A stretch of DNA of 54,352 bases from Domibacillus indicus. Its GTDB lineage: Bacteria > Bacillota > Bacilli > Bacillales > Domibacillaceae. Shown here piece after piece: positions 1 through 54,352 of this stretch (position 1 is the stretch's first letter; each line of letters begins with the position of its first letter). Below the pieces are notes generated by a model. It saw only the letters and a program-made list of their open reading frames with translations. It was not told the DNA's origin and did no database searches. The position numbers were made by a program, and so were the translations under genes. The stretch is from NCBI RefSeq assembly GCF_023715895.1, contig NZ_JAMBOO010000028.1:1-54352 (forward strand), written 5' to 3'.

Positions 1-114
1 TCCCATTACGCAAGTAAGTAAGATCCCTTGAAGATGACGAGGTAGATAGGTTCGAGGTGGAAGTGCGGCGACGCATGGAGCTGACGAATACTAATCGATC
101 GAGGACTTAATCAA
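1..114 (+). rRNA. rrl: 3' end of 23S rRNA (partial)
   Basis: The sequence closely resembles the 3' end of Bacillus 23S rRNA, ending in the typical segment around ACTAATCGATCGAGGACTTAA. Only the last ~114 bases lie in the window; the gene begins upstream. It is followed by a short spacer and 5S rRNA, the standard end of a Bacillaceae rrn operon. Confidence 0.95.
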
Positions 115-188
115 GATTAACATGGCATGGTATGCCGTTACTTTACAGAGATTATCCAGTTTTGAAGGAACAATTTTGTTCCATATAG

Positions 189-305
<117 letters not shown>

Positions 306-311
306 AACAGT

Positions 312-340
312 GAGGACAGCGGAAGCTGTCCTCTTTTTTG
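312..340 (+). terminator. rrn operon terminator
   Basis: GAGGACAGC pairs with GCTGTCCTC across a four-base loop and is followed by a run of T. It sits directly after 5S rRNA. Confidence 0.9.
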
Positions 341-430
341 TCTTGTAAACTATGTTTTTAGCCGTTTCCATTTCCATTTCTTGTGAATAAATAATAGTAT
401 GCAATATTTATAGAGAGGGGGAATAGAGAC

Positions 431-625
431 ATGTGCTCAAAATGTTGCTGCCAATGTGGAGACCATCATGGCCGAAATAATGGCACGAGAGTCTTGCTTA
501 CACTTGAGGAAATAGATCGACTAAATGAGGAACGCTTAAATGGAATTAGGTATGTAGACAGGATTTCTCAATGTGGCGGTTGTATTGTGATTCGTTTTTG
601 TAAAGGATTAGATGCAATTCGATGA
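431..625 (+). CDS. small cysteine-rich protein, unknown function
   Basis: A 64-residue protein with a good ribosome site (GAGGGGG) ahead of the ATG. It has a Cys-rich N-terminus (CSKCCCQCGDHH) and a second cluster (CGGC, then FCKG) near the C-terminus, with a charged helical middle. The Cys/His spacing suggests metal binding or a disulfide-linked spore protein, but I recognise no family. It stands alone between the rrn terminator and its own terminator, so it is probably monocistronic. Confidence 0.6.
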   Translation: MCSKCCCQCGDHHGRNNGTRVLLTLEEIDRLNEERLNGIRYVDRISQCGGCIVIRFCKGLDAIR

Positions 626-640
626 AGTGAAAGACAAAGA

Positions 641-679
641 AAGAAACTTCTCTTAGCTGACTAAGGTTGTTTCTTTTTA
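641..679 (+). terminator. terminator after the Cys-rich gene
   Basis: Paired arms AGAAAC/GTTTCT and CTCTTAG/CTAAGG around a CTGA loop are followed by a T-rich tract. It lies just after the stop of the small Cys-rich gene. Confidence 0.75.
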
Positions 680-763
680 TTCGTTTATTCTTTAGAGTAA
701 GATAGCTAGTCAATACATATTGAGATAAAACCATATATGTTTGTTGTATGCATCTAATACCGA

Positions 764-780
764 CCAGTTCAGTCAACTGG
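764..780. promoter_or_regulatory. inverted repeat upstream of the SDR gene
   Basis: CCAGTT, five bases, AACTGG: a short perfect inverted repeat 94 bases before the SDR start, the right size for a dimeric repressor. No regulator for it is identified. Confidence 0.3.
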
Positions 781-873
781 ATCAATCGTTTTCTGAGATA
801 GCTGTATCGGGCATGTTTTTCTCAAATGAGGGAACAGTTTCTTTAGACTAATAGTGGAAAAGGAGACAGGATC

Positions 874-1668
874 ATGGCTATTTTTTCAGAGACAGCATTG
901 GATGGCATGCATGTATTAATAACCGGTGCATCTGGTGACATCGGTTCCCAAACAGCTAAAATAGTAGCCTCGATGGGCGCTAAAATCTCACTTACAGGAA
1001 GAAATGAAGAAAAGCTTGAACAGCTTGCAAATGAGTTGAAGTCTGACGGTACGGCTGTGCACTTCGTTAAAGCAGATCTCTCTAATCAGGAAGAGAGGGA
1101 AAATCTAATTAGATCATGTGAGAAAGAAATTGGTTTCGTCTCGGGCTTGGTCAATTGTGCGGGTGTAGCGGGAGGAGAGGTACTCGAGGAACTAGGGGAA
1201 GAATTTGTCGCCAACATGCTACATGTCAATGTAACATCAGCCATGATGCTGACAAAGCTCGTTTACCCGAAGATGAAAGAAAAAGGATTTGGACGAATCG
1301 TCAATGTATCTTCCTTGTCCGGTATTCGCGGCACCCAGGGAAACAGTGCTTATGCAGCCAGCAAGTTCGCACTTCGCGGGTTCACGCAGTCTCTTGCAGT
1401 CGAAGCGGCACCACATCGTATAACGGTGAATGCCGTGTGTCCTGGCTATGTGGATACCAAAATGGGCCGCAGCGCTATTAAAAGAAGGGCAGAAGAAAAA
1501 GGACAAACCTTTGAACAGAAATATGAAGAAGTGTTAAAAGGCCTTCCATCCGGAAGAATTACGACACCCATTGAAGTCGCAAATACGATCGGTTTTTTGC
1601 TGACGGATGCTGCACCGACTTTAACAGGTGAATCAATTCTGCTATCGGGCGGCAGTGTAATGAAATAA
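874..1668 (+). CDS. SDR-family oxidoreductase (FabG-like)
   Basis: A 264-residue classical short-chain dehydrogenase/reductase, cytoplasmic and NAD(P)-dependent. The nucleotide-binding motif TGASGDIG lies at residues 17-24, the catalytic Ser in NVSSLSG near 147, and the YAASK Tyr/Lys pair at 160/164. The length is typical of 3-oxoacyl-reductase-type SDRs. The start is supported by AAAGGAG eight to ten bases upstream. It is monocistronic, with a terminator directly after. FabG-like naming reflects fold only; substrates of this family vary widely and nothing nearby fixes one. Confidence 0.85.
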   Translation: MAIFSETALDGMHVLITGASGDIGSQTAKIVASMGAKISLTGRNEEKLEQLANELKSDGTAVHFVKADLSNQEERENLIRSCEKEIGFVSGLVNCAGVAGGEVLEELGEEFVANMLHVNVTSAMMLTKLVYPKMKEKGFGRIVNVSSLSGIRGTQGNSAYAASKFALRGFTQSLAVEAAPHRITVNAVCPGYVDTKMGRSAIKRRAEEKGQTFEQKYEEVLKGLPSGRITTPIEVANTIGFLLTDAAPTLTGESILLSGGSVMK

Positions 1669-1691
1669 GTAAGAAATCGGAATTGGTATAC

Positions 1692-1728
1692 AGACCGTTT
1701 GATGTGCTAGTCAGACGGTCTCTTTTTT
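1692..1728 (+). terminator. terminator after the SDR gene
   Basis: AGACCGT pairs with ACGGTCT and is followed by TTTTTT. Confidence 0.85.
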
Positions 1729-1762
1729 AATTGGACCTTACTTAAATTTTATTAAATTTGTT

Positions 1763-1779
1763 TGTTAGAAATTTTAACA
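1763..1779. promoter_or_regulatory. perfect TnrA/GlnR box upstream of the tnrA-like gene
   Basis: TGTTAGAAATTTTAACA matches the TnrA/GlnR consensus TGTNA-N7-TNACA at every fixed base. It lies about 180 bases before the start of a TnrA-like gene, which fits autoregulation as known for TnrA in B. subtilis. Confidence 0.8.
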
Positions 1780-1956
1780 CAAAATCCCATTTTATCTCGT
1801 GAGATGAGAAAATAATATTTAGCAAATGTGTTAGTTGTGTGAATATAAGATTATCAATGACAAGGTTCCAAAAAGCGTTTTTCTGGTCATCGGATGAAAG
1901 AATTGCTTTATTCACTAAACAAACACAACAATCTTAGGGTAAAGGGGAAGAAGCTT

Positions 1957-2250
1957 ATGTCGTTTAAAAATGAACCATACAAAGAGATAAAAGCCATCAG
2001 TATTGGTGTAGTAAGTGAATTAACAGCCCTATCCTATAGAAAGATCCGTTATTATGAAGAGCAAAAATTGATCTCGCCTCAAAAATCAAAAGCGAATACC
2101 CGAAAGTATTCGTTTTCAGATATCGAAAAATTAATCGAAATCTCCAGTAAAATTAAAGAAGGCTATTTAACGAAGGAAATCAGAAAAGAGATGGAGCAAG
2201 CTGAAAGAAAGGCAGAAGCTGCATACGGCCTTGTAGATGGACTACAATAA
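1957..2250 (+). CDS. tnrA: TnrA-like MerR-family nitrogen regulator, short C-terminus
   Basis: A 97-residue MerR-type winged-helix protein. The segment ISIGVVSELTALS, then RKIRYYEEQKLI and TRKYSFSDIEKL, reads like TnrA/GlnR of Bacillus, the global regulator of genes for using nitrogen sources when glutamine is low. I place the start at the ATG behind AAAGGGGAAG rather than at an upstream in-frame codon, because this gives the TnrA-like N-terminus. B. subtilis TnrA is about 110 residues and its C-terminal tail binds feedback-inhibited glutamine synthetase. Here the protein ends in EAAYGLVDGLQ and that tail is missing or diverged, so control by glutamine synthetase may differ. A perfect TnrA box lies upstream. 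It could instead be a TnrA paralogue. Confidence 0.8.
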   Translation: MSFKNEPYKEIKAISIGVVSELTALSYRKIRYYEEQKLISPQKSKANTRKYSFSDIEKLIEISSKIKEGYLTKEIRKEMEQAERKAEAAYGLVDGLQ

Positions 2251-2365
2251 TGAAATCGCTTTCTAAATGAGGACATTCTTGAAGAGTAAACATGTTCTGT
2301 AAACTGCTTCAGCAATCCGAATCAAACGATAGGCGGCGGCTGTTGCTCGCTGAAGCTTTTTCGAT

Positions 2366-2398
2366 AAAAATACCCGGCCTTGAGGCCGGGTATTTTTG
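2366..2398. terminator. bidirectional terminator between tnrA-like gene and hxlB
   Basis: AAAATACCCGGCC pairs with GGCCGGGTATTTT across TTGA, with A-rich and T-rich flanks, so it can stop transcription from both sides. The converging tnrA-like and hxlB genes end on either side. Confidence 0.9.
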
Positions 2399-2402
2399 AT
2401 TT

Positions 2403-2960
2403 CTATTCAAGATTGGCATGTCTGCCATACATGGTTTCTGAATTCATTCCTTTTCGCTCCATAAGCCGCAGGATAACAGAATCATATGTCAGCAAAAGGC
2501 TTTGTTCAAAAAGGGAACCCATCGGCTGAATCGATTTATTGCCGGTGTCTTCGCCTGATTTAGTCTGTGCCGGAATTTCTACCACAACATCCGCAAGGCT
2601 GCCAATGGTGGAATTTGGAGCGATGGTAATGGCCGCTACAACTGCACCAATGGACTTTGCTTTTTCTGCCATCGCCACAAGACTTTTTGTTTCACCAGAG
2701 CCCGAGCCGACAATAAAGATATCGCCGTCCTCCAGGTTCGGTGTGACCGTTTCCCCTACTACATATGGATCGAGCCCCATATGCATCATACGCATGGCAA
2801 ACGATTTCGCCATAAACCCAGAGCGTCCAGCACCAGCGACAAGCACTTTCTTGGCTTCCAGAATGCCATTGACCAGTTGTTCTGTTTGATCACCATTCAT
2901 TAACGCAGCCGTGCGCTGAAGTTCATTTAAGATTTCTGCAGTATACTGAGTTGTCTGCAT
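2403..2960 (-). CDS. hxlB: 6-phospho-3-hexuloisomerase
   Basis: A 185-residue SIS-domain isomerase, the usual length for this enzyme. It converts 3-hexulose-6-phosphate to fructose-6-phosphate, the second step of formaldehyde fixation in the RuMP pathway. The sugar-phosphate site is visible as GAGRSGFMAKSFAMR (about residues 42-56) and VGSGSGETKS (about 84-93). It starts two bases after the hxlA stop, so the two are co-transcribed and probably translationally coupled. The order hxlA-hxlB with hxlR alongside matches B. subtilis. Confidence 0.95.
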   Translation of the reverse strand: MQTTQYTAEILNELQRTAALMNGDQTEQLVNGILEAKKVLVAGAGRSGFMAKSFAMRMMHMGLDPYVVGETVTPNLEDGDIFIVGSGSGETKSLVAMAEKAKSIGAVVAAITIAPNSTIGSLADVVVEIPAQTKSGEDTGNKSIQPMGSLFEQSLLLTYDSVILRLMERKGMNSETMYGRHANLE

Positions 2961-2962
2961 AA

Positions 2963-3604
2963 TTACACAGTAACCGCTTCCTTAATCATGTTTTGCATTT
3001 GAGCAGCTGCAGATTTTTTATCCTCCTGGCTTGTAATCCCGCCGCCGACGATAATCAAATCCGGCTGCGCAGCAATTACTTCGGACAGAGTATCCATTTT
3101 AATCCCGCCGGCAATGGCTGTTTTAGCATTTTTTACAACACTTTTAATCGTACGCAGGTCTTCAAATGAATTTTGGCCAACCGCCTGCAGGTCATAGCCC
3201 GTGTGAACACAAATATAGTCAACACCCATTTCATCCAGTTCACGCGCCCGTGCTTGTTTATCTTTTACCGCAATCATATCAACCAAAATCTGCTTGCCTT
3301 GTTTCTTGGCTTCTTCTACAGCTCCTTTAATAGATGCATCTTCTGCAGCGCCCAAAATAGTTACGATATCCGCACCCGAAGCTGCAGCCTGGGATACTTC
3401 ATAGCCTGCCGCGTCCATAATTTTTAAGTCGGCCAGCACCGTCAAATTGGGGAAGGCATTTTTAACTTCTTTTACTGCACGAAGGCCTTCATTAATGACA
3501 ACTGGTGTTCCAATCTCTACAACATCTACGTGTTCCTGTACTTCTTTGATTAGTTCGATCGCCTGCGGAATGTTTACAAGATCTAATGCCAATTGTAATT
3601 TCAT
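2963..3604 (-). CDS. hxlA: 3-hexulose-6-phosphate synthase
   Basis: A 213-residue TIM-barrel enzyme of the orotidine-decarboxylase superfamily. It condenses formaldehyde with ribulose-5-phosphate to give 3-hexulose-6-phosphate. The metal/substrate motif DLKIMDAAGYE lies near residues 60-70, followed by ILVDMIAV, VHTGYD and AGGI. The ribosome site AGGGAGAG precedes the ATG. It is first in the hxlAB operon and sits behind a HxlR-type operator/promoter. In Bacillus this pathway removes toxic formaldehyde. Confidence 0.96.
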   Translation of the reverse strand: MKLQLALDLVNIPQAIELIKEVQEHVDVVEIGTPVVINEGLRAVKEVKNAFPNLTVLADLKIMDAAGYEVSQAAASGADIVTILGAAEDASIKGAVEEAKKQGKQILVDMIAVKDKQARARELDEMGVDYICVHTGYDLQAVGQNSFEDLRTIKSVVKNAKTAIAGGIKMDTLSEVIAAQPDLIIVGGGITSQEDKKSAAAQMQNMIKEAVTV

Positions 3605-3644
3605 AATGTGTTTCTCTCCCTTATTTAAAATTTTGTATAAGCTC

Positions 3645-3713
3645 AGTCTAAAGACAAAATTTTTATAAGGGAAGTACGCACTTTAAATTCAGATAGTCAC
3701 AAAATGTATACTG
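3645..3713 (-). promoter_or_regulatory. hxlAB promoter with HxlR-type operator
   Basis: Read on the minus strand: CAGTATA, nine bases, ACTATCT, then GAATTTAAAGTGCGTACTT, with a -10-like TAGACT 23 bases beyond GTAC. The same elements with the same spacing occur on the plus strand ahead of zwf. HxlR activates hxlAB in B. subtilis by binding upstream of the promoter, so this is the expected target. The poor -35 (TTCCCT) fits an activator-dependent promoter. Confidence 0.75.
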
Positions 3714-3752
3714 TCATTGTCGATAAGTGTGTTTTAAGCACTGTATCGTATC

Positions 3753-4127
3753 TTAGTCCAAAGAAGACGCTGGCTTATTTTGGTCTTCCAGCTTTTTCTG
3801 GATAAATGTTTTGTAATCCCTGCCCCAGCTGTACATGGATTCAAGAATCGGCATTAAACTTTCTCCTTTATCGGTTAAAGAATATTCCACTTTAGGCGGC
3901 ACTACAGGATAGACCTCGCGATGAACAATATAGTCGGACTCTAACTCTCTTAATTGATTCACCAGCATGCGCTGGGTGATACCGGGCATTAATCCCTTCA
4001 GCTCGTTAAATCGTTTTGTGCCTTCTTTGCCTAAATGCCATAAAATAAGCATCTTCCATTTTCCGCCGATCACATGAAGCGTGAGTTCTTTTTCACAATT
4101 AAAATCTTTTGTGCAAGTATGTCCCAT
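3753..4127 (-). CDS. hxlR: HxlR-family transcriptional activator of the RuMP genes
   Basis: A 124-residue winged-helix protein of the HxlR family. Typical stretches are [20 protein letters not shown] (about residues 9-28), [14 protein letters not shown] (about 49-62) and [14 protein letters not shown] (about 71-84). In B. subtilis HxlR activates hxlAB in response to formaldehyde. It lies upstream of and parallel to hxlAB and diverges from zwf, placing it between two copies of its likely operator. The conserved N-terminal Cys (after KDFN) is in the position proposed for formaldehyde sensing. Confidence 0.92.
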
Positions 4128-4262
4128 TTTAAGCCCTCCTTAAAGTAAATGGCTAACGATGCTTTTCACTATATAACTCTAAAGCAGGTCGTGGCAAAAA
4201 ATTTACAAAAATAAATGATCGTTAATCATAAATGCTTCTTCAAGATACTCGTTGCAGCCCCG

Positions 4263-4331
4263 CAGTATATTTTAGGACACTATATGAATTTAAAGTGCGT
4301 ACTTATAACGGAGATATGGAGCCACTATACT
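4263..4331 (+). promoter_or_regulatory. zwf-gnd promoter with HxlR-type operator
   Basis: CAGTATA, nine bases, ACTATAT, then GAATTTAAAGTGCGTACTT, followed by TTATAA (-35-like), 17 bases and TATACT (-10). The 19-base core is identical to the one ahead of hxlAB in opposite orientation, with the same distance to the -10. This directly supports joint control of hxlAB and zwf-gnd by HxlR. Confidence 0.78.
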
Positions 4332-4382
4332 AAGGGGGTAGAAAGAACAAACCAATTGAATCAAATGCAAGGAGGGGATTGA

Positions 4383-5930
4383 ATGAAAACCATGACAATG
4401 CCTGCTAGTCTCCAAGTCGAACAAACTGCTCTTGAAACCACTCAGGAAACAAGGTTGAGCCCAATGACGTTTGTTTTGTTTGGGGCAACAGGGGATTTAG
4501 CCAAAAGAAAAATTTTCCCTGCATTGTACAATTTGTTTTTAGATCATAAGCTGCCAAATACTTTTTCGATTATTGGCTTAGGAAGAAAAGAAGGGTCTGA
4601 TCAGGCTTTTCAAGCTCATATAGAGAAAGCGGTCAAAACATTCTCGAGAAGAACCGTACAGGATCACGCTAAGTTAAACGAATTCCTTCTTTACTGCCAT
4701 TATCAACAGCTTGATGGAACGAAAAAAGAAGATTATGCTGTTTTGCTTAAAAGCGTTCAAAAGTATGAAGCTGAATTGAATCTGCCGGAAAATCGGCTGT
4801 TTTATTTGTCTGTATCGCCTGAATTCTATAATGATATTGCTTCAAATATTAAAGAAAGCGGACTGGATGCTGTTCAGGGCTGGAAACGCCTCATTGTAGA
4901 AAAGCCTTTTGGCCACGATACCGATTCTGCACAAGCATTAAACAAAACATTAAGCCAGACATTCAAAGAAGAAGAAATTTATCGAATTGATCACTATCTC
5001 GGAAAGCCTATGGTTCAAGGTCTTGAATCACTGGAATTTGCAAACCCAATCTTGAAAGCGATATGGAATAATCAATATATTTCTAACGTTCAAATAACGG
5101 CTAGCGAAACGGTCGGAGTTGAAGAAAGAGCGGCCTATTATGATCAGGCAGGTGCCATCAGAGACATGGTTCAAAACCATCTATTGCAGCTTGTGATGAT
5201 GACAGCCATGCATGTAACGGAAAAAGTAAGTGCAAAAGAAGTGGTCGAAAAGAAAAAAGAAATTATGCATGCTCTGCGGCCGCTGCAGAAGGAAGATGTA
5301 GCAGTTAATGTAATCCGAGGTCAATATGGACCGGGAGGCATACTTGGTGAAAAAGTGATGGCTTATAACGAAGAGCCTGGCGTCGATGCTTCATCGAAAA
5401 ACGATACCTTTATTGCAGCCCGCTTATGGATTGATGATGACTTTTGGGCAGGCGTCCCTTTCTATATTCGAACTGGTAAAAGAATGAAAGAAAAATCAAC
5501 AAGAATTGTGATTGAATTTAAAAATCAGCCAGCCAAAGCAGACACGGACCAAAAGAAAACAATGCCGCCTAATCTTTTAACTATTGAAATCAATCCGTGT
5601 GAAAATGTTTCCTTACGTTTAAATATGAAAAATCCGCTGACAAACCGGATTGAACCTGTTTCTATTGATCTTTCATCGGGCAATGAAAATCTGCCGGAAG
5701 CGTATGAGCTGCTACTATTTGATGCGATTGGGGGCAACTCCACATTTTTTGCCCATTGGCAGGAAGTCGAACTTTCCTGGAAGTGGGTTCAGCCTATATT
5801 GGAAGCATTTAAAGAGAATAGGGTTCCTTTGTACACTTATCCAGCCGGTTCGATGGGTCCAGATGCTTCAGAAGAGCTGCTAGAAACAGACGGTTTTCAT
5901 TGGTGGCAGCCGGAAAAAGCTAATTGGTAA
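4383..5930 (+). CDS. zwf: glucose-6-phosphate 1-dehydrogenase
   Basis: A 515-residue enzyme that oxidises glucose-6-phosphate to 6-phosphogluconolactone with NADP+. The dinucleotide motif GATGDLAKRK lies near residues 34-43, the substrate site RIDHYLGK at about 200-207, and EKPFGHD upstream of it. AGGAGGGG precedes the ATG. It is first in a two-gene operon with a 6-phosphogluconate dehydrogenase and lies behind the HxlR-type operator. In this setting it is probably the RuMP-cycle copy rather than the housekeeping zwf. Confidence 0.95.
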   Translation: MKTMTMPASLQVEQTALETTQETRLSPMTFVLFGATGDLAKRKIFPALYNLFLDHKLPNTFSIIGLGRKEGSDQAFQAHIEKAVKTFSRRTVQDHAKLNEFLLYCHYQQLDGTKKEDYAVLLKSVQKYEAELNLPENRLFYLSVSPEFYNDIASNIKESGLDAVQGWKRLIVEKPFGHDTDSAQALNKTLSQTFKEEEIYRIDHYLGKPMVQGLESLEFANPILKAIWNNQYISNVQITASETVGVEERAAYYDQAGAIRDMVQNHLLQLVMMTAMHVTEKVSAKEVVEKKKEIMHALRPLQKEDVAVNVIRGQYGPGGILGEKVMAYNEEPGVDASSKNDTFIAARLWIDDDFWAGVPFYIRTGKRMKEKSTRIVIEFKNQPAKADTDQKKTMPPNLLTIEINPCENVSLRLNMKNPLTNRIEPVSIDLSSGNENLPEAYELLLFDAIGGNSTFFAHWQEVELSWKWVQPILEAFKENRVPLYTYPAGSMGPDASEELLETDGFHWWQPEKANW

Positions 5931-5963
5931 TAAAGAATTCGGTAAAAAAGAGGAGATATGAAT

Positions 5964-6863
5964 ATGAGAGTAGGTTTAGTTGGTTTAGGAAAAATGGGGA
6001 TAAATCTTGGTCAAAATCTTATTGATCATGATTATGAAGTCGCAGCATTTGATCTTAATCCGGATGCCACCGATGAAATGAGAAAGTACGGGGCTGATGC
6101 GTTTTCCAGTTTGCAGGAACTTGTAGCATTTCTGCCCCAGCCCCGGATCCTCTGGCTCATGGTTCCACATTCAGCAGTAGATTCTGTTCTTGGCGAACTG
6201 ACGCCGCTGCTAAGTAAAGGGGATATTGTGATCGAAGCGGGCAATTCCCATTATAAAGAATCGATTCGCCGCTACGATGATTTGAAAACAAAGGGCATTT
6301 ATTTTATGGACGTCGGGACTTCCGGCGGTACGGAAGGAGCTCGTCATGGAGCCTGTTATATGGCAGGAGGAGATCTGGAGGCATGGAAAATAATAGAACC
6401 TATTTTCAGGGATACAGCCGTTGAGAAAGGCTTTTTATACGCAGGAAAAGCAGGCAGCGGCCACTATTTAAAAATGATTCACAACGGTATTGAGTATGGC
6501 ATGATGGCAGCGATTGGAGAAGGATTTGAAATCCTTGAAAAAAGCGAATTCGATTATGACTATGAAAAGGTTGCTAGTGTATGGAACCATGGGTCTGTTA
6601 TTCGTTCCTGGCTGATGGAATTAACCGAAAATGCCTTTTCAAAAGATGCCCATTTGGATGAAATAAAAGGCGTTATGCATTCCTCGGGCGAAGGAAAATG
6701 GACGGTGGAAGAAGCGCTTGATTTGCAAGCCGCTGCACCTGTCATTACCATGTCTTTACTCATGCGCTACCGATCTTTAAGCCATGACACCTTCACAGGA
6801 AAGGTAGTAGCAGCTCTTCGTAATGAATTCGGCGGCCATGCGGTAGAAAAAGTAAAAGTGTAA
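5964..6863 (+). CDS. gnd: 6-phosphogluconate dehydrogenase, decarboxylating, short form (GntZ/YqeC-like)
   Basis: A 299-residue member of the short bacterial 6PGDH class, clearly shorter than the ~470-residue standard form. It decarboxylates 6-phosphogluconate to ribulose-5-phosphate, CO2 and NAD(P)H. Visible are GLVGLGKMG at residues 4-12, DVGTSGGTEGARHG near 115-128, and the catalytic Lys in GHYLKMIHNGIEYG near 170. An ATG six bases upstream lies only two bases from AGGAG, so I choose the ATG with eight-base spacing. With zwf it regenerates ribulose-5-phosphate for HxlA and closes a formaldehyde-oxidising cycle. Confidence 0.93.
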   Translation: MRVGLVGLGKMGINLGQNLIDHDYEVAAFDLNPDATDEMRKYGADAFSSLQELVAFLPQPRILWLMVPHSAVDSVLGELTPLLSKGDIVIEAGNSHYKESIRRYDDLKTKGIYFMDVGTSGGTEGARHGACYMAGGDLEAWKIIEPIFRDTAVEKGFLYAGKAGSGHYLKMIHNGIEYGMMAAIGEGFEILEKSEFDYDYEKVASVWNHGSVIRSWLMELTENAFSKDAHLDEIKGVMHSSGEGKWTVEEALDLQAAAPVITMSLLMRYRSLSHDTFTGKVVAALRNEFGGHAVEKVKV

Positions 6864-7019
6864 GATCCTATCCTGGTTTACAGGCATTGAGTAAGAAAAT
6901 ATTTTTTCCAGCAAAAAAGGATGTTTTATATTTGAAAATAATAGATATTTGATAGATTTATAATCGGATGATTTGCCAAAGTACATGAGCTTAGGGGGCT
7001 TTGAACAGGAGGGACTCAT

Positions 7020-7793
7020 TTGTCGGAAGTAATTCGAAAATCTGCTATGCTGCTTCATGTGCTTCGTTCCGCGGATTATATGGAGAAGGAAGAATGGAGC
7101 GCCACCGAATTGGGCTGCAGGCTTAATATGAGTGTTCAAACTGTGCATCGATTGCTTTCCTCTTTAGAAGAGTATGGTTTTGTCGCGAAAAACCCGGAGA
7201 CAAAAAAATTCAGATTAGGTCTCTCCCTGTTAAAGTTAGGAATGGCCATCAAAGAAAATTCATCGATTAGAAATAGTGCAATTTCGGTTATGGAAAAATT
7301 AATGAGCCAGACAAAGGAAAAGGTATATTTAACACTTCCTGAAGGTAATGAAGGAGTTTTTATTGACTGTGTTCAGCCAGGCTTCACAGCGCTTGATGAG
7401 TATATTGGCGTAAGAAATCCTTTAAGCCTGGGGGCTGCCAATAAAGTAATGTTAGCCCATGAAAGCAGAGAAAAGCGTCAAAAAATCATACAGAACCTTT
7501 ATAAAAAAGGAGAAATCAGTGACTTAAACCGATTTGAAAAAAACTTAAACATCATAGCAAAATGCGGTGTCTCTATATGTTTTGAAGAAATAAAAGAAGG
7601 AAATGCAGAGATCGCTGCACCTATTTTTTCCTGGGATAATGATGTTGCTGCGTCTATAAGCGTGATCAGTCCATCATCTAGGTTGGACGAACAAGAAATT
7701 TATATGATTATACAGTATGTTCAAGATGCTGCAGAGGAAGCTTCGAGAAATTTAGGATGGAGAGCAAAAGAACATAAAGTTTTTTCTATTTAA
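7020..7793 (+). CDS. IclR-family transcriptional regulator, copy 1
   Basis: A 257-residue IclR-type protein starting at TTG behind AGGAGGG. The N-terminal winged helix includes WSATELGCRLNMSVQTVHRLLSSLEEYG (about residues 26-53), followed by the effector-binding domain ending EEASRNLGW. It begins MSEVIRKS, as does the second IclR at 15.2 kb, and the two are clear paralogues. It lies ahead of the cupin/flavoenzyme operon and may regulate it, but no operator is proven. A terminator follows the gene. Confidence 0.88.
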   Translation: MSEVIRKSAMLLHVLRSADYMEKEEWSATELGCRLNMSVQTVHRLLSSLEEYGFVAKNPETKKFRLGLSLLKLGMAIKENSSIRNSAISVMEKLMSQTKEKVYLTLPEGNEGVFIDCVQPGFTALDEYIGVRNPLSLGAANKVMLAHESREKRQKIIQNLYKKGEISDLNRFEKNLNIIAKCGVSICFEEIKEGNAEIAAPIFSWDNDVAASISVISPSSRLDEQEIYMIIQYVQDAAEEASRNLGWRAKEHKVFSI

Positions 7794-7831
7794 AAGTTAT
7801 ACTGACTGTTATTGATTTTTAATAAAAAGCA

Positions 7832-7867
7832 AAAGAGCCATCTTTTAAGGTGGCTCTTTCGTTTTTA
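7832..7867 (+). terminator. terminator after IclR copy 1
   Basis: AAAGAGCCA pairs with TGGCTCTTT, followed by CGTTTTTATT. Confidence 0.88.
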
Positions 7868-8258
7868 TTCTCTAAAAACAGCTGCTCATTACTAATGTCT
7901 GTTTTCATATTAAGTAAAAGGAAGGGAGTCGTCAGGCTATAGCCAATACCATGTTGCTTTTTCATAAAAAAAGAGAAAAGGGGAGATCAATTGTACTGAA
8001 ACAGGCTGCCGAAATAAAAAAGGCCTGTCAGTATTCATAAAATGCGGCAAAAACAGTTTTCAGACGAACATAGTTATTTGTAAGGAATGTTTACAACAAA
8101 TATCATTTTCTCTCATTAGTTAGGAAAACCATATTTTAATAGAACATTCGTTATGTAAAGATGTATTCAACCCCATTTCCTCCTTTAAAACAGATTGAAT
8201 ATTCAGAATTAAACGTTTAGGAAACTGTGGGTTAAAAAACTACGCTGAGGTGAGGAAC
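7868..8258. other. control region upstream of the cupin/flavoenzyme operon
   Basis: No gene is visible in these ~390 bases. The region holds a perfect TnrA box (8079-8095), a -10-like TATTTT near 8132, and a short ACAGGC/GCCTGT inverted repeat near 8002-8028 without a T run. Confidence 0.5.
8079..8095. promoter_or_regulatory. perfect TnrA/GlnR box upstream of the cupin/flavoenzyme operon
   Basis: TGTAAGGAATGTTTACA matches TGTNA-N7-TNACA fully. Its centre lies about 57 bases before a start site predicted from the -10-like TATTTT at 8132, close to the position of known TnrA-activated promoters. Confidence 0.75.
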
Positions 8259-8672
8259 ATGAGTAAAGAAACATTGACCAAAACAGAGTTTAACTATTTA
8301 AACGAAAAACCAGGTGTACAGCTTTTAAAAGCTGGTACGTATCAAAAAAAAGAATTAAACAGCCTCCTTGGAATTCCAGCGTTAAAAAGTCAAATTATTG
8401 ATGTTCCGGTCTGTACGAATAAGCGAGCACTGTCAATGGGTTACTTTTCAATGCAACCTTCAGAAGAATTTGAATTTACTTATACGTATTTGGAGCTTAA
8501 AACGGTTATACGGGGAAAAATTGTTGTTCGGGATGATCAGGGAACTAAATTTGTAGCTGAAGCCGGCGATGTTTTAATTTTTTCGCCAGAAACAACCGTT
8601 GTATTTGATAAAGAAAGTGACGGAGACGCCATTTACACAGCTCACCGTTTGCCTGAACCTGTATTTATGTAA
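8259..8672 (+). CDS. EutQ-like cupin protein, copy 1
   Basis: A 137-residue single-domain cupin. The C-terminal half (EEFEFTYTYLELKTVIRGKIVVRDDQGTK, VAEAGDVLIFSP) shows the two cupin motifs and resembles the cupin domain of ethanolamine-utilisation EutQ. I start at the ATG behind GAGGTGAGG, not at the GTG inside that ribosome site. It is very similar to the protein encoded at 14453-14866 on the other strand. It is the first gene of an operon with a flavoenzyme and ammonium transporter and lies behind a TnrA box. Its role is unknown; a small-molecule binding or stabilising function is possible. Confidence 0.82.
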   Translation: MSKETLTKTEFNYLNEKPGVQLLKAGTYQKKELNSLLGIPALKSQIIDVPVCTNKRALSMGYFSMQPSEEFEFTYTYLELKTVIRGKIVVRDDQGTKFVAEAGDVLIFSPETTVVFDKESDGDAIYTAHRLPEPVFM

Positions 8673-8763
8673 AAGTAATTACTTGCTGGATTAAGGCTAG
8701 GAAAGAAGCTGAGAGTTAATAGCGCCTGTTCTCATTTAAAGAATAGAGGAGAGTGAAGCAATC

Positions 8764-9984
8764 ATGACAATTAATCAAGCGGTCTTAGATGAAGGAGTTA
8801 TGCAAATCCCAAGCTGGTGGAAATGTCCACCAGGATATGAGGAATTACAAAAAAAGGCTCATGAAATTGGAAAAGCAGAACTGCTTCCACGTACTTCTCT
8901 TTCTGATCAGGAAAGCCGGTATCCGCGTGAAAGCCTTAAAGCCATTGCACAAGCCGGCTATGGAGCCGTTACGATCCCTGCGCAAGAAGGAGGCATCGGA
9001 GCAGGATATATGGGCTTTGCTGTATTGGCAGAAAGTTTTGCTCATTACTGTTCGTCTTCCACAATGTGCTGGGTCATGCATACAGCAGCCGTGCAGACGC
9101 TGTATTCAGCAGGCTCACCTGAACAGCGCCAGCGTTTTATACCAGGTGTATTAAGCGGAGAGGTTGGTGCGCTTGCCTTTAGTGAGCCAGCAACGGGCAG
9201 CCATTTCTGGAATGTGGTAAGTTCAGCTCCCAGAAGCGGCGAGGGCTATCTTTTAAACGCCAGCAAGTCTTTTGTGACAAGCGGCGGCGAGGCAGACTGG
9301 TATGTCGTCTGTACAAACTATCCTGACAGTATTGAAACAGATAAACTTATGTTTTTACTTGTAGAAAAAAACCAGGAGGGTGTTGAAAGCTTCCCGTTTT
9401 CTGCAATGGGATTGCGCGGCAATTCAAGCGGTCCTATGAAGTTTACCGATGTGTTTGTTCCTGCTGAAAACCGCCTCGGCAGTGAAGGCGGCATGAATTC
9501 CTATAATGATAATGTCATTGACCCATTATTTTTGTTAGGAACCAGTGCCTGCTGGATTGGAATTGCGCAGGGAGCGCTGAACGCGGCTATTGACGGTGCA
9601 AAGAAAAAAGTTCATCAGGATACTGGAAAGTCTGTTTCAGGTTACCAGGTTATTCGTCATGAATTAGCAAAAGCACAGATCTTAATTGACAGCGCTAGAA
9701 ACATGCTGTACCGCACAGCTCAGGGAATGGATGAATGCAGCGAAAAAGGGCTTGCTTTATCAAGCTGCCTTTACCCTTTATGGGAACTGAAAACACATGC
9801 AGCGGATATTGTTATTCAAGTAACAAATCAAGCATTACAGGTATCGGGTGGCAGGGGCTATCTGACAGGACAGGTAGAAAAGTACCTTCGTGATGGCCGG
9901 GCTGGAGCACTAATGGGCCCAACCAATGAAATCCTGCGAGAATGGGTTGGCCGCACCTTGGTTGAAGTTCCGTGGTTTGAATAA
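8764..9984 (+). CDS. acyl-CoA-dehydrogenase-fold flavoenzyme lacking the catalytic Glu, probable oxygenase
   Basis: A 406-residue protein with the acyl-CoA dehydrogenase fold: N-terminal helices, the middle domain with AFSEPATGSHFW (about 138-149), and a C-terminal bundle with GGRGYLTGQ and YLRDGRAG. In true dehydrogenases the C-terminal motif IYEGTNEI supplies the catalytic Glu; here it reads LMGPTNEI, with Gly at about residue 385. Loss of that base is typical of flavin monooxygenases and other oxygen-using enzymes of this fold (DszC/HpaB type). The same operon encodes an SsuE-type FMN reductase and an FAD synthetase, so I infer a two-component oxygenase acting on a nitrogen compound. The substrate is unknown. 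Confidence 0.75.
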   Translation: MTINQAVLDEGVMQIPSWWKCPPGYEELQKKAHEIGKAELLPRTSLSDQESRYPRESLKAIAQAGYGAVTIPAQEGGIGAGYMGFAVLAESFAHYCSSSTMCWVMHTAAVQTLYSAGSPEQRQRFIPGVLSGEVGALAFSEPATGSHFWNVVSSAPRSGEGYLLNASKSFVTSGGEADWYVVCTNYPDSIETDKLMFLLVEKNQEGVESFPFSAMGLRGNSSGPMKFTDVFVPAENRLGSEGGMNSYNDNVIDPLFLLGTSACWIGIAQGALNAAIDGAKKKVHQDTGKSVSGYQVIRHELAKAQILIDSARNMLYRTAQGMDECSEKGLALSSCLYPLWELKTHAADIVIQVTNQALQVSGGRGYLTGQVEKYLRDGRAGALMGPTNEILREWVGRTLVEVPWFE

Positions 9985-10074
9985 GCGAAGGGCTGGCTTG
10001 AGATAATGTGGCAGTAGAAATTTGTAAACAGTTAATAAAAAAGCATTAGAAAGAATTGAGATGGAAAAGAAACC

Positions 10075-10111
10075 ATTTTGGATTGGCTAAAAGTATTGGT
10101 CAATCCAAAAT
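10075..10111 (+). promoter_or_regulatory. strong hairpin in the leader of amt1
   Basis: ATTTTGGATTG and CAATCCAAAAT form a perfect 11-base stem with a 15-base loop, ending 40 bases before the amt start. No clear T run follows. It may protect or process the operon mRNA or act as a weak attenuator. Confidence 0.5.
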
Positions 10112-10151
10112 AATCTTTATCCTTTTCTCATCATACCGGAGGAGGATTTCA

Positions 10152-11504
10152 ATGAGCAGAACAATGAATAGTATCGCTTTGTTTTTAGCAGTAATTGGAT
10201 GTTTGATAGGTTTTCCCTTGAATTCATTTGCCGCGGAAACTTCTGCAATCGATACAGGAGATACTGCTTGGATTTTGTCTGCGAATGCTATCGTTGTCTT
10301 TATGCTTATTCCCGGGCTGGCCCTTTTTTATGGCGGGCTGATGAGTAATAGAAACGTTCTTTCTACAATGATGTACAGCTTTTCCAGTCTTCTTGTTGTA
10401 AGTATCGTTTGGGTATTATGGGGCTACAGTCTTACTTTTGGTACTGATATTGGCGGCCTTATTGGCGGTATGGATTATCTAGGGTTTAAAAATGTAGGTG
10501 AAGAAGCTGCATTTGGGACTTTAACCATTCCGCATTATCTTTATGCTGTTTTTCAAACTTGCTTTGCAGCCATTACTGTAGCTATTGTTTCCGGGGGAAT
10601 TGCAGGCCGCATTTCTTTTCCTGCTTGGATTCTTTTTTGTATTCTATGGCCTACTGCAGTCTATGCTCCAATGGCGCACTGGGCATGGGGAGGAGGCTGG
10701 CTTTCAAAAATAGGGGAGCTTGATTTTGCCGGGGGAACAGTTGTTCACATTCTGGCAGGTGTGAGTGCCCTAGTGGCTGCTCTCATGATTGGACCGAGAC
10801 GTTTAAAAAATGAAGAATCACCGCACAACATTGTGTATTTTTTAATTGGGGCAGCTACTCTTTGGTTTGGCTGGCTGGCTTTTAATGGCGGCAGTGCCTT
10901 GGCAGCTGGCGGATTAGCTTCTCTCGCTTTTATGAATACACACATTGCGGCATGTGCAGGAGGGATCGGCTGGCTTGTAATTGAGTGGACAATCAGAAAA
11001 CGTCCGACACTAGTAGGAACGATGACTGGAGCGATTGCAGGACTAGTGGCTATAACTCCAGCTGCGGGTTATGTGACGGTTTTGTCCGCTGCTTTTATTG
11101 GTCTGCTGTCAGGCCCAATTGGATATTACGCTATTCGCTTTATCAAAACACGGTTTAAATATGACGATACGTTAGATGCTTTTGGAATCCATGGAATTTG
11201 TGGGATTTGGGGCGCTATGGCTACCGGAATTTTTGCTACAAAAGAAGTAAATGAAGCCGGAAACAATGGCTTGTTGTACGGCAACCCTGAACAGTTGGTG
11301 AGCCAGGCTATTGGAGTAGGGGTTACAGTTCTGCTTGCTGTTATTGGAACGTATGTAGTGTTACAGGTGATACGTTTGTTTGTTCCATTGCGTGTAAGTG
11401 AAGAAGATGAAATTATTGGACTTGATTTAAGTATTCATGACGAGTCAGCGTATCTGAAAGAAGAAGAGGTTCCGCCTGGGCGAATTCAAATGGAAAACTC
11501 TTAA
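10152..11504 (+). CDS. ammonium transporter (Amt/NrgA family), copy 1
   Basis: A 450-residue Amt channel preceded by a signal-like N-terminal segment (ALFLAVIGCLIGFPLNSFAA) and starting at the ATG behind GGAGGAGG. Conserved Amt features are DTAWILSANAIVVFMLIPGLALFYGG, GGTVVHI (first pore His), WFGWLAFNGGSAL and DTLDAFGIHGICGIWG (second pore His). About 11 membrane helices are expected. It carries ammonium and, in this family, often methylammonium. It lies mid-operon in a flavoenzyme cluster, and no GlnK/PII gene follows, unlike B. subtilis nrgAB. It is closely related to the second copy at 36 kb. Confidence 0.95.
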   Translation: MSRTMNSIALFLAVIGCLIGFPLNSFAAETSAIDTGDTAWILSANAIVVFMLIPGLALFYGGLMSNRNVLSTMMYSFSSLLVVSIVWVLWGYSLTFGTDIGGLIGGMDYLGFKNVGEEAAFGTLTIPHYLYAVFQTCFAAITVAIVSGGIAGRISFPAWILFCILWPTAVYAPMAHWAWGGGWLSKIGELDFAGGTVVHILAGVSALVAALMIGPRRLKNEESPHNIVYFLIGAATLWFGWLAFNGGSALAAGGLASLAFMNTHIAACAGGIGWLVIEWTIRKRPTLVGTMTGAIAGLVAITPAAGYVTVLSAAFIGLLSGPIGYYAIRFIKTRFKYDDTLDAFGIHGICGIWGAMATGIFATKEVNEAGNNGLLYGNPEQLVSQAIGVGVTVLLAVIGTYVVLQVIRLFVPLRVSEEDEIIGLDLSIHDESAYLKEEEVPPGRIQMENS

Positions 11505-11536
11505 GCTTTAGAGTCCATGTTCAATGGGTACAATAG

Positions 11537-11569
11537 ACGCCTTCATTCCAAATAAGCGAATGAAGGCGT
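11537..11569 (+). promoter_or_regulatory. 12-base hairpin between amt1 and the FAD synthetase gene
   Basis: ACGCCTTCATTC and GAATGAAGGCGT form a perfect 12-base stem with a nine-base loop. AACTAAAA follows rather than a T run, so full termination is unlikely. It may set relative expression of the two halves of the operon. Confidence 0.5.
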
Positions 11570-11601
11570 AACTAAAAATGCCAGGAAAGGGGCGGCCAAA
11601 G

Positions 11602-12483
11602 GTGGAAACGATCTATCTTTGTCACACAGATGCTCCACAGTATGTTTCAGACGAGCCTGTTGTTATGGCATTAGGTTTCTTTGATGGAGTGCATGCCGGC
11701 CATCAGCGTTTAACTCAAACTGCAAGAAAAATAGCAAAAGAAAAAAGGTTGAAATTGGCTGTTATGACTTTCTATCCTCATCCTAGTGAAGTGATACAGG
11801 GTTTAGAACCTATTAAATACTTATCACCCCTTTCAGTAAAACAGAAGAAATTTGAAAAACTGGGTGTAGAAAAATTATTTGTGGTGAAGTTTGATCGGAT
11901 TTTTTCCAGGCTTTCCCCTGAAGAATTTATTAAACAATATATTGTAGGAATAAAATGTAAGCATGTAGTAGCAGGATTTGACTTTACCTATGGCTACAAA
12001 GGAACTGGAAATGTGATAAAAATGAAGGAAGAAGCCTCAGGTGGCAAATTTGATGTATCTATTGTACCGAAAGAAGAACGGAACGGGTTAAAAGTCAGTT
12101 CTACCCTCATTCGTCGTTGTATTTCAACGGGCAGTGTTCATGTAATTCCGAACTACCTTGGTGATTATTATGAAGTCATGGGTAAGGTCGAACAAGAAAT
12201 GATTGAGAGAGAAGAAAGCTTTCTCTATAAAATTTCAACAAATAAAAAATACATCCTTCCAGAAACAGGTGTATATCGAATTGAGATTGAAAGTGACAAT
12301 AAACGATTACAAGGCATTTGCTTAAAAATTGACCAATGTGATGAAAAAAATATATTAACCGTTAAGCTGTTTCATTATCTTGAAAATAAAAAAGAAGAAC
12401 ATATTCAAATTAGATGGTTGAAAAAAATAGCTGATGATCAATCCATTTCAAATCAAGTACAGGAGCAAACAATATTTATTTAA
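11602..12483 (+). CDS. FAD synthetase (RibF N-domain type) with degenerate kinase domain
   Basis: A 293-residue RibF-related protein. The adenylyltransferase domain is intact: ALGFFDGVHAGHQRL near residues 24-38 and KVSSTLIRRCI near 170-180, so it should make FAD from FMN and ATP. The C-terminal half aligns in position with riboflavin kinase, but the GRxxGFPTAN motif is absent (it reads GKVEQEMIEREESF), so kinase activity is unlikely. I choose GTG at 11602 because AAAGGGG lies nine bases before it and the protein then starts like RibC/RibF; an ATG at 11578 lacks a ribosome site. It sits between amt1 and an unknown gene in a flavoenzyme operon. Confidence 0.85.
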   Translation: METIYLCHTDAPQYVSDEPVVMALGFFDGVHAGHQRLTQTARKIAKEKRLKLAVMTFYPHPSEVIQGLEPIKYLSPLSVKQKKFEKLGVEKLFVVKFDRIFSRLSPEEFIKQYIVGIKCKHVVAGFDFTYGYKGTGNVIKMKEEASGGKFDVSIVPKEERNGLKVSSTLIRRCISTGSVHVIPNYLGDYYEVMGKVEQEMIEREESFLYKISTNKKYILPETGVYRIEIESDNKRLQGICLKIDQCDEKNILTVKLFHYLENKKEEHIQIRWLKKIADDQSISNQVQEQTIFI

Positions 12484-12503
12484 AACTTGAAAGGAGTGTC
12501 CTG

Positions 12504-13292
12504 ATGCATTCAACGACGATGTTGTCCTGCTCTGATTTTTCAGTAGAAATTCAAGATCAGCGAGCTTCAATAGATGACTTGTTCCCTGGGTTGAATGAGA
12601 AAGACCGGATTGGATTTATTTTGCATCAAGCTGGCGGGAGTGTAGGTGCAAGTGCTCTCTTGTTAGCTGCAGTCACAAGATTCTATGAATTTTACCGGGA
12701 GAGGCTGGGGGATGGACCAGAACAGCTGAGAATTTACCCCGAAATATTTATGTTCCATATAGGAACGCAGCACTTAAACCATTACTGGCTGGATGTATGG
12801 CCCCCTCATAAAGAAGTAGTTGTAGAAGACGACCCAGAACAAATCTTGGAAGCAGTAAATGACCGGGGAATTACTCGTTTAATCGTTGAAGACCTTCCTG
12901 CTGTGTCCAAGATCGAACTAAATAGGCCGATGCCCCTTCATAATATCCCTTCGTCAACGGCTATTTTTTTACGGGAGACATTGGCCAGTGCTGAGCAGCG
13001 GATCATCACGGCCTTGGCGTATTCTCATACAGGAAGAGTGGAACAGCCAGACGTTGCTTTTTTTAGTTGTCGCAATGCAGAAAAGTTATTATCGGCCTCT
13101 TTGGAAAGTTCAAACATGCTGACGGAAGAAATAAAGGAGAAGCTATGGCTTAACCGGCAGGCCCTTCAAAAGGATGGACGCATCAAAGAAACGTTTAGGC
13201 GCATCAAGGTAGCCGATGCTCTCTGTATGTTAACTCAGACTACTCGAGTAAGTGAGGCTACACAACAATATATTTCCATGCTGGAAAGCTAA
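12504..13292 (+). CDS. protein of unknown function in the flavoenzyme operon
   Basis: A 262-residue soluble protein with ribosome site AAAGGAG. I do not recognise the family. Features are HQAGGSVGASALLLAAVTRFYEF near 46-68, a His/Trp-rich stretch FHIGTQHLNHYWLDVWPPHKE near 88-108, and a long charged C-terminal helix region. There is no signal peptide or membrane segment. It lies between the FAD synthetase and the FMN reductase, so it may assist or be a subunit of the flavin oxygenase. Confidence 0.75.
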   Translation: MHSTTMLSCSDFSVEIQDQRASIDDLFPGLNEKDRIGFILHQAGGSVGASALLLAAVTRFYEFYRERLGDGPEQLRIYPEIFMFHIGTQHLNHYWLDVWPPHKEVVVEDDPEQILEAVNDRGITRLIVEDLPAVSKIELNRPMPLHNIPSSTAIFLRETLASAEQRIITALAYSHTGRVEQPDVAFFSCRNAEKLLSASLESSNMLTEEIKEKLWLNRQALQKDGRIKETFRRIKVADALCMLTQTTRVSEATQQYISMLES

Positions 13293-13375
13293 AATCGTTC
13301 ATAGCCCTTTCGCATGCAACACACTTGAACGTGTTATTTTTTAAAACTACTGAATGTTAGGGGAGTTAGTTTGGA

Positions 13376-13936
13376 ATGAAAAAAGTGACAATTTTATCAG
13401 GAAGTCCATCCACGATCTCTAAACTAAATGAGGCTTTAAAATATATGATGATCCAGCTAGAGCAAAGTGAAGTTCAGGTGGAATTTGTTTCAATTTGTGG
13501 TTTGCCAGCAGAAGATTTACTACATGCACGTTATGAAAGCGATAGTATTCAAACAGTGAATGCTCTGCTGGCAGAATCAGATGCAGTCATTGTTGGAACT
13601 CCTGTTTATAAAGGTTCATACAGCGGGATCTTAAAGACGTATTTGGATTTGCTGCCGCAAAAAGGACTGGAAAACAAACTTCTTTTACCAGTAGCTGTCG
13701 GAGGGACCATGGCTCATCTTTTAATGCTGGAATACAATCTTAAACCATTGTTATCAGTGCTTGGAGGAACTCAGATTGAAAAAGGGATTTTTATTCAGAA
13801 TACACAGGTTATCTGGAATGAGCAAAAGCAAGGAATAATTTCAGAAGAGATTACAGCTCGATTAACTGCGTCTATTGATCAATTTCTAAACAAATTAATG
13901 AAAGACGAAGCAGTTTGCTCCATTGAGGTGAGCTAG
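13376..13936 (+). CDS. NAD(P)H-dependent FMN reductase (SsuE-like), copy 1
   Basis: A 186-residue flavodoxin-fold reductase. ILSGSPSTISKL near residues 5-16 is the FMN phosphate loop; VGTPVYKGSYSGILKTYLDLLP near 74-95 and PVAVGGTMAHLLMLEYNLKPLL near 104-125 match SsuE-type proteins. It supplies reduced FMN to a partner monooxygenase. It is the last gene of the cupin/flavoenzyme operon, so the likely partner is the dehydrogenase-fold enzyme at 8.8 kb. Confidence 0.88.
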   Translation: MKKVTILSGSPSTISKLNEALKYMMIQLEQSEVQVEFVSICGLPAEDLLHARYESDSIQTVNALLAESDAVIVGTPVYKGSYSGILKTYLDLLPQKGLENKLLLPVAVGGTMAHLLMLEYNLKPLLSVLGGTQIEKGIFIQNTQVIWNEQKQGIISEEITARLTASIDQFLNKLMKDEAVCSIEVS

Positions 13937-14061
13937 TCGCAACATATTGGCAGCTGACCAATTTGAACGTAGACATGGTAGCAGTAATAAAATTTATTGC
14001 TTCCGATTTGTCGAACAGAATGGGAAGGCAGGGCAGGAATCAACACTGTAGATTTAAAAAC

Positions 14062-14109
14062 ATCGCCGTATTATTGGATGAAACAATCCATGAGATTCGG
14101 CGTTTTTTA
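14062..14109 (+). terminator. terminator of the cupin/flavoenzyme operon
   Basis: CGCCG pairs with CGGCG outside an inner ATTGGAT/AATCCAT arm, and TTTTTT follows. Confidence 0.8.
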
Positions 14110-14359
14110 TGCTGTTCAATTTTTTTAATTTAATTCTTTTCATTAAAAGAGAGGGGAATTTTGGCAGGTAGAATAGAGGGAAAAAAGTATATAAATATTG
14201 AAGATAAAATAACTTAAGGCAATTTAAAGGTGGACATTGTTAGAGGTTTAGAATTGCGTTCATCTATCTGATGAATGGAATAACTTATTATTTTCATGTT
14301 TTATTCGAAAAATATAAAGAGAAGAAGTTTGATAAACGTAGTTACCTTTCTTCAAATGA

Positions 14360-14407
14360 TATCAAGCATTCTGGAGAGAATAAGTTCTTTCCCCAAAATG
14401 CTTGATA
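14360..14407. repeat. inverted repeat 3' of cupin copy 2
   Basis: TATCAAGCATT and AATGCTTGATA form a perfect 11-base inverted repeat with a 26-base loop, about 45 bases beyond the cupin stop. It lacks a T run and could be a weak terminator or mRNA 3' structure for the minus-strand gene. Confidence 0.4.
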
Positions 14408-14452
14408 AGTCATTACAATATCTTAATTGAGTTTCCTTTCATCAATTATCCC

Positions 14453-14866
14453 CTACATAAACATGGGTTCTGGAAGGCGGTGCCCTGTGTAAATGGCCTC
14501 TCCATCACTTTCTTTATCAAATATAACGGTTGTATCAGGAGTAAACACTAATACATCTCCAGCTTCGGCTACATATCTGGTACCCTGATCATCCCTTACA
14601 ATAATTTTTCCTTTAATCACGACTTTGATTTCCAGGTACGTATAAGTAAATTCAAATTCCTCGGATGGCTGCATGGAGAAATAGCCCAATTGCACAGCAT
14701 TTTCCTTGTCTGTAATAGGAACATCAATAATTTGACTTTTTAATGCAGGTATATTTAATGCGTCATTTAATTCTTTCTTTTTATATGTTCCGGCTTTAAT
14801 TAACTGAACACCTGGCTTTTGACTTAAAAAAGTGTACGCTGTTTGGATCATTGTGTTTTCACTCAT
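14453..14866 (-). CDS. EutQ-like cupin protein, copy 2
   Basis: A 137-residue cupin nearly collinear with the one at 8.3 kb; shared blocks include LKSQIIDVP, GYFSMQPSEEFEFTYTYLE and EAGDVLVFTPDTTVIFDKESDGEAIYT. I start at the ATG behind TGAGGTGAA, as for copy 1. It is monocistronic and diverges from the second IclR gene. The arrangement IclR plus cupin occurs twice in this window. Function unknown. Confidence 0.82.
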   Translation of the reverse strand: MSENTMIQTAYTFLSQKPGVQLIKAGTYKKKELNDALNIPALKSQIIDVPITDKENAVQLGYFSMQPSEEFEFTYTYLEIKVVIKGKIIVRDDQGTRYVAEAGDVLVFTPDTTVIFDKESDGEAIYTGHRLPEPMFM

Positions 14867-15021
14867 TTTCTTCACCTCATAAATTATTTTTTATAAAATC
14901 AATTGACGTCACTTTTGGTGTAACTCAATCAACTTTATATGTATTTCGATTTCTATAATCACATAGATACAAGATGAAACCTAGATTGGTATCCCGAATA
15001 GTGAGAAAAATCAGAAAAATT

Positions 15022-15117
15022 TGTTATATAATCTTACGTGTTATTTTTTGTATGAAAATTATGTTTAAAGAAAGGTTCGTTTCTTACAATAAAAGTTTAA
15101 TAAGCAGGCATTATGAT
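15022..15117 (+). promoter_or_regulatory. probable promoter of IclR copy 2 with near TnrA box and TTCGTTTNTTACAAT element
   Basis: TGTTATATAATCTTACG differs from the TnrA box by one base. GTTCGTTTCTTACAAT follows at 15075-15090, and 20-21 bases later a -10-like TATGAT. The last two parts match the composite promoters at 17.1, 28.7 and 35.6 kb, but the box-to-element gap is 36 rather than 24 bases. Confidence 0.45.
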
Positions 15118-15218
15118 GATAAAAATTGTATGTTCCTTTATTTAAAAGAAACCCATTTATGAAAAGTCAGCTTGCTGCCAAGCTGGTTTAATACAGGCTT
15201 TGGAAAGGGGAGAACAAA

Positions 15219-15980
15219 GTGTCTGAAGTGATAAGAAAGTCTGTTTTATTGCTGCACGCTATGAAGCCAACGGAAGAAAGAGAAGAATGGAGTGCCACAG
15301 AATTAAGCAGGGATTTAGGCATTCCCGTTCAAACTGTGCATCGGCTTCTTTCCTCTTTAGAAGAACAGGGTTTAGTATATAGAAGTCCTGAAACGAGAAA
15401 ATTCCGGATGGGGCTGCTGATTTTACAATTAGGCCTGGCTGGAAAAAACAATTTGTCTGTTCGAAAGCAATCTGTTGATATAGTGCAGGAGTTAGTGAGG
15501 AAAACAAAGAATCCGGTTTTTCTTACTGTCCCAGAGGGAGAAGAAGGAGTGCTCATTGAATATATAAGTCCAGGCACGCCCAAATCGAAAGAACTGACAG
15601 GAACTCGATTTTTTCTGTTTGAAGGGGCTTTTAACAAAGTGATGTTAGCTTTTATGAAAAAACAGAGGCAGCTGAAAATGTTTGAAATGCTCTCTGTAAC
15701 GCAAGAAAGTAACAAATTAAAAGAACTGGAGGATGAGTTAACGATCATTCAAAAAGAGGGCTGGGCTGTGTCATTTAATGAGATTCAGCCAAAAACAGCC
15801 TGCATATCAGCTCCTATTTTTAATTGGGAAAATGAGGTTGTAGCTTCTGTAAGTATGATGGTTTGGGAAGAAGCTTTTGCAGAGGATACAAAAGGAACGA
15901 ATATCAAGAGTATAAAAAAAGCAGCAGAAGAAATTTCATCAGAATTAGGATGGATCCAAAACATCCGGCAAGTTTTTTAA
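15219..15980 (+). CDS. IclR-family transcriptional regulator, copy 2
   Basis: A 253-residue IclR-type protein starting at GTG behind AAAGGGGAG. The winged helix contains WSATELSRDLGIPVQTVHRLLSSLEEQG (about 24-51), and the effector domain ends AAEEISSELGW. It is a clear paralogue of the regulator at 7.0 kb. It diverges from cupin copy 2 and has its own terminator. Ligand and targets are unknown. Confidence 0.88.
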   Translation: MSEVIRKSVLLLHAMKPTEEREEWSATELSRDLGIPVQTVHRLLSSLEEQGLVYRSPETRKFRMGLLILQLGLAGKNNLSVRKQSVDIVQELVRKTKNPVFLTVPEGEEGVLIEYISPGTPKSKELTGTRFFLFEGAFNKVMLAFMKKQRQLKMFEMLSVTQESNKLKELEDELTIIQKEGWAVSFNEIQPKTACISAPIFNWENEVVASVSMMVWEEAFAEDTKGTNIKSIKKAAEEISSELGWIQNIRQVF

Positions 15981-16025
15981 GCTCATACAGCACAAACTGT
16001 TTCATCATTTCGAAAATGAAAAGAG

Positions 16026-16070
16026 AGCCCCTCATTTATTTTTTGTACAGATGAGAGGCTGTTTTTATTT
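16026..16070 (+). terminator. terminator after IclR copy 2
   Basis: AGCCCCTCAT pairs with ATGAGAGGCT with one bulged base, followed by GTTTTTATTT. Confidence 0.82.
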
Positions 16071-16130
16071 AGCTGCATCGTGAAACTGAAACGGATCTTA
16101 TCCATTAAAAAATAACAATTGTGCTTTCTG

Positions 16131-16949
16131 TTAAGCAAGATTGGAGTACATGGCGAGTGTTTCTTTATACTGCTTTGGGGTAACGTTCATTAGTTTTTTA
16201 AAATCTTTTATGAAATGCGGCTGGTCATAGTAGCCATTTTCATGTATGACGTCATGCACATCTACATGATCCATTTTTAAAATGCAGCTCAAAGAATTTT
16301 GAAACTGGACGACTTTACAAAACTGTTTTGGTGAAAAACCGATATACTCTTCGAATTTCCGGCGGATATACTGCTCCGAATATCCGATTTCCGCAGATAA
16401 TTGCTTGATATTCAGCATTCCTCCAGATAGGTAAATTTTTTTAATTGAATAATCGATGAGCTCAAGCCCATTGCCCGACATCTCTGCACTTTTATGTATG
16501 AATTGTTTAAACAGCTTGATTCGTTCGCCAAATGATGCTGCTAAGCTGATTTGTTCAATAAGACATGGCTCAAAGAGTAAAACATCCGCTAGCGGAATAA
16601 GCTGATTTAAAAGCTCTTTCATCGGGTAGCGCAGCTTCAGCAGATTTTGTTCTGGAAAAAAACGAACCCCGAAGTAGTCGCAGCCATCTACAAATTCCGG
16701 TTGTTTCAGCCTCGAGACCGGGCTTGTCCAAAGAAAAGCTGAAGGAGTCTTGGCATCACAGCAAAAAATGATATCAAAGCATCCATCCGGGATAAGTGAA
16801 AGGGACGTTTTTTGTCCTTTTGTCGTTTCAAATTGATAAAAAAGCGCAATATTTTTACTTTTAGAGTAATCAGCTGGCATCAATTCTCGATAGCCGGTTG
16901 TGGTCATTTGAATTTCAGGCTGAAAAGGAAAGTAGATGGTTTCTTTCAT
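16131..16949 (-). CDS. AraC-family transcriptional regulator
   Basis: A 272-residue regulator. The N-terminal ~120 residues (IPDGCFDIIF, YFGVRFFPEQ) resemble the sensor region found in many AraC proteins (DUF6597-like). The C-terminal double helix-turn-helix shows IKQLSAEIGYSEQYIRRKFEEYIGFSPKQF and YYDQPHFIKDFKKLMNVTPKQY, the standard AraC signature. It diverges from the composite TnrA promoter at 17.0-17.1 kb, whose TnrA box lies 78 bases before this start. It may control the nearby amine or heterocycle genes. Confidence 0.9.
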   Translation of the reverse strand: MKETIYFPFQPEIQMTTTGYRELMPADYSKSKNIALFYQFETTKGQKTSLSLIPDGCFDIIFCCDAKTPSAFLWTSPVSRLKQPEFVDGCDYFGVRFFPEQNLLKLRYPMKELLNQLIPLADVLLFEPCLIEQISLAASFGERIKLFKQFIHKSAEMSGNGLELIDYSIKKIYLSGGMLNIKQLSAEIGYSEQYIRRKFEEYIGFSPKQFCKVVQFQNSLSCILKMDHVDVHDVIHENGYYDQPHFIKDFKKLMNVTPKQYKETLAMYSNLA

Positions 16950-17026
16950 AACGTTTACCCCTTTACTTTTAATTTGTCAGGAATAGTAACATTATGAAGA
17001 GGATTATGAGGTAAAAACAATTTGTT

Positions 17027-17109
17027 TGTAAGATAATGTAACAAGTTTTCTGAAAATTTAAACTTTGTTTCGTTTTTTACAATAAAAATATTAAAAATCT
17101 GACTACTCT
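17027..17109 (+). promoter_or_regulatory. composite TnrA promoter with no intact gene downstream
   Basis: TGTAAGATAATGTAACA (perfect TnrA box), 24 bases, TTTCGTTTTTTACAAT, 20 bases, TACTCT as -10, then ATGGGTAGGCAAA. The layout equals that of the amine oxidase promoter base for base in spacing. A strong ribosome site (AGAGGGGAGG, 17175-17184) follows but leads to ATA and early stops. The plus-strand gene it served appears lost. The TnrA box may also serve the divergent AraC gene. Confidence 0.7.
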
Positions 17110-17336
17110 ATGGGTAGGCAAATCGAAAAGAAACAGATTTGATGCTTTAAAGATAAGTCCTTTAGCGATTTAAAAGAGGGGAGGATTATAAAATAAGCAT
17201 ATCTTTAGAATAAAATCCTAATAGTTGACGTTTAATTTCCAGGATGAATCGCTTTATGTATTGAGAACAAGATATAATAGATTTGGCGATTAAAATCAAT
17301 AAAAAGAAATAAGGTCATCAATTTTCAGTCAACTTA

Positions 17337-17350
17337 CATGGTACATGGTA
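17337..17350. promoter_or_regulatory. GntR-type operator half/site 1
   Basis: CATGGTACATGGTA shares the core of the palindromic sites at 17536 and 20358. It is a probable additional binding site for the GntR regulator encoded at 20.5 kb. Confidence 0.5.
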
Positions 17351-17494
17351 AAAGTGGGGATAAGAAGTTGTTCTGACATATTATTTAAGCAGCAAGAAGC
17401 ATGTATAAATGAATTTTACAATGAAAAAGTTGCGGAGTCTGATCTCTTTCTGCAAGAAATTAAAAAATTTGCGATTTAATTTTTTAAGAAATTA

Positions 17495-17559
17495 TTGACA
17501 TATGTATGCGCTTACAGATAAAATTGCTTTAAATCTTGCATGGTACATAGTACATGCAA
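17495..17559 (+). promoter_or_regulatory. sigma-A promoter with GntR-type operator
   Basis: TTGACA (17495), 18-base spacer, TAAAAT (17519) form a good vegetative promoter. Twelve bases later lies TTGCATGG-TACATAG-TACATGCAA (17536-17559), nearly palindromic, at the expected start of transcription. The same order occurs ahead of the GntR gene. It may now drive the NCS1 permease and CMD genes about 0.75 kb downstream. Confidence 0.65.
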
Positions 17560-18284
17560 CAAATAAGATGTGAGGTGATGATCGAAATAGGTTGTTTTAA
17601 TAACACAGGTGTTTATACAAGGGGCACTAATTTCAGGGCAACGAATTTTTAATGAGAGATCAATGAAAAGTATTGAAACAAGAAGTTTAACAGTAATTAG
17701 CTTGGCCGAAAATGATGTCTCCATTTCTATTTCACTTAATGAAATAAAAAGGACATTGAGGAAAATTATCAAAAAGCAACTTGGAGGGTAGTTATGATTG
17801 AATGTGTTATTCACATAAAACATGTTCATTAACAAGTATGAAAAGCTGTCATACACCTTAAGGACCTAAAGTTTAAACTGTTATCCGTAAGTATCAAAAC
17901 TCATCTTTCACTAGAATATGTCTAATCCAGCACAGTGTTGAAGTAGTTGTTTCATTAAGGTGCAGGTTATTATGCTGAAAAGGCAGGTAGCTAAACAGGA
18001 ACAGCATCCCTTTTAAGATACGGCAGTGTTCCTCTTGCATTAAGTAAGTCATACAATGTAACAATTACGGATCAAAGAAAAATAACTAGGTTAAAAGTTT
18101 TCTGATATTTCGTAATATTTTGTTTGTATTTACTGTCACATTGCCGATTAATAGGGAGCGTTTAGTTTGAAATAATTGGTGAGTAAAAAAGTTTATAAAA
18201 ACTTAGCAAACTATTTCATATAGCCTTATACACCTGTCCACCGAAATACTTCTAATTACAAATTCACTTAAAGGGGGAAATTCA

Positions 18285-19694
18285 GTGAAAGTTGAAACGC
18301 GTACTATTGAGTATATCCCAGCGGAAGAAAGGCATGGAAAAGCTAAAGATTTATTTCCAATTTGGTTTGGAGCAAACATGCATATTACAACCCTTGTAAC
18401 AGGGGCATTGCCGATCAGTTTAGGGCTTAACTTATTTTGGAGCTTTGCAGCCATCATTGTTGGTACCTTATTAGGCGCCATTTTTATGGCTTCCCATTCT
18501 GCTCAAGGACCTAAGCTAGGAATACCACAAATGATTCAGAGCAGAGCGCAGTTTGGAGTTATTGGCGCTATTTTCCCGTTGTTTCTTGTTATGTTTGTTT
18601 ATTTGGGTTTTTTTGCTAGTAGCGGTTTGCTTGCGGCTCAAACCTTAAGCAGTTTAGTATCTATTGATCAAACATGGAGCATTTTAATTTTAAATATTCT
18701 TTGTTTTGTAGTAACTATTTTTGGACATGACTTAATTCACAAAATGCAAAAAATACTTTCTTGGTCATCACTTGTCATTTATCTTGTGGCGACGATTATT
18801 ATTTTCCAGTTGCCACTTCCATCGGGCATTTGGTCAGCTGGGAGCGTAGATTGGCCTGTATTTTTATTAGCGGTTAGTATTGTAGCTACGTGGCAATTAG
18901 CCTATGCCCCATATGTTGCAGATTATTCCCGCTATCTTCCGGTTACAACCTCGACGGCTCAAACATTTTGGTACAGTTATGCGGGTACAGTAGTCGGAAC
19001 TATTTGGATGATGGTTTTAGGTTCAACGTTAACTGTTGCGATTCCAAACTTTCTTGATCATTCAGGGAGCAATTTGGGACAGTTGTTTGGAAGCTTTGCC
19101 ATTGTAATGTATCTCATTATCATTTTCGGACAGCTTTCAATTAATGTATTTAATTTGTATGGTGCATTTATGTCAACAATTACAACGATAGAACCTTTCG
19201 TTAAATTGAAGGTTACACCAAGGGTGCGCGTGGGAATGATTTTTGGTGTCACCGTAATGGGCACTATACTATGCTTGTTAGGACAAAGTAATTTTCTTGC
19301 GTTTTTCTTAAATTTCATCTTTTTTATTAGTTATTTCTTAATTCCATGGACTTCTATTAATCTTGTTGATTATTATCTGCTGCGCCATGGTCAATACAAT
19401 GTAAAAGATATTTTTGACATAAATGGCCAATACGGAAAAATCAATTGGATCACAACTATTGCATTTCTTGTATCAGTCATTGCAGAAATTCCTTTTATAA
19501 ACACCTCTTTCTACGTAGGACCTATAGCCAGAGCTTTAGAAGGGGCGGATATTGCTTGGTTAGTTGGATTGGTTGTCCCTGCAGTTTTGTATTACTTCCC
19601 AATGAAACGGAAGTTAAATAACTCTAAGTATATTAGTGAAAATCAAGAAACAGCTATTGTAGAAAACTTGGATAATTTGAATAGTAAATCCTAG
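18285..19694 (+). CDS. NCS1-family permease (nucleobase/hydantoin/heterocycle type)
   Basis: A 469-residue integral membrane protein with about 12 helices, starting at GTG behind AAGGGGG. Family signs are DLFPIWFGANMHITTLVTGA near 23-42, GPKLGIPQMIQSRAQFG near 74-90 and SRYLP in the middle. NCS1 carriers bring cytosine, uracil, allantoin, hydantoins, thiamine or related N-rings into the cell by Na+ or H+ symport. It precedes a CMD-family gene and the GntR-controlled catabolic operon, so it is the likely importer of that operon's substrate. Specificity cannot be read from sequence by eye. Confidence 0.88.
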   Translation: MKVETRTIEYIPAEERHGKAKDLFPIWFGANMHITTLVTGALPISLGLNLFWSFAAIIVGTLLGAIFMASHSAQGPKLGIPQMIQSRAQFGVIGAIFPLFLVMFVYLGFFASSGLLAAQTLSSLVSIDQTWSILILNILCFVVTIFGHDLIHKMQKILSWSSLVIYLVATIIIFQLPLPSGIWSAGSVDWPVFLLAVSIVATWQLAYAPYVADYSRYLPVTTSTAQTFWYSYAGTVVGTIWMMVLGSTLTVAIPNFLDHSGSNLGQLFGSFAIVMYLIIIFGQLSINVFNLYGAFMSTITTIEPFVKLKVTPRVRVGMIFGVTVMGTILCLLGQSNFLAFFLNFIFFISYFLIPWTSINLVDYYLLRHGQYNVKDIFDINGQYGKINWITTIAFLVSVIAEIPFINTSFYVGPIARALEGADIAWLVGLVVPAVLYYFPMKRKLNNSKYISENQETAIVENLDNLNSKS

Positions 19695-19803
19695 TTGGCT
19701 TCAGTTCATGTGGGCTGCTGCTAAAAATAAACATAACTTAGTACAAACAAAATATTTAAATTATATTGAAATCATACAAAATATATGATAAGGAGCTTAA
19801 AGA

Positions 19804-20190
19804 ATGCACTCAAAAAAATTTGATGAGGGGCTCGAGGTTCGCAGGGCCGTTCTGGGCGCTGACTATGTTGATCATTCTATTAATAATGCTACAGACTTCA
19901 ACCGGCCTTTACAGGAATTAGTAACCGAGTACTGTTGGGGTGAGATCTGGACAAGACCGGGGCTGTCAAGGAAGAGTCGCAGTATGATCAACCTTGCAAT
20001 GATAACAGCATTAAATCGTCCGCATGAACTTAAACTGCATATACGTGGAGCAATTACTAATGGTTTAACTATTGAAGAAATCCAAGAGGTCTTTTTGCAA
20101 TGTGCCATTTACTGTGGTGTACCAGCGGCTATTGACAGCTTCAGGACAGCACAGGAAGTATTAAAGGAAATGGAGCAAAGTGAAGTTTAA
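19804..20190 (+). CDS. carboxymuconolactone decarboxylase (CMD) family protein
   Basis: A 128-residue all-helical CMD-family protein with the PcaC-like segment RSMINLAMITALNRPHELKLH (about 59-79) and IQEVFLQCAIYCGVPAA (about 93-109). PcaC decarboxylates 4-carboxymuconolactone; the wider family also includes AhpD-type Cys peroxidases, but only one Cys lies in the motif region here (CAIYC lacks the HxxC pattern placement). It follows the NCS1 permease and precedes the GntR operon, suggesting a ring-cleavage role. Confidence 0.8.
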   Translation: MHSKKFDEGLEVRRAVLGADYVDHSINNATDFNRPLQELVTEYCWGEIWTRPGLSRKSRSMINLAMITALNRPHELKLHIRGAITNGLTIEEIQEVFLQCAIYCGVPAAIDSFRTAQEVLKEMEQSEV

Positions 20191-20313
20191 TATGCGGCAG
20201 AGGAAGGAATTCTGATTTCTTGATTGTATGAAAATAAAAATGAGTGTTGTCTAAAAGGAAATCTATGATTTCTAAAAAACATAAAATATTTTCTAAATTT
20301 TCTGTAACTTTTA

Positions 20314-20379
20314 TTGACAAAGATTACTAATATAAGTAGAATTAAGCCAACAAACATCTTGCATGGTACATGGTACAAG
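20314..20379 (+). promoter_or_regulatory. promoter of the GntR operon with operator
   Basis: TTGACA (20314), 17 bases, TAGAAT (20337) is a strong sigma-A promoter. CTTGCATGGTAC-ATGGTACAAG (20358-20379) lies just beyond the expected start point. A repressor bound here would block elongation or clearance, as is common for GntR autorepression. Confidence 0.75.
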
Positions 20380-20425
20380 AGAAAGAATAAATATAAAATT
20401 TTAAGAACTTTTATATTATTCGCCA

Positions 20426-20441
20426 TTGTACCATGTACCAA
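20426..20441. promoter_or_regulatory. second GntR-type operator at the gntR-like gene
   Basis: TTGTACCATGTACCAA repeats the operator core in inverted orientation, 24 bases before the regulator's ATG. Together with the site at 20358 it allows two dimers or looping. Confidence 0.65.
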
Positions 20442-20464
20442 ATAGGGAGGCGGAAACAACTACA

Positions 20465-21151
20465 ATGATTTTAACAACAAGTATAACCACACAAGTAACA
20501 AATGCTATCCGTGAAGCAATTGTGACCGGAGAATTTGAGCCAGGCAGAAAATTATCAGAATTTGAACTATCAGAACACTATAAAGTAAGCCGAACTCCTG
20601 TGAGAGAAGCATTTAAGCAATTGGAAAGAGAAGGTCTTGTAGAAATTATTCCACGGGTTGGCACTTGCGTGACAAAACCTACAGAGAAAGAGATTGCAGA
20701 GCTATTTACAGTAAAAGAAGTGCTTGAAGGACTCGCAGCCGGCCTTTTGGCTGAAAACAGACATGTGAAGGAAATTGATGATCTTCAAAAAGCGGTTCAA
20801 TCAATGGAAAAAGCAGTTCAGTTTTCTGATCATAAGCAATTTGTTGAAGCCAACAATGCTTTTCACGAAGCAGTGATTAACGGAGCAAACAATTCAAAAT
20901 TAAGCTTTATGCTCAATATGTTGATTAATCAAATTCCATATAATCGCTATGTTTACTTAAGTATTGAGGTGCCGAACCGCTTGGAAAAGTCACTTAAGGA
21001 GCATCAATTTATCCTTGAAACCATTCTAAGTGGAAACCGGGAAGCTGCAGAAAAAGCTATGCGAGAGCATGTAAGAGCAAGCGCTATGCAGCTTCAAAAA
21101 GGAATCAGTCAAAAATTGCGAGAGATCAATCTAAAGGAGGAAAATATATGA
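20465..21151 (+). CDS. GntR-family (FCD) regulator of the catabolic operon
   Basis: A 229-residue GntR/FadR-type regulator. The N-terminal winged helix carries ELSEHYKVSRTPVREAFKQLEREGLVEI, followed by an FCD effector domain with FHEAVINGANN and a C-terminal EHVRASA His. A TTG upstream lies within the operator, so I choose the ATG at 20465, though AGGGAGG is 14 bases away. The stop overlaps the monooxygenase start (ATGA). Four copies of a TGGTACATGGTACA-type operator nearby, two at its own promoter, indicate autorepression lifted by the substrate or an intermediate. Confidence 0.88.
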   Translation: MILTTSITTQVTNAIREAIVTGEFEPGRKLSEFELSEHYKVSRTPVREAFKQLEREGLVEIIPRVGTCVTKPTEKEIAELFTVKEVLEGLAAGLLAENRHVKEIDDLQKAVQSMEKAVQFSDHKQFVEANNAFHEAVINGANNSKLSFMLNMLINQIPYNRYVYLSIEVPNRLEKSLKEHQFILETILSGNREAAEKAMREHVRASAMQLQKGISQKLREINLKEENI

Positions 21152-22299
21152 AATTTGGAATTTTTGCTAACTTGGCAGGACCTGGTCGTATTGAAGACTA
21201 TGCAACAGTGCTAGATGAAGCACGCGAGCAAGCGGTATACTGTGATGAAAACGGTTACGACTCTATCTGGTACACAGAACATCATTTTGGACATGAAGGA
21301 AATGAACTAATTACCAACCCTATTTTAATGGGGGCAGATATTGCAGCCCGGACGAAAAACATTCGAATTGGACAAGCCGCAAATGTCGCAACATTTTGGC
21401 ATCCGCTTCGTTTAGCAGAAGACATTGCCATGCTTGACCAGTTAAGCAAAGGGCGTGTAGAAGTTGGGCTGGCGCGTGGATTATATGGAAGGGAAGCGGC
21501 TAATTTAAACACACTTTCTGATCCAACCAATCAAGCGCAAAATCGAGCTTTGTTTGAAGAAACAGTTGAAATTATGAAAAAAGCCTGGTCCAATCGATTC
21601 TTCTCACACGAAGGAGATATTTATCAATTCCCGCCAAAAGGATTAAAGTGGAATCATCCAATGAGCCCTCCTTCTGAAGAATATATGGATATGGAAAAAG
21701 GCGAAATCAGCAAAATTTCTTTAGTACCTCAGCCGTATCAAAAACCATTTCCACAACTATGGCAAACAATTGATTCACCGCGGTCCATTGAGCTGGCAGC
21801 TGAAAACAACATTAAGGGAATTTTCTGGATGCCTACCGTGAAGGAATTAAAAGGCCGTTTTGAATTGTACCGGGAAAAAGCATCTGCAGCACGTGGATAT
21901 GATGTACCGCTTGGGGAGGGTATTGCACTTGTGCGGGATGTGTATGTGGCGGAAACGATGGAGCAGGCAAGAGAAGATGCGGCGGAGGCTGTACTCAATA
22001 CGTATCGTTGGATTTGTCATTGGCGTGGACTGGGCAACTTAATGGATCCAGGTGAAGCTGTGAAAGAAGGCCAGGAATTAAACTATGATTTTCTTCATCC
22101 GCGTAACTTATTATTTGGAACACCAGAGTATGTAACAGAGAAAATCAAAGAGTTGCAGGAAGAATTAAACTTGCAAAATCTTTTGTTATGGGTGAACCAC
22201 AGTCACCTGCCTCATGAAAAAGTAATGAAAAGCTTGAAATTATTTACAGAGCAAGTAATGCCGAACTTTACAAATACAAATCAGGAGGTATACCTATAA
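21148..22299 (+). CDS. luciferase-like flavin-dependent monooxygenase
   Basis: A 383-residue LLM-class enzyme with the TIM-barrel luciferase fold. Seen are YDSIWYTEHHFG near 35-46, NIRIGQAANV near 70-79, RVEVGLARGLYGREA near 104-118 and the C-terminal LLWVNHSHLPHEKV. It uses FMNH2 and O2. Ribosome site AAAGGAGG. The same operon encodes an FMN reductase and a riboflavin kinase. Two-component enzymes of this type open N-heterocyclic rings, as RutA does with uracil and the pyridine monooxygenase of Arthrobacter does. Here the ring is unknown. It overlaps the gntR-like gene by four bases and the next gene by one. Confidence 0.9.
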   Translation: MKFGIFANLAGPGRIEDYATVLDEAREQAVYCDENGYDSIWYTEHHFGHEGNELITNPILMGADIAARTKNIRIGQAANVATFWHPLRLAEDIAMLDQLSKGRVEVGLARGLYGREAANLNTLSDPTNQAQNRALFEETVEIMKKAWSNRFFSHEGDIYQFPPKGLKWNHPMSPPSEEYMDMEKGEISKISLVPQPYQKPFPQLWQTIDSPRSIELAAENNIKGIFWMPTVKELKGRFELYREKASAARGYDVPLGEGIALVRDVYVAETMEQAREDAAEAVLNTYRWICHWRGLGNLMDPGEAVKEGQELNYDFLHPRNLLFGTPEYVTEKIKELQEELNLQNLLLWVNHSHLPHEKVMKSLKLFTEQVMPNFTNTNQEVYL

Positions 22300-22877
22300 T
22301 GCTAGAAGTGAGAAAAGTGTACACAGCGGTTGAAGAAACTCGGATCGATGGCGGAAAAAAACTTGATACTCCAATTAAAATGATTACCACAATGCTGGTG
22401 ATGAAAAATCCTTGGGCAGGCAGAGGGTATGTGGAAGATTTGATGCCGGAAATTAATGCATACGCTCCTGAAATCGGTGAAATTTTAGTGTCGGAACTAT
22501 TCAAGCATATTGATTCTGCAGCCGATGTAGAGGCATTTGGAAAAGCGGCTGTCGTAGGTGCGGATGGAGAAATGGAGCATGCCTCGGCTTTTATCCATAC
22601 ATTGAAATTTGGAAATAAATTTCGGGATGCTGTGGAAGGAACAAGTATTTTAAGTTTCACTAATAAGCGGGGCGGACCGGGAACAGCTGTAACGATCCCA
22701 ATGGTGCATAAAACTGATGAATCAGAACGGTCTCACTTTATTACATTTGAGGCAGCGATTCCTGATGCGCCACGAGCTGATGAAATTGTAGTAGCCATCG
22801 GTGCTTCCACAGGCGGGCGCCCTCATCCGAGAACAGGAAACCGTCACCAGGATATGATTGAGATGGGGCTTGTCTGA
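22299..22877 (+). CDS. PF06684-type (amino acid synthesis family) protein
   Basis: A 192-residue soluble protein of the family labelled amino acid synthesis, whose enzymatic role is not established. Recognisable stretches are NPWAGRGYVEDL near 37-48, GADGEMEHASAFIHTLKFG near 87-105 and VVAIGASTGGRPHPR near 164-178. AGGAGG precedes the ATG, which overlaps the previous stop (TAATG). Members are commonly found next to luciferase-like oxygenases and aldehyde dehydrogenases, so it probably handles a ring-opened intermediate. Confidence 0.8.
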   Translation: MLEVRKVYTAVEETRIDGGKKLDTPIKMITTMLVMKNPWAGRGYVEDLMPEINAYAPEIGEILVSELFKHIDSAADVEAFGKAAVVGADGEMEHASAFIHTLKFGNKFRDAVEGTSILSFTNKRGGPGTAVTIPMVHKTDESERSHFITFEAAIPDAPRADEIVVAIGASTGGRPHPRTGNRHQDMIEMGLV

Positions 22878-23728
22878 TGCCTATAGCAGGGACTACTTAT
22901 TATAAAGAAAAAGGGCAGGGTGAACCGCTTATTCTTATTCATGGAGTAGGTTTAGACCATTCTATGTGGGAAAAGCAGGTTGACACTTTATCCAATGAAT
23001 TTCGTGTCATTGTGTACGATATGGTAGGGCATGGAGGATCCGAGCATCCTCCGGGCCCTTATTCTATTACCCAATTTGCAAAACAGCTAGCTGATCTAAT
23101 GAATGACTTACACATTGAACAAAGTCATATTGTCGGGTTTTCAATGGGCGGTATGACGGCTCAAGCCTTTGCTTTAACGTATCCTGAAAAAGTCAAAACA
23201 TTAACGATTATGAGTGCAGTGGCAAACCGAACGGACGAGCAACGGGCAGCAATATTAAGTAGAGTTCAAGAACTAAAAGCCAAAGGGCCTTCAGCTACGA
23301 TTGAACCAGCTATCCAACGCTGGTTCAGCAAAGCGTTTCAAGAGCAAAACCAACGCATAGTTCACCAAATAAGACAGAGGCTTCAACATAATAACCCCGA
23401 ATCATACTTGGCAGCATATACACTTTTCGCAACCGCTGACGAGGAATTATGGACAAATTTTCATGAAATAAATGTCCCCGTTTTCATCATAACGGGAGAA
23501 GAAGATGTTGGTTCAAACCCACAGATGTCAGAGCAAATGCATGAAAAATTATCACAATCCAAGCTTACCATTGTACCGGGCATGAAGCATATGCTTCCGG
23601 TAGAAGGCGTAGCTCTTGTAAATGAAGCGCTTTCTTCATTCATTTATTCATTCACAAGCAGCAGTAAAATAAAGGAGGAGTCTCATGGAACAGACAGTAA
23701 AGGGAATGAGCCTCGATCGTTCTACTGA
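22877..23728 (+). CDS. alpha/beta hydrolase (RutD/PcaD-like)
   Basis: A 283-residue alpha/beta hydrolase. The oxyanion region is LIHGVG (about 19-24), the nucleophile Ser89 in GFSMGG, the acid probably Asp210 in GEEDVGS and the base His238 in MKHMLPVE: a complete catalytic triad. Relatives hydrolyse enol-lactones (PcaD) or aminoacrylate (RutD). It starts inside the previous stop (TGATG) and runs 44 bases into the next gene. It likely hydrolyses an amide, enamine or ester made by the oxygenase. Confidence 0.87.
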   Translation: MPIAGTTYYKEKGQGEPLILIHGVGLDHSMWEKQVDTLSNEFRVIVYDMVGHGGSEHPPGPYSITQFAKQLADLMNDLHIEQSHIVGFSMGGMTAQAFALTYPEKVKTLTIMSAVANRTDEQRAAILSRVQELKAKGPSATIEPAIQRWFSKAFQEQNQRIVHQIRQRLQHNNPESYLAAYTLFATADEELWTNFHEINVPVFIITGEEDVGSNPQMSEQMHEKLSQSKLTIVPGMKHMLPVEGVALVNEALSSFIYSFTSSSKIKEESHGTDSKGNEPRSFY

Positions 23729-25205
23729 CTTGAAAAAATACAATTTATATATCAACGGAGAATGGGTGGAGCCAGCGAGTCATGAATATTTCCCAAGCTA
23801 TAACCCTGCAACAGGTGAAGCATGGTGTGAAGTCGCAAAAGGAACAGCCGAAGACGTTGACAAAGCTGTACAGGCAGCTCACCATGCTTTTTTGCATTCG
23901 GACTGGGCAAGCATGACGTTCACTGAAAGAGGACGCCTTGTTTACAGGCTGGGGGAGCTAATTGCCGAAAATATCGAAGAATTGGCACGCTATGAATCTA
24001 TTGATAACGGTAAATTAATCAGGGAAATGCGCGGCCAGCTCCGTTATTTACCAGAGTTTTTCTACTATTACGCTGGACTTGCCGATAAGATTCACGGCCA
24101 TACACTGCCGATTGATAAACAAGATATGTTTACCTTCACATCAAGAGAGCCGCTTGGAGTCGTTGCGGCCATCACACCATGGAACTCGCCTCTATATTTA
24201 ACAACCTTAAAGCTGGCTCCTGCACTTACTGCGGGAAATACGATTGTTATTAAACCTTCTGAAATGACATCTGCTTCATTACTAGAACTTGTTAAGCTTG
24301 TCCAAAAAGCAGGTTTCCCGCCCGGAGTCGTAAACGTTGTGACTGGGTTTGGGATGCCTGTAGGAAATACGTTAACTGCTCATCCGCTTGTTCGAAAAGT
24401 AGCGTTTACCGGAGGTGCTGAATCGGCCCGCCATGTGGTACGGAATACAGCGGAAAATTTTGCGCAGCTTTCCTTGGAGCTTGGCGGTAAGTCGCCAAAT
24501 ATTGTTTTTGAGGATGCTGATTTAGATAATGCGGTCATGGGTATCATTGCAGGCATTTTTGGCGCTTCTGGACAAAGCTGTGTAGCGGGATCAAGAGCAC
24601 TTTTACACGTAGACATTTATGATCAAGTAATAGAAAAGTTGATTGACCGGATTTCCCGCATTAGAATTGGTGACCCGCTTCATGATGACAGCGAAATGGG
24701 CCCTCTTGCCACTCCAGCTCAGCTAAAGCGTGTAGAAGAATTTGTTGCGCTTGGTTTGGCAGAAGGCGGAAAAATACTGTATGGCGGCAAAAGACCAGAG
24801 CATTTACAGAATGGCTGGTATTTTGAACCCACTGTTTTTGAATATGCGGATCAAACTTCCCGCCTGACACAAGAAGAAATATTTGGGCCTGTTCTCAGTG
24901 TCATTCCTTTCAGGGATGAAGCAGAAGCCATTGCCCTTGCAAACGATACAGAATACGCGCTTGCAGCCGGCATTTGGACAAGCAACGTAGCGAAAGCCCA
25001 TCGTGTTGCGAAAGAGGTTCGGGCGGGTATCGTCTGGGTGAATACATACCGCAGCATTTCACCAATGGCGCCAATAGGTGGATCAGGTCTAAGCGGGTAC
25101 GGACGAGAAGGCGGCTGTGAAGCGATTTATGAATACACGCAAAGCAAGACAGTTTGGATAAATTTATCTCAAGAGTCAATGCCCGATCCTTTCATTATGC
25201 GGTAA
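23685..25205 (+). CDS. NAD(P)+-dependent aldehyde dehydrogenase, copy 1
   Basis: A 506-residue aldehyde dehydrogenase. The general base Glu265 lies in LELGGKSPN and the nucleophile Cys299 in GQSCVAGS; the Asn in TPWNSPLY is present, so it should be active. AAAGGAGGAG sits inside the end of the hydrolase gene, which overlaps by 44 bases. It probably oxidises a semialdehyde produced after oxygenase cleavage and hydrolysis. Specificity (betaine-aldehyde-like or HMSA-like) cannot be told by eye. Confidence 0.92.
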   Translation: MEQTVKGMSLDRSTDLKKYNLYINGEWVEPASHEYFPSYNPATGEAWCEVAKGTAEDVDKAVQAAHHAFLHSDWASMTFTERGRLVYRLGELIAENIEELARYESIDNGKLIREMRGQLRYLPEFFYYYAGLADKIHGHTLPIDKQDMFTFTSREPLGVVAAITPWNSPLYLTTLKLAPALTAGNTIVIKPSEMTSASLLELVKLVQKAGFPPGVVNVVTGFGMPVGNTLTAHPLVRKVAFTGGAESARHVVRNTAENFAQLSLELGGKSPNIVFEDADLDNAVMGIIAGIFGASGQSCVAGSRALLHVDIYDQVIEKLIDRISRIRIGDPLHDDSEMGPLATPAQLKRVEEFVALGLAEGGKILYGGKRPEHLQNGWYFEPTVFEYADQTSRLTQEEIFGPVLSVIPFRDEAEAIALANDTEYALAAGIWTSNVAKAHRVAKEVRAGIVWVNTYRSISPMAPIGGSGLSGYGREGGCEAIYEYTQSKTVWINLSQESMPDPFIMR

Positions 25206-25248
25206 TTAGATAAGAAAACACAACGAGTTATTAAAGGAGGAAGAAGTC

Positions 25249-25797
25249 ATGAAATTGCTGGGCATTTCAGGAACGATTACGGGCTCAAAAACGCGGGTTG
25301 TCATTCAAAAAATGCTGGAAGACATTAAGTGCAGCCATCCGGAGGTTGACATTGAACTGCTGGATTTAAAAGCATATGATCTTCAGTTTTGTGACGGGCG
25401 CAATCCGGCAGATTACACAGGCGATACAAAAAAAGTCATTGAAATGGTTTCCTCAGCTGATTTTTATCTGATCGGCACACCGATTTTTCAAGGCTCTATC
25501 ACTGGGGCATTAAAAAATTTATTTGATTTAATTCCGCCTCAACATTTTCGCAATAAAGTCATGGGTTTCGCAGCCACAGGGGGCACGTACCAGCATTACC
25601 TCGTTATCGAGAATCAGTTAAAGCCGATTGCCGGCTATTTCCGTGCTTTTGTGGCACCTGGCTCTGTCTACGCCCATAATGACCATTTTAATGCTCAAAA
25701 TGAAATTGTTGATCCAGAAGTGTTGAAACGAATGGCCAGCCTTAGTGAAGAATTGGTTTTCATGCAAAAAATGCTGAAAGAACCTCAATACAGCTAA
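25249..25797 (+). CDS. NAD(P)H-dependent FMN reductase, copy 2
   Basis: A 182-residue flavodoxin-fold reductase related to SsuE. GISGTITGSKT near residues 4-14 is the phosphate loop and IGTPIFQGSITGALKNLFDLIPP near 76-98 the FMN-contact region; AATGGTYQHYLVIENQLKPI follows. It should provide FMNH2 to the luciferase-like monooxygenase encoded four genes upstream. It parallels the reductase at 13.4 kb in the other flavin operon. Confidence 0.9.
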   Translation: MKLLGISGTITGSKTRVVIQKMLEDIKCSHPEVDIELLDLKAYDLQFCDGRNPADYTGDTKKVIEMVSSADFYLIGTPIFQGSITGALKNLFDLIPPQHFRNKVMGFAATGGTYQHYLVIENQLKPIAGYFRAFVAPGSVYAHNDHFNAQNEIVDPEVLKRMASLSEELVFMQKMLKEPQYS

Positions 25798-25809
25798 AGG
25801 TGGCTCAAT

Positions 25810-26235
25810 ATGAAAAAACAAAGCAGCATTTCCAAAACGTTTTGCGGCAAAGTGGTTTCTGGAAATCAAATCGGACGAACGATCGGGTTTCCAACGGCTA
25901 ACCTTTCCATTGATTCGAGCACCCCGTTCTTAGAAAAAGGTGTCTACGGTGTCAAAGTAAAGTACCGGGATCAGGATTATTACGGAATTATGAATGCCGG
26001 AAATCGTCCGACGATTAATAAAGAAAATCTTCATCTTCATTATGAAGTGCACGTATTTGACTTTTGTGAAGAGATTTATGGTCAGGAATTAACGGTGGAA
26101 ACATGCTTTTTTGTAAGAAAAGAGATGTCTTTTCAGTCTCTTGAAAAGCTTGTCCGGCAAATTAACCGAGATGTTCAATATACCAAATGGAAATTTAGTA
26201 TAAAGCATGACATAGAAAATATTTTTTGGGGTTAG
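25810..26235 (+). CDS. stand-alone riboflavin kinase
   Basis: A 141-residue riboflavin kinase domain. GKVVSGNQIGRTIGFPTANL near residues 13-32 is the nucleotide/flavin motif, and GIMNAGNRPT and LHYEVHVFDF carry the catalytic Glu region. In most bacteria this domain is fused to FAD synthetase in RibF; here it is separate and would make FMN only. It lies 12 bases after the FMN reductase gene and so tailors cofactor supply to the FMN-dependent oxygenase. The matching FAD synthetase domain is encoded apart, at 11.6 kb. Confidence 0.92.
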   Translation: MKKQSSISKTFCGKVVSGNQIGRTIGFPTANLSIDSSTPFLEKGVYGVKVKYRDQDYYGIMNAGNRPTINKENLHLHYEVHVFDFCEEIYGQELTVETCFFVRKEMSFQSLEKLVRQINRDVQYTKWKFSIKHDIENIFWG

Positions 26236-26245
26236 GAGAGATAAA

Positions 26246-26545
26246 ATGAATCGGCATGTAGAAGAAATTATTCATTTGCCCGATCTGGCATTTATTCATT
26301 TTTGCTGTGACTACTATGGCATTAATAGGGGCGTTTATAACACTATTGATGCCTGGTTCTACGAGCAGGGCGTTGAACATGTAATGAAGCGCCGCCGACA
26401 AATCCTTTTATGTCTCAGGTTTATCAAAGAAAAACAGGAAAATAAAAACGGTAGGTGTAAGTTTGGAAAAGGAGGCTTAAAGATAAAACTGCAGGAATAC
26501 ATCTCAAGCGAAAAAGAAGTCTTAAAGAAAGCAGTAACCGTTTAA
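26246..26545 (+). CDS. small protein of unknown function in the GntR operon
   Basis: A 99-residue basic protein with ribosome site TAGGAGAG. I recognise no family. The N-terminal half is aromatic/acidic (DLAFIHFCCDYYGINRGVYNTIDAWFYEQ in two pieces), the C-terminal half Lys-rich. It lies between riboflavin kinase and the second aldehyde dehydrogenase. It may be a partner of a neighbouring enzyme; a spurious frame is less likely given the spacing and ribosome site. Confidence 0.55.
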   Translation: MNRHVEEIIHLPDLAFIHFCCDYYGINRGVYNTIDAWFYEQGVEHVMKRRRQILLCLRFIKEKQENKNGRCKFGKGGLKIKLQEYISSEKEVLKKAVTV

Positions 26546-26575
26546 TCTCTGCTGAGAAAGGAGTGTGTATCTACG

Positions 26576-28018
26576 ATGCCAAACATTAAAAGTTTAATAA
26601 AAAAAGATTTAATCATTAATGGAGAACGAATTGAAACAGAGAAGTATACAACGCTTTACGCTCCTTATTCAGGGGAAGCTATTGCAGAAATTGCCTCTGC
26701 AACAGAAATCGAAACAGAACAAGCCATAACAGCAGCTTATAAGGCACGTGAAACGATGGCATCTATGCCAGCCTGGAAGCGTGCAGAAATTTTAGAAACG
26801 GCAGCACAGCTTTTAAAGGATCGGACAGAAGAAGCTGCCAACATCATTACGTTAGAAGCAGCCAAGCCTTTAAATACAGCTCGGCAGGAAGTAGCACGAA
26901 CTGTAGAAACATATAAATTTGCGGCAGAAGAAGCAAAACGAACTCATGGAGAAACGATACCGCTCGATGCGGCGCGCAGTGGAGAAAACAAGCTTGCTTA
27001 TACAGTTCGTGAACCAATTGGGGTAGTAGGTGCGATTACACCGTTTAATTTTCCAATGAATCTAGTTGCTCATAAAGTGGGTCCGGCTATCGCAAGTGGG
27101 AATACGATCGTTTTAAAGCCCGCTTCGCAAACACCACTCTCTTCTTTTTTTATTGCAGCGCTTTTTGAAGAAGCAGGGCTTCCGGCAGGCGTGTTAAACG
27201 TTGTAACAGGAAGCGGCCGTATCGTTGGGGATCAGCTTGTAACAGACGAAAGAGTCAGCATGATTACGTTTACGGGAAGTCCAGCTGTTGGTATTGGCAT
27301 CCGTAATAGAGCAGGGTTGAAAAAAGTAACATTGGAGCTCGGATCTAACGCTGCTGTTATAATTGATCAGCATACACCACTTGATCAAATTGCTTCCCGC
27401 TGTGTTACCGGGGCATTTTCCAATCAGGGCCAAGTATGTATATCACTTCAGCGCATTTATGTACATGAAAAGGTTTATGAAGAATTTGTTGAAAAACTAA
27501 TCCTTGAAACAAAAGGGCTGGTTCTTGGCGATCCCCTTTGCTCAGAAACCAATATTTCTGCTCTCATTTCGCCGGACGAGACGATACGTGCACTTAGCTG
27601 GATTAAGGAAGCTGTTAAGAGTGGGGCAAAACTAGCAGCGGGTGGAGAGGTTGAAGGAACGGTGCTTCAGCCAACGATCCTGTTAGAAGTAGGCCATTCC
27701 ATGAAAGTTTCCTGCCAGGAAGTTTTTGCTCCAATCGTGATTGTCAATAAAGTAAAAACAATAGGAGAAGCGATTAAAAAGGTAAATGATTCCCGGTATG
27801 GCCTGCAAGCAGGCATTTATACGAATGATGTGCAAACCGCTCTGGCTGCAGCAGATCAATTATATGTTGGCGGCGTAATGATCAATGACATTCCTACATT
27901 TCGGGTAGACCATATGCCGTATGGGGGAGTGAAAGAAAGCGGAACCGGACGGGAAGGATTAAAATACGCGATTGAAGAAATGACGGAAATGAAACTGGTT
28001 GTCTGGAACCGGCAGTAA
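26576..28018 (+). CDS. aldehyde dehydrogenase, copy 2 (succinate-semialdehyde type?)
   Basis: A 480-residue aldehyde dehydrogenase with Glu254 in LELGSNAAV and nucleophile Cys288 in NQGQVCISLQR. The QGQVC setting resembles lactaldehyde/succinate-semialdehyde dehydrogenases more than betaine-aldehyde ones. AAAGGAG precedes the ATG. Pathways that open pyridine-like rings end in succinate semialdehyde, so it would suit that final step; this is inference. Confidence 0.9.
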   Translation: MPNIKSLIKKDLIINGERIETEKYTTLYAPYSGEAIAEIASATEIETEQAITAAYKARETMASMPAWKRAEILETAAQLLKDRTEEAANIITLEAAKPLNTARQEVARTVETYKFAAEEAKRTHGETIPLDAARSGENKLAYTVREPIGVVGAITPFNFPMNLVAHKVGPAIASGNTIVLKPASQTPLSSFFIAALFEEAGLPAGVLNVVTGSGRIVGDQLVTDERVSMITFTGSPAVGIGIRNRAGLKKVTLELGSNAAVIIDQHTPLDQIASRCVTGAFSNQGQVCISLQRIYVHEKVYEEFVEKLILETKGLVLGDPLCSETNISALISPDETIRALSWIKEAVKSGAKLAAGGEVEGTVLQPTILLEVGHSMKVSCQEVFAPIVIVNKVKTIGEAIKKVNDSRYGLQAGIYTNDVQTALAAADQLYVGGVMINDIPTFRVDHMPYGGVKESGTGREGLKYAIEEMTEMKLVVWNRQ

Positions 28019-28029
28019 GGAGGAGTATT

Positions 28030-28305
28030 ATGGCTTATTATGCGGCCTTGCTTCATATGATGGACCCAGAGAAAAATAAAGAAGTACTCCCGCGTCATAT
28101 TGAATATTTAAACCATCTTGATAAAGAAGGAAAAATCCTGGCGAGGGGCCCTTTTGGAGACGGCTCTGGCGGACTTGTTATCTATCAGGCAGATTCTTTT
28201 GAAGAAGCAGCGGTGCTTGCGGAAAAAGATCCGCATGTGCTTGAAAAAGTACGTCGGCTTGAACTAAAAGAATGGAAAGTCTGGACACCGCCTGATAGGG
28301 CTTAA
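28030..28305 (+). CDS. YciI-like protein
   Basis: A 91-residue YciI-family protein: a ferredoxin-like fold with HIEYLNHLDKEGKILARGPF near 22-41 containing the conserved His, and EKDPHVLE near 64-71. Relatives include small hydrolases/dehalogenase-like and muconolactone-isomerase-like enzymes. Ribosome site AAGGAGGAG, 11 bases after the aldehyde dehydrogenase. It is the last gene of the GntR operon, followed by two terminators. Confidence 0.85.
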   Translation: MAYYAALLHMMDPEKNKEVLPRHIEYLNHLDKEGKILARGPFGDGSGGLVIYQADSFEEAAVLAEKDPHVLEKVRRLELKEWKVWTPPDRA

Positions 28306-28329
28306 ACAAAGGAAACAGCATTGTTTTTA

Positions 28330-28366
28330 GCAGCCAGCTGCCCGATACTAACGGGCAGCTGGCTGT
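28330..28366 (+). terminator. terminator 1 of the GntR operon
   Basis: CAGCCAGCTGCCCG pairs perfectly with CGGGCAGCTGGCTG, loop seven bases, followed by TTTCG. Confidence 0.85.
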
Positions 28367-28464
28367 TTCGTGTTGTTTTAAATACGACCGGTCTTCACAG
28401 TCTCCATGATGATCGCAAGTCTTTTAATGCAGCTTAAACACAGCACAGCTTAAAGCAAGCAGAT

Positions 28465-28510
28465 AAAGACATGAGCCTGAGTATCTCCAGGTTCATGTCT
28501 TTATTTTTTT
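28465..28510 (+). terminator. terminator 2 of the GntR operon
   Basis: AAAGACATGAGCCTG pairs with CAGGTTCATGTCTTT, then ATTTTTTT. A second strong stop isolates the amine oxidase gene from the upstream operon. Confidence 0.88.
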
Positions 28511-28618
28511 GCCTTGATCAGCGCCAAGCCCTATCTCTATGTTCAGCAAAACTTCCAGGATGATGTCTCAGTCGGGAAAAAAGAGGTTTTTATCTATTAC
28601 TTGAAAGTCTATTTTCTC

Positions 28619-28701
28619 TGTCAGAAAAGTTAACAATCTCCCTTAAATTAGTCAATTTGTTTCGTTTTTTACAATCAACGAGTCCAAAAACGGCGTATTC
28701 T
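28619..28701 (+). promoter_or_regulatory. composite TnrA promoter of the amine oxidase
   Basis: TGTCAGAAAAGTTAACA (perfect TnrA box), 24 bases, TTTCGTTTTTTACAAT, 20 bases, TATTCT, then ATGGATAAGCAAA. Elements and spacings match the promoters at 17.0-17.1 kb and 35.6 kb. The second element probably binds another regulator or is a specialised -35 region. Confidence 0.75.
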
Positions 28702-28781
28702 ATGGATAAGCAAAGTGACAAGCGAACAATTAGTCATTTTGAAAGAAAAATATTCGGAACGAATTAAAGGAGGATTTATTT

Positions 28782-30752
28782 ATGCAAACACCTGAATTGA
28801 AAACTCAAACAATCTTACATCCACTTGAGCCCCTGACAGCTGAAGAAATAAGAGAAGCGGTGGCGCTGATTAGACAAGATAAAAGTTTGACAGAAACGTA
28901 TAAATTTGTTCAGGTGGTGTTGTATGAACCATTGAAAGAAGAAGTAGCCAGCTTTAAAGAAGGCGACCCAATCGACCGTAAGGCATTTATTATTCTGCTT
29001 GACAGCGCTGAAAACAAAACATATGAAGCGATTGTATCGATTACAAATGAGCAGGTGCTCTCTTATGTACATATTCCAGATGTACAGCCAAACTTCTTGC
29101 TTGATGATTTTGAAATTGAAGAGCTGATTAAAAATGATCCTGAATATCAAAAAGCCCTTTTAAAAAGAGGCGTTACCGATCCAAGCCTAGTCATGATTGA
29201 CCCCTGGTCAGCCGGCCACTTCAATGAACTGGATAATCCAGACACACGTGTAACACGAGCGCTTGCCTGGGTTCGCAAATCGGAAAAAGACAATGGCTAT
29301 GCATATCCATTAACGGGTCTTTACGCAATCGTAGATTTAAATAAAAAAGAAATTGTCCGTATTGAAGATTACGGCGTAAAACCGCTGCCACCAACAGCTG
29401 GCAATTACGTGCCGGAATTAAATGAAAACATTCAGGTGCGTACAGACGTAAAGCCGCTGGATATCATTCAGCCGGAAGGCCCGAGCTTTGAAATCAACGG
29501 CCATCATATCAAGTGGCAGAAATGGGATTTCCGCATCAGCTTTACGCCACGTGAAGGGCTTGTCATTCACTCTGTTGGATTCGAAGATAAAGGAAAAAGA
29601 AGACCGATTTTATACAGAGCCTCCTTGTCTGAAATGGTTGTTCCATATGCAGATACATCGGAAATGCACGGCCGTCAAAATGCGTTTGATGCTGGAGAGT
29701 ACGGAATGGGCCAGCTGGCGAATTCATTAGAATTAGGCTGCGATTGCGTTGGGCATATTCATTATTTTGATGCGGTCATGGCCGATCATAAAGGAGATGT
29801 CCGCACGATTCCAAATGCGATTTGCCTGCATGAAGAAGATTACGGCATTGCCTGGAAACATACGGACTGGAGAACAAATGAAGTGGAAGTGCGCCGTTCA
29901 CGCCGTTTGGTCGTTTCCTTCTTCTCGACTGTAGCTAACTATGATTATGGATTCTTCTGGTCATTCTATCAAGATGGTACAATTGAACAGGAAGTGAAGC
30001 TGACAGGAATGCTGAATACCGGTGCGCTTGATGAAGGCGAAGTTCCGAAATACGGAAATTTAGTAGCGCCACAGTTAAATGCAACGTTCCACCAGCACTT
30101 CTTTAACTTCCGTCTCGATATGGAGCTTGATGGTGCGAAAAATTCTGTTGTAGAAACGGAAACCGTGGCGGAAGAAAGAGGGGAACACAATCCGTTTAAT
30201 AATGGATGGTACCCTGTATCCAAAACGTTTAAAACGGAAAAAGAAGCGGTCCGTAAAATGAATTTGGAAACCGTACGCACATGGAAAATTATTAACCCAG
30301 AATCAAAGAATTTTGTCGGACAGCCGGTAGGCTACAAAATTGTAACGGGCGAAAACTGCCTTCCGTTTGCAAATGACGATTCGAGCTTGATTAAACGTGC
30401 TGGTTTCTTGAAAAACCACCTTCATGTAACGAAATTTGACCGCAACGAGCAATTTGCATCAGGCGCTTATCCGAATCAGCATCGAGGTGGAGACGGCTTG
30501 ACGAAATACCTTGAAGCAGACCGTAATATTGAAAATGAAGATATTGTCGTTTGGTACACAATGGGCCACCATCATATCACTCGTCCGGAAGACTGGCCGG
30601 TTATGCCGACTGCGTATACGAACTTCCAGCTGAAGCCGGTTGGATTCTTTGACCATAATCCAGCGCTTGACCTGCCGCGGCCGGAATCAAAAACCAAGTG
30701 TCAATCAAACACAAGTGCTTCTTCCTCTTGCGGGCATTCAACAGAGGTTTAA
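28782..30752 (+). CDS. tynA: copper-containing primary-amine oxidase
   Basis: A 656-residue copper amine oxidase. The topaquinone precursor Tyr387 lies in VANYDYGFFW, the catalytic base Asp303 in NAFDAGEYGMG, and copper ligands in GHHHITRPEDWP (His596-598 region), so the active site is complete. It converts RCH2NH2, O2 and water to aldehyde, NH3 and H2O2. AAAGGAGG precedes the ATG. There is no signal peptide, so it is cytoplasmic, as in Arthrobacter relatives. With the nearby dimethylamine demethylase, methylamine is a plausible substrate, giving formaldehyde for HxlA; tyramine or phenylethylamine are alternatives. The promoter carries a TnrA box. Confidence 0.95.
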   Translation: MQTPELKTQTILHPLEPLTAEEIREAVALIRQDKSLTETYKFVQVVLYEPLKEEVASFKEGDPIDRKAFIILLDSAENKTYEAIVSITNEQVLSYVHIPDVQPNFLLDDFEIEELIKNDPEYQKALLKRGVTDPSLVMIDPWSAGHFNELDNPDTRVTRALAWVRKSEKDNGYAYPLTGLYAIVDLNKKEIVRIEDYGVKPLPPTAGNYVPELNENIQVRTDVKPLDIIQPEGPSFEINGHHIKWQKWDFRISFTPREGLVIHSVGFEDKGKRRPILYRASLSEMVVPYADTSEMHGRQNAFDAGEYGMGQLANSLELGCDCVGHIHYFDAVMADHKGDVRTIPNAICLHEEDYGIAWKHTDWRTNEVEVRRSRRLVVSFFSTVANYDYGFFWSFYQDGTIEQEVKLTGMLNTGALDEGEVPKYGNLVAPQLNATFHQHFFNFRLDMELDGAKNSVVETETVAEERGEHNPFNNGWYPVSKTFKTEKEAVRKMNLETVRTWKIINPESKNFVGQPVGYKIVTGENCLPFANDDSSLIKRAGFLKNHLHVTKFDRNEQFASGAYPNQHRGGDGLTKYLEADRNIENEDIVVWYTMGHHHITRPEDWPVMPTAYTNFQLKPVGFFDHNPALDLPRPESKTKCQSNTSASSSCGHSTEV

Positions 30753-30761
30753 ATCGTTTTT

Positions 30762-30792
30762 GGAGGCGGGCTCTTGAGCCTGCCTCTTTTTT
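30762..30792 (+). terminator. terminator after the amine oxidase
   Basis: GAGGCGGGCTC pairs with GAGCCTGCCTC across two bases, followed by TTTTTT. Some read-through to the membrane-protein gene, 24 bases further on, is possible. Confidence 0.85.
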
Positions 30793-30815
30793 ATAAAAAA
30801 TGGAGGTGCAGCAAA

Positions 30816-31394
30816 ATGATCCTGATCAGCGGCTTTATTGTCCTTATGTATACCGTCTTTTTTGCTCTCAGCCTTTACCCGGTCAAGCAGCAGGTAAGCG
30901 CGGTGTCCGGAAAATGTATTGTCATGGCCTTCAGCATGGTGACCGCTACCCTTATCGGGCTGCTGCTTGCTTTTTCCATGCAGGGGCAGCTGGCGGCTTC
31001 TACCATCTTATCCATTGTAATGAGTGGCATTTTTGCATATATCATTGGGCGCCCGTTCGGCTTAATGGGGATCACTGAAGCACTGATGTCGGGTTTTATG
31101 GGCGGCATGATGGGAGCCATGCTTGGTGAAATGATTCCTGTAAATCAAATGACGATCATGATAGCTGCTATGGACCTTTTTTATTTTTTTACAGCAGCCG
31201 TGATTATTACGATGATCCGCCGGGAAGTTCCCACACAAAAAGAGGGATTGTTCAGTACGCGCCGGCTTCCATTTGCTTTGCTGACCACTTTATCAATCTG
31301 CATTATAGGCGGTGCCGCTTTATTTGACAGTGTTAAAGCAGCTGGCAGTGAAACGGAAGAAAACGTACAGGCCGATGATCACCATAACCATTGA
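30816..31394 (+). CDS. Met-rich membrane protein with His-rich tail, possible copper partner
   Basis: A 192-residue membrane protein with about six hydrophobic helices. GGAGGTG supports the ATG at 30816. A Met-rich stretch (ALMSGFMGGMMGAMLGEMIP, with M-x2/3-M spacing) and the C-terminal DDHHNH tail are the kinds of residues that bind copper. It lies directly downstream of the copper amine oxidase. I infer a role in copper uptake or insertion; the family is not firmly recognised. Confidence 0.7.
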   Translation: MILISGFIVLMYTVFFALSLYPVKQQVSAVSGKCIVMAFSMVTATLIGLLLAFSMQGQLAASTILSIVMSGIFAYIIGRPFGLMGITEALMSGFMGGMMGAMLGEMIPVNQMTIMIAAMDLFYFFTAAVIITMIRREVPTQKEGLFSTRRLPFALLTTLSICIIGGAALFDSVKAAGSETEENVQADDHHNH

Positions 31395-31536
31395 ATGGAT
31401 GAACAGGACGGGCTGGGAAGAAGGAGACAGCTTCAATAAAAGAAAAACATAACGGGTGAGTCCTTATCCCTTTTTTATTGCACGGCATATAAAGAAAGAA
31501 GCTCGAAAACGGATGAATAAGAAAGGCGGAAGAAAC

Positions 31537-31905
31537 ATGACCCAAAATTATGAAAAAGAAGTGAATTGCGACAAAGAATTAACCTTATCCCTAATCAGTG
31601 GAAAATGGAAGATGTTTATCATTTGGACACTGAATGATAAAGGAACGGTTCGCTTTAATGAAATGAGAAGGCTGATTCCAGCCATTACGCAGCGTATGCT
31701 GGTGAATCAGCTGCGGGAACTCGAGGCAGACGGAGTGATTCAGCGGAAAGTGTACCCTGTTGTGCCTCCGAAAGTTGAATACTCTTTAACGGAAATCGGT
31801 CACAGCTTAATGCCTATTTTGAAGTTAATGTACGACTGGGGGAAAAATTATCGGGCAACAATAGCTCAACAAAAGACGACTTCGTTAACCTCCATTTCAC
31901 AATAA
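31537..31905 (+). CDS. HxlR-family regulator, copy 2
   Basis: A 122-residue HxlR-type winged-helix protein, strongly similar to the HxlR at 3.75 kb (shared [13 protein letters not shown] and [14 protein letters not shown], same Cys near the N-terminus). AAAGGCGG supports the ATG at 31537; upstream in-frame codons lack a ribosome site. It lies beside the amine oxidase and the demethylase operon, both formaldehyde producers, so it may be a second formaldehyde sensor. No copy of the hxlAB-type operator was seen next to it. Confidence 0.88.
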
Positions 31906-31912
31906 TGGAATC

Positions 31913-31948
31913 AAAAAAGCATCCTCCTGTCAGGGTGCTTTTTTTTGT
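31913..31948 (+). terminator. terminator after HxlR copy 2
   Basis: AAAAAAGCATCCT pairs with AGGGTGCTTTTTT and continues as a T run. Confidence 0.88.
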
Positions 31949-32074
31949 TTCGGATATGAATATTTGGTCATTACTAATTAATGAAGCAATTTATACGAAG
32001 CCGGGTGAGGTATAATACACTGATGAACAAGGAAAGCACACCCGCTCTTAACAGCCGGCAGTTTGGCTCCTCTT

Positions 32075-32113
32075 AAAAACCAGCTGTCATGTTACATAGT
32101 CAACTGGTTTTCT
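32075..32113 (-). terminator. terminator overlapping the end of ebrB-like gene
   Basis: AAAACCAG pairs with CTGGTTTT; on the minus strand the first arm is formed by the last codons of the gene and the second is followed by T-rich sequence. Confidence 0.6.
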
Positions 32114-32462
32114 TAATGAAGATCTGCTTTTTTCCTTGTTGCTTGCTTTGAGAAGTGTTTAATATAACAATACCGGCAATCGTAAAGAGCAAGCCCGCCG
32201 CTTTTAAGCTATGGATGCTTTCGTGAAACAATAAGCTTCCTACAACAGCTGTACAGACTGTCCCAATGCCTGCCCAGGTTGCGTAAGCGATGGACAAGGG
32301 GATTGTTTTAAGGGCAAAACTTAAACAAGTAAATGTAGCAAGAAATCCGGCTGCAGCCCCGACAGATGGCCATACAATCGTAAAGCCGTTCGACAACTTC
32401 AGCATAGTAGAACCAAAAACTTCAAACAAAATAGCGGCTCCTAAAAACATCATTCCTTTCAA
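32100..32462 (-). CDS. ebrB: small multidrug resistance (SMR) family transporter, EbrB-like
   Basis: A 120-residue four-helix SMR protein with the essential membrane Glu in ILFEVFGSTMLKLSNGF and the SIAYATWAGIGTV signature. It starts at TTG seven bases behind AAAGGAGG. Its partner gene lies 13 bases upstream; such pairs (EbrAB) form hetero-oligomeric proton antiporters for quaternary or other organic cations. The extended polar C-terminus is typical of one partner. Its position behind a methylamine operon suggests export or exchange of methylated amines, but this is not shown. Confidence 0.88.
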   Translation of the reverse strand: MKGMMFLGAAILFEVFGSTMLKLSNGFTIVWPSVGAAAGFLATFTCLSFALKTIPLSIAYATWAGIGTVCTAVVGSLLFHESIHSLKAAGLLFTIAGIVILNTSQSKQQGKKQIFIKKTS

Positions 32463-32475
32463 GGTACTTCCTCCT

Positions 32476-32793
32476 TTATTCAGTGATATTCAGCAGCACA
32501 AGCCCCATAAGTAACAGGCCAATGCCTGCAACGCCTTGCTGGCTGATTTTTTCCCGAAACAGTAAAACGCCAGCTAAAGCGGTTAACATGATGCCAAGTC
32601 CGCTCCAGGTAGCGTAAACGATACTGAGAGGAATTGATTTCATCGTAATCGATAAACAGTAAAACGTAATGGTATAGCCGGCAATGGTTCCCGCAGCCGG
32701 CAGCCATTTGGTGAATCCGTTTGAATATTTCAGCATCGCGGCAGCAAATACTTCAAAAATGACGGCTGTTACTAAGAACAAATAAGGCAGCAT
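32476..32793 (-). CDS. ebrA: SMR family transporter, EbrA-like
   Basis: A 105-residue four-helix SMR protein: VIFEVFAAAMLKYSNGF with the essential Glu, then SIVYATWSGLGIMLTALAG. GAAAGGA precedes the ATG. It is the first of a two-gene SMR operon, separated from the demethylase operon by a terminator. Confidence 0.9.
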   Translation of the reverse strand: MLPYLFLVTAVIFEVFAAAMLKYSNGFTKWLPAAGTIAGYTITFYCLSITMKSIPLSIVYATWSGLGIMLTALAGVLLFREKISQQGVAGIGLLLMGLVLLNITE

Positions 32794-32839
32794 ACGTAAT
32801 GTCCTTTCTGTTTAAAAAATAAGGAAGGAAATAAAAGAA

Positions 32840-32887
32840 AACAAGAAAACAGCCCGGCTTCTCACATGAAAGGTAAAACGCCGGGCT
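32840..32887 (-). terminator. terminator of the demethylase operon
   Basis: AGCCCGGC and GCCGGGCT pair; on the minus strand the second arm is followed by TGTTTTCTTGTTTTC. It lies between the reductase stop and the SMR pair. Confidence 0.8.
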
Positions 32888-32899
32888 GGCCTTATCTCG

Positions 32900-33853
32900 T
32901 TATAAGTCCAAAACAAGACAGTCTGTCTTAGCACGGGATACACAAGTGAGCATCACATTTTCTTCTGTTTTTTCTAAGTCGGTTAAAAAGAAATCACGGT
33001 GGTCTACTTCTCCGCCGCTCACAGGAACAAGACAGCTTCCACAGCCTCCGACTTTACATGAATAGGGAGCCTTCACCCCATGAGCAAGCAGCGCATCGAG
33101 TACACTTTCGTTTTCAGAAACAGGGATCGTTTCCCCGCTTCGCTTCAGCTTTACCTGAAGAGGATGGGACGGACCAAAATCGGGAGGAGAAAAACGTTCA
33201 AAATGAATGCTTTTGTCCGGGTAGCCGTATTCTTTGGCTGCTTCCGCAAATTCGTTCATCATGGCTTCTGAACCGCAAAAATAAACGTGCGTGCCGATCG
33301 GCTGCTGTTTCAATAAGCTGGTCTGCATTCTTTGCTGCTGGTCCGAAAAGTAAAAATGCGTTTGTTCCGGATAAGCCTGTTTTAAAAAAGAATAAAACGC
33401 GCACTGGTTGTTTGAAGGCGCAGCGTAATGCAATTCAAACGATTTTCCTTTTCGTTTTAAATCTGCTGTCATCGCTAAAAAAGGGGTAATGCCGATGCCG
33501 GCTGCAAAAAAGACATGGTGCTTTGCCTGGAAACTGAGCGGAAAATGATTTTTAGGATAGCTGATCTGCAGCCGTGCTCCTTTTTTGACCTTGCTATGCC
33601 AGTAAACAGAGCCTCCTTTTGAAACGGCCTGATGCCGAATCGCAATTTGATAAGCTGACGTATCAGCCGGATGGCTTGTTAAAGAATAGTGCCGCTCCAG
33701 CACTTCATCTTCTTTGGGCAGAAACGTCGTAATATGCGAACCTGCACTAAATCTTGGCAGGGAAACGTTTCCTGCTGGTACAAGTGTAAAGCTTTTAACA
33801 GAAGGCGACTCTTCTTTAATATCAGTCACAAAAACATCGATTAAAGTATTCAT
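32900..33853 (-). CDS. dmmB: oxidoreductase of the dimethylamine monooxygenase (FMN/[2Fe-2S], phthalate-dioxygenase-reductase type)
   Basis: About 317 residues: an FMN domain with ERHYSLTSHPAD, an NAD(P)H domain with AAGIGITPFLAM, and a C-terminal plant-type [2Fe-2S] ferredoxin with SCKVGGCGSCLVP and a distal MLTC Cys. It passes electrons from NAD(P)H to the haem subunit. The start lies in four consecutive ATG codons; I take the last, about nine bases from GAAAGG, though the two before it are possible. It follows the dmmA-like gene with almost no gap. The subunit letter is by analogy with proteobacterial Dmm systems. Confidence 0.88.
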   Translation of the reverse strand: MNTLIDVFVTDIKEESPSVKSFTLVPAGNVSLPRFSAGSHITTFLPKEDEVLERHYSLTSHPADTSAYQIAIRHQAVSKGGSVYWHSKVKKGARLQISYPKNHFPLSFQAKHHVFFAAGIGITPFLAMTADLKRKGKSFELHYAAPSNNQCAFYSFLKQAYPEQTHFYFSDQQQRMQTSLLKQQPIGTHVYFCGSEAMMNEFAEAAKEYGYPDKSIHFERFSPPDFGPSHPLQVKLKRSGETIPVSENESVLDALLAHGVKAPYSCKVGGCGSCLVPVSGGEVDHRDFFLTDLEKTEENVMLTCVSRAKTDCLVLDL

Positions 33854-33875
33854 CATCATCATCCTTTCAAAAAAG

Positions 33876-34427
33876 TCAAACACGAATATATCCTAAATAA
33901 GCATCATGCCGTTTGGAGTAGTGGGAAGAAACATCCAATTCAGTGCGGCAGCTTGGACAAACAAAAAAATCTTTTTCATTTCGGTCATGGCGTGAATAGC
34001 ATTTTACACAGAAGACAGTATCTTTTTGAGAACCAATGATTTTTAGCTGCATTTCTTCATCTGAAAATCCGGCTGTTTCTGCATGATTTCGAACTGTTTT
34101 AACAAAAGGCGCACTTCCGGCCACCACCAAGCGGGTGCCGATAAATTGAATACGCAATATGGATAAAAGTCTTTCCGAAGAAACGGTTACCAGGCAATCG
34201 AGAGAATAGGAGGAAAGCTCTGGATAAGAATAAAGAATGTGTTTCTTTGTTTGTTTTGTTTGAACGATAAAATGTAACCGGATATCAGTTGAAAAAAAAG
34301 GCTGTAAAGATGAACCGCCCTCTAATAGGGCTGCTTCATCTAATACGATAAGCAGTTTGGCTGTATGGGACGGGATGGAAAAATGATTGATTTCTTCTGC
34401 TTGTATTGTTTCAGATAAAGGAATCAT
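33876..34427 (-). CDS. dmmA: dimethylamine monooxygenase subunit DmmA-like
   Basis: A 183-residue protein of the DmmA type. The C-terminal ~45 residues hold a Cys cluster (FCVKCYSRH, then FFVCPSCRTELDVSSHYSKRH), a zinc-ribbon or rubredoxin-like knuckle, and the protein ends AYLGYIRV as relatives do. The N-terminal part resembles a Rossmann-like reductase domain without clear cofactor motifs (LVVAGSAPFVKTV). Its start overlaps the haem-subunit stop by four bases (ATGA). It is a required partner of the demethylase in known systems. Confidence 0.85.
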   Translation of the reverse strand: MIPLSETIQAEEINHFSIPSHTAKLLIVLDEAALLEGGSSLQPFFSTDIRLHFIVQTKQTKKHILYSYPELSSYSLDCLVTVSSERLLSILRIQFIGTRLVVAGSAPFVKTVRNHAETAGFSDEEMQLKIIGSQKDTVFCVKCYSRHDRNEKDFFVCPSCRTELDVSSHYSKRHDAYLGYIRV

Positions 34428-35407
34428 TTCACTGCCTCCTCTCGAATGGATAGGTGTTTCTCCAAAAAGGCTAGCAAACTCGCTTTATAGGAAATAAAGC
34501 CTTTGTATTCAGCAATGTAGTCCGGCAGGTCACTTAATACCCGGTAAAAGCGCTCGGTCCATTCGGGCTTTTCGAGAAGATCATTTAAAGAAATCAAGTG
34601 GCTGTGAATGCTGAACAAAAGTCCATTGCTTTCAGGGAGGCGAAATAAACGCTGGTCTTCTGTACGCAGATAAACGAGCTCTCCAGCTGTTTCGGCCGTG
34701 ACTGCTTCTTTTTTGCTGCCCCAGTCACTGAATGTTTCTGGAAATGTATCAAGGATAGGTTCAACTGTTAACGTCCAGTTCAGCCGTGTCCAGGGTTTTC
34801 CGGCTTCCATGCGCATCAGAAACGACCGTACTTTTTCCGCTAACCCGCTGTCAGAAAAAACAGGGACAGGGGAATGGAATTCCAGGTAAGACATCCCCAA
34901 GTTAAAGTGGATAGACCAGTTGGCAGGAAAGCAAAGCTGTCCGGCATCCATAAAAAGATCACCGTCTTTTTGTGAGATGTAAATTAAGTCTTCCTGTACA
35001 TGGCGGCCGATAAAGTCCAATGGTTCATAAGGGAGGGTGGAAGCATCTCCAAAACGAAACACTTCTTTTTCCTGAAGCAAATAGTTGTGAAACGTCCAGA
35101 TATCTTCTTTTTTGGTTACATGAAAGTAATCGGGATAATGGGCGGTAAGCTGGTTGATGACAAGCTCTAATATTTCCCACTGAGCATCGATAGAATGAGA
35201 GAAAGATTGAAAAGCTCGTTCAGGTGTTTGGGATAAAATGCTCCGTTTTAATTGGATTTCCTCATAATATTCTGGCGTGATCGTAATGGCGGGTGAGGAA
35301 GCTAGCGTTTCGGAATTATTAGAATAGCGGTATGAATCTTCTTTGAACGGAAACGGAAAACGATTGACCAAAGGGCTGTTTGGAATATGGACCGTATGGT
35401 TTGACAT
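34424..35407 (-). CDS. dmmC: haem-dependent oxidative N-demethylase (DUF3445), dimethylamine monooxygenase catalytic subunit
   Basis: A 327-residue DUF3445 protein. The family signature CFPANWSIHFNLGMSYLEFHSPVPVF appears in two adjoining pieces near residues 152-177, and RLNWTLTVEP near 207-216. DUF3445 proteins bind haem and oxidise dimethylamine to methylamine and formaldehyde. GGAGGG eight bases before the ATG at 35407 fixes the start; a longer in-frame extension lacks a ribosome site. It heads a three-gene operon with a DmmA-like subunit and reductase. The subunit letter is uncertain. Confidence 0.9.
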   Translation of the reverse strand: MSNHTVHIPNSPLVNRFPFPFKEDSYRYSNNSETLASSPAITITPEYYEEIQLKRSILSQTPERAFQSFSHSIDAQWEILELVINQLTAHYPDYFHVTKKEDIWTFHNYLLQEKEVFRFGDASTLPYEPLDFIGRHVQEDLIYISQKDGDLFMDAGQLCFPANWSIHFNLGMSYLEFHSPVPVFSDSGLAEKVRSFLMRMEAGKPWTRLNWTLTVEPILDTFPETFSDWGSKKEAVTAETAGELVYLRTEDQRLFRLPESNGLLFSIHSHLISLNDLLEKPEWTERFYRVLSDLPDYIAEYKGFISYKASLLAFLEKHLSIREEAVK

Positions 35408-35533
35408 GATTTTATCCCTCCAATGAAATAAGATAGCGGTATTTAATCGATTTACCTGTACGCCGATCATGTCATAAAACGCAAAAATCAAGCCAGGACC
35501 TTTTCTTGACTATCGGGAAAAACGATATTTTTA

Positions 35534-35658
35534 TGTAAGAAAATATATCATTAAAAAGAAAATGAGAAAAAAGATTGTCAGATAATTTTCCAATTTGCTT
35601 TGAAAAAAGAATTTAGTTTCGTTTTGTACAATTGATAAAAGAAAAAAAGAATTATTCT
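35534..35658 (+). promoter_or_regulatory. composite promoter between the demethylase operon and amt2
   Basis: TGTCAGATAATTTTCCA (35576; one mismatch to the TnrA box), 24 bases, TTTCGTTTTGTACAAT (35617), 20 bases, TATTCT (35653). A second near box, TGTAAGAAAATATATCA, lies at 35534, closer to the demethylase start. The layout equals the amine-oxidase promoter, oriented toward amt2; the upstream box may serve the demethylase operon. Confidence 0.65.
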
Positions 35659-35699
35659 GGAGGAAATATAACAAGAAAGGAGAGAAGATGGTCTGAAGC

Positions 35700-35980
35700 A
35701 CTCCATAACCCCCTGTTTTCACCAGAAGCTGTTTGGCCAAAAGAAAGTGGATAGAAAAAATGCACATGGTGATGACGATCGCTTGTATATTGACTGTTTG
35801 ACTAGTGACCAATTGAATGGTTTGGTTGAATCAATCAAAAAAGCAGCCTGGAACGTTTCCAAAAAACTTGGCTGAATTGGGCTTGCCAAGAGACTGCTAG
35901 AAGAGATATTAGAAGACACAATCAAGTTCTCCATATTGGTAAAAACAGATGGGCTTGTATCAGTACCTGCAGAATGTTAA
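35700..35980 (+). pseudogene. remnant of an IclR-type regulator C-terminus
   Basis: One frame reads KHSITPCFHQKLFGQ, later SDQLNGLVESIKKAAWNVSKKLG and then a stop. This closely resembles the end of IclR proteins, such as SIKKAAEEISSELGW at 15.9 kb. No N-terminal domain is present. It lies between the composite promoter and amt2, where the other two modules carry intact IclR genes. Confidence 0.5.
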
Positions 35981-36064
35981 AAGAAGCAGGCTAATCAGGT
36001 GAAACGTCAAAAAGAAGGCAGTAAAATTTCTGAAAATTCAATCAAATAGAAAGGGGTTTTCTTT

Positions 36065-37432
36065 ATGAATCTTTTCGGAAAACGATCAAAATGTACTTAT
36101 TTATTTTTTCTTTTGCTGTTGTTGATTCCGGGTAATGCGCTTGCGGCAACCGAAACTCCGGCTATAGATACGGGGGATACGACTTGGGTTTTAATTGCAA
36201 CAGCTCTTGTTCTTTTTATGCATGTGCCAGGGCTTGCGCTTTTTTATGGCGGGCTTGTGAGTGAACGAAATGTCGTATCGACCATGATGCACAGCTTTGT
36301 CAGCCTGCTGATTGTCAGTATCGTCTGGGTATTATGGGGCTACACATTAAGCTATGGAACAGATCTTGGCGGCGGCTTAATTGGCGGCTTGGATTATCTC
36401 GGTTTTAAAGATGTAGGCGGGGAAGCAGCCCTCGGCAGCTTGACCATTCCGCATTACTTGTTTGCGATGCTGCAGATTGTATATGCAGCGATCACTGTTG
36501 CCATTATTTCAGGCGGTATTGCCGGCAGAATTTCTTTTAAAGCATGGGTCGTTTTCGCAGCGGTGTGGCCGACTCTTATTTACGCACCGATGGCTCACTG
36601 GGTTTGGGGAGGCGGCTGGCTGTTTCAAATGGGAGAGCTTGACTTTGCCGGCGGGACGGTCGTTCATATTTTGTCGGGTGTCGGAGCGCTTGTAGCGGCG
36701 TTGATGATTGGCCCAAGACGGGGGTATTTAGAAGAGGAGCAGCGTCCGCATAACATCGTATTGTTCTTGTTTGGTGCCGCGACACTGTGGTTCGGCTGGT
36801 TTGGCTTTAATGGGGGCAGCGCTCTTGCATCAGGCGGCATTACATCACTTGCTTTTATCACGACACATACTGCAGGAGCAGCATCCGGTCTTAGCTGGCT
36901 AATCATCGAGTGGTCGCTGCGCAAGCGTCCGACGTTAATTGGAACAGCAACAGGGGCGATTGCCGGGCTGGTTGCCATTACGCCTGGAGCAGGATTTGTT
37001 ACGGTTCCTTCCGCTTTAATCATTGGCTTGCTGGCAGCACCTGTTTGTTATTTCAGCATTCACTTTTTAAAGGCCCGTTTAAAATATGATGACACACTGG
37101 ATGCATTTGGCGTACATGGTATGGCAGGGATCTGGGGAGCCATTGCTACTGGGCTTTTTGCAACCAAGTCAGTGAACCCGGCGGGCAATAACGGTTTGTT
37201 TTACGGAAATCCGGAGCAGCTTCTTCACCAGCTGACGGGGGTGGGCACGGCCGTACTTTTATCCGGCATTGGCACGTTTGTGATCTTAAAGGTAATGGGC
37301 ATGTTCATGCAGCTTCGTGTAAGCGAAGAAGAAGAAATGATGGGACTTGATTTAAGCTTCCATGAAGAACCTGCGTATAACAACGAGAACCTAGAAAAAG
37401 TGGAGGAACATAAAAATATCTCAGGTATGTGA
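36065..37432 (+). CDS. ammonium transporter (Amt/NrgA family), copy 2
   Basis: A 455-residue Amt channel with an N-terminal signal-like segment ending GNALAA. Conserved are DTTWVLIATALVLFMHVPGLALFYGG, GGTVVHILSG, WFGWFGFNGGSAL and DTLDAFGVHGMAGIWG, which contain the pore His pair. Ribosome site AAAGGGG. It has no PII gene beside it. It lies behind a TnrA-type composite promoter and next to the dimethylamine operon, so uptake of methylammonium as well as ammonium is plausible. Confidence 0.95.
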   Translation: MNLFGKRSKCTYLFFLLLLLIPGNALAATETPAIDTGDTTWVLIATALVLFMHVPGLALFYGGLVSERNVVSTMMHSFVSLLIVSIVWVLWGYTLSYGTDLGGGLIGGLDYLGFKDVGGEAALGSLTIPHYLFAMLQIVYAAITVAIISGGIAGRISFKAWVVFAAVWPTLIYAPMAHWVWGGGWLFQMGELDFAGGTVVHILSGVGALVAALMIGPRRGYLEEEQRPHNIVLFLFGAATLWFGWFGFNGGSALASGGITSLAFITTHTAGAASGLSWLIIEWSLRKRPTLIGTATGAIAGLVAITPGAGFVTVPSALIIGLLAAPVCYFSIHFLKARLKYDDTLDAFGVHGMAGIWGAIATGLFATKSVNPAGNNGLFYGNPEQLLHQLTGVGTAVLLSGIGTFVILKVMGMFMQLRVSEEEEMMGLDLSFHEEPAYNNENLEKVEEHKNISGM

Positions 37433-37463
37433 AGAAAAAATGTACTCCATAGTGTCCGATTCC

Positions 37464-37509
37464 AGCTTGCAGCTACTCTTCACCTTGAAGGGTGCCTGCG
37501 GGCTTTTTT
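37464..37509 (+). terminator. terminator after amt2
   Basis: AGCTTGCAGCTACTCTTC pairs with GAAGGGTGCCTGCGGGCT (one mismatch, several G-U pairs), followed directly by TTTTTT. Confidence 0.82.
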
Positions 37510-37771
37510 GTGGCATCATATGTGAATATATGGATAAAACGCTGAGCCTAAACCGTATTTTCACTTTAGATCTGTTAGTGGAAAGAATACTTTTTAGGTT
37601 ATCCACCGAAATGCCAACGTGAATTTACGAAAAAAATATTTTGCATGATCCTTCATATGTACAGGCATTCATGAAAATTCTTTATAAAGAAATGCAAAGA
37701 AATTCTTTTTTTAAACAAACGCCCATACCAGCTGTCATCCATTTGAATACAGTAAGGAGAAAGTCAAATGG

Positions 37772-38131
37772 ATGGAGGGTTTAATGTTGGAAGATCAAAA
37801 TGTATATCCGGAAGAATTTTTCTCTCACGAACAGGGCGAGTTTGATGAAGCACTAGAGGTACAGCAGCCGTATCACTACTATCCAAGACCACGGCAGCCG
37901 CGTTACCCGTACTTTCCATTGTTCCCTTTGTTTCCATTTTATCCGTATTACCCGTACCCTCGTTATCCGCGCTATCCGCGCTACCCTCAGTACCCTGGAT
38001 ACGGCGGCGGATATGGCTACGGCGGGGGCCAGTCAGGTGGATATTCTGGCGGCGGATATGGCTACGGTGGAGGCCAGTCAGGTGGGTATTCTGGCGGCGG
38101 AGACGACTATGATAGAGGACAGGACAGTTAA
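37772..38131 (+). CDS. Tyr/Pro- and Gly-repeat protein, possible spore coat or surface protein
   Basis: A 119-residue low-complexity protein. After an acidic start (LEDQNVYPEEFF) comes a Pro/Tyr/Arg tract with RYPRYP-type repeats, then two tandem GYGYGGGQSGGYSGGG units. Such composition is common in spore coat and exosporium proteins of Bacillaceae. AAGGAG lies 12 bases before the ATG; the second ATG at 37784 behind GGAGGG is an alternative. It is monocistronic with its own terminator. No catalytic function is expected. Confidence 0.75.
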   Translation: MEGLMLEDQNVYPEEFFSHEQGEFDEALEVQQPYHYYPRPRQPRYPYFPLFPLFPFYPYYPYPRYPRYPRYPQYPGYGGGYGYGGGQSGGYSGGGYGYGGGQSGGYSGGGDDYDRGQDS

Positions 38132-38165
38132 AAATACTGTATGTAAAGAAAATTAGAAAATGATC

Positions 38166-38199
38166 AAGCATCCATGAAGAAATTCATGGATGCTTTTGT
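38166..38199 (+). terminator. terminator after the repeat protein gene
   Basis: AAGCATCCATGAA pairs with TTCATGGATGCTT, followed by TTGTT. Confidence 0.8.
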
Positions 38200-38313
38200 T
38201 ATGTTAAATGTCTGTTTTTCTATAAAGGAAAATCAATCAAGTTATTTACCAAAAAATTTTATTTTAAATATATTCTGAATAGGGTATTTGGTTTTCGAGG
38301 GGGTTAGACAGAG

Positions 38314-39939
38314 ATGAAAATCATTAATAATATCCGACTGTATAGACCATTTAAGGATGATGGAATAAATGATTTATTCCATGTGAAAATAGAAGATGGA
38401 AAAATTACTGCCATTCATAAAGGATTATCAGAAGAACAAGGGGCACATGTAATTGATGGGAAACAAAAAGTAATGAGTGCCGCTTTTAATGATTCGCATA
38501 TGCACCTGCTTCGATATGGCATTATGAAAAAAGAAATTGATTTTCGTGATATTATTTCATGGGAAGAAATGAAGAAAACGGTCCATCATGCTTTTCATCA
38601 GCATGATCTTGAGGACCATGACTGGATTGTCGGCAATGGAATCGATGACAGCCAGTTTGAGGATATAGACCATCTTTTAACAGCAGAAGACTTGGAAGAA
38701 TTCGATTATGACAAGCCCATGTTCTTCCTTCATAACGATGACCATGAATGCCTGGTCAATAGAAAAGCAATGGAAATCATAAGAGAAGAGAATATATTTG
38801 AGGAAAAGCATGAAGGATGTATTCAGAAAGATGAAAATGGAAACTGGACAGGCCGGTTTAATGATACGGCTCTTCATTTAATTAAATTTCATTTTCGTCA
38901 AAAAGGGAAGCAGGACATGTACGAAGCCGTGAAGGACTCCATTCCTCACTTATTAAAGGTCGGCATAACATCTGTCCACACAGACGACCTCAATATTTCT
39001 ACTTCATTCCCGGATTTATGGAACGCTTATACGGAGCTGGAGAGAAAAGGCGAGTTGAAAATAACTGTTCATTTGCATGTTTTTATTTATAATCTTGAGG
39101 ACTTAAAGAACTTTTTAAGCAGTTTCAGCAAAAGAACGGGTGATGGAACCGAAAGGGTGAAAGTGGGCGCCATTAAGCTGTTCCTCGATGGTACACAGCG
39201 CCTTCATACGGCCGCTCTAAGACAGCCATATCATGATAAACCGGAAACAAGCGGCGTCTTGAATTATTCTCAGAAAGAACTGGATGAGTTGGTTCAGCTT
39301 GCCCATCAAAATAGAATGCAGGTTGCGATGCATGCAATTGGGGACCGAACGGTAGAGCAATCGTTAAATTCGCTGGAAAAAGTAAGAGTTGAGGATTTGC
39401 GTCACCGAATCATTCATGCCCAGGTGCTGGCGCCTGATCTGTTGGAGCGATTGCAAAAGATCAAGCCTTATCTTGAAATCCAGCCTGGCTTTTTGATGTC
39501 TGAATACAATAAAACAGCCAAGTGGGTCGGAAAAGAGCAGGAGAAATACTGCAATGCCTGGAAGACCGTTGACAGCCTTCAAATTCCCTACACAGGCAGC
39601 TCAGATGCGCCTATCAGTTCAATGGATCCGCATATCAATATATTTGCTGGTGTAAATCGAACCGATCAACAAGGGAATCCTAAAGGCGGATGGATGCCGG
39701 AAGAAAAACTTTCGATAGATGCCTGTTATAAATCTTATACGGAGACACCTGCCTATCTCGAATTTAAGGAGAAGGAAAAAGGAAAGCTGGAGGAAGGGTA
39801 TGAAGCTGATTTTCTTTTCCTTTCCCATCATCCGAAAGAAGTGGCTCCTATGGAGTTAAAGAATATTCAAGTCTTGGAAACGTGGATTAAGGGCAATAAA
39901 GTATGGGAAGCTTCAGAATCCCTTAAGATAAAGGCTTAA
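38314..39939 (+). CDS. YtcJ-like amidohydrolase (Amidohydro_3)
   Basis: A 541-residue metal-dependent amidohydrolase. Metal and catalytic motifs are NDSHMHLLRYG near 63-73, the conserved Lys region GAIKLFLDGT near 290, MHAIGDRTVEQ near 340-350, RIIHAQ and GSSDAPIS near 430-437. Ribosome site GAGGGGG. Relatives hydrolyse amide bonds in small molecules, but substrates are mostly unknown. It is monocistronic and lies at the edge of the prophage remnant. Confidence 0.9.
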   Translation: MKIINNIRLYRPFKDDGINDLFHVKIEDGKITAIHKGLSEEQGAHVIDGKQKVMSAAFNDSHMHLLRYGIMKKEIDFRDIISWEEMKKTVHHAFHQHDLEDHDWIVGNGIDDSQFEDIDHLLTAEDLEEFDYDKPMFFLHNDDHECLVNRKAMEIIREENIFEEKHEGCIQKDENGNWTGRFNDTALHLIKFHFRQKGKQDMYEAVKDSIPHLLKVGITSVHTDDLNISTSFPDLWNAYTELERKGELKITVHLHVFIYNLEDLKNFLSSFSKRTGDGTERVKVGAIKLFLDGTQRLHTAALRQPYHDKPETSGVLNYSQKELDELVQLAHQNRMQVAMHAIGDRTVEQSLNSLEKVRVEDLRHRIIHAQVLAPDLLERLQKIKPYLEIQPGFLMSEYNKTAKWVGKEQEKYCNAWKTVDSLQIPYTGSSDAPISSMDPHINIFAGVNRTDQQGNPKGGWMPEEKLSIDACYKSYTETPAYLEFKEKEKGKLEEGYEADFLFLSHHPKEVAPMELKNIQVLETWIKGNKVWEASESLKIKA

Positions 39940-39966
39940 AGGGGGCTTTTTTAAAAAGCTCCCCCA
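39940..39966. terminator. hairpin after the amidohydrolase gene
   Basis: GGGGGCTTTTT pairs with AAAAAGCTCCCCC (one bulged base). It lies at the boundary between the amidohydrolase and the converging integrase remnant and could act in both directions. Confidence 0.6.
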
Positions 39967-40469
39967 AAAGCTCCCCATTTTACATATTCATCAGATTCCC
40001 AAAAGCTTGTACGGATTCTTTTTCGAGCTCTTTAAATGAATGTCCATATACATCCAAAATCATTCTTGGCGTGTTACCTAGAGGTTCTGCAATGATTTTA
40101 ACTGGAATCCGTTAGCTAATTAAAAGGGTCGCGTGAGTATAGTGTAAACCGTGCGGTGCAATTCGTTTTAAACCCGCTTTCCCACAAATCCGCTGAAAGC
40201 AGGTTTGTAAGACATTATCTATACTTGGTTCTCCACTGAAAGGTGAGATGAAAATAAAATCATCCACTAAGATAGTCCGGTAACTCCGCTTTGTTTTGGG
40301 TGCTCTCGTTCCGTGTCTATCTCGTGTTTTGTTGACGGTTAACGTTTTTTTCTCAAAATCAATATCATTCCACGTCAAGCCCATCGATCCACCCACACGA
40401 AGCCCCGTATAAGCCAGCAAAAGAATGATCATGTAATTTGTTTTGTTCTTCAGCTGTTTAGCTTCAACA

Positions 40470-40620
40470 TTGAACTACCGCCCACTTACCTGACGGTTGA
40501 AGTGGGGGATTCCTGGGCAAGGGGATCTTCGACCCCCAGTAATCAGGCTAACCCCGTATTCCAACGGTTTTATGACCAAGCTTAAATAGACTGAAGTGAA
40601 AGAAGCCGAAGGGCTTCTTT
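40470..40620 (-). ncRNA. probable omegaRNA of IS copy 1
   Basis: TnpB elements make a guide RNA from the end of tnpB through the right end. The right end lies at 40470 and has a CCCACTT/AAGTGGG hairpin. The guide would be the flanking sequence starting TGTTGAAGCTAAACAGC on the minus strand. Inferred from the family; extent is approximate. Confidence 0.45.
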
Positions 40621-41796
40621 TTTAATATTCAGGCTCGCATTCATGTCTCGGTCGTGACGCACGCCGCAGGAAGGACACTCCCACACCCGTACAGCGAGAT
40701 TTTTTACATCCTTATGCTGATGCCCGCACCTTGAGCAGAGCTGGCTTGATGGGAAGAACGGATCGACTTTTATGATCGTCCGTCCGTACCACTTCGCTTT
40801 GTAAGCGAGCATTTCGTTGAACCTCGACCATGACGCATCGTGAATCCCCTTGCTTAGTTTTTTGTTTTGGACGAGATTCTTCACGGACAAATTCTCCACT
40901 GCGATCACTTGGTTTTCATGAACGAGCCTGGTCGTCAGCTTGTGAAGAAAATCTTCTCTTGTGTGTTTGATTTTTTCGTGCAGTTTAGCAATCTGGACTT
41001 TATTTTTTTCCCACGATTTCGAACCTTCTTTTTTACGTGCAAACGCACGCTGAAGAAAGGCTAATCGCTTTTCGTATTTTTGATAGTATTTCGGGTTGGC
41101 AATGGATTCACCGTTGGAGAGCACGGCAAACTCTTTTAATCCCAGGTCAATGCCAACGGTACCGTTGGTGCTTGGTTTGTACGGGGAATAAGGCATCTCG
41201 CAAATGACCGAAATAGAATACCGGCCGGTGCTGCTTCGGCGCACGGTGACACGCTTAATGTCACCTTCGATGTTTCGGGACTTTGAAAAACGAATCCAGC
41301 CGAGTTTCGGCAGCTGAACGCGATTGTCCACGATTTTAATATTGTGATTTGTCATTTTGGTTGCGTAGCTTTGGACCGGGTTTTTCTTGCTTTTGAATGT
41401 CGGATGGCCCTTAAAGTCATACGCCGTTGGCGTATAGCCTTCTGCACATTTTTTAGCGGCTCGTTTTTTTAATTCTTTTTTCGGCTGTTCCTTATATTTT
41501 TTGAATCCTTCGTACTGATATTCGATGCTTGCCTGAAGAGCAATACTGTCAGAACCAGACAACCATTTGAATGTTTCTTTTAGCCCAGGAAGGAGCTTTT
41601 TAGCTGCTGTTTCTGTATACCGTTTTTTTGTTTTTTCGAAACTCTTGATGTTTTCATTTAATATATAATTGTAGACAAACCGGCAGCAGCCGATCGTTTG
41701 GTTAATCAGTTGTTTTTGCTCGTCACTTGGATGGATTTTAAACCGAAAGGCTTTAAAATGAAGGTTCTGTTTTTCATCTTTTTTGGTTTTTATCAT
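40582..41796 (-). CDS. tnpB: TnpB RNA-guided nuclease, copy 1
   Basis: About 404 residues. RuvC-like motifs are complete: GIDLGLKEFAV (Asp near 217), AVENLSVKNL (Glu near 301) and HDRDMNASLNI (Asp near 384). A four-Cys zinc ribbon, CSRCGHQHKD ... ECPSCG, lies between the last two. The N-terminal helix-turn-helix domain begins FKAFRFKIHPSDEQKQLINQ. A GTG three codons upstream is an alternative start. It should cut DNA next to the TAM, guided by RNA from the element's right end. Confidence 0.92.
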   Translation of the reverse strand: MIKTKKDEKQNLHFKAFRFKIHPSDEQKQLINQTIGCCRFVYNYILNENIKSFEKTKKRYTETAAKKLLPGLKETFKWLSGSDSIALQASIEYQYEGFKKYKEQPKKELKKRAAKKCAEGYTPTAYDFKGHPTFKSKKNPVQSYATKMTNHNIKIVDNRVQLPKLGWIRFSKSRNIEGDIKRVTVRRSSTGRYSISVICEMPYSPYKPSTNGTVGIDLGLKEFAVLSNGESIANPKYYQKYEKRLAFLQRAFARKKEGSKSWEKNKVQIAKLHEKIKHTREDFLHKLTTRLVHENQVIAVENLSVKNLVQNKKLSKGIHDASWSRFNEMLAYKAKWYGRTIIKVDPFFPSSQLCSRCGHQHKDVKNLAVRVWECPSCGVRHDRDMNASLNIKKEALRLLSLQSI

Positions 41797-42711
41797 TTTC
41801 CTCACACCCTGAACATTTGTTCTATACCTAATTATACCATTTTAACAATAGAGCGTTCAAGGGAAAAGAATGACTAAAAGAGCAGCGATTCATCCCCCGC
41901 TTAGCAAGCTTGAAGTGGGGGTGTTCTCGCCGAAGATGATAAAAACTTTTAATTCATTAGCTGTTAAAAGATTGTCTTTAGATTTTTTACCCACCTCTGG
42001 AATTATTACGTTAGCAAAACGGTTACGCGGAAGCATCTCATTATCGACCGCTGCATTTACTGCTATCTTAAAGATTCGGTAGAATAACTAGACTGAACCA
42101 GGTTCGTGTGTTTCTAATAATTTGTTAATATAGACGCGTTTGTACGTGGCTTTCTCCAAGTTTTGAAGGCGATACTTACCGAGAAGCGGCTTTATGTGCA
42201 TTCGGATAATCTGTTCTCGATGAATCTGAGATGTAATTCTCCAATCGTTTTTATGCGTTTCATACCACTAGTCCATCCACTCGGCCACCGTTAATTGATC
42301 AGCTTCCACTTTTTTAACGTTGTCATTGGCGATCTCTGTCTTAACCTGCAGCAAAGCTTGAATGGCTGCATTTTCAGAAGAGAAGCCCTGGCCAGGTTTT
42401 TCTTTACGATATCCAAGCGAATCATAATACCGATGACGAAACCGACATTTCTTTTCACCCTTTTTGTTTGTGTAGAATGAAACTTCCGGCTCTTTTTTCG
42501 ATTTTTTTGATTTCGTTGTCATGTTCTTCTCCTTTTTGCGTGGACAGACGCTATATAAGAAGAATGACATCACCGTCTTTCGAATGCTATAGCTTCGGAC
42601 AAGAAGTGCGGAAATATTGAGTTAGTCAGCACGAATTGTCCGACATAGGGGAGAGCTACAGACCGGTAAGTCTATTTATAAGAATATACGTTCTTAGATA
42701 TTATAAAAGAA

Positions 42712-42740
42712 AAAACCTGTCTTATAAAGGGACAGGTTTC
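42712..42740 (-). terminator. minus-strand terminator in the prophage remnant
   Basis: AAACCTGTC and GACAGGTTT pair; the T run (TTTTTTCTTTT) lies on the minus-strand side. Confidence 0.65.
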
Positions 42741-42776
42741 GCAGGGATAAAAATTTTAAAGTTAATAATATTCTAG

Positions 42777-42914
42777 ATACTTCAACTTAGAGGTTATTGT
42801 TCGGAATGAAGATGATGAGGTGGACTTTCTGCAAGTAGGATACGGCTTGAACCTTAAGATACATTTTACTGAAAAGACAATTGAGCTTCCGTATGGGCCA
42901 GAAGAAGATGAATA
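42777..42914 (+). pseudogene. C-terminal fragment of an unknown acidic protein
   Basis: A frame reading NLEVIVRNEDDEVDFLQVGYG and ending ELPYGPEEDE-stop has protein-like composition but no start or upstream continuation. It is probably the end of a deleted phage gene. Confidence 0.4.
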
Positions 42915-43035
42915 AGGTTTCTTTTGTATGCTTTTTTATTTAAGCAGCAGTTTTATTTAAGGGAATTTTTTTAAAAACGGAAAATAGAATCCATTTTTTG
43001 GTCTGCAAATCCTATTGAGTATATACGCAGTAAAC

Positions 43036-43063
43036 AAAAAGCATTTTACCGAATGCTTTTTTT
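43036..43063 (+). terminator. terminator in the prophage remnant
   Basis: AAAAGCATT pairs with AATGCTTTT and a T run continues. Confidence 0.7.
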
Positions 43064-43231
43064 CGGCGATTCGCCACAGAGGGGTCATATAGAGATGTTT
43101 CATCATGCAGGCATAACCGAGATTGTATACCGTGTTAATGCAGGTAAAGATACATTTTCAAGCGGGAATTTAAAAAAACGAATAAGTGCTAATCGTATTT
43201 GTAAAAATAACTTAAAGGCAGGTGAGGTGAA

Positions 43232-43834
43232 ATGAACTTAACGGAAAAGCAAAAGTCGTTCATCAGTCATTATTATGCCACCTTAGGTGAAAAAAATGCG
43301 ATTGCAACCGTTGAACAAATGGTTGAAGTATTCGTTGTTCTGTACTTAGAAGCGAATGATAATCATGAAAGAGAAAAAGCGGCGTATTTTATTTCCATGA
43401 TCCATCCTAAGGAAAAGCTGACCGGCTTCGAAGAACTGATCGACGTTCAGGAGTTATACAAATATGCTGCAGCAAAGCAAAAGAGAATGCAGAATGGAGC
43501 AAAAGAGGCGCAGGAGAGAAGACACCGCGAGCGAGGGGATTTTTCTTTAACAGATTCTGAATGGGAGAAAGCCGTCCATCATTTTGGCAATAAGTGTGCG
43601 TATTGCGGAAAAAGAAATAAATTAACCTTTGAACACGTTGTTCCGTTTTCAAAAGGCGGCAGCTTTGACAAGAAAAATATTATTCCAGCATGTACCGTAT
43701 GCAACTCCAGCAAGAACGATATGGACTTTTCTGTTTGGTATCGAAATCAGCTGTTTTACGACGAAACAAGAGAGCAAAGAATCATAACGTATTTAAGTCA
43801 GGTAAATGAGCTAAGTTCTGAGTTGAGCAGTTAA
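43232..43834 (+). CDS. HNH endonuclease-domain protein
   Basis: A 200-residue protein with a C-terminal HNH nuclease: CAYCGKRNKLTFEHVVPFSKGG followed by NIIPACTVCNSSKND, giving the two CxxC zinc knuckles and the catalytic His. The first ~90 residues are helical and charged. Ribosome site AGGTGAGGTG. HNH proteins are common in phages, as homing endonucleases or packaging nucleases. The reading frame is intact although its surroundings are decayed. Confidence 0.85.
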   Translation: MNLTEKQKSFISHYYATLGEKNAIATVEQMVEVFVVLYLEANDNHEREKAAYFISMIHPKEKLTGFEELIDVQELYKYAAAKQKRMQNGAKEAQERRHRERGDFSLTDSEWEKAVHHFGNKCAYCGKRNKLTFEHVVPFSKGGSFDKKNIIPACTVCNSSKNDMDFSVWYRNQLFYDETREQRIITYLSQVNELSSELSS

Positions 43835-44113
43835 TTGAATAATTATAGAGAGGGAGCTGCTTAGAGTTCTCTTTTTTTCATTTGTGTAAAACGTATCCCC
43901 GCTGAATGAGGGATAGGTTTCATATGAGTTTATATTAAAAACATTGCACGCCAGATTTCTTCTTGCGGGTTCCAACGGGTCAACACGACAGATAGCAGCT
44001 TCAGCAGTTTGAGATGATAGATCGTTAAATACCGATATAAATGATCCAGCGAGCAATAAAACAGACAGAAGGGACACGGCAACTGGTTTAAATAATTTCT
44101 TTTTAAGCGAAAT
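43811..44113 (-). pseudogene. secreted small protein with damaged start
   Basis: A frame of ~100 residues has a clear signal peptide (KKKLFKPVAVSLLSVLLLAG ... SSQTAEAA) and a short mature part with ICRVDPLEPARRNLACNVF. AGAGGAG lies at the right place, but no ATG, GTG or TTG follows it; an ATT would have to serve. The C-terminus runs into the HNH gene's end. It may be a phage-borne secreted peptide that has lost its start. Confidence 0.35.
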
Positions 44114-44169
44114 TTTTCTCCTCTTTCTTAGTAGTTCGTTTAAAAAACTGAACAAGAGGGGTGGCTGCT

Positions 44170-44283
44170 GTGCAAGTGGGCGATTGGGTTTTAGCAGGTA
44201 TCGGTCGTCATTGGTATCTCGGCTATATTGATAGCTTCTCAGATGATGGCGAAACAATTTATATAACAAATGGTAAAATATAA
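44170..44283 (+). CDS. 37-residue phage-type small protein
   Basis: GTG start eight bases after AGAGGGG. The product begins MQVGDWVLAGIGRHWYLGYID and ends ITNGKI; it looks like a small SH3-like beta protein. Family unknown. Composition and ribosome site suggest a real phage gene. Confidence 0.45.
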   Translation: MQVGDWVLAGIGRHWYLGYIDSFSDDGETIYITNGKI

Positions 44284-44363
44284 TTCATCAAACTAATAAT
44301 ATGTTCCGAAAATCGAATAATGGGGTGGCAGCGTGAGAGTAGTAAAACAAATATAAACGCACC

Positions 44364-44534
44364 CTAATTAGATGCTTTATCTTTTTTTTCAAGCTTTCGA
44401 GTGTTCTTATCCGGAAATCTATTTTTTGATTCTGAAAAGCTTTGTAACTTTATCATTCTTAAAATAATTGGAAAGATAAGAACGAGTTCTAAAATCGTTA
44501 AAAATAACCACAAAAAGAGTTCATTTGAAGTCAT
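44364..44534 (-). CDS. small single-span membrane protein
   Basis: A 56-residue protein with one hydrophobic helix (LFLWLFLTILELVLIFPIIL) and a Lys-rich tail. GGAGG lies about ten bases before the ATG at 44534. Function unknown; it may be a holin-like or toxin-like phage protein. Confidence 0.45.
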   Translation of the reverse strand: MTSNELFLWLFLTILELVLIFPIILRMIKLQSFSESKNRFPDKNTRKLEKKDKASN

Positions 44535-44654
44535 AACGAGAAAACCTCCAGACAAACAAACATCGCAATTTTAAGTTGCCCAATTTTTTGAAGAATAAAC
44601 GATTTTGTTTATGAAAAAGTGGAGGGGAGTGATGCAGTTCTCTTTCTAAAAACT

Positions 44655-44807
44655 GTGAAAATTGGCTTGTTGCTTGACAGGAGCAAAGAAGCAAGATACG
44701 AGCGGTATCTCAAACAAGGTTTAACTGAAGGAAACATTATTACGCGCTATCCACAGTTGCCATCTGGCTAGCTGCAAGAGGCAAAGAAGTGGTGGGGGTG
44801 TGCATAA
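44655..44807 (+). pseudogene. broken small phage gene with nonsense codon (repeat R1)
   Basis: The frame reads MKIGLLLDRSKEARYERY, TEGNIITRYPQLPSG, then TAG in place of the Trp seen in a related copy (PIGWLQEEKKRW), then LQEAKKWWGCA-stop. The nearest strong ribosome site precedes an ATG in another frame, so a frameshift is also likely. Copies of its 3' end recur at 44975 and 45947. Confidence 0.5.
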
Positions 44808-44812
44808 AAAAA
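44748..44812 (+). repeat. repeat R1 (3' end of small phage gene)
   Basis: About 65 bases encoding YPQLPSG-stop-LQEAKKWWGCA-stop. It is similar to R2 (44975-45040) and R3 (45947-46010). Confidence 0.6.
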
Positions 44813-44974
44813 TCCCGGGATACGCCCGGGTTTAGAGTTAGCATAGTGAACAGAGGTATCTGCTGAAAATAAGCATTAATAAAGCGTATTTCATTAAAAA
44901 ATAGAATATACGTGAAAACGAAAAACGGCCAGGCGGGAACCTGACTGCTTTTTCGAAATGGAAAATGTAAACTT

Positions 44975-45040
44975 GTATCCTCATTTGCCGATAGGGTGGC
45001 TGCAGGAGGAGAAGAAGCGATGGGAGCTTGCATAAAAATG
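44975..45040 (+). repeat. repeat R2
   Basis: Encodes YPHLPIGWLQEEKKRWELA-stop and aligns with R1 and R3. A segment ending CTGACTGCTTTTT and continuing GAAATGGAAAATGTAAACTT lies just before it; a close copy follows R3 at about 46010-46060. Confidence 0.6.
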
Positions 45041-45255
45041 CAGCCAAGCTTGCGCTAGGCTGCCATAGAGAGTGTGTCATCTGTGATTGTGGGTTCAAAG
45101 CTGACTGTAATATCATGAGCTGTTTCAAAGGAATTATTTAAAAAATTATTACTTTAGGATGCCTAAAAGTTGAATAAAGGGACAGCTGCTCTAATTATCG
45201 AGTTGAGACGACCTTTATAGGACATACTAAGAAAAACTTTTTAGATGGTGATGGC

Positions 45256-45816
45256 TTGAAAAAGAAAGTTATTTTGTTTCTAAGTATTACATTTGCTGTC
45301 CTAGTAACAGTAGTGGTGATTCGAGACATGTTAAATGGAAATTTCTCTACCTGGCCGGCTGGACTTGGTATGATTTTTTGCAGTGCGCTGCCTATTTTCC
45401 TTTTATTTTTAAAAAAGCATCCTTTTAACCTGCCTTTGATTATCAGCTACTATCTTTTCTTATTTTTCACACTTTTTTTGGGAGCCGTCCTAAAATTTTA
45501 TGATCGCTTTTTATGGTGGGATACAATGCTTCATTTCTTTGGAGGTTCCTTTTCAGGCTTCATTGGCACAGCGATTTACAAGTTTCTTCTGCCAAAGAGG
45601 TTACAAAGAGGAGTTTCGCGATGGATGATCTTTTTGTTTGCTTTATCATTTTCAGTAACGATCAGTGTTCTGTGGGAAAGCGCTGAGTTTGCCGGGGCTG
45701 TTATAGGTTTTTTGCAAGGAGAAAGCAATAAGGATACGATGACAGATATGTTGGCTGGTTTAACGGGAGCACTAATCATAGCTAGGTATGCAGGGCTTAG
45801 AAAAAAGTCTGGCTGA
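45256..45816 (+). CDS. DUF2238-like membrane protein
   Basis: A 186-residue membrane protein with five to six helices, starting at TTG. The stretch RFLWWDTMLHFFGGSFSGF near 90-108, VLWESAEFAG near 140-149 and DTMTDMLAGLTGALI near 160-174 are typical of the DUF2238/YjdF-like family, whose conserved His and acidic residues face the membrane. Function unknown. It is intact amid decayed phage sequence and may be a host gene. Confidence 0.75.
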   Translation: MKKKVILFLSITFAVLVTVVVIRDMLNGNFSTWPAGLGMIFCSALPIFLLFLKKHPFNLPLIISYYLFLFFTLFLGAVLKFYDRFLWWDTMLHFFGGSFSGFIGTAIYKFLLPKRLQRGVSRWMIFLFALSFSVTISVLWESAEFAGAVIGFLQGESNKDTMTDMLAGLTGALIIARYAGLRKKSG

Positions 45817-46239
45817 AACAAATAAGTTTTATTTTGTAAGAATGTGAATGTGACATTATGGATATTAAAGACTAATCAGCAGAGGAAGCGAAAGGAAAAC
45901 CAAAGGTAATGGCGGACTTACTTTAATCTACAGATAATGATCAGTGTTATCCTAACTTTGCGATTGGATGGCTCTAGGAAGTAAAGAAGCGTTGGGGATT
46001 TGCATAAAAAGACAGCCAGAGGGGACTCTGACTGCTTTTTGGAAATGGGAAATGTAAACTTGGGAGGGCCAGCCCCCTCGACGTTAACAAACAGTATGAA
46101 CAAGTTCAGAAAGTTTTATACAGACAAAATAAAAAAGCAGCCAGGCAAGGAGAGCCTGACTGAAGAGCAAAAAGTTTTCAGGAGTTGGGCTTAGAATTAA
46201 CAGTACCATTATGACCCCTCACAAGAAATTTTATACAAA
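45817..46239. other. repeat-rich intergenic region
   Basis: No reliable gene. It contains repeat R3, a CAGCCAG/CTGACTG hairpin near 46012-46040 related to one at 44927, and another (CAGCCAGGC/GCCTGACTG) near 46139-46164. Confidence 0.5.
45947..46010 (+). repeat. repeat R3
   Basis: Aligns with R1 and R2; one frame reads YPNFAIGWL-stop-EVKKRWGFA-stop. More decayed than R2. Confidence 0.55.
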
Positions 46240-46273
46240 AAATAAAAAAAGACTGTATTTACTTAGTACAGTC
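46240..46273 (-). terminator. terminator of the yjcZ-like gene
   Basis: On the minus strand GACTGTAC and TACAGTC pair and are followed by TTTTTTTATTTTTT. It lies 77 bases beyond the yjcZ-like stop. Confidence 0.8.
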
Positions 46274-46349
46274 AACTTTACATCGAATAGGGGCTAAAGA
46301 AGGCAGCTGGAGGCAGCTAGATTAATTCTTGCAGACCAGTATTGGACAC

Positions 46350-46472
46350 TTAACAGTATCCACCACTATATTCACCTTTTACATAAGAGGCCCCAATAAT
46401 GATCAGAAGAATAAACAAGACAACAATTAGTGCAAAACCAGATCCGTATCCACCATTGTTTTCACAGCTCAC
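46350..46472 (-). CDS. YjcZ-family small sporulation protein
   Basis: A 40-residue protein starting at GTG behind GGGAGGTG. It has a Gly/Asn-rich N-terminus (SCENNGGYGSG) and one hydrophobic helix (FALIVVLFILLIIIGASYV), the pattern of the YjcZ/YjcM family of small spore-associated proteins in Bacillus. Its own terminator follows. It supports a spore-forming host. Confidence 0.8.
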   Translation of the reverse strand: MSCENNGGYGSGFALIVVLFILLIIIGASYVKGEYSGGYC

Positions 46473-46542
46473 AATTATCACCTCCCACTTTTACATAGTA
46501 TGGGGAAGTTCAGATAAGGGCTGTATAATTGATCCTTCCACA

Positions 46543-46662
46543 ATGAAGCTGGAATTGGATATAATGGAAATAGCAGGTACATGTGTTTTAGTGGTTTGTG
46601 ACGGTAAGGTTAAGGTTAGGGAGCTGCCAATGCATGGTGAATATAAGATTGTCAGAAAGTGA
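46543..46662 (+). pseudogene. DUF3954-like phage protein fragment
   Basis: A 39-codon frame with LDIMEIAGTCVLVVCDGKVK and ELPMHGEYKIV, resembling the short phage proteins of the DUF3954 type. It has no convincing ribosome site and ends early, so it is probably a remnant. Confidence 0.4.
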
Positions 46663-46845
46663 AGCGGATGAGGCGGGAAGAGGGAGAAGAATTTTAAGGG
46701 TGGAAAATAGTGCATTTTATCAAATCTAAAATAAATTCGAAAAGGGCCTGTAACTACTTAAAATTAATAAAAGAATTTTTAAATAAGGATTTACAAAATT
46801 ACAGATGTTATGGGTGAGGAAAAATATAGGTCAGAGGGAATATAA

Positions 46846-47901
46846 ATGACTATCCAATTAGAAAAAAATGCGTTTTTCAAAAAATATAAGATTGATCAAA
46901 CTGCCTTCCAACAAGCTTCGATTAACTGGGATGCACTCTCGTCTATATACGAGGATCATTTGAGAAATATTCCTATCTTAGAGGAAATCTCTAGAACTGT
47001 TGCAGATATTTTAAGGGAGCATCCAGATGTTCACACTGTTAGATCAAGAATTAAAAGTCCTGAACACTTGCTTGAAAAAATAATAAGAAAAACAATTCGG
47101 AAACAGGAAACAGAAAACGGGTATCAAATTACATTAAATAATTATAAACAAGAAGTACCAGATTTAATCGGTATACGCGTCCTTCATTTATACAAGGATC
47201 AAGCTTTTCAAATTGATCACCTTATTCGAGAAATGTGGGAGTTAGAGGAAACTCCAACTAAATATGAAAGAAAGGGCGATTTAAGAGATAAAAAATTAGA
47301 GAATGATGCTGAAAGCTTTGGTTATAAAGAGCATCCGGCAGGCTATCGTTCATGGCATTATTTAATAAAAACACAAGTAAAAGAAACGGAAAATATAGCT
47401 GAAATTCAAGTGAGAACAATTTTTGAAGAAGGCTGGAGTGAAATAGATCACCAGCTGCGCTATCCATATGAGTTAGATAATGAATTATTGAATAACCAGC
47501 TTCTAGTTCTAAACCGAATAGCTGGTAGTGCTGATGAATTAGTGAGTTCTATACGTGAGACAAAAATTAATCTAAAAGCTCTTCAAGAAGATAAAAAGGA
47601 ACAAGATAAGCTCATTGAAGAATTTAAACAAGAGATAAGAGGGCTTTCTAAAAATAAAGAAATTCAGGAAGGTACTATTAAATCTCTTGAAAAGAAAGTA
47701 GCTCAACTTGAAGAAGCGCAAAAGAAGTCTTACATGAAGCTATCTACAGGTAGTGCAGGATTGTATCTATCTTCAAAAGATTATGAATGGTTACCTAATA
47801 CCGATTTGTACAGTCTAAAAGACTCGATGGGATCAGTAACTCCAAAAATAAGTTATAGTAATGGCATTATTAATACACAAGTAGATAAGAAAAGCGAATA
47901 A
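46846..47901 (+). CDS. RelA/SpoT-domain protein (possible alarmone synthetase) with coiled coil
   Basis: A 351-residue protein. Residues ~60-215 form a RelA/SpoT nucleotidyltransferase domain: RSRIKSPEHLLEKI, DLIGIRVLHLYKD, HPAGYRSWHYLI and EIQVRTIFEEGWSEIDHQLRYPY keep the synthetase signatures. No hydrolase (HD) domain is seen. Residues ~230-290 are a Lys/Glu-rich coiled coil, followed by ~60 residues ending the protein. Stand-alone synthetases make (p)ppGpp or related nucleotides; some phage-encoded ones are toxic and act in anti-phage defence. Here it is intact within a decayed prophage. No antitoxin gene is obvious next to it. Confidence 0.8.
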   Translation: MTIQLEKNAFFKKYKIDQTAFQQASINWDALSSIYEDHLRNIPILEEISRTVADILREHPDVHTVRSRIKSPEHLLEKIIRKTIRKQETENGYQITLNNYKQEVPDLIGIRVLHLYKDQAFQIDHLIREMWELEETPTKYERKGDLRDKKLENDAESFGYKEHPAGYRSWHYLIKTQVKETENIAEIQVRTIFEEGWSEIDHQLRYPYELDNELLNNQLLVLNRIAGSADELVSSIRETKINLKALQEDKKEQDKLIEEFKQEIRGLSKNKEIQEGTIKSLEKKVAQLEEAQKKSYMKLSTGSAGLYLSSKDYEWLPNTDLYSLKDSMGSVTPKISYSNGIINTQVDKKSE

Positions 47902-47920
47902 ATGTTCTCTCAGCCATCTG

Positions 47921-47974
47921 AAGGACACTGAACAGATACGAAAATTTGTGTGCTGTTTGGTGTCCTTTTTTATT
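47921..47974 (+). terminator. terminator after the RelA/SpoT-domain gene
   Basis: AAGGACAC pairs with GTGTCCTT and inner ACAG with CTGT, then a TTTTTTATT tract. Confidence 0.8.
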
Positions 47975-47995
47975 TGCCAAAAGAGGAGCGTGAAG

Positions 47996-48453
47996 ATGAA
48001 AACAATGAAAGAGCAGCTGCAGTTGTGGCGTGAAGTGAATACAATGTCAGCTCCGAAAAAGAGTAGACAAAAACCAGAGAAAAAGATTTCCAAACGAACA
48101 GAAACGTTTACTGATCAGGATTTACGTTACTTGATGAACTCAAGTATGAAAACACTTCGCCGTGGCCGTGGCGGCGCATACAAATATCTGAGCAAAACCT
48201 CCAAGATAAGACGCTCATTAACAGCATGATCAGCGAAATGCAATTTGCGATTCAATGGATGGTGTCGGGGCGGAATCCTGAGGCACGGCGTGGAGCAGAT
48301 CGGACAGGGACTTATACGTTAGATCCGAAGCTAATTGAGGCGGTTGTGCCAAAATTACTTGGGATTACTAAATCTTCTGTACAGACATACTTAGAACGAG
48401 CGGAGCGGAAAATTGAAAACCAGAAGAGAAGAAGTCTTTTTCTTGTTTCTTAA
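47996..48453 (+). pseudogene. phage late-gene activator (ArpU/Xpf-type sigma-like), frameshifted and internally deleted
   Basis: The first frame (ATG behind AGAGGAG) gives MKTMKEQLQLWREVN ... LMNSSMKTLRRGRGG. Near 48175 the homology moves to another frame with NLQDKTLINSMISEMQFAIQWM and GRNPEARRGADRTGTY. It then jumps from DPKLIEA to LLGITKSSVQTYLERAERKI, skipping the ~50 residues that normally contain the sigma-4-like helix start. Family members activate late phage transcription. This copy has at least one frameshift and an internal deletion. Confidence 0.7.
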
Positions 48454-48561
48454 CATACAATTTTATAGATAATTTATTTGATAAATATTGTTTTATTTTC
48501 AAGAAAATAGAAGAATAATTTCAAAAATTGTCGAAATTAAAAGTAAGAGGGGGGAATTTGA

Positions 48562-49050
48562 ATGGATTTCAAAAAAATTAGACAGATTGAAGATTTAAAA
48601 GAAGAATTAAGTGATTTGAAGCAAAAAAATAAAGAGTTATTTAAAAAAAATATAGAACCAAAAGCAGTTGAATTAACAAAGGAATTCATTGAAGAATTAG
48701 TTGAATTTTTTAAAGAACAAGATTTTAAAGTTAATAAAACCAATGATGGAATAACTGCAAAGTATAAAAATCATGGATTTTTAATTAGAAGACAAGAGAA
48801 TAATATAAGTATTGAAGAAAATGGACAACAAAAATGGTCTATTTACGCAAGCTATAATCACTTTACCCATAGTGGCTATGGACTTCCTGATGGTGAAGCA
48901 GATCGAGAAATTATAAGGCTACAAAAAGAGATTGAAGCTGCTATGCGTAATACAGAAAATTATGAAAACCCATTTGTTTACCTTACAATAAGAGCAGATG
49001 GTAGAAGGTTTGCAAATCCTAAAGATGTAATAGATCAATTATTCAATTGA
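48562..49050 (+). CDS. protein of unknown function; stop codon supplied by the IS end
   Basis: A 162-residue protein with ribosome site AGAGGGGGG. An N-terminal coiled coil (IRQIEDLKEELSDLKQKN) precedes a mixed domain with WSIYASYNHFTHSGYGLP. I recognise no family. IS copy 2 begins at 49047, so the last codon and TGA stop come from the element. Without the IS the gene would end one Lys later, at TAA, so the insertion barely changes the protein. Confidence 0.6.
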   Translation: MDFKKIRQIEDLKEELSDLKQKNKELFKKNIEPKAVELTKEFIEELVEFFKEQDFKVNKTNDGITAKYKNHGFLIRRQENNISIEENGQQKWSIYASYNHFTHSGYGLPDGEADREIIRLQKEIEAAMRNTENYENPFVYLTIRADGRRFANPKDVIDQLFN

Positions 49051-49200
49051 ACTACCACCCACTTACCTGACGGTTGAAGTGGGGGATTCCTGGGCAAGGG
49101 GATCTTCGACCCCCAGTAATCAGGCTAACCCCGTATTCCAACGGTTTTATGACCAAGCTTAACTAGACTGAAGTGAAAGAAGTCGAAGGGCTTCTTTTTT
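49047..49200 (-). ncRNA. probable omegaRNA of IS copy 2
   Basis: Same scaffold as copy 1. The guide would start TTGAATAATTGATCTATT on the minus strand, taken from the end of the gene at 48.6 kb. Inferred from the family; limits approximate. Confidence 0.45.
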
Positions 49201-50373
49201 AATATTCAAGCTCGCATTCAGGTCCCGGTCGTGATGTACGCCGCAGGAAGGACACTCCCACACCCGTACAGCGAGATTTTTTACATCCTTATGCTGATGC
49301 CCGCATCTTGAGCAGAGCTGGCTTGATGGGAAGAACGGATCGACTTTTATGATCGTCCGTCCGTACCACTTCGCTTTGTAAGCGAGCATTTCGTTGAACC
49401 TCGACCATGACACATCGTGAATCCCCTTGCTTAGCTTTTTGTTTTGGACGAGATTCTTCACTGACAAATTCTCCACTGCGATCACTTGGTTTTCATGAAC
49501 GAGCCTGGTCGTCAGCTTGTGAAGAAAATCTTCTCTTGTGTGTTTGATTTTTTCGTGCAGTTTAGCAATCTGGGCTTTATTTTTTCCCCACGATTTCGAA
49601 CCTTCTTTTTTACGTGCAAACGCACGCTGAAGAAAGGCTAATCGCTTTTCGTATTTTTGATAGTATTTCGGGTTGGCAATGGATTCACCGTTGGAGAGCA
49701 CGGCAAACTCTTTTAATCCCAGATCAATGCCAACGGCATCGTTGGTGCTTGGTTTGTACGGGGAATAAGGCATCTCGCAAATGACCGAAATAGAATACCG
49801 GCCGGTACTGCTGCGGCGCACCGTGACACGCTTAATGTCGCCTTCGATGTTTCGGGACTTGGAAAAACGAATCCAGCCGAGTTTCGGCAGCTGAATGCGG
49901 TTGTCTGTAATTTTAATATTATTGTTTGTCATTTTGGTCGTATAGCTCTGGACTGGGTTTTTCTTACTTTTGAATGTCGGATGGCCTTTAAAATCATACG
50001 CCGTTGGCGTATAGCCTTCTGCACATTTTTTAGCGGCTCGCTTTTTCAATTCTTTTTTTGGCTGATCCTTATATTTTTTGAATCCTTCGTACTGATATTC
50101 GATGCTTGCCTGAAGAGCAATACTGTCAGAAACAGACAACCATTTGAACGTTTCTTTTAGCCCAGGAAGGAGCTTTTTAGCGGCTGTTTCTGTATACCGT
50201 TTTTTTGTTTTTTCGAAACTCTTGATGTTTTCATTTAATATATAATTGTAGACAAACCGGCAGCAGCCGATCGTTTGGTTAATCAGTTGTTTTTGCTCGT
50301 CACTTGGATGGATTTTAAACCGAAAGGCTTTAAAATGAAGGTTCTTTGTTTCATCTGTTTTGGTTTTCATCAT
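49159..50373 (-). CDS. tnpB: TnpB RNA-guided nuclease, copy 2
   Basis: About 404 residues, differing from copy 1 at a small number of positions (for example WLSVSD for WLSGSD and VHHDRDLNA for VRHDRDMNA). RuvC motifs GIDLGLKEF, AVENLSVKNL and DRDLNASLNI and the four-Cys ribbon are intact. Both copies keep full frames although the prophage around them is decayed, suggesting recent arrival or selection. Confidence 0.92.
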   Translation of the reverse strand: MMKTKTDETKNLHFKAFRFKIHPSDEQKQLINQTIGCCRFVYNYILNENIKSFEKTKKRYTETAAKKLLPGLKETFKWLSVSDSIALQASIEYQYEGFKKYKDQPKKELKKRAAKKCAEGYTPTAYDFKGHPTFKSKKNPVQSYTTKMTNNNIKITDNRIQLPKLGWIRFSKSRNIEGDIKRVTVRRSSTGRYSISVICEMPYSPYKPSTNDAVGIDLGLKEFAVLSNGESIANPKYYQKYEKRLAFLQRAFARKKEGSKSWGKNKAQIAKLHEKIKHTREDFLHKLTTRLVHENQVIAVENLSVKNLVQNKKLSKGIHDVSWSRFNEMLAYKAKWYGRTIIKVDPFFPSSQLCSRCGHQHKDVKNLAVRVWECPSCGVHHDRDLNASLNIKKEALRLLSLQSS

Positions 50374-50535
50374 TTTCCCCACCCCTGAACGTTTGTTCTA
50401 TACCTAATTATACCATTTTAGCAATAGTGCGTTCAAGGAAAAAGAATGACTGAAAGAGCAGCGATTCATCCCCCACTTAGCAAGCTTGAAGTGGGGGTGT
50501 TCTCACCGAAGATGATAAAATTAATCCTCTGAAGT

Positions 50536-50676
50536 GCACCCCAATTGTTAGACACCATCTAACAATTGGAGGTGTATTTTTTATGGTTAGGTTTTCAATA
50601 GAAGACAAAATGAACGCCGTACGGCGTTATGAATCAGGACCAGAAGGCGTTAAGCAAGAAATTGAATATAAGTAAA
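50536..50676 (+). mobile_element. IS3-family fragment (left end and start of orfA)
   Basis: TGCACCCCAATTGTTAGACA is typical of an IS3-family terminal repeat. An ATG behind AATTGGAGG starts MVRFSIEDKMNAVRRYESG, the beginning of an IS3/IS150-type OrfA, but the frame stops after about 30 codons. The rest of the element is missing. CCAATTGTTAGA/TCTAACAATTGG forms a hairpin at its end. Confidence 0.65.
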
Positions 50677-50725
50677 GATAAATTAGAAGTTATACGTATG
50701 ACATGAATTTAATTTCGTTTTTTAT

Positions 50726-50748
50726 AAGCACCCAAAAGGTGCTTTTTC
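50726..50748 (+). terminator. terminator in the prophage remnant
   Basis: AAGCACC pairs with GGTGCTT, followed by TTTC. Confidence 0.7.
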
Positions 50749-50799
50749 TTTGTTCCAAAACAAACGGCGAAGGAAATCCGATTCGTGTGTATGACGTCC

Positions 50800-51105
50800 T
50801 TTCCGGTTCGAGCTCCTAGACGCAGCTGGGTACGTTACCGGCTGCTGTAGTTAGTTATATGACTTTATCTAGCGGCGAGTTAGGGCTTAATCTAGCGGAT
50901 AATGAAGTCTATTCAATGACTAACAACTCGTTTATAATAGGCGACTTCCAAACCGGGGCGTTGAAAAAAGTGTCGGATTATATGCATACAAAAACAATGC
51001 AAGGGGCTTTTTCATCAAAGGTAAATACCTAAAATACTTATATCAATCTTCAGCCCCCGGACCGCTTTCTATGCAACTGGTTTTAGGCGGCGTGACGATT
51101 AAATA
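50800..51105 (+). pseudogene. phage tail/baseplate protein C-terminus, frameshifted
   Basis: One frame reads SSGELGLNLADNEVYSMTNNS and DFQTGALKKVSDYMHTK; near 51015 the homology moves to another frame with KGKYLKYLYQSSAPGPLSMQ and LVLGGVTIK-stop. The style is that of phage tail fibre or baseplate proteins. The N-terminus is absent. Confidence 0.5.
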
Positions 51106-51123
51106 AAAAGCATAGCAAGATAA

Positions 51124-51150
51124 GTGTCGCCTCCGGGCGGCATTTTTTTA
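51124..51150 (+). terminator. terminator upstream of the holin gene
   Basis: TGTCGCC pairs with GGCGGCA, followed by TTTTTTT. Confidence 0.85.
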
Positions 51151-51202
51151 TAGAGAAAATATTCTGCAGGGGGTCATCTCACTGGAAGGAGCTGACAACA
51201 AA

Positions 51203-51511
51203 ATGGAGGGATTTCATGTGTTAGTCCGTGGCGAAGGTTTAGAGATAGTAAAAATTTATTTGTTTGGCGGCACTCAATTTATTGATTTGCTGCTTTTAAT
51301 GATGGTCTGTGACATTGTGACAGGCATCATGTGCGCCTGGAAAGAAGGGCGTCTGCGCAGCCGTACAGCGTTATATGGATATGCCAGGAAAGTGGGCGTG
51401 TTCATCGTGATTATTGCAGCCAATATTGCAGACCAGGTGCTGGGCTTAGATGGCGCATTAGCAAAAGGGACCGTCCTTTTCTATATTTCCAAGGCGCTTC
51501 AAAAACCTTGA
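51203..51511 (+). pseudogene. phage holin, 3' end lost in a deletion
   Basis: 102 codons with the Phage_holin_4-type pattern: FIDLLLLMMVCDIVTGIMCAW, then KEGRLRSRTALYGYARKVGV and a second hydrophobic span. It ends ISKALQKP where relatives continue for about 30 more residues. The sequence directly after is the middle of an endolysin gene in another frame, so a deletion joined the two genes and removed the holin tail and endolysin start. Confidence 0.7.
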
Positions 51512-52185
51512 AAAGTTTTCACTTAACGGGACAAGCTTTGGATTTCGTCCCAATCCAAGATGGCAAGGCACAATGGGCTAAAGCGGCTTATGGTAAATTC
51601 CCTTTTTACGCGGCGATTCAATATGCTGAGAAGCTGGGCTTTGAATCCGGGTACCGCTGGGGCTGGGATGCTCCTCACCTGCAATACAATTACAAAGGTT
51701 ACGGCACTGATAAGGCACTGACTATAGCACCTGCACCGCCGATCAACGTCATGAGCAAAGAAGAAATTCTTGCCCTGCAGGAAAAGCTCACAAAGCTGGG
51801 CTTGGATACAAACGGCGTCGATGGTATTTATGGCAAAGGCACAACAAATGCCGTCAGGATCTTGCAGCGCCGTACCGGCTTAACGATCGATCGATGGTGT
51901 AGCAGGAGAAGTAACCCTGGCCAAGATCGACGAGCTGCTTAAAAAGAAATTGCTTGTCGGAACGCCAGGCGTATTCCGTGTCTATATAGGCACATTCGGA
52001 TTTCCAGAAGCGGCAGAAAAAGCAGCGAAAGAGATCGGCTTCAATGCCTTCAAGGGAGAAAACGACACACGGGTATATACGGGTATGTTTACGTCGCTCG
52101 AGTCTGCAGAAGAAGCGCGGGGGCTCTTATTGCTGTTGAACATGGCTACAACCCAAAAATCAAATTATATAGCAAGAGTGCATAA
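51500..52185 (+). pseudogene. phage endolysin (M15 peptidase, PG-binding, SPOR), truncated and frameshifted
   Basis: Starts abruptly with KTLKSFHLTGQALDFVPI, the second half of an M15 L-Ala-D-Glu/VanY-type peptidase, then a peptidoglycan-binding domain (ILALQEKLTKLGLDTNGVDG, YGKGTTNAVRILQRR). At 51884-51895 the sequence CGATCGATCGATGG shows a four-base tandem duplication that shifts the frame; downstream GVAGEVTLAKIDELL and a SPOR domain (FRVYIGTFGFPEAAEKAAKE) follow. A second shift at a G run near 52120 precedes the end VEHGYNPKIKLYSKSA. Not functional. Confidence 0.75.
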
Positions 52186-52186
52186 C

Positions 52187-52232
52187 AAAAAGCCTTGGAA
52201 CCGTTGCATGTGCGTCCAGGGCTTCTTTTTTA
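52187..52232 (+). terminator. terminator after the endolysin remnant
   Basis: AAGCCTTGGA pairs with TCCAGGGCTT with one mismatch, followed by CTTTTTT. Confidence 0.7.
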
Positions 52233-52372
52233 TTCATCACCTTGCTGCAGTGCCTCTTAAAGCTCAGTTATTAATGCGCGCAGCTCCTTCAAATTCTGAA
52301 GTTAGTCAGGAAAAAGACAGTATTCAATTTATCAAAATAGATCATATTACAAGTGAAAGGTTACACGTCTAA

Positions 52373-52792
52373 AGACATTAATAATGAATTTATTAGCATT
52401 TAAAACACTAAGAACCATCAAAGAACATACGGATGGAAAGTAGTGCAGCAATTTTAAGTAATGAAGGGAAGTACTTAACGCTGGTTCAGTAGGCGTATCA
52501 GGCAATTCAGTAGTAAAGGAAAACAAAAAGACCTATTGTTAGGAATTGCATAGATAACGTTTGTCCTCGGTGGCTGGACCTGCTTGGTCGAGGAGGCTAT
52601 TCAGTTTAAAAGGTGTAGAAGCCAGTTTATCGAACTGAGAGCACGAACGCAGAGTAAGAAAGCGAAGCGTACAAGCATGAAACGATGATTAAAGTCAGTA
52701 AAATGATAACCGATTTGAAGAGACGAGTTGGAGGACCAGAGCAGGAAGAAATTCACTTTAAAGTGCAATTCTTTTGTAGGAGGTGTAAAGCA
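52373..52792. other. intergenic region before the DUF421 gene
   Basis: About 420 bases with no recognisable gene. A CCTCGGTGG-type hairpin lies near 52565-52594 (CCTCGGTGGCTGGACC / TGGTCGAGG). The DUF421 ribosome site TAGGAGGTG is at its end. Confidence 0.4.
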
Positions 52793-53497
52793 GTGCCAGA
52801 GTGGTTAGAAATCGCGGTGCGTAGCCTAATGTATTTAATAGTTCTTTTTGTGGCGACAAAAATACTGGGCAAAAAACAAATCTTCCAGTTGTCTTTTTTT
52901 GAATATGTTTCAGGTATTATGATCGGAGACATTGCGTCAGAAGTGATAATGGGACTTGAGGGACCCGCTATACATGGAATCCTGGCAATTGCTGTTGTTA
53001 CAGTCATCTTCTTTTTAGCTGAGGTACTCTCGTTAAAGAGCAAAAAATTCCGTGATTTTATGGAAGGAAAAGGAACTATTTTTATTGAAGATGGAAAGAT
53101 CATGGAAGAGAATCTAAAAAAGGAACGATACACAGCAGATGAATTGCTGGAATTACTTCGACAAAAAAATGTCTTTCAAGTAGCGGATGTAGAATTTGCC
53201 GTGTTAGAAGCATCTAGTGATTTAAGCGTATTGCTTAAAAAAGAAAATAAGCCTCTAACCGCAAAGGACTTGGGTATCAAATTAGCTCCAGCTAAAGAGC
53301 CAAAGACAGTCATTATGGACGGAAAAATACTCGATGTGCCGCTGTCAGCCATGAATTTAAACAGAGGATGGTTAAAAACAGAGTTAGACAAGCAGGGAGT
53401 TACTATTAATGATGTCTTTCTTGGACAGGTGGATTCTAACAAGCAGTTAACAGTGGATCTGTTTGATGATAAACGCAAGGTCCCGACTTCTCAGTAA
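52793..53497 (+). CDS. DUF421 membrane protein (YetF-like)
   Basis: A 234-residue YetF-type protein: three N-terminal helices (RSLMYLIVLFVATKILGKKQ, FEYVSGIMIGDIASE, HGILAIAVVTVIFFLAEVL) then a soluble domain with GKGTIFIEDGKIMEENLKKERYTADEL in two pieces. I start at GTG 52793 because TAGGAGGTG lies eight to ten bases upstream; a longer frame lacks a ribosome site. Relatives are spore or stress membrane proteins of unclear function. It is probably a host gene at the prophage edge. Confidence 0.88.
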   Translation: MPEWLEIAVRSLMYLIVLFVATKILGKKQIFQLSFFEYVSGIMIGDIASEVIMGLEGPAIHGILAIAVVTVIFFLAEVLSLKSKKFRDFMEGKGTIFIEDGKIMEENLKKERYTADELLELLRQKNVFQVADVEFAVLEASSDLSVLLKKENKPLTAKDLGIKLAPAKEPKTVIMDGKILDVPLSAMNLNRGWLKTELDKQGVTINDVFLGQVDSNKQLTVDLFDDKRKVPTSQ

Positions 53498-53632
53498 AAA
53501 TCTTAGCTGCTTGCCACAATGAAAAAATGCCAAGCAGATTTAAAGTTAATCAAGGTATACATTACTTGACCTGGTTAAGCATATCTTGTATTGTACAAAG
53601 GCGATTAGCCTACCTCTATACTTTCCCGCTAA

Positions 53633-53795
53633 TATATACATTTAATTGAGCAACCGCTTCGTTGAAGGTGATTGCTTTTTTTGTGCGTTCTGCACGATCA
53701 TTTATATTTATATCGCTTGAGTCTGCAGAAGGAGAATGGGCGTTTATTGCAGTGAACATAAGCTATAATCCAAAAATCAAATCGTACAGTGCATA
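53633..53795 (+). repeat. endolysin-tail repeat, unit 1
   Basis: Ends with a frame reading AVNISYNPKIKSYSA-stop, closely matching the endolysin end AVEHGYNPKIKLYSKSA-stop at 52.1 kb. The upstream part carries a GCAACCGCTT/AAGGTGATTGC terminator. It is a decayed duplicate of a lysis-gene 3' end. Confidence 0.6.
53650..53683 (+). terminator. terminator in repeat unit 1 (after DUF421)
   Basis: GCAACCGCTT and AAGGTGATTGC pair with G-U and one mismatch, followed by TTTTTTT. Confidence 0.65.
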
Positions 53796-54104
53796 AAAAA
53801 ACAAAAAGTCTGGTTAAGTTAAAAACAGGATATGAGTAAACGAAACACCTTTTGAAATAGGAATAACACCCAGATCAAAGTGCCTTAAATTACTTAAATG
53901 ACTAACGGCAAACAAATCAAGCAGCTTAGATAAGAAGCCATATACTGATTAAGACAATGGTTTAGCATGCCTCCGAATTTCTCTTTATCCTTGCTTGAGT
54001 GGCCTGTAATTTATGGCTGCTCTTTTTCATTTAGCAGCCGTTACATATGCTGACTTTTTTAAACATAAGTTTTTCTTACAAAGGTGAATTAGAGAACCTT
54101 TGGT

Positions 54105-54235
54105 CCCCATATATTTAATTGTGCAATCACTTGGTTCAAAGTGATTGCTTTTTTGTTTGCATTCCGAGTGACTAGTGTCTTTTGCATCTCTTGAATCTGC
54201 GGAAAAGCACAGGCAGTTATTCATCTTGAACAAAA
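54105..54235 (+). repeat. endolysin-tail repeat, unit 2
   Basis: Aligns with unit 1 (TTTAATTGTGCAATCACTT, terminator, then CTTGAATCTGCGGAAAAGC matching CTTGAGTCTGCAGAAGGAG). It breaks off after TTATTCATCTTGAAC. Confidence 0.55.
54122..54154 (+). terminator. terminator in repeat unit 2
   Basis: GCAATCACTT pairs perfectly with AAGTGATTGC, followed by TTTTTT. Confidence 0.75.
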
Positions 54236-54237
54236 AA

Positions 54238-54290
54238 TTAGCGCCGCATTCCCCTTCAAAATCTCCGATTTAGTGGGGGTTAGGCGCTAA
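54238..54290. repeat. long inverted repeat at the window end
   Basis: TTAGCGCC at 54238 and GGCGCTAA at 54283 are perfect inverted copies, with an inner CCCC/GGGG pair. It could be an IS end, a regulatory hairpin or an attachment-site arm; nothing beside it decides. Confidence 0.45.
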
Positions 54291-54352
54291 GGTCTTTATT
54301 CTCCTTGTTCTTCTATATATTCTTTATTACATCGATTGCCGATTCTTACTTA

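Follow-up and report, generated by a model that had tools for sequence, protein, structure and literature searches.

A linked gene set of Domibacillus indicus proposed to convert methylated amines via formaldehyde to CO2

Background

In the actinobacterium Arthrobacter P1, a copper amine oxidase (CuAO) acting as methylamine oxidase feeds the RuMP cycle, as in the route proposed below, and we know of no DUF3445 assignment in this organism; the other known methylamine route is the N-methylglutamate route. The Mao enzyme of Arthrobacter P1 is also named by McTaggart et al. (2015; PMC5023230), who reported clusters of CuAO, Hps/Hpi, Zwf, Gnd, and EutQ in the methylated-amine-using strains Bacillus sp. 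72 and 37MA. For Bacillus, this survey of Gram-positive methylotrophs found neither a trimethylamine monooxygenase nor a further candidate for a dimethylamine oxygenase. In Ruegeria, DmmABC converts dimethylamine to methylamine (Lidbury et al. 2017; PMC5520151).

Results and discussion

Comparison with described systems

We analyzed a stretch of 54,352 nucleotides from Domibacillus indicus (contig NZ_JAMBOO010000028.1), called the window in the following (Table 1). Positions 184-38250 are colinear with a second strain of the species at 93-95% DNA identity; because the gene order is the same there, the island is real and not an assembly artefact. All genes named by a preceding sequence-only reading were found where it had placed them; missing from that account were the clusters at 8.2-13.9 kb and 18-28 kb, the Met-rich membrane protein, and the shared DNA site described below.

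The genes for CuAO, Hps/Hpi, Zwf, Gnd, and EutQ are clustered at 2.4-30.8 kb of the window and within about 15 kb of Ammoniphilus sp. YIM 78166 (L221), where just a short cupin-like stretch represents EutQ. Likened by their description (PMC5023230, Table 2), the clusters of Bacillus sp. 72 and 37MA also combine a Mao-type CuAO, EutQ cupins, Hps/Hpi, Zwf, and a Bacillus-only Gnd under close gene numbers; the window adds to these a DUF3445 operon, the shared site, and the clusters of ACAD8 and of a luciferase-like monooxygenase (LLM). The earlier statement that this is not a standard described system therefore fails for the combination of CuAO and RuMP genes, which the cluster descriptions in PMC5023230 already contain, and applies at most to the DUF3445 demethylase and the added modules. 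In a literature search, neither the link to the haem demethylase nor the operator nor the added modules turned up in a publication.

The DUF3445 operon resembles DmmABC(D) of Ruegeria and Methylocella (PMC5520151) and the haem oxidative N-demethylase (HODM) 5LTE in its DUF3445 haem subunit, DmmA, and ferredoxin-type reductase. The α subunit matches the solved enzyme 5LTE with an E-value of 2e-82 (residues 37-344), and the three genes form a single run of overlapping genes (32900-35491). In contrast to DmmABC(D), the window genes scanned include none identified as a DmmD aminomethyltransferase; HxlA rather than tetrahydrofolate probably captures the formaldehyde, and in genome G008 hxlA stands in one run with HODM. 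HODM is a candidate dimethylamine oxygenase for Bacillus-type methylotrophs; the 2015 survey (PMC5023230) named none for the Bacillus genomes that it covered. Acinetobacter plasmids carry CuAO and HODM together (at least seven accessions common to both lists, among the matches listed). Plasmid pANC7924.1 (NZ_CP156788) is similar to the window in having CuAO, DmmA-reductase-DUF3445, SMR, and Amt genes within 28 kb, whereas its C1 genes are purU, folD, and those for sarcosine oxidase and aminomethyltransferase; the 37.5 kb read contain no relative of HxlA.

Table 1. Features of the window with position, strand, and supporting match (bit score/cut-off where two values are given)
Feature	Position	Strand	Support
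HxlB, 6-phospho-3-hexuloisomerase	2403..2960	-	TIGR03127, 258.6/160
HxlA, 3-hexulose-6-phosphate synthase (formaldehyde trap)	2963..3604	-	TIGR03128, 295/200
Palindrome AAGTRCGYACTT upstream of hxlA, putative HxlR site	3672..3683	.	exact match
HxlR-like regulator	3753..4127	-	RrpA/RrpB-type family, below curated cut-off
Second palindrome AAGTRCGYACTT, upstream of zwf	4293..4304	.	exact match
Zwf, glucose-6-phosphate dehydrogenase	4383..5930	+	TIGR00871, 546/400.6
Short Gnd, phosphogluconate dehydrogenase	5958..6863	+	TIGR00872, 465/297; NF007161, 423/271
IclR regulator	7020..7793	+	PF01614; relatives adjoin HODM in other genera
EutQ-like cupin	8250..8672	+	PF06249; immediately precedes HODM in several relatives
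ACAD8, acyl-CoA-dehydrogenase-fold flavoprotein without usual catalytic Glu	8764..9984	+	
Amt transporter 1	10056..11504	+	TIGR00836, 445/343
RibF-type riboflavin kinase/FAD synthetase	11578..12483	+	below curated cut-offs
Unknown protein	12504..13292	+	no Pfam/NCBIfam family; relatives adjoin HODM reductase gene in G069, G127
SsuE-type NADPH:FMN reductase	13376..13936	+	TIGR03567, 191/164
EutQ-like cupin paralogue	14453-14875	-	71% identical to cupin 8250..8672
AraC-family regulator, proposed to control CuAO and HODM	16131..16949	-	PF12833
Site TTTCGTTTTTTACA before araC, araC/NCS1 intergenic region	17068..17081	+	
NCS1-type permease	18285..19694	+	TIGR00800, 127 bits, below cut-off 353
PcaC-like protein	19804..20190	+	TIGR02425, 157.2/155.7
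GntR/FCD regulator before LLM gene	20426..21151	+	precedes LLM in many relatives
LLM, candidate ring-opening oxygenase	21148..22299	+	PF00296, 168 bits
DUF1185/AA_synth protein	22299..22877	+	PF06684, 224.5 bits; 2QTP
PcaD-like alpha/beta hydrolase	22877..23728	+	
Aldehyde dehydrogenase 1	23685..25205	+	
MsuE-like FMN reductase	25249..25797	+	PF03358
Stand-alone riboflavin kinase	25810..26235	+	PF01687, 129 bits
Aldehyde dehydrogenase 2	26576..28018	+	PF00171
Site TTTCGTTTTTTACA, 122 bp before CuAO	28660..28673	+	
CuAO, proposed methylamine oxidase	28782..30752	+	NF008559, 944.8/651
Met-rich membrane protein with His-rich tail, putative partner of CuAO in copper handling	30774..31394	+	
Second HxlR-like regulator	31456..31905	+	62% identical to first over 112 residues
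EbrB/EbrA-like SMR pair	32100..32793	-	below curated cut-offs
HODM reductase, FAD/NAD/2Fe-2S, DmmB-like, ferredoxin-type	32900..33883	-	PF00111, PF22290
DmmA-like subunit	33876..34427	-	NF041259, 78/60
HODM alpha (DUF3445/DmmC), haem oxidative N-demethylase	34424..35491	-	PF11927, 220/25
Site TTTCGTTTTGTACA between HODM and Amt	35617..35630	+	
Amt transporter 2	36065..37432	+	TIGR00836, 458.6/343

Proposed route

Based on gene families, linkage in several genera, and a shared DNA site, we consider it probable (roughly 75%) that the island encodes a methylated-amine route with two co-regulated oxidases, leading from dimethylamine via methylamine and formaldehyde into the dissimilatory RuMP cycle. 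For the substrates, the regulator binding the site, the direction of its control, and transport, we infer the following scheme. Dimethylammonium would enter the cell, possibly via Amt; HODM α, DmmA, and the reductase would remove one methyl group from dimethylamine as formaldehyde, and the remaining methylamine would be converted by CuAO to formaldehyde, ammonia, and H2O2. HxlA and HxlB would fix formaldehyde onto ribulose-5-phosphate, and Zwf and Gnd would close the dissimilatory RuMP cycle, with CO2 and reduced cofactor as products. By binding to TTTCGTTTTNTACA, an AraC-type regulator would switch CuAO and HODM jointly, and the HxlR regulators would respond to formaldehyde.

HxlA, HxlB, Zwf, and Gnd, the set of the dissimilatory RuMP cycle, all scored above cut-off. 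That the window encodes every step, as first claimed, is true of the genes then named and otherwise overstated, as no window protein covered by the scan was identified as Pgi or 6-phosphogluconolactonase. Similarly, NADPH production by Gnd agrees with the NADP-named model NF007161, but the NAD+-named TIGR00872 fits better. For the Amt transporters, uptake of alkylammonium would fit equally well as the ammonia capture suggested before. The palindrome AAGTRCGYACTT has two exact matches in the window (three with at most one mismatch, 0.39 expected), and an HxlR-like regulator adjoins hxlA in relatives. In CuAO, the residues that we take to be the TPQ tyrosine (NYD), the three copper-ligand histidines, and the base aspartate align with Arthrobacter globiformis phenylethylamine oxidase (1RJO/1AV4). 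Methylamine is the proposed substrate, which could be another amine, because the nearest solved relatives are phenylethylamine oxidases.

Linkage in other genomes and the shared site

The linkage of the island genes exceeds chance. Ammoniphilus L221 has the HODM operon, Amt, AraC, CuAO, Amt, hxlBA-hxlR, zwf, and gnd within about 15 kb; Neobacillus cucumis (L220) has the HODM operon, two Amt, AraC, CuAO, zwf, and part of hxlA, with gnd absent from the stretch. In Ectobacillus funiculus (L028, L219), the LLM operon, HODM operon, two Amt, AraC, CuAO, and HxlR are present, and hxlAB and zwf are absent from this contig. G069, of another family, has cupin-HODM-DmmA-reductase, three Amt, ACAD8, CuAO, and AraC. 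In G008, hxlA, cupin, HODM, DmmA, reductase, and AraC form a single run, and genes for catalase, a FUR-type regulator, HxlR, and hxlAB are found at 4-8 kb from a CuAO; in G001 this CuAO cassette is repeated as far as HxlR, where the contig ends, and hxlBA is located 9 kb away on the other side. The sequence-only reading had made a linked unit from methylated amines to CO2 its central claim and co-occurrence in relatives one of its tests: the linkage recurs in other genera, and together with the site common to CuAO, HODM, and araC it supports this claim well. The gene set may serve as a marker for methylated-amine turnover.

In the whole 5.08 Mb genome, the 14-base site TTTCGTTTTNTACA has just three occurrences, each of them within the window, namely before araC, CuAO, and the demethylase; the same search located a variant before a second CuAO. 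A 94-codon frame, itself unsupported, overlaps site TTTCGTTTTGTACA. Among 16 other CuAO loci, 8 carry the first form of the site, with at most one mismatch, in the 450 bp preceding CuAO, and 11 have an AraC relative no farther than 3 kb from CuAO. A degenerate site precedes the HODM operon in 4/4 loci with a linked CuAO versus 0/41 without CuAO in the stretch read. Neither hxl nor zwf showed the site, and HODM of G008 and G001 lacks it as well, though both genomes carry CuAO elsewhere. For methylated-amine genes, these data yield a candidate regulator and a DNA site that can be tested.

The 4/4 versus 0/41 split and the repeated linkage across genera oppose a reading that we consider quite improbable, namely ordinary clustering near an rRNA operon, in which hxlAB-zwf would serve formaldehyde defence, CuAO biogenic amines, and HODM nitrogen scavenging. 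It draws on the many isolated loci: most HODM operons examined have neither CuAO nor hxl nearby (among 43, CuAO in one, on an Acinetobacter plasmid, and HxlA in two; CuAO of G069 lies just beyond its piece), and several CuAO loci lack both (in the stretches read, HODM in 4/16, hxlAB in 5/16). These loci also weigh against the proposed route, as do the 25 kb separating hxlAB from CuAO in the window. Moreover, because hxlA is present in 13/13 genomes of the genus, the hxl module on its own may be a general formaldehyde defence. In favour of the proposed route, HODM also stands beside genes resembling those for γ-glutamylmethylamide synthetase, N-methylglutamate synthase, and N-methyl-amino-acid oxidase in G214 and G127; no GmaS or Mgs was named among the scanned window ORFs. 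The same haem demethylase is seen next to either of two methylamine routes, that of CuAO or that of the N-methylglutamate genes; the latter need not replace CuAO in G214, because this genome has a CuAO elsewhere.

The luciferase-like operon

The trigonelline (tgn) pathway, reportedly described by Perchat in 2018, is said to yield methylamine; a homarine pathway was reportedly described by Ferrer-Gonzalez in 2026. The window contains the genes of a putative ring-opening operon (LLM, flavin reductase, hydrolase, two aldehyde dehydrogenases), a set that presumably matches the tgn pathway, the likeness being one of gene content only. The 18-28 kb operon may supply methylamine from an N-methylpyridine. 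We regard as conceivable, if doubtful, a stricter version in which CuAO and this operon are a catabolic unit of their own: LLM and FMN reductase would open an N-methylpyridine ring as in trigonelline or homarine degradation, the hydrolase and aldehyde dehydrogenases would release methylamine and a C4/C5 acid, CuAO would mainly serve this pathway, and HODM would have a separate job. CuAO directly follows the operon, the site before araC lies in the araC/NCS1 intergenic region, and the order LLM-DUF1185-hydrolase-aldehyde dehydrogenase is kept in 74/80 loci (Bacillales, actinomycetes, SAR11). Ectobacillus has LLM and CuAO 18 kb apart on one contig, with one exact site about 1.1 kb ahead of the GntR-LLM genes. 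CuAO relatives (at least 58% identity) occur in 6/28 LLM genomes versus 7/298 of the order sample, two samples that differ in make-up and whose enrichment is uncorrected for kinship. However, none of the 80 LLM loci (stretches of up to 10 kb on each side) contains CuAO, and G069 links CuAO and HODM with no LLM within 60 kb.

The flavin-enzyme cluster and the Met-rich protein

The flavin-enzyme cluster (8.2-13.9 kb) accompanies an HODM-type demethylase in four genera. ACAD8 occurs in 4/299 genomes of the order, in all four with HODM near. At the positions that we take from SCAD and IVD as those of the catalytic glutamate, none was found: the C-terminal segment is MGPTNE in 4/4 sequences, and the second position, seen in 2/4, holds no glutamate. 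This loss, the constant company of HODM, and the SsuE and RibF genes adjoining ACAD8 in the window would agree with a flavin monooxygenase or dehydrogenase feeding HODM, both enzymes using an N-methyl compound larger than dimethylamine. We judge this rather unlikely, given that Neobacillus, Ammoniphilus, and Ectobacillus have HODM and CuAO with no ACAD8 in the stretch read, and that in the three remaining ACAD8 genomes no SsuE relative was seen next to this gene.

Relative to the dimethylamine route preferred here, a wider and still less likely reading makes the island a C1 unit fed through three inlets (HODM for dimethylamine, LLM for an N-methylated pyridine, ACAD8 for a further methylated amine), which would lead to one CuAO and one formaldehyde sink. 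The AraC site would unite the oxidases, the Met-rich protein would supply copper to CuAO, and ACAD8, as a monooxygenase of the acyl-CoA-dehydrogenase fold, would represent a novel type of amine demethylase. Concrete hypotheses are thereby available for ACAD8 and for the Met-rich partner of CuAO, both of them unstudied families. A relative of the latter adjoins CuAO in 12 of 16 loci, and its Met-rich stretch is invariant across six sequences.

Gene identities and integrity of the window

All genes listed in the sequence-only reading were found where it had placed them. HxlA, HxlB, Zwf, the short Gnd, the copper amine oxidase (CuAO), DmmA and both Amt proteins passed curated cut-offs. The alpha subunit of the DUF3445 haem dimethylamine (DMA) demethylase, HODM, falls in Pfam PF11927 and aligns with the solved enzyme 5LTE (residues 37-344 of 355), and CuAO retains the expected cofactor and copper residues. 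In a second strain of the same species (G006, two contigs), the gene order is that of window positions 184-38250 at 93-95% DNA identity; positions 38251-43044 are absent there, the two sides being joined, and colinearity stops at about 43.9 kb. The absent segment carries the amidohydrolase gene and one TnpB gene.

Features of the window (positions in nucleotides)
Feature	Position	Strand	Remark
End of 23S rRNA gene, 5S rRNA gene	1-304		island starts directly behind this rRNA operon
hxlBA	2403-3604	-	
zwf	4383-5930	+	
gnd	5958-6863	+	short Gnd
ACAD8	8764-9984	+	acyl-CoA-dehydrogenase fold
Amt	10056-11504		
Unknown protein	12504-13292		predicted structure of mean pLDDT 33, too poor for use
araC	16131-16949	-	AraC-family regulator
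Exact site before araC	17068		
LLM	21148-22299	+	luciferase-like monooxygenase
Exact site before CuAO	28660		
CuAO	28782-30752	+	
HODM operon	32900-35491	-	with DmmA and reductase
Exact site before HODM	35617		
Amt	36065-37432	+	
Amidohydrolase	38314-39939		
TnpB pair, IS605 type	40582-41805; 49159-50382		96% identical; right of island
RelA/SpoT-domain protein	46846-47901		351 residues

Proposed route and precedents

Throughout the island, functions are predictions that draw on sequence, gene linkage and a shared motif in the DNA. HODM would convert DMA to methylamine and formaldehyde, CuAO would oxidise methylamine to formaldehyde, ammonia and H2O2, HxlA and HxlB would fix formaldehyde as hexulose phosphate, and Zwf and Gnd would oxidise the resulting sugar phosphate. 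Excerpts of PMC5520151 state that DmmABC alone lets E. coli convert DMA to methylamine. HODM has its closest relatives (67-68% identity) in genomes G214 and G127. In G214, HODM lies beside a gamma-glutamylmethylamide synthetase-like gene (588 bits with the type III glutamine synthetase model, versus 470), genes with N-methylglutamate synthase-type domains and an N-methyl-amino-acid oxidase gene; in G127, it adjoins copies of the same genes, 59-86% identical to those of G214, where the family scan was done. This neighbourhood of the N-methylglutamate route argues that methylamine would be the HODM product and that CuAO would take the slot of these genes, an argument qualified by the presence of a CuAO elsewhere in the G214 genome.

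The sequence-only reading had held that the combination is not a standard described system. This no longer applies to CuAO, RuMP genes and EutQ, whose combination in Bacillus is published (PMC5023230); the excerpts of that paper do not name any oxygenase acting on DMA in the Bacillus genomes surveyed. For the HODM link the claim may stand, as searches of the open-licence literature on DUF3445/HODM, on CuAO combined with DMA monooxygenase and on DMA in these genera listed no further paper on such a locus.

Linkage in other genomes

In the genus (n = 13), the same four genomes hold both HODM and CuAO, and HxlA is present in all 13. Genus genome G008 contains a single run of hxlA, cupin, HODM alpha, DmmA, reductase and AraC genes (L106); in genus genome G001, HODM alpha adjoins hxlA (L103), some hxlA copies of this genome being broken or partial. 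A further G008 locus (L107, contig C16) combines CuAO with two permeases, catalase, a FUR-type regulator, HxlR and hxlAB; NF053774 (751 bits versus 690) assigns one of the permeases to the trimethylamine-N-oxide type. G001 has the same cassette up to HxlR, where the contig ends. Since the 18.6 kb contig with the G008 cassette also carries a Rep3 initiator gene, it is possibly a plasmid.

Outside the genus, HODM and CuAO lie at most 13 kb apart in Ammoniphilus sp. YIM 78166 (L221), Neobacillus cucumis (L220), Ectobacillus funiculus (L028 and L219) and G069, a genome of another family. The Ammoniphilus locus holds all parts named in the sequence-only reading in about 15 kb. Within 20 kb of CuAO at 16 other loci, the Met-rich protein described below occurs 12 times, AraC 11, Amt 7, HxlR and hxlAB 5 each, HODM and cupin 4 each, catalase 3, zwf 2 and LLM 1; these are lower bounds, because most flanks were read for less than 10 kb. 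CuAO neighbourhoods omit matches below 58% identity (G317, G322, the second in G336, and G220) and a G153 fragment; HODM neighbourhoods comprise 38 of 57 places outside the own genome, 2 further places and loci L103, L106, L150 and L219-L221. In the order sample, four of nine CuAO genomes, the own genome counted, also have HODM (raw counts, kinship ignored), which taken alone is weak support for the link.

A shared DNA site of araC, CuAO and HODM

A promoter comparison gave the word TTTCGTTTNNTACA upstream of CuAO and HODM. It has three exact copies in the window, the site before araC lying outside the discovery set. With up to one mismatch, 7 matches were found versus 0.78 expected; two of the four further near-matches fall within island genes (27238, 30545). 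The form TTTCGTTTTNTACA, selected after the fact, is confined in the own whole genome to the three exact sites; in G006 it occurs four times, as the three counterparts and once within an unrelated frame. A variant precedes a second CuAO of the own genome (C158:65765-67696, L109), which is 68% identical and has its own Met-rich protein and AraC. There is also a second hxlR-hxlA-hxlB set (C95:17562-18200, L113).

Sites of the degenerate pattern TTYCGKTTTNTACA versus a reversed control numbered 7/1 in the own genome, 7/1 in G006, 7/3 in G337, 2/1 in G336, 7/5 in G069 and 2/6 in G328, so that only position is informative in G069 and G328, and barely also in G336. The contexts of 30 of 32 sites were read: in the six genomes, 13 have a CuAO, HODM/cupin or araC gene as neighbour, including the three window sites and their three G006 counterparts, and 11 of the remaining 17 lie within reading frames. 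Within 1.5 kb upstream of the HODM operon, TTYCGKTTTNTACA is exact at 4/4 loci with linked CuAO, a slightly circular result because the pattern was widened after these loci were seen, and at 0/41 loci where the flanks read contain no CuAO; the genomes G001, G008, G214 and G292 carry a CuAO at another place. One of the 41 matches at one mismatch; shuffles gave 0.7 of 45 such matches. The first form, at one mismatch, still matches all four CuAO-linked HODM loci, and lies within one mismatch upstream of CuAO at 8 of 16 other loci. From the position of its gene, we infer that AraC binds this first site.

The palindrome AAGTRCGYACTT, distinct from this site, is exact in the window only before hxlA and zwf. 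Its confinement suggests that the formaldehyde branch has its own switch, seemingly separate from that of CuAO and HODM. A search for words common to the hxl and CuAO/HODM promoters gave nothing beyond single one-mismatch words.

Gene groups overlooked in the first reading

The cluster at 8.2-13.9 kb had been overlooked. Its ACAD8 occurs in 4 of 299 order genomes (raw count, kinship ignored), at most 8 kb from HODM in three and 24 kb in the window. ACAD8 lacks the usual catalytic glutamate, and in the window SsuE and RibF genes lie with it, which makes a flavin-dependent monooxygenase plausible. Cupins of the EutQ type accompany it; a role of EutQ in methylated-amine oxidation was already proposed by McTaggart et al., as excerpts of PMC5023230 state.

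The LLM operon at 18-28 kb had likewise escaped notice. At 74 of 80 loci (80 kept of 321 relatives; kinship ignored), genes for DUF1185, an alpha/beta hydrolase and an ALDH come after LLM, and FMN reductase and riboflavin kinase join it in many Bacillales. The kinase had prompted riboflavin catabolism as a role, with the RcaE cluster as its model; this reading was dropped, since the conserved core consists of DUF1185, hydrolase and ALDH, and the scan of window proteins named no ribokinase. The gene set resembles that of pathways of N-methylpyridine ring opening; by this analogy, the operon could open such a ring and yield methylamine, and CuAO would then be an obvious neighbour. Of the 30 Firmicute loci L002-L031, all except L027 and L031 had their genomes searched for CuAO, and 6 of these 28 genomes hold a relative of at least 58% identity. 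In Ectobacillus, operon and CuAO share one 35.8 kb contig. A plasmid search with LLM gave matches of at most 36% identity. SAR11 genomes (L057-L081) have LLM at 58-60% identity, in most cases followed by the genes for DUF1185, hydrolase and ALDH.

Also overlooked was a 206-residue membrane protein with a His-rich tail that follows CuAO. This Met-rich protein, whose MGxMMGAMLGxM stretch is invariant in six sequences, is a candidate copper partner of CuAO. Its structure model is moderate (pLDDT 72) and had no PDB match at E <=0.001. On an Acinetobacter plasmid, CuAO is followed by a gene whose annotation reads cytochrome c oxidase assembly protein. This plasmid (L150, NZ_CP156788.1 50000-87540) bears a parallel island of CuAO, dimethylamine monooxygenase, SMR and Amt, whose C1 genes are of the folate type; CuAO of this kind is present in ten Acinetobacter plasmid records.
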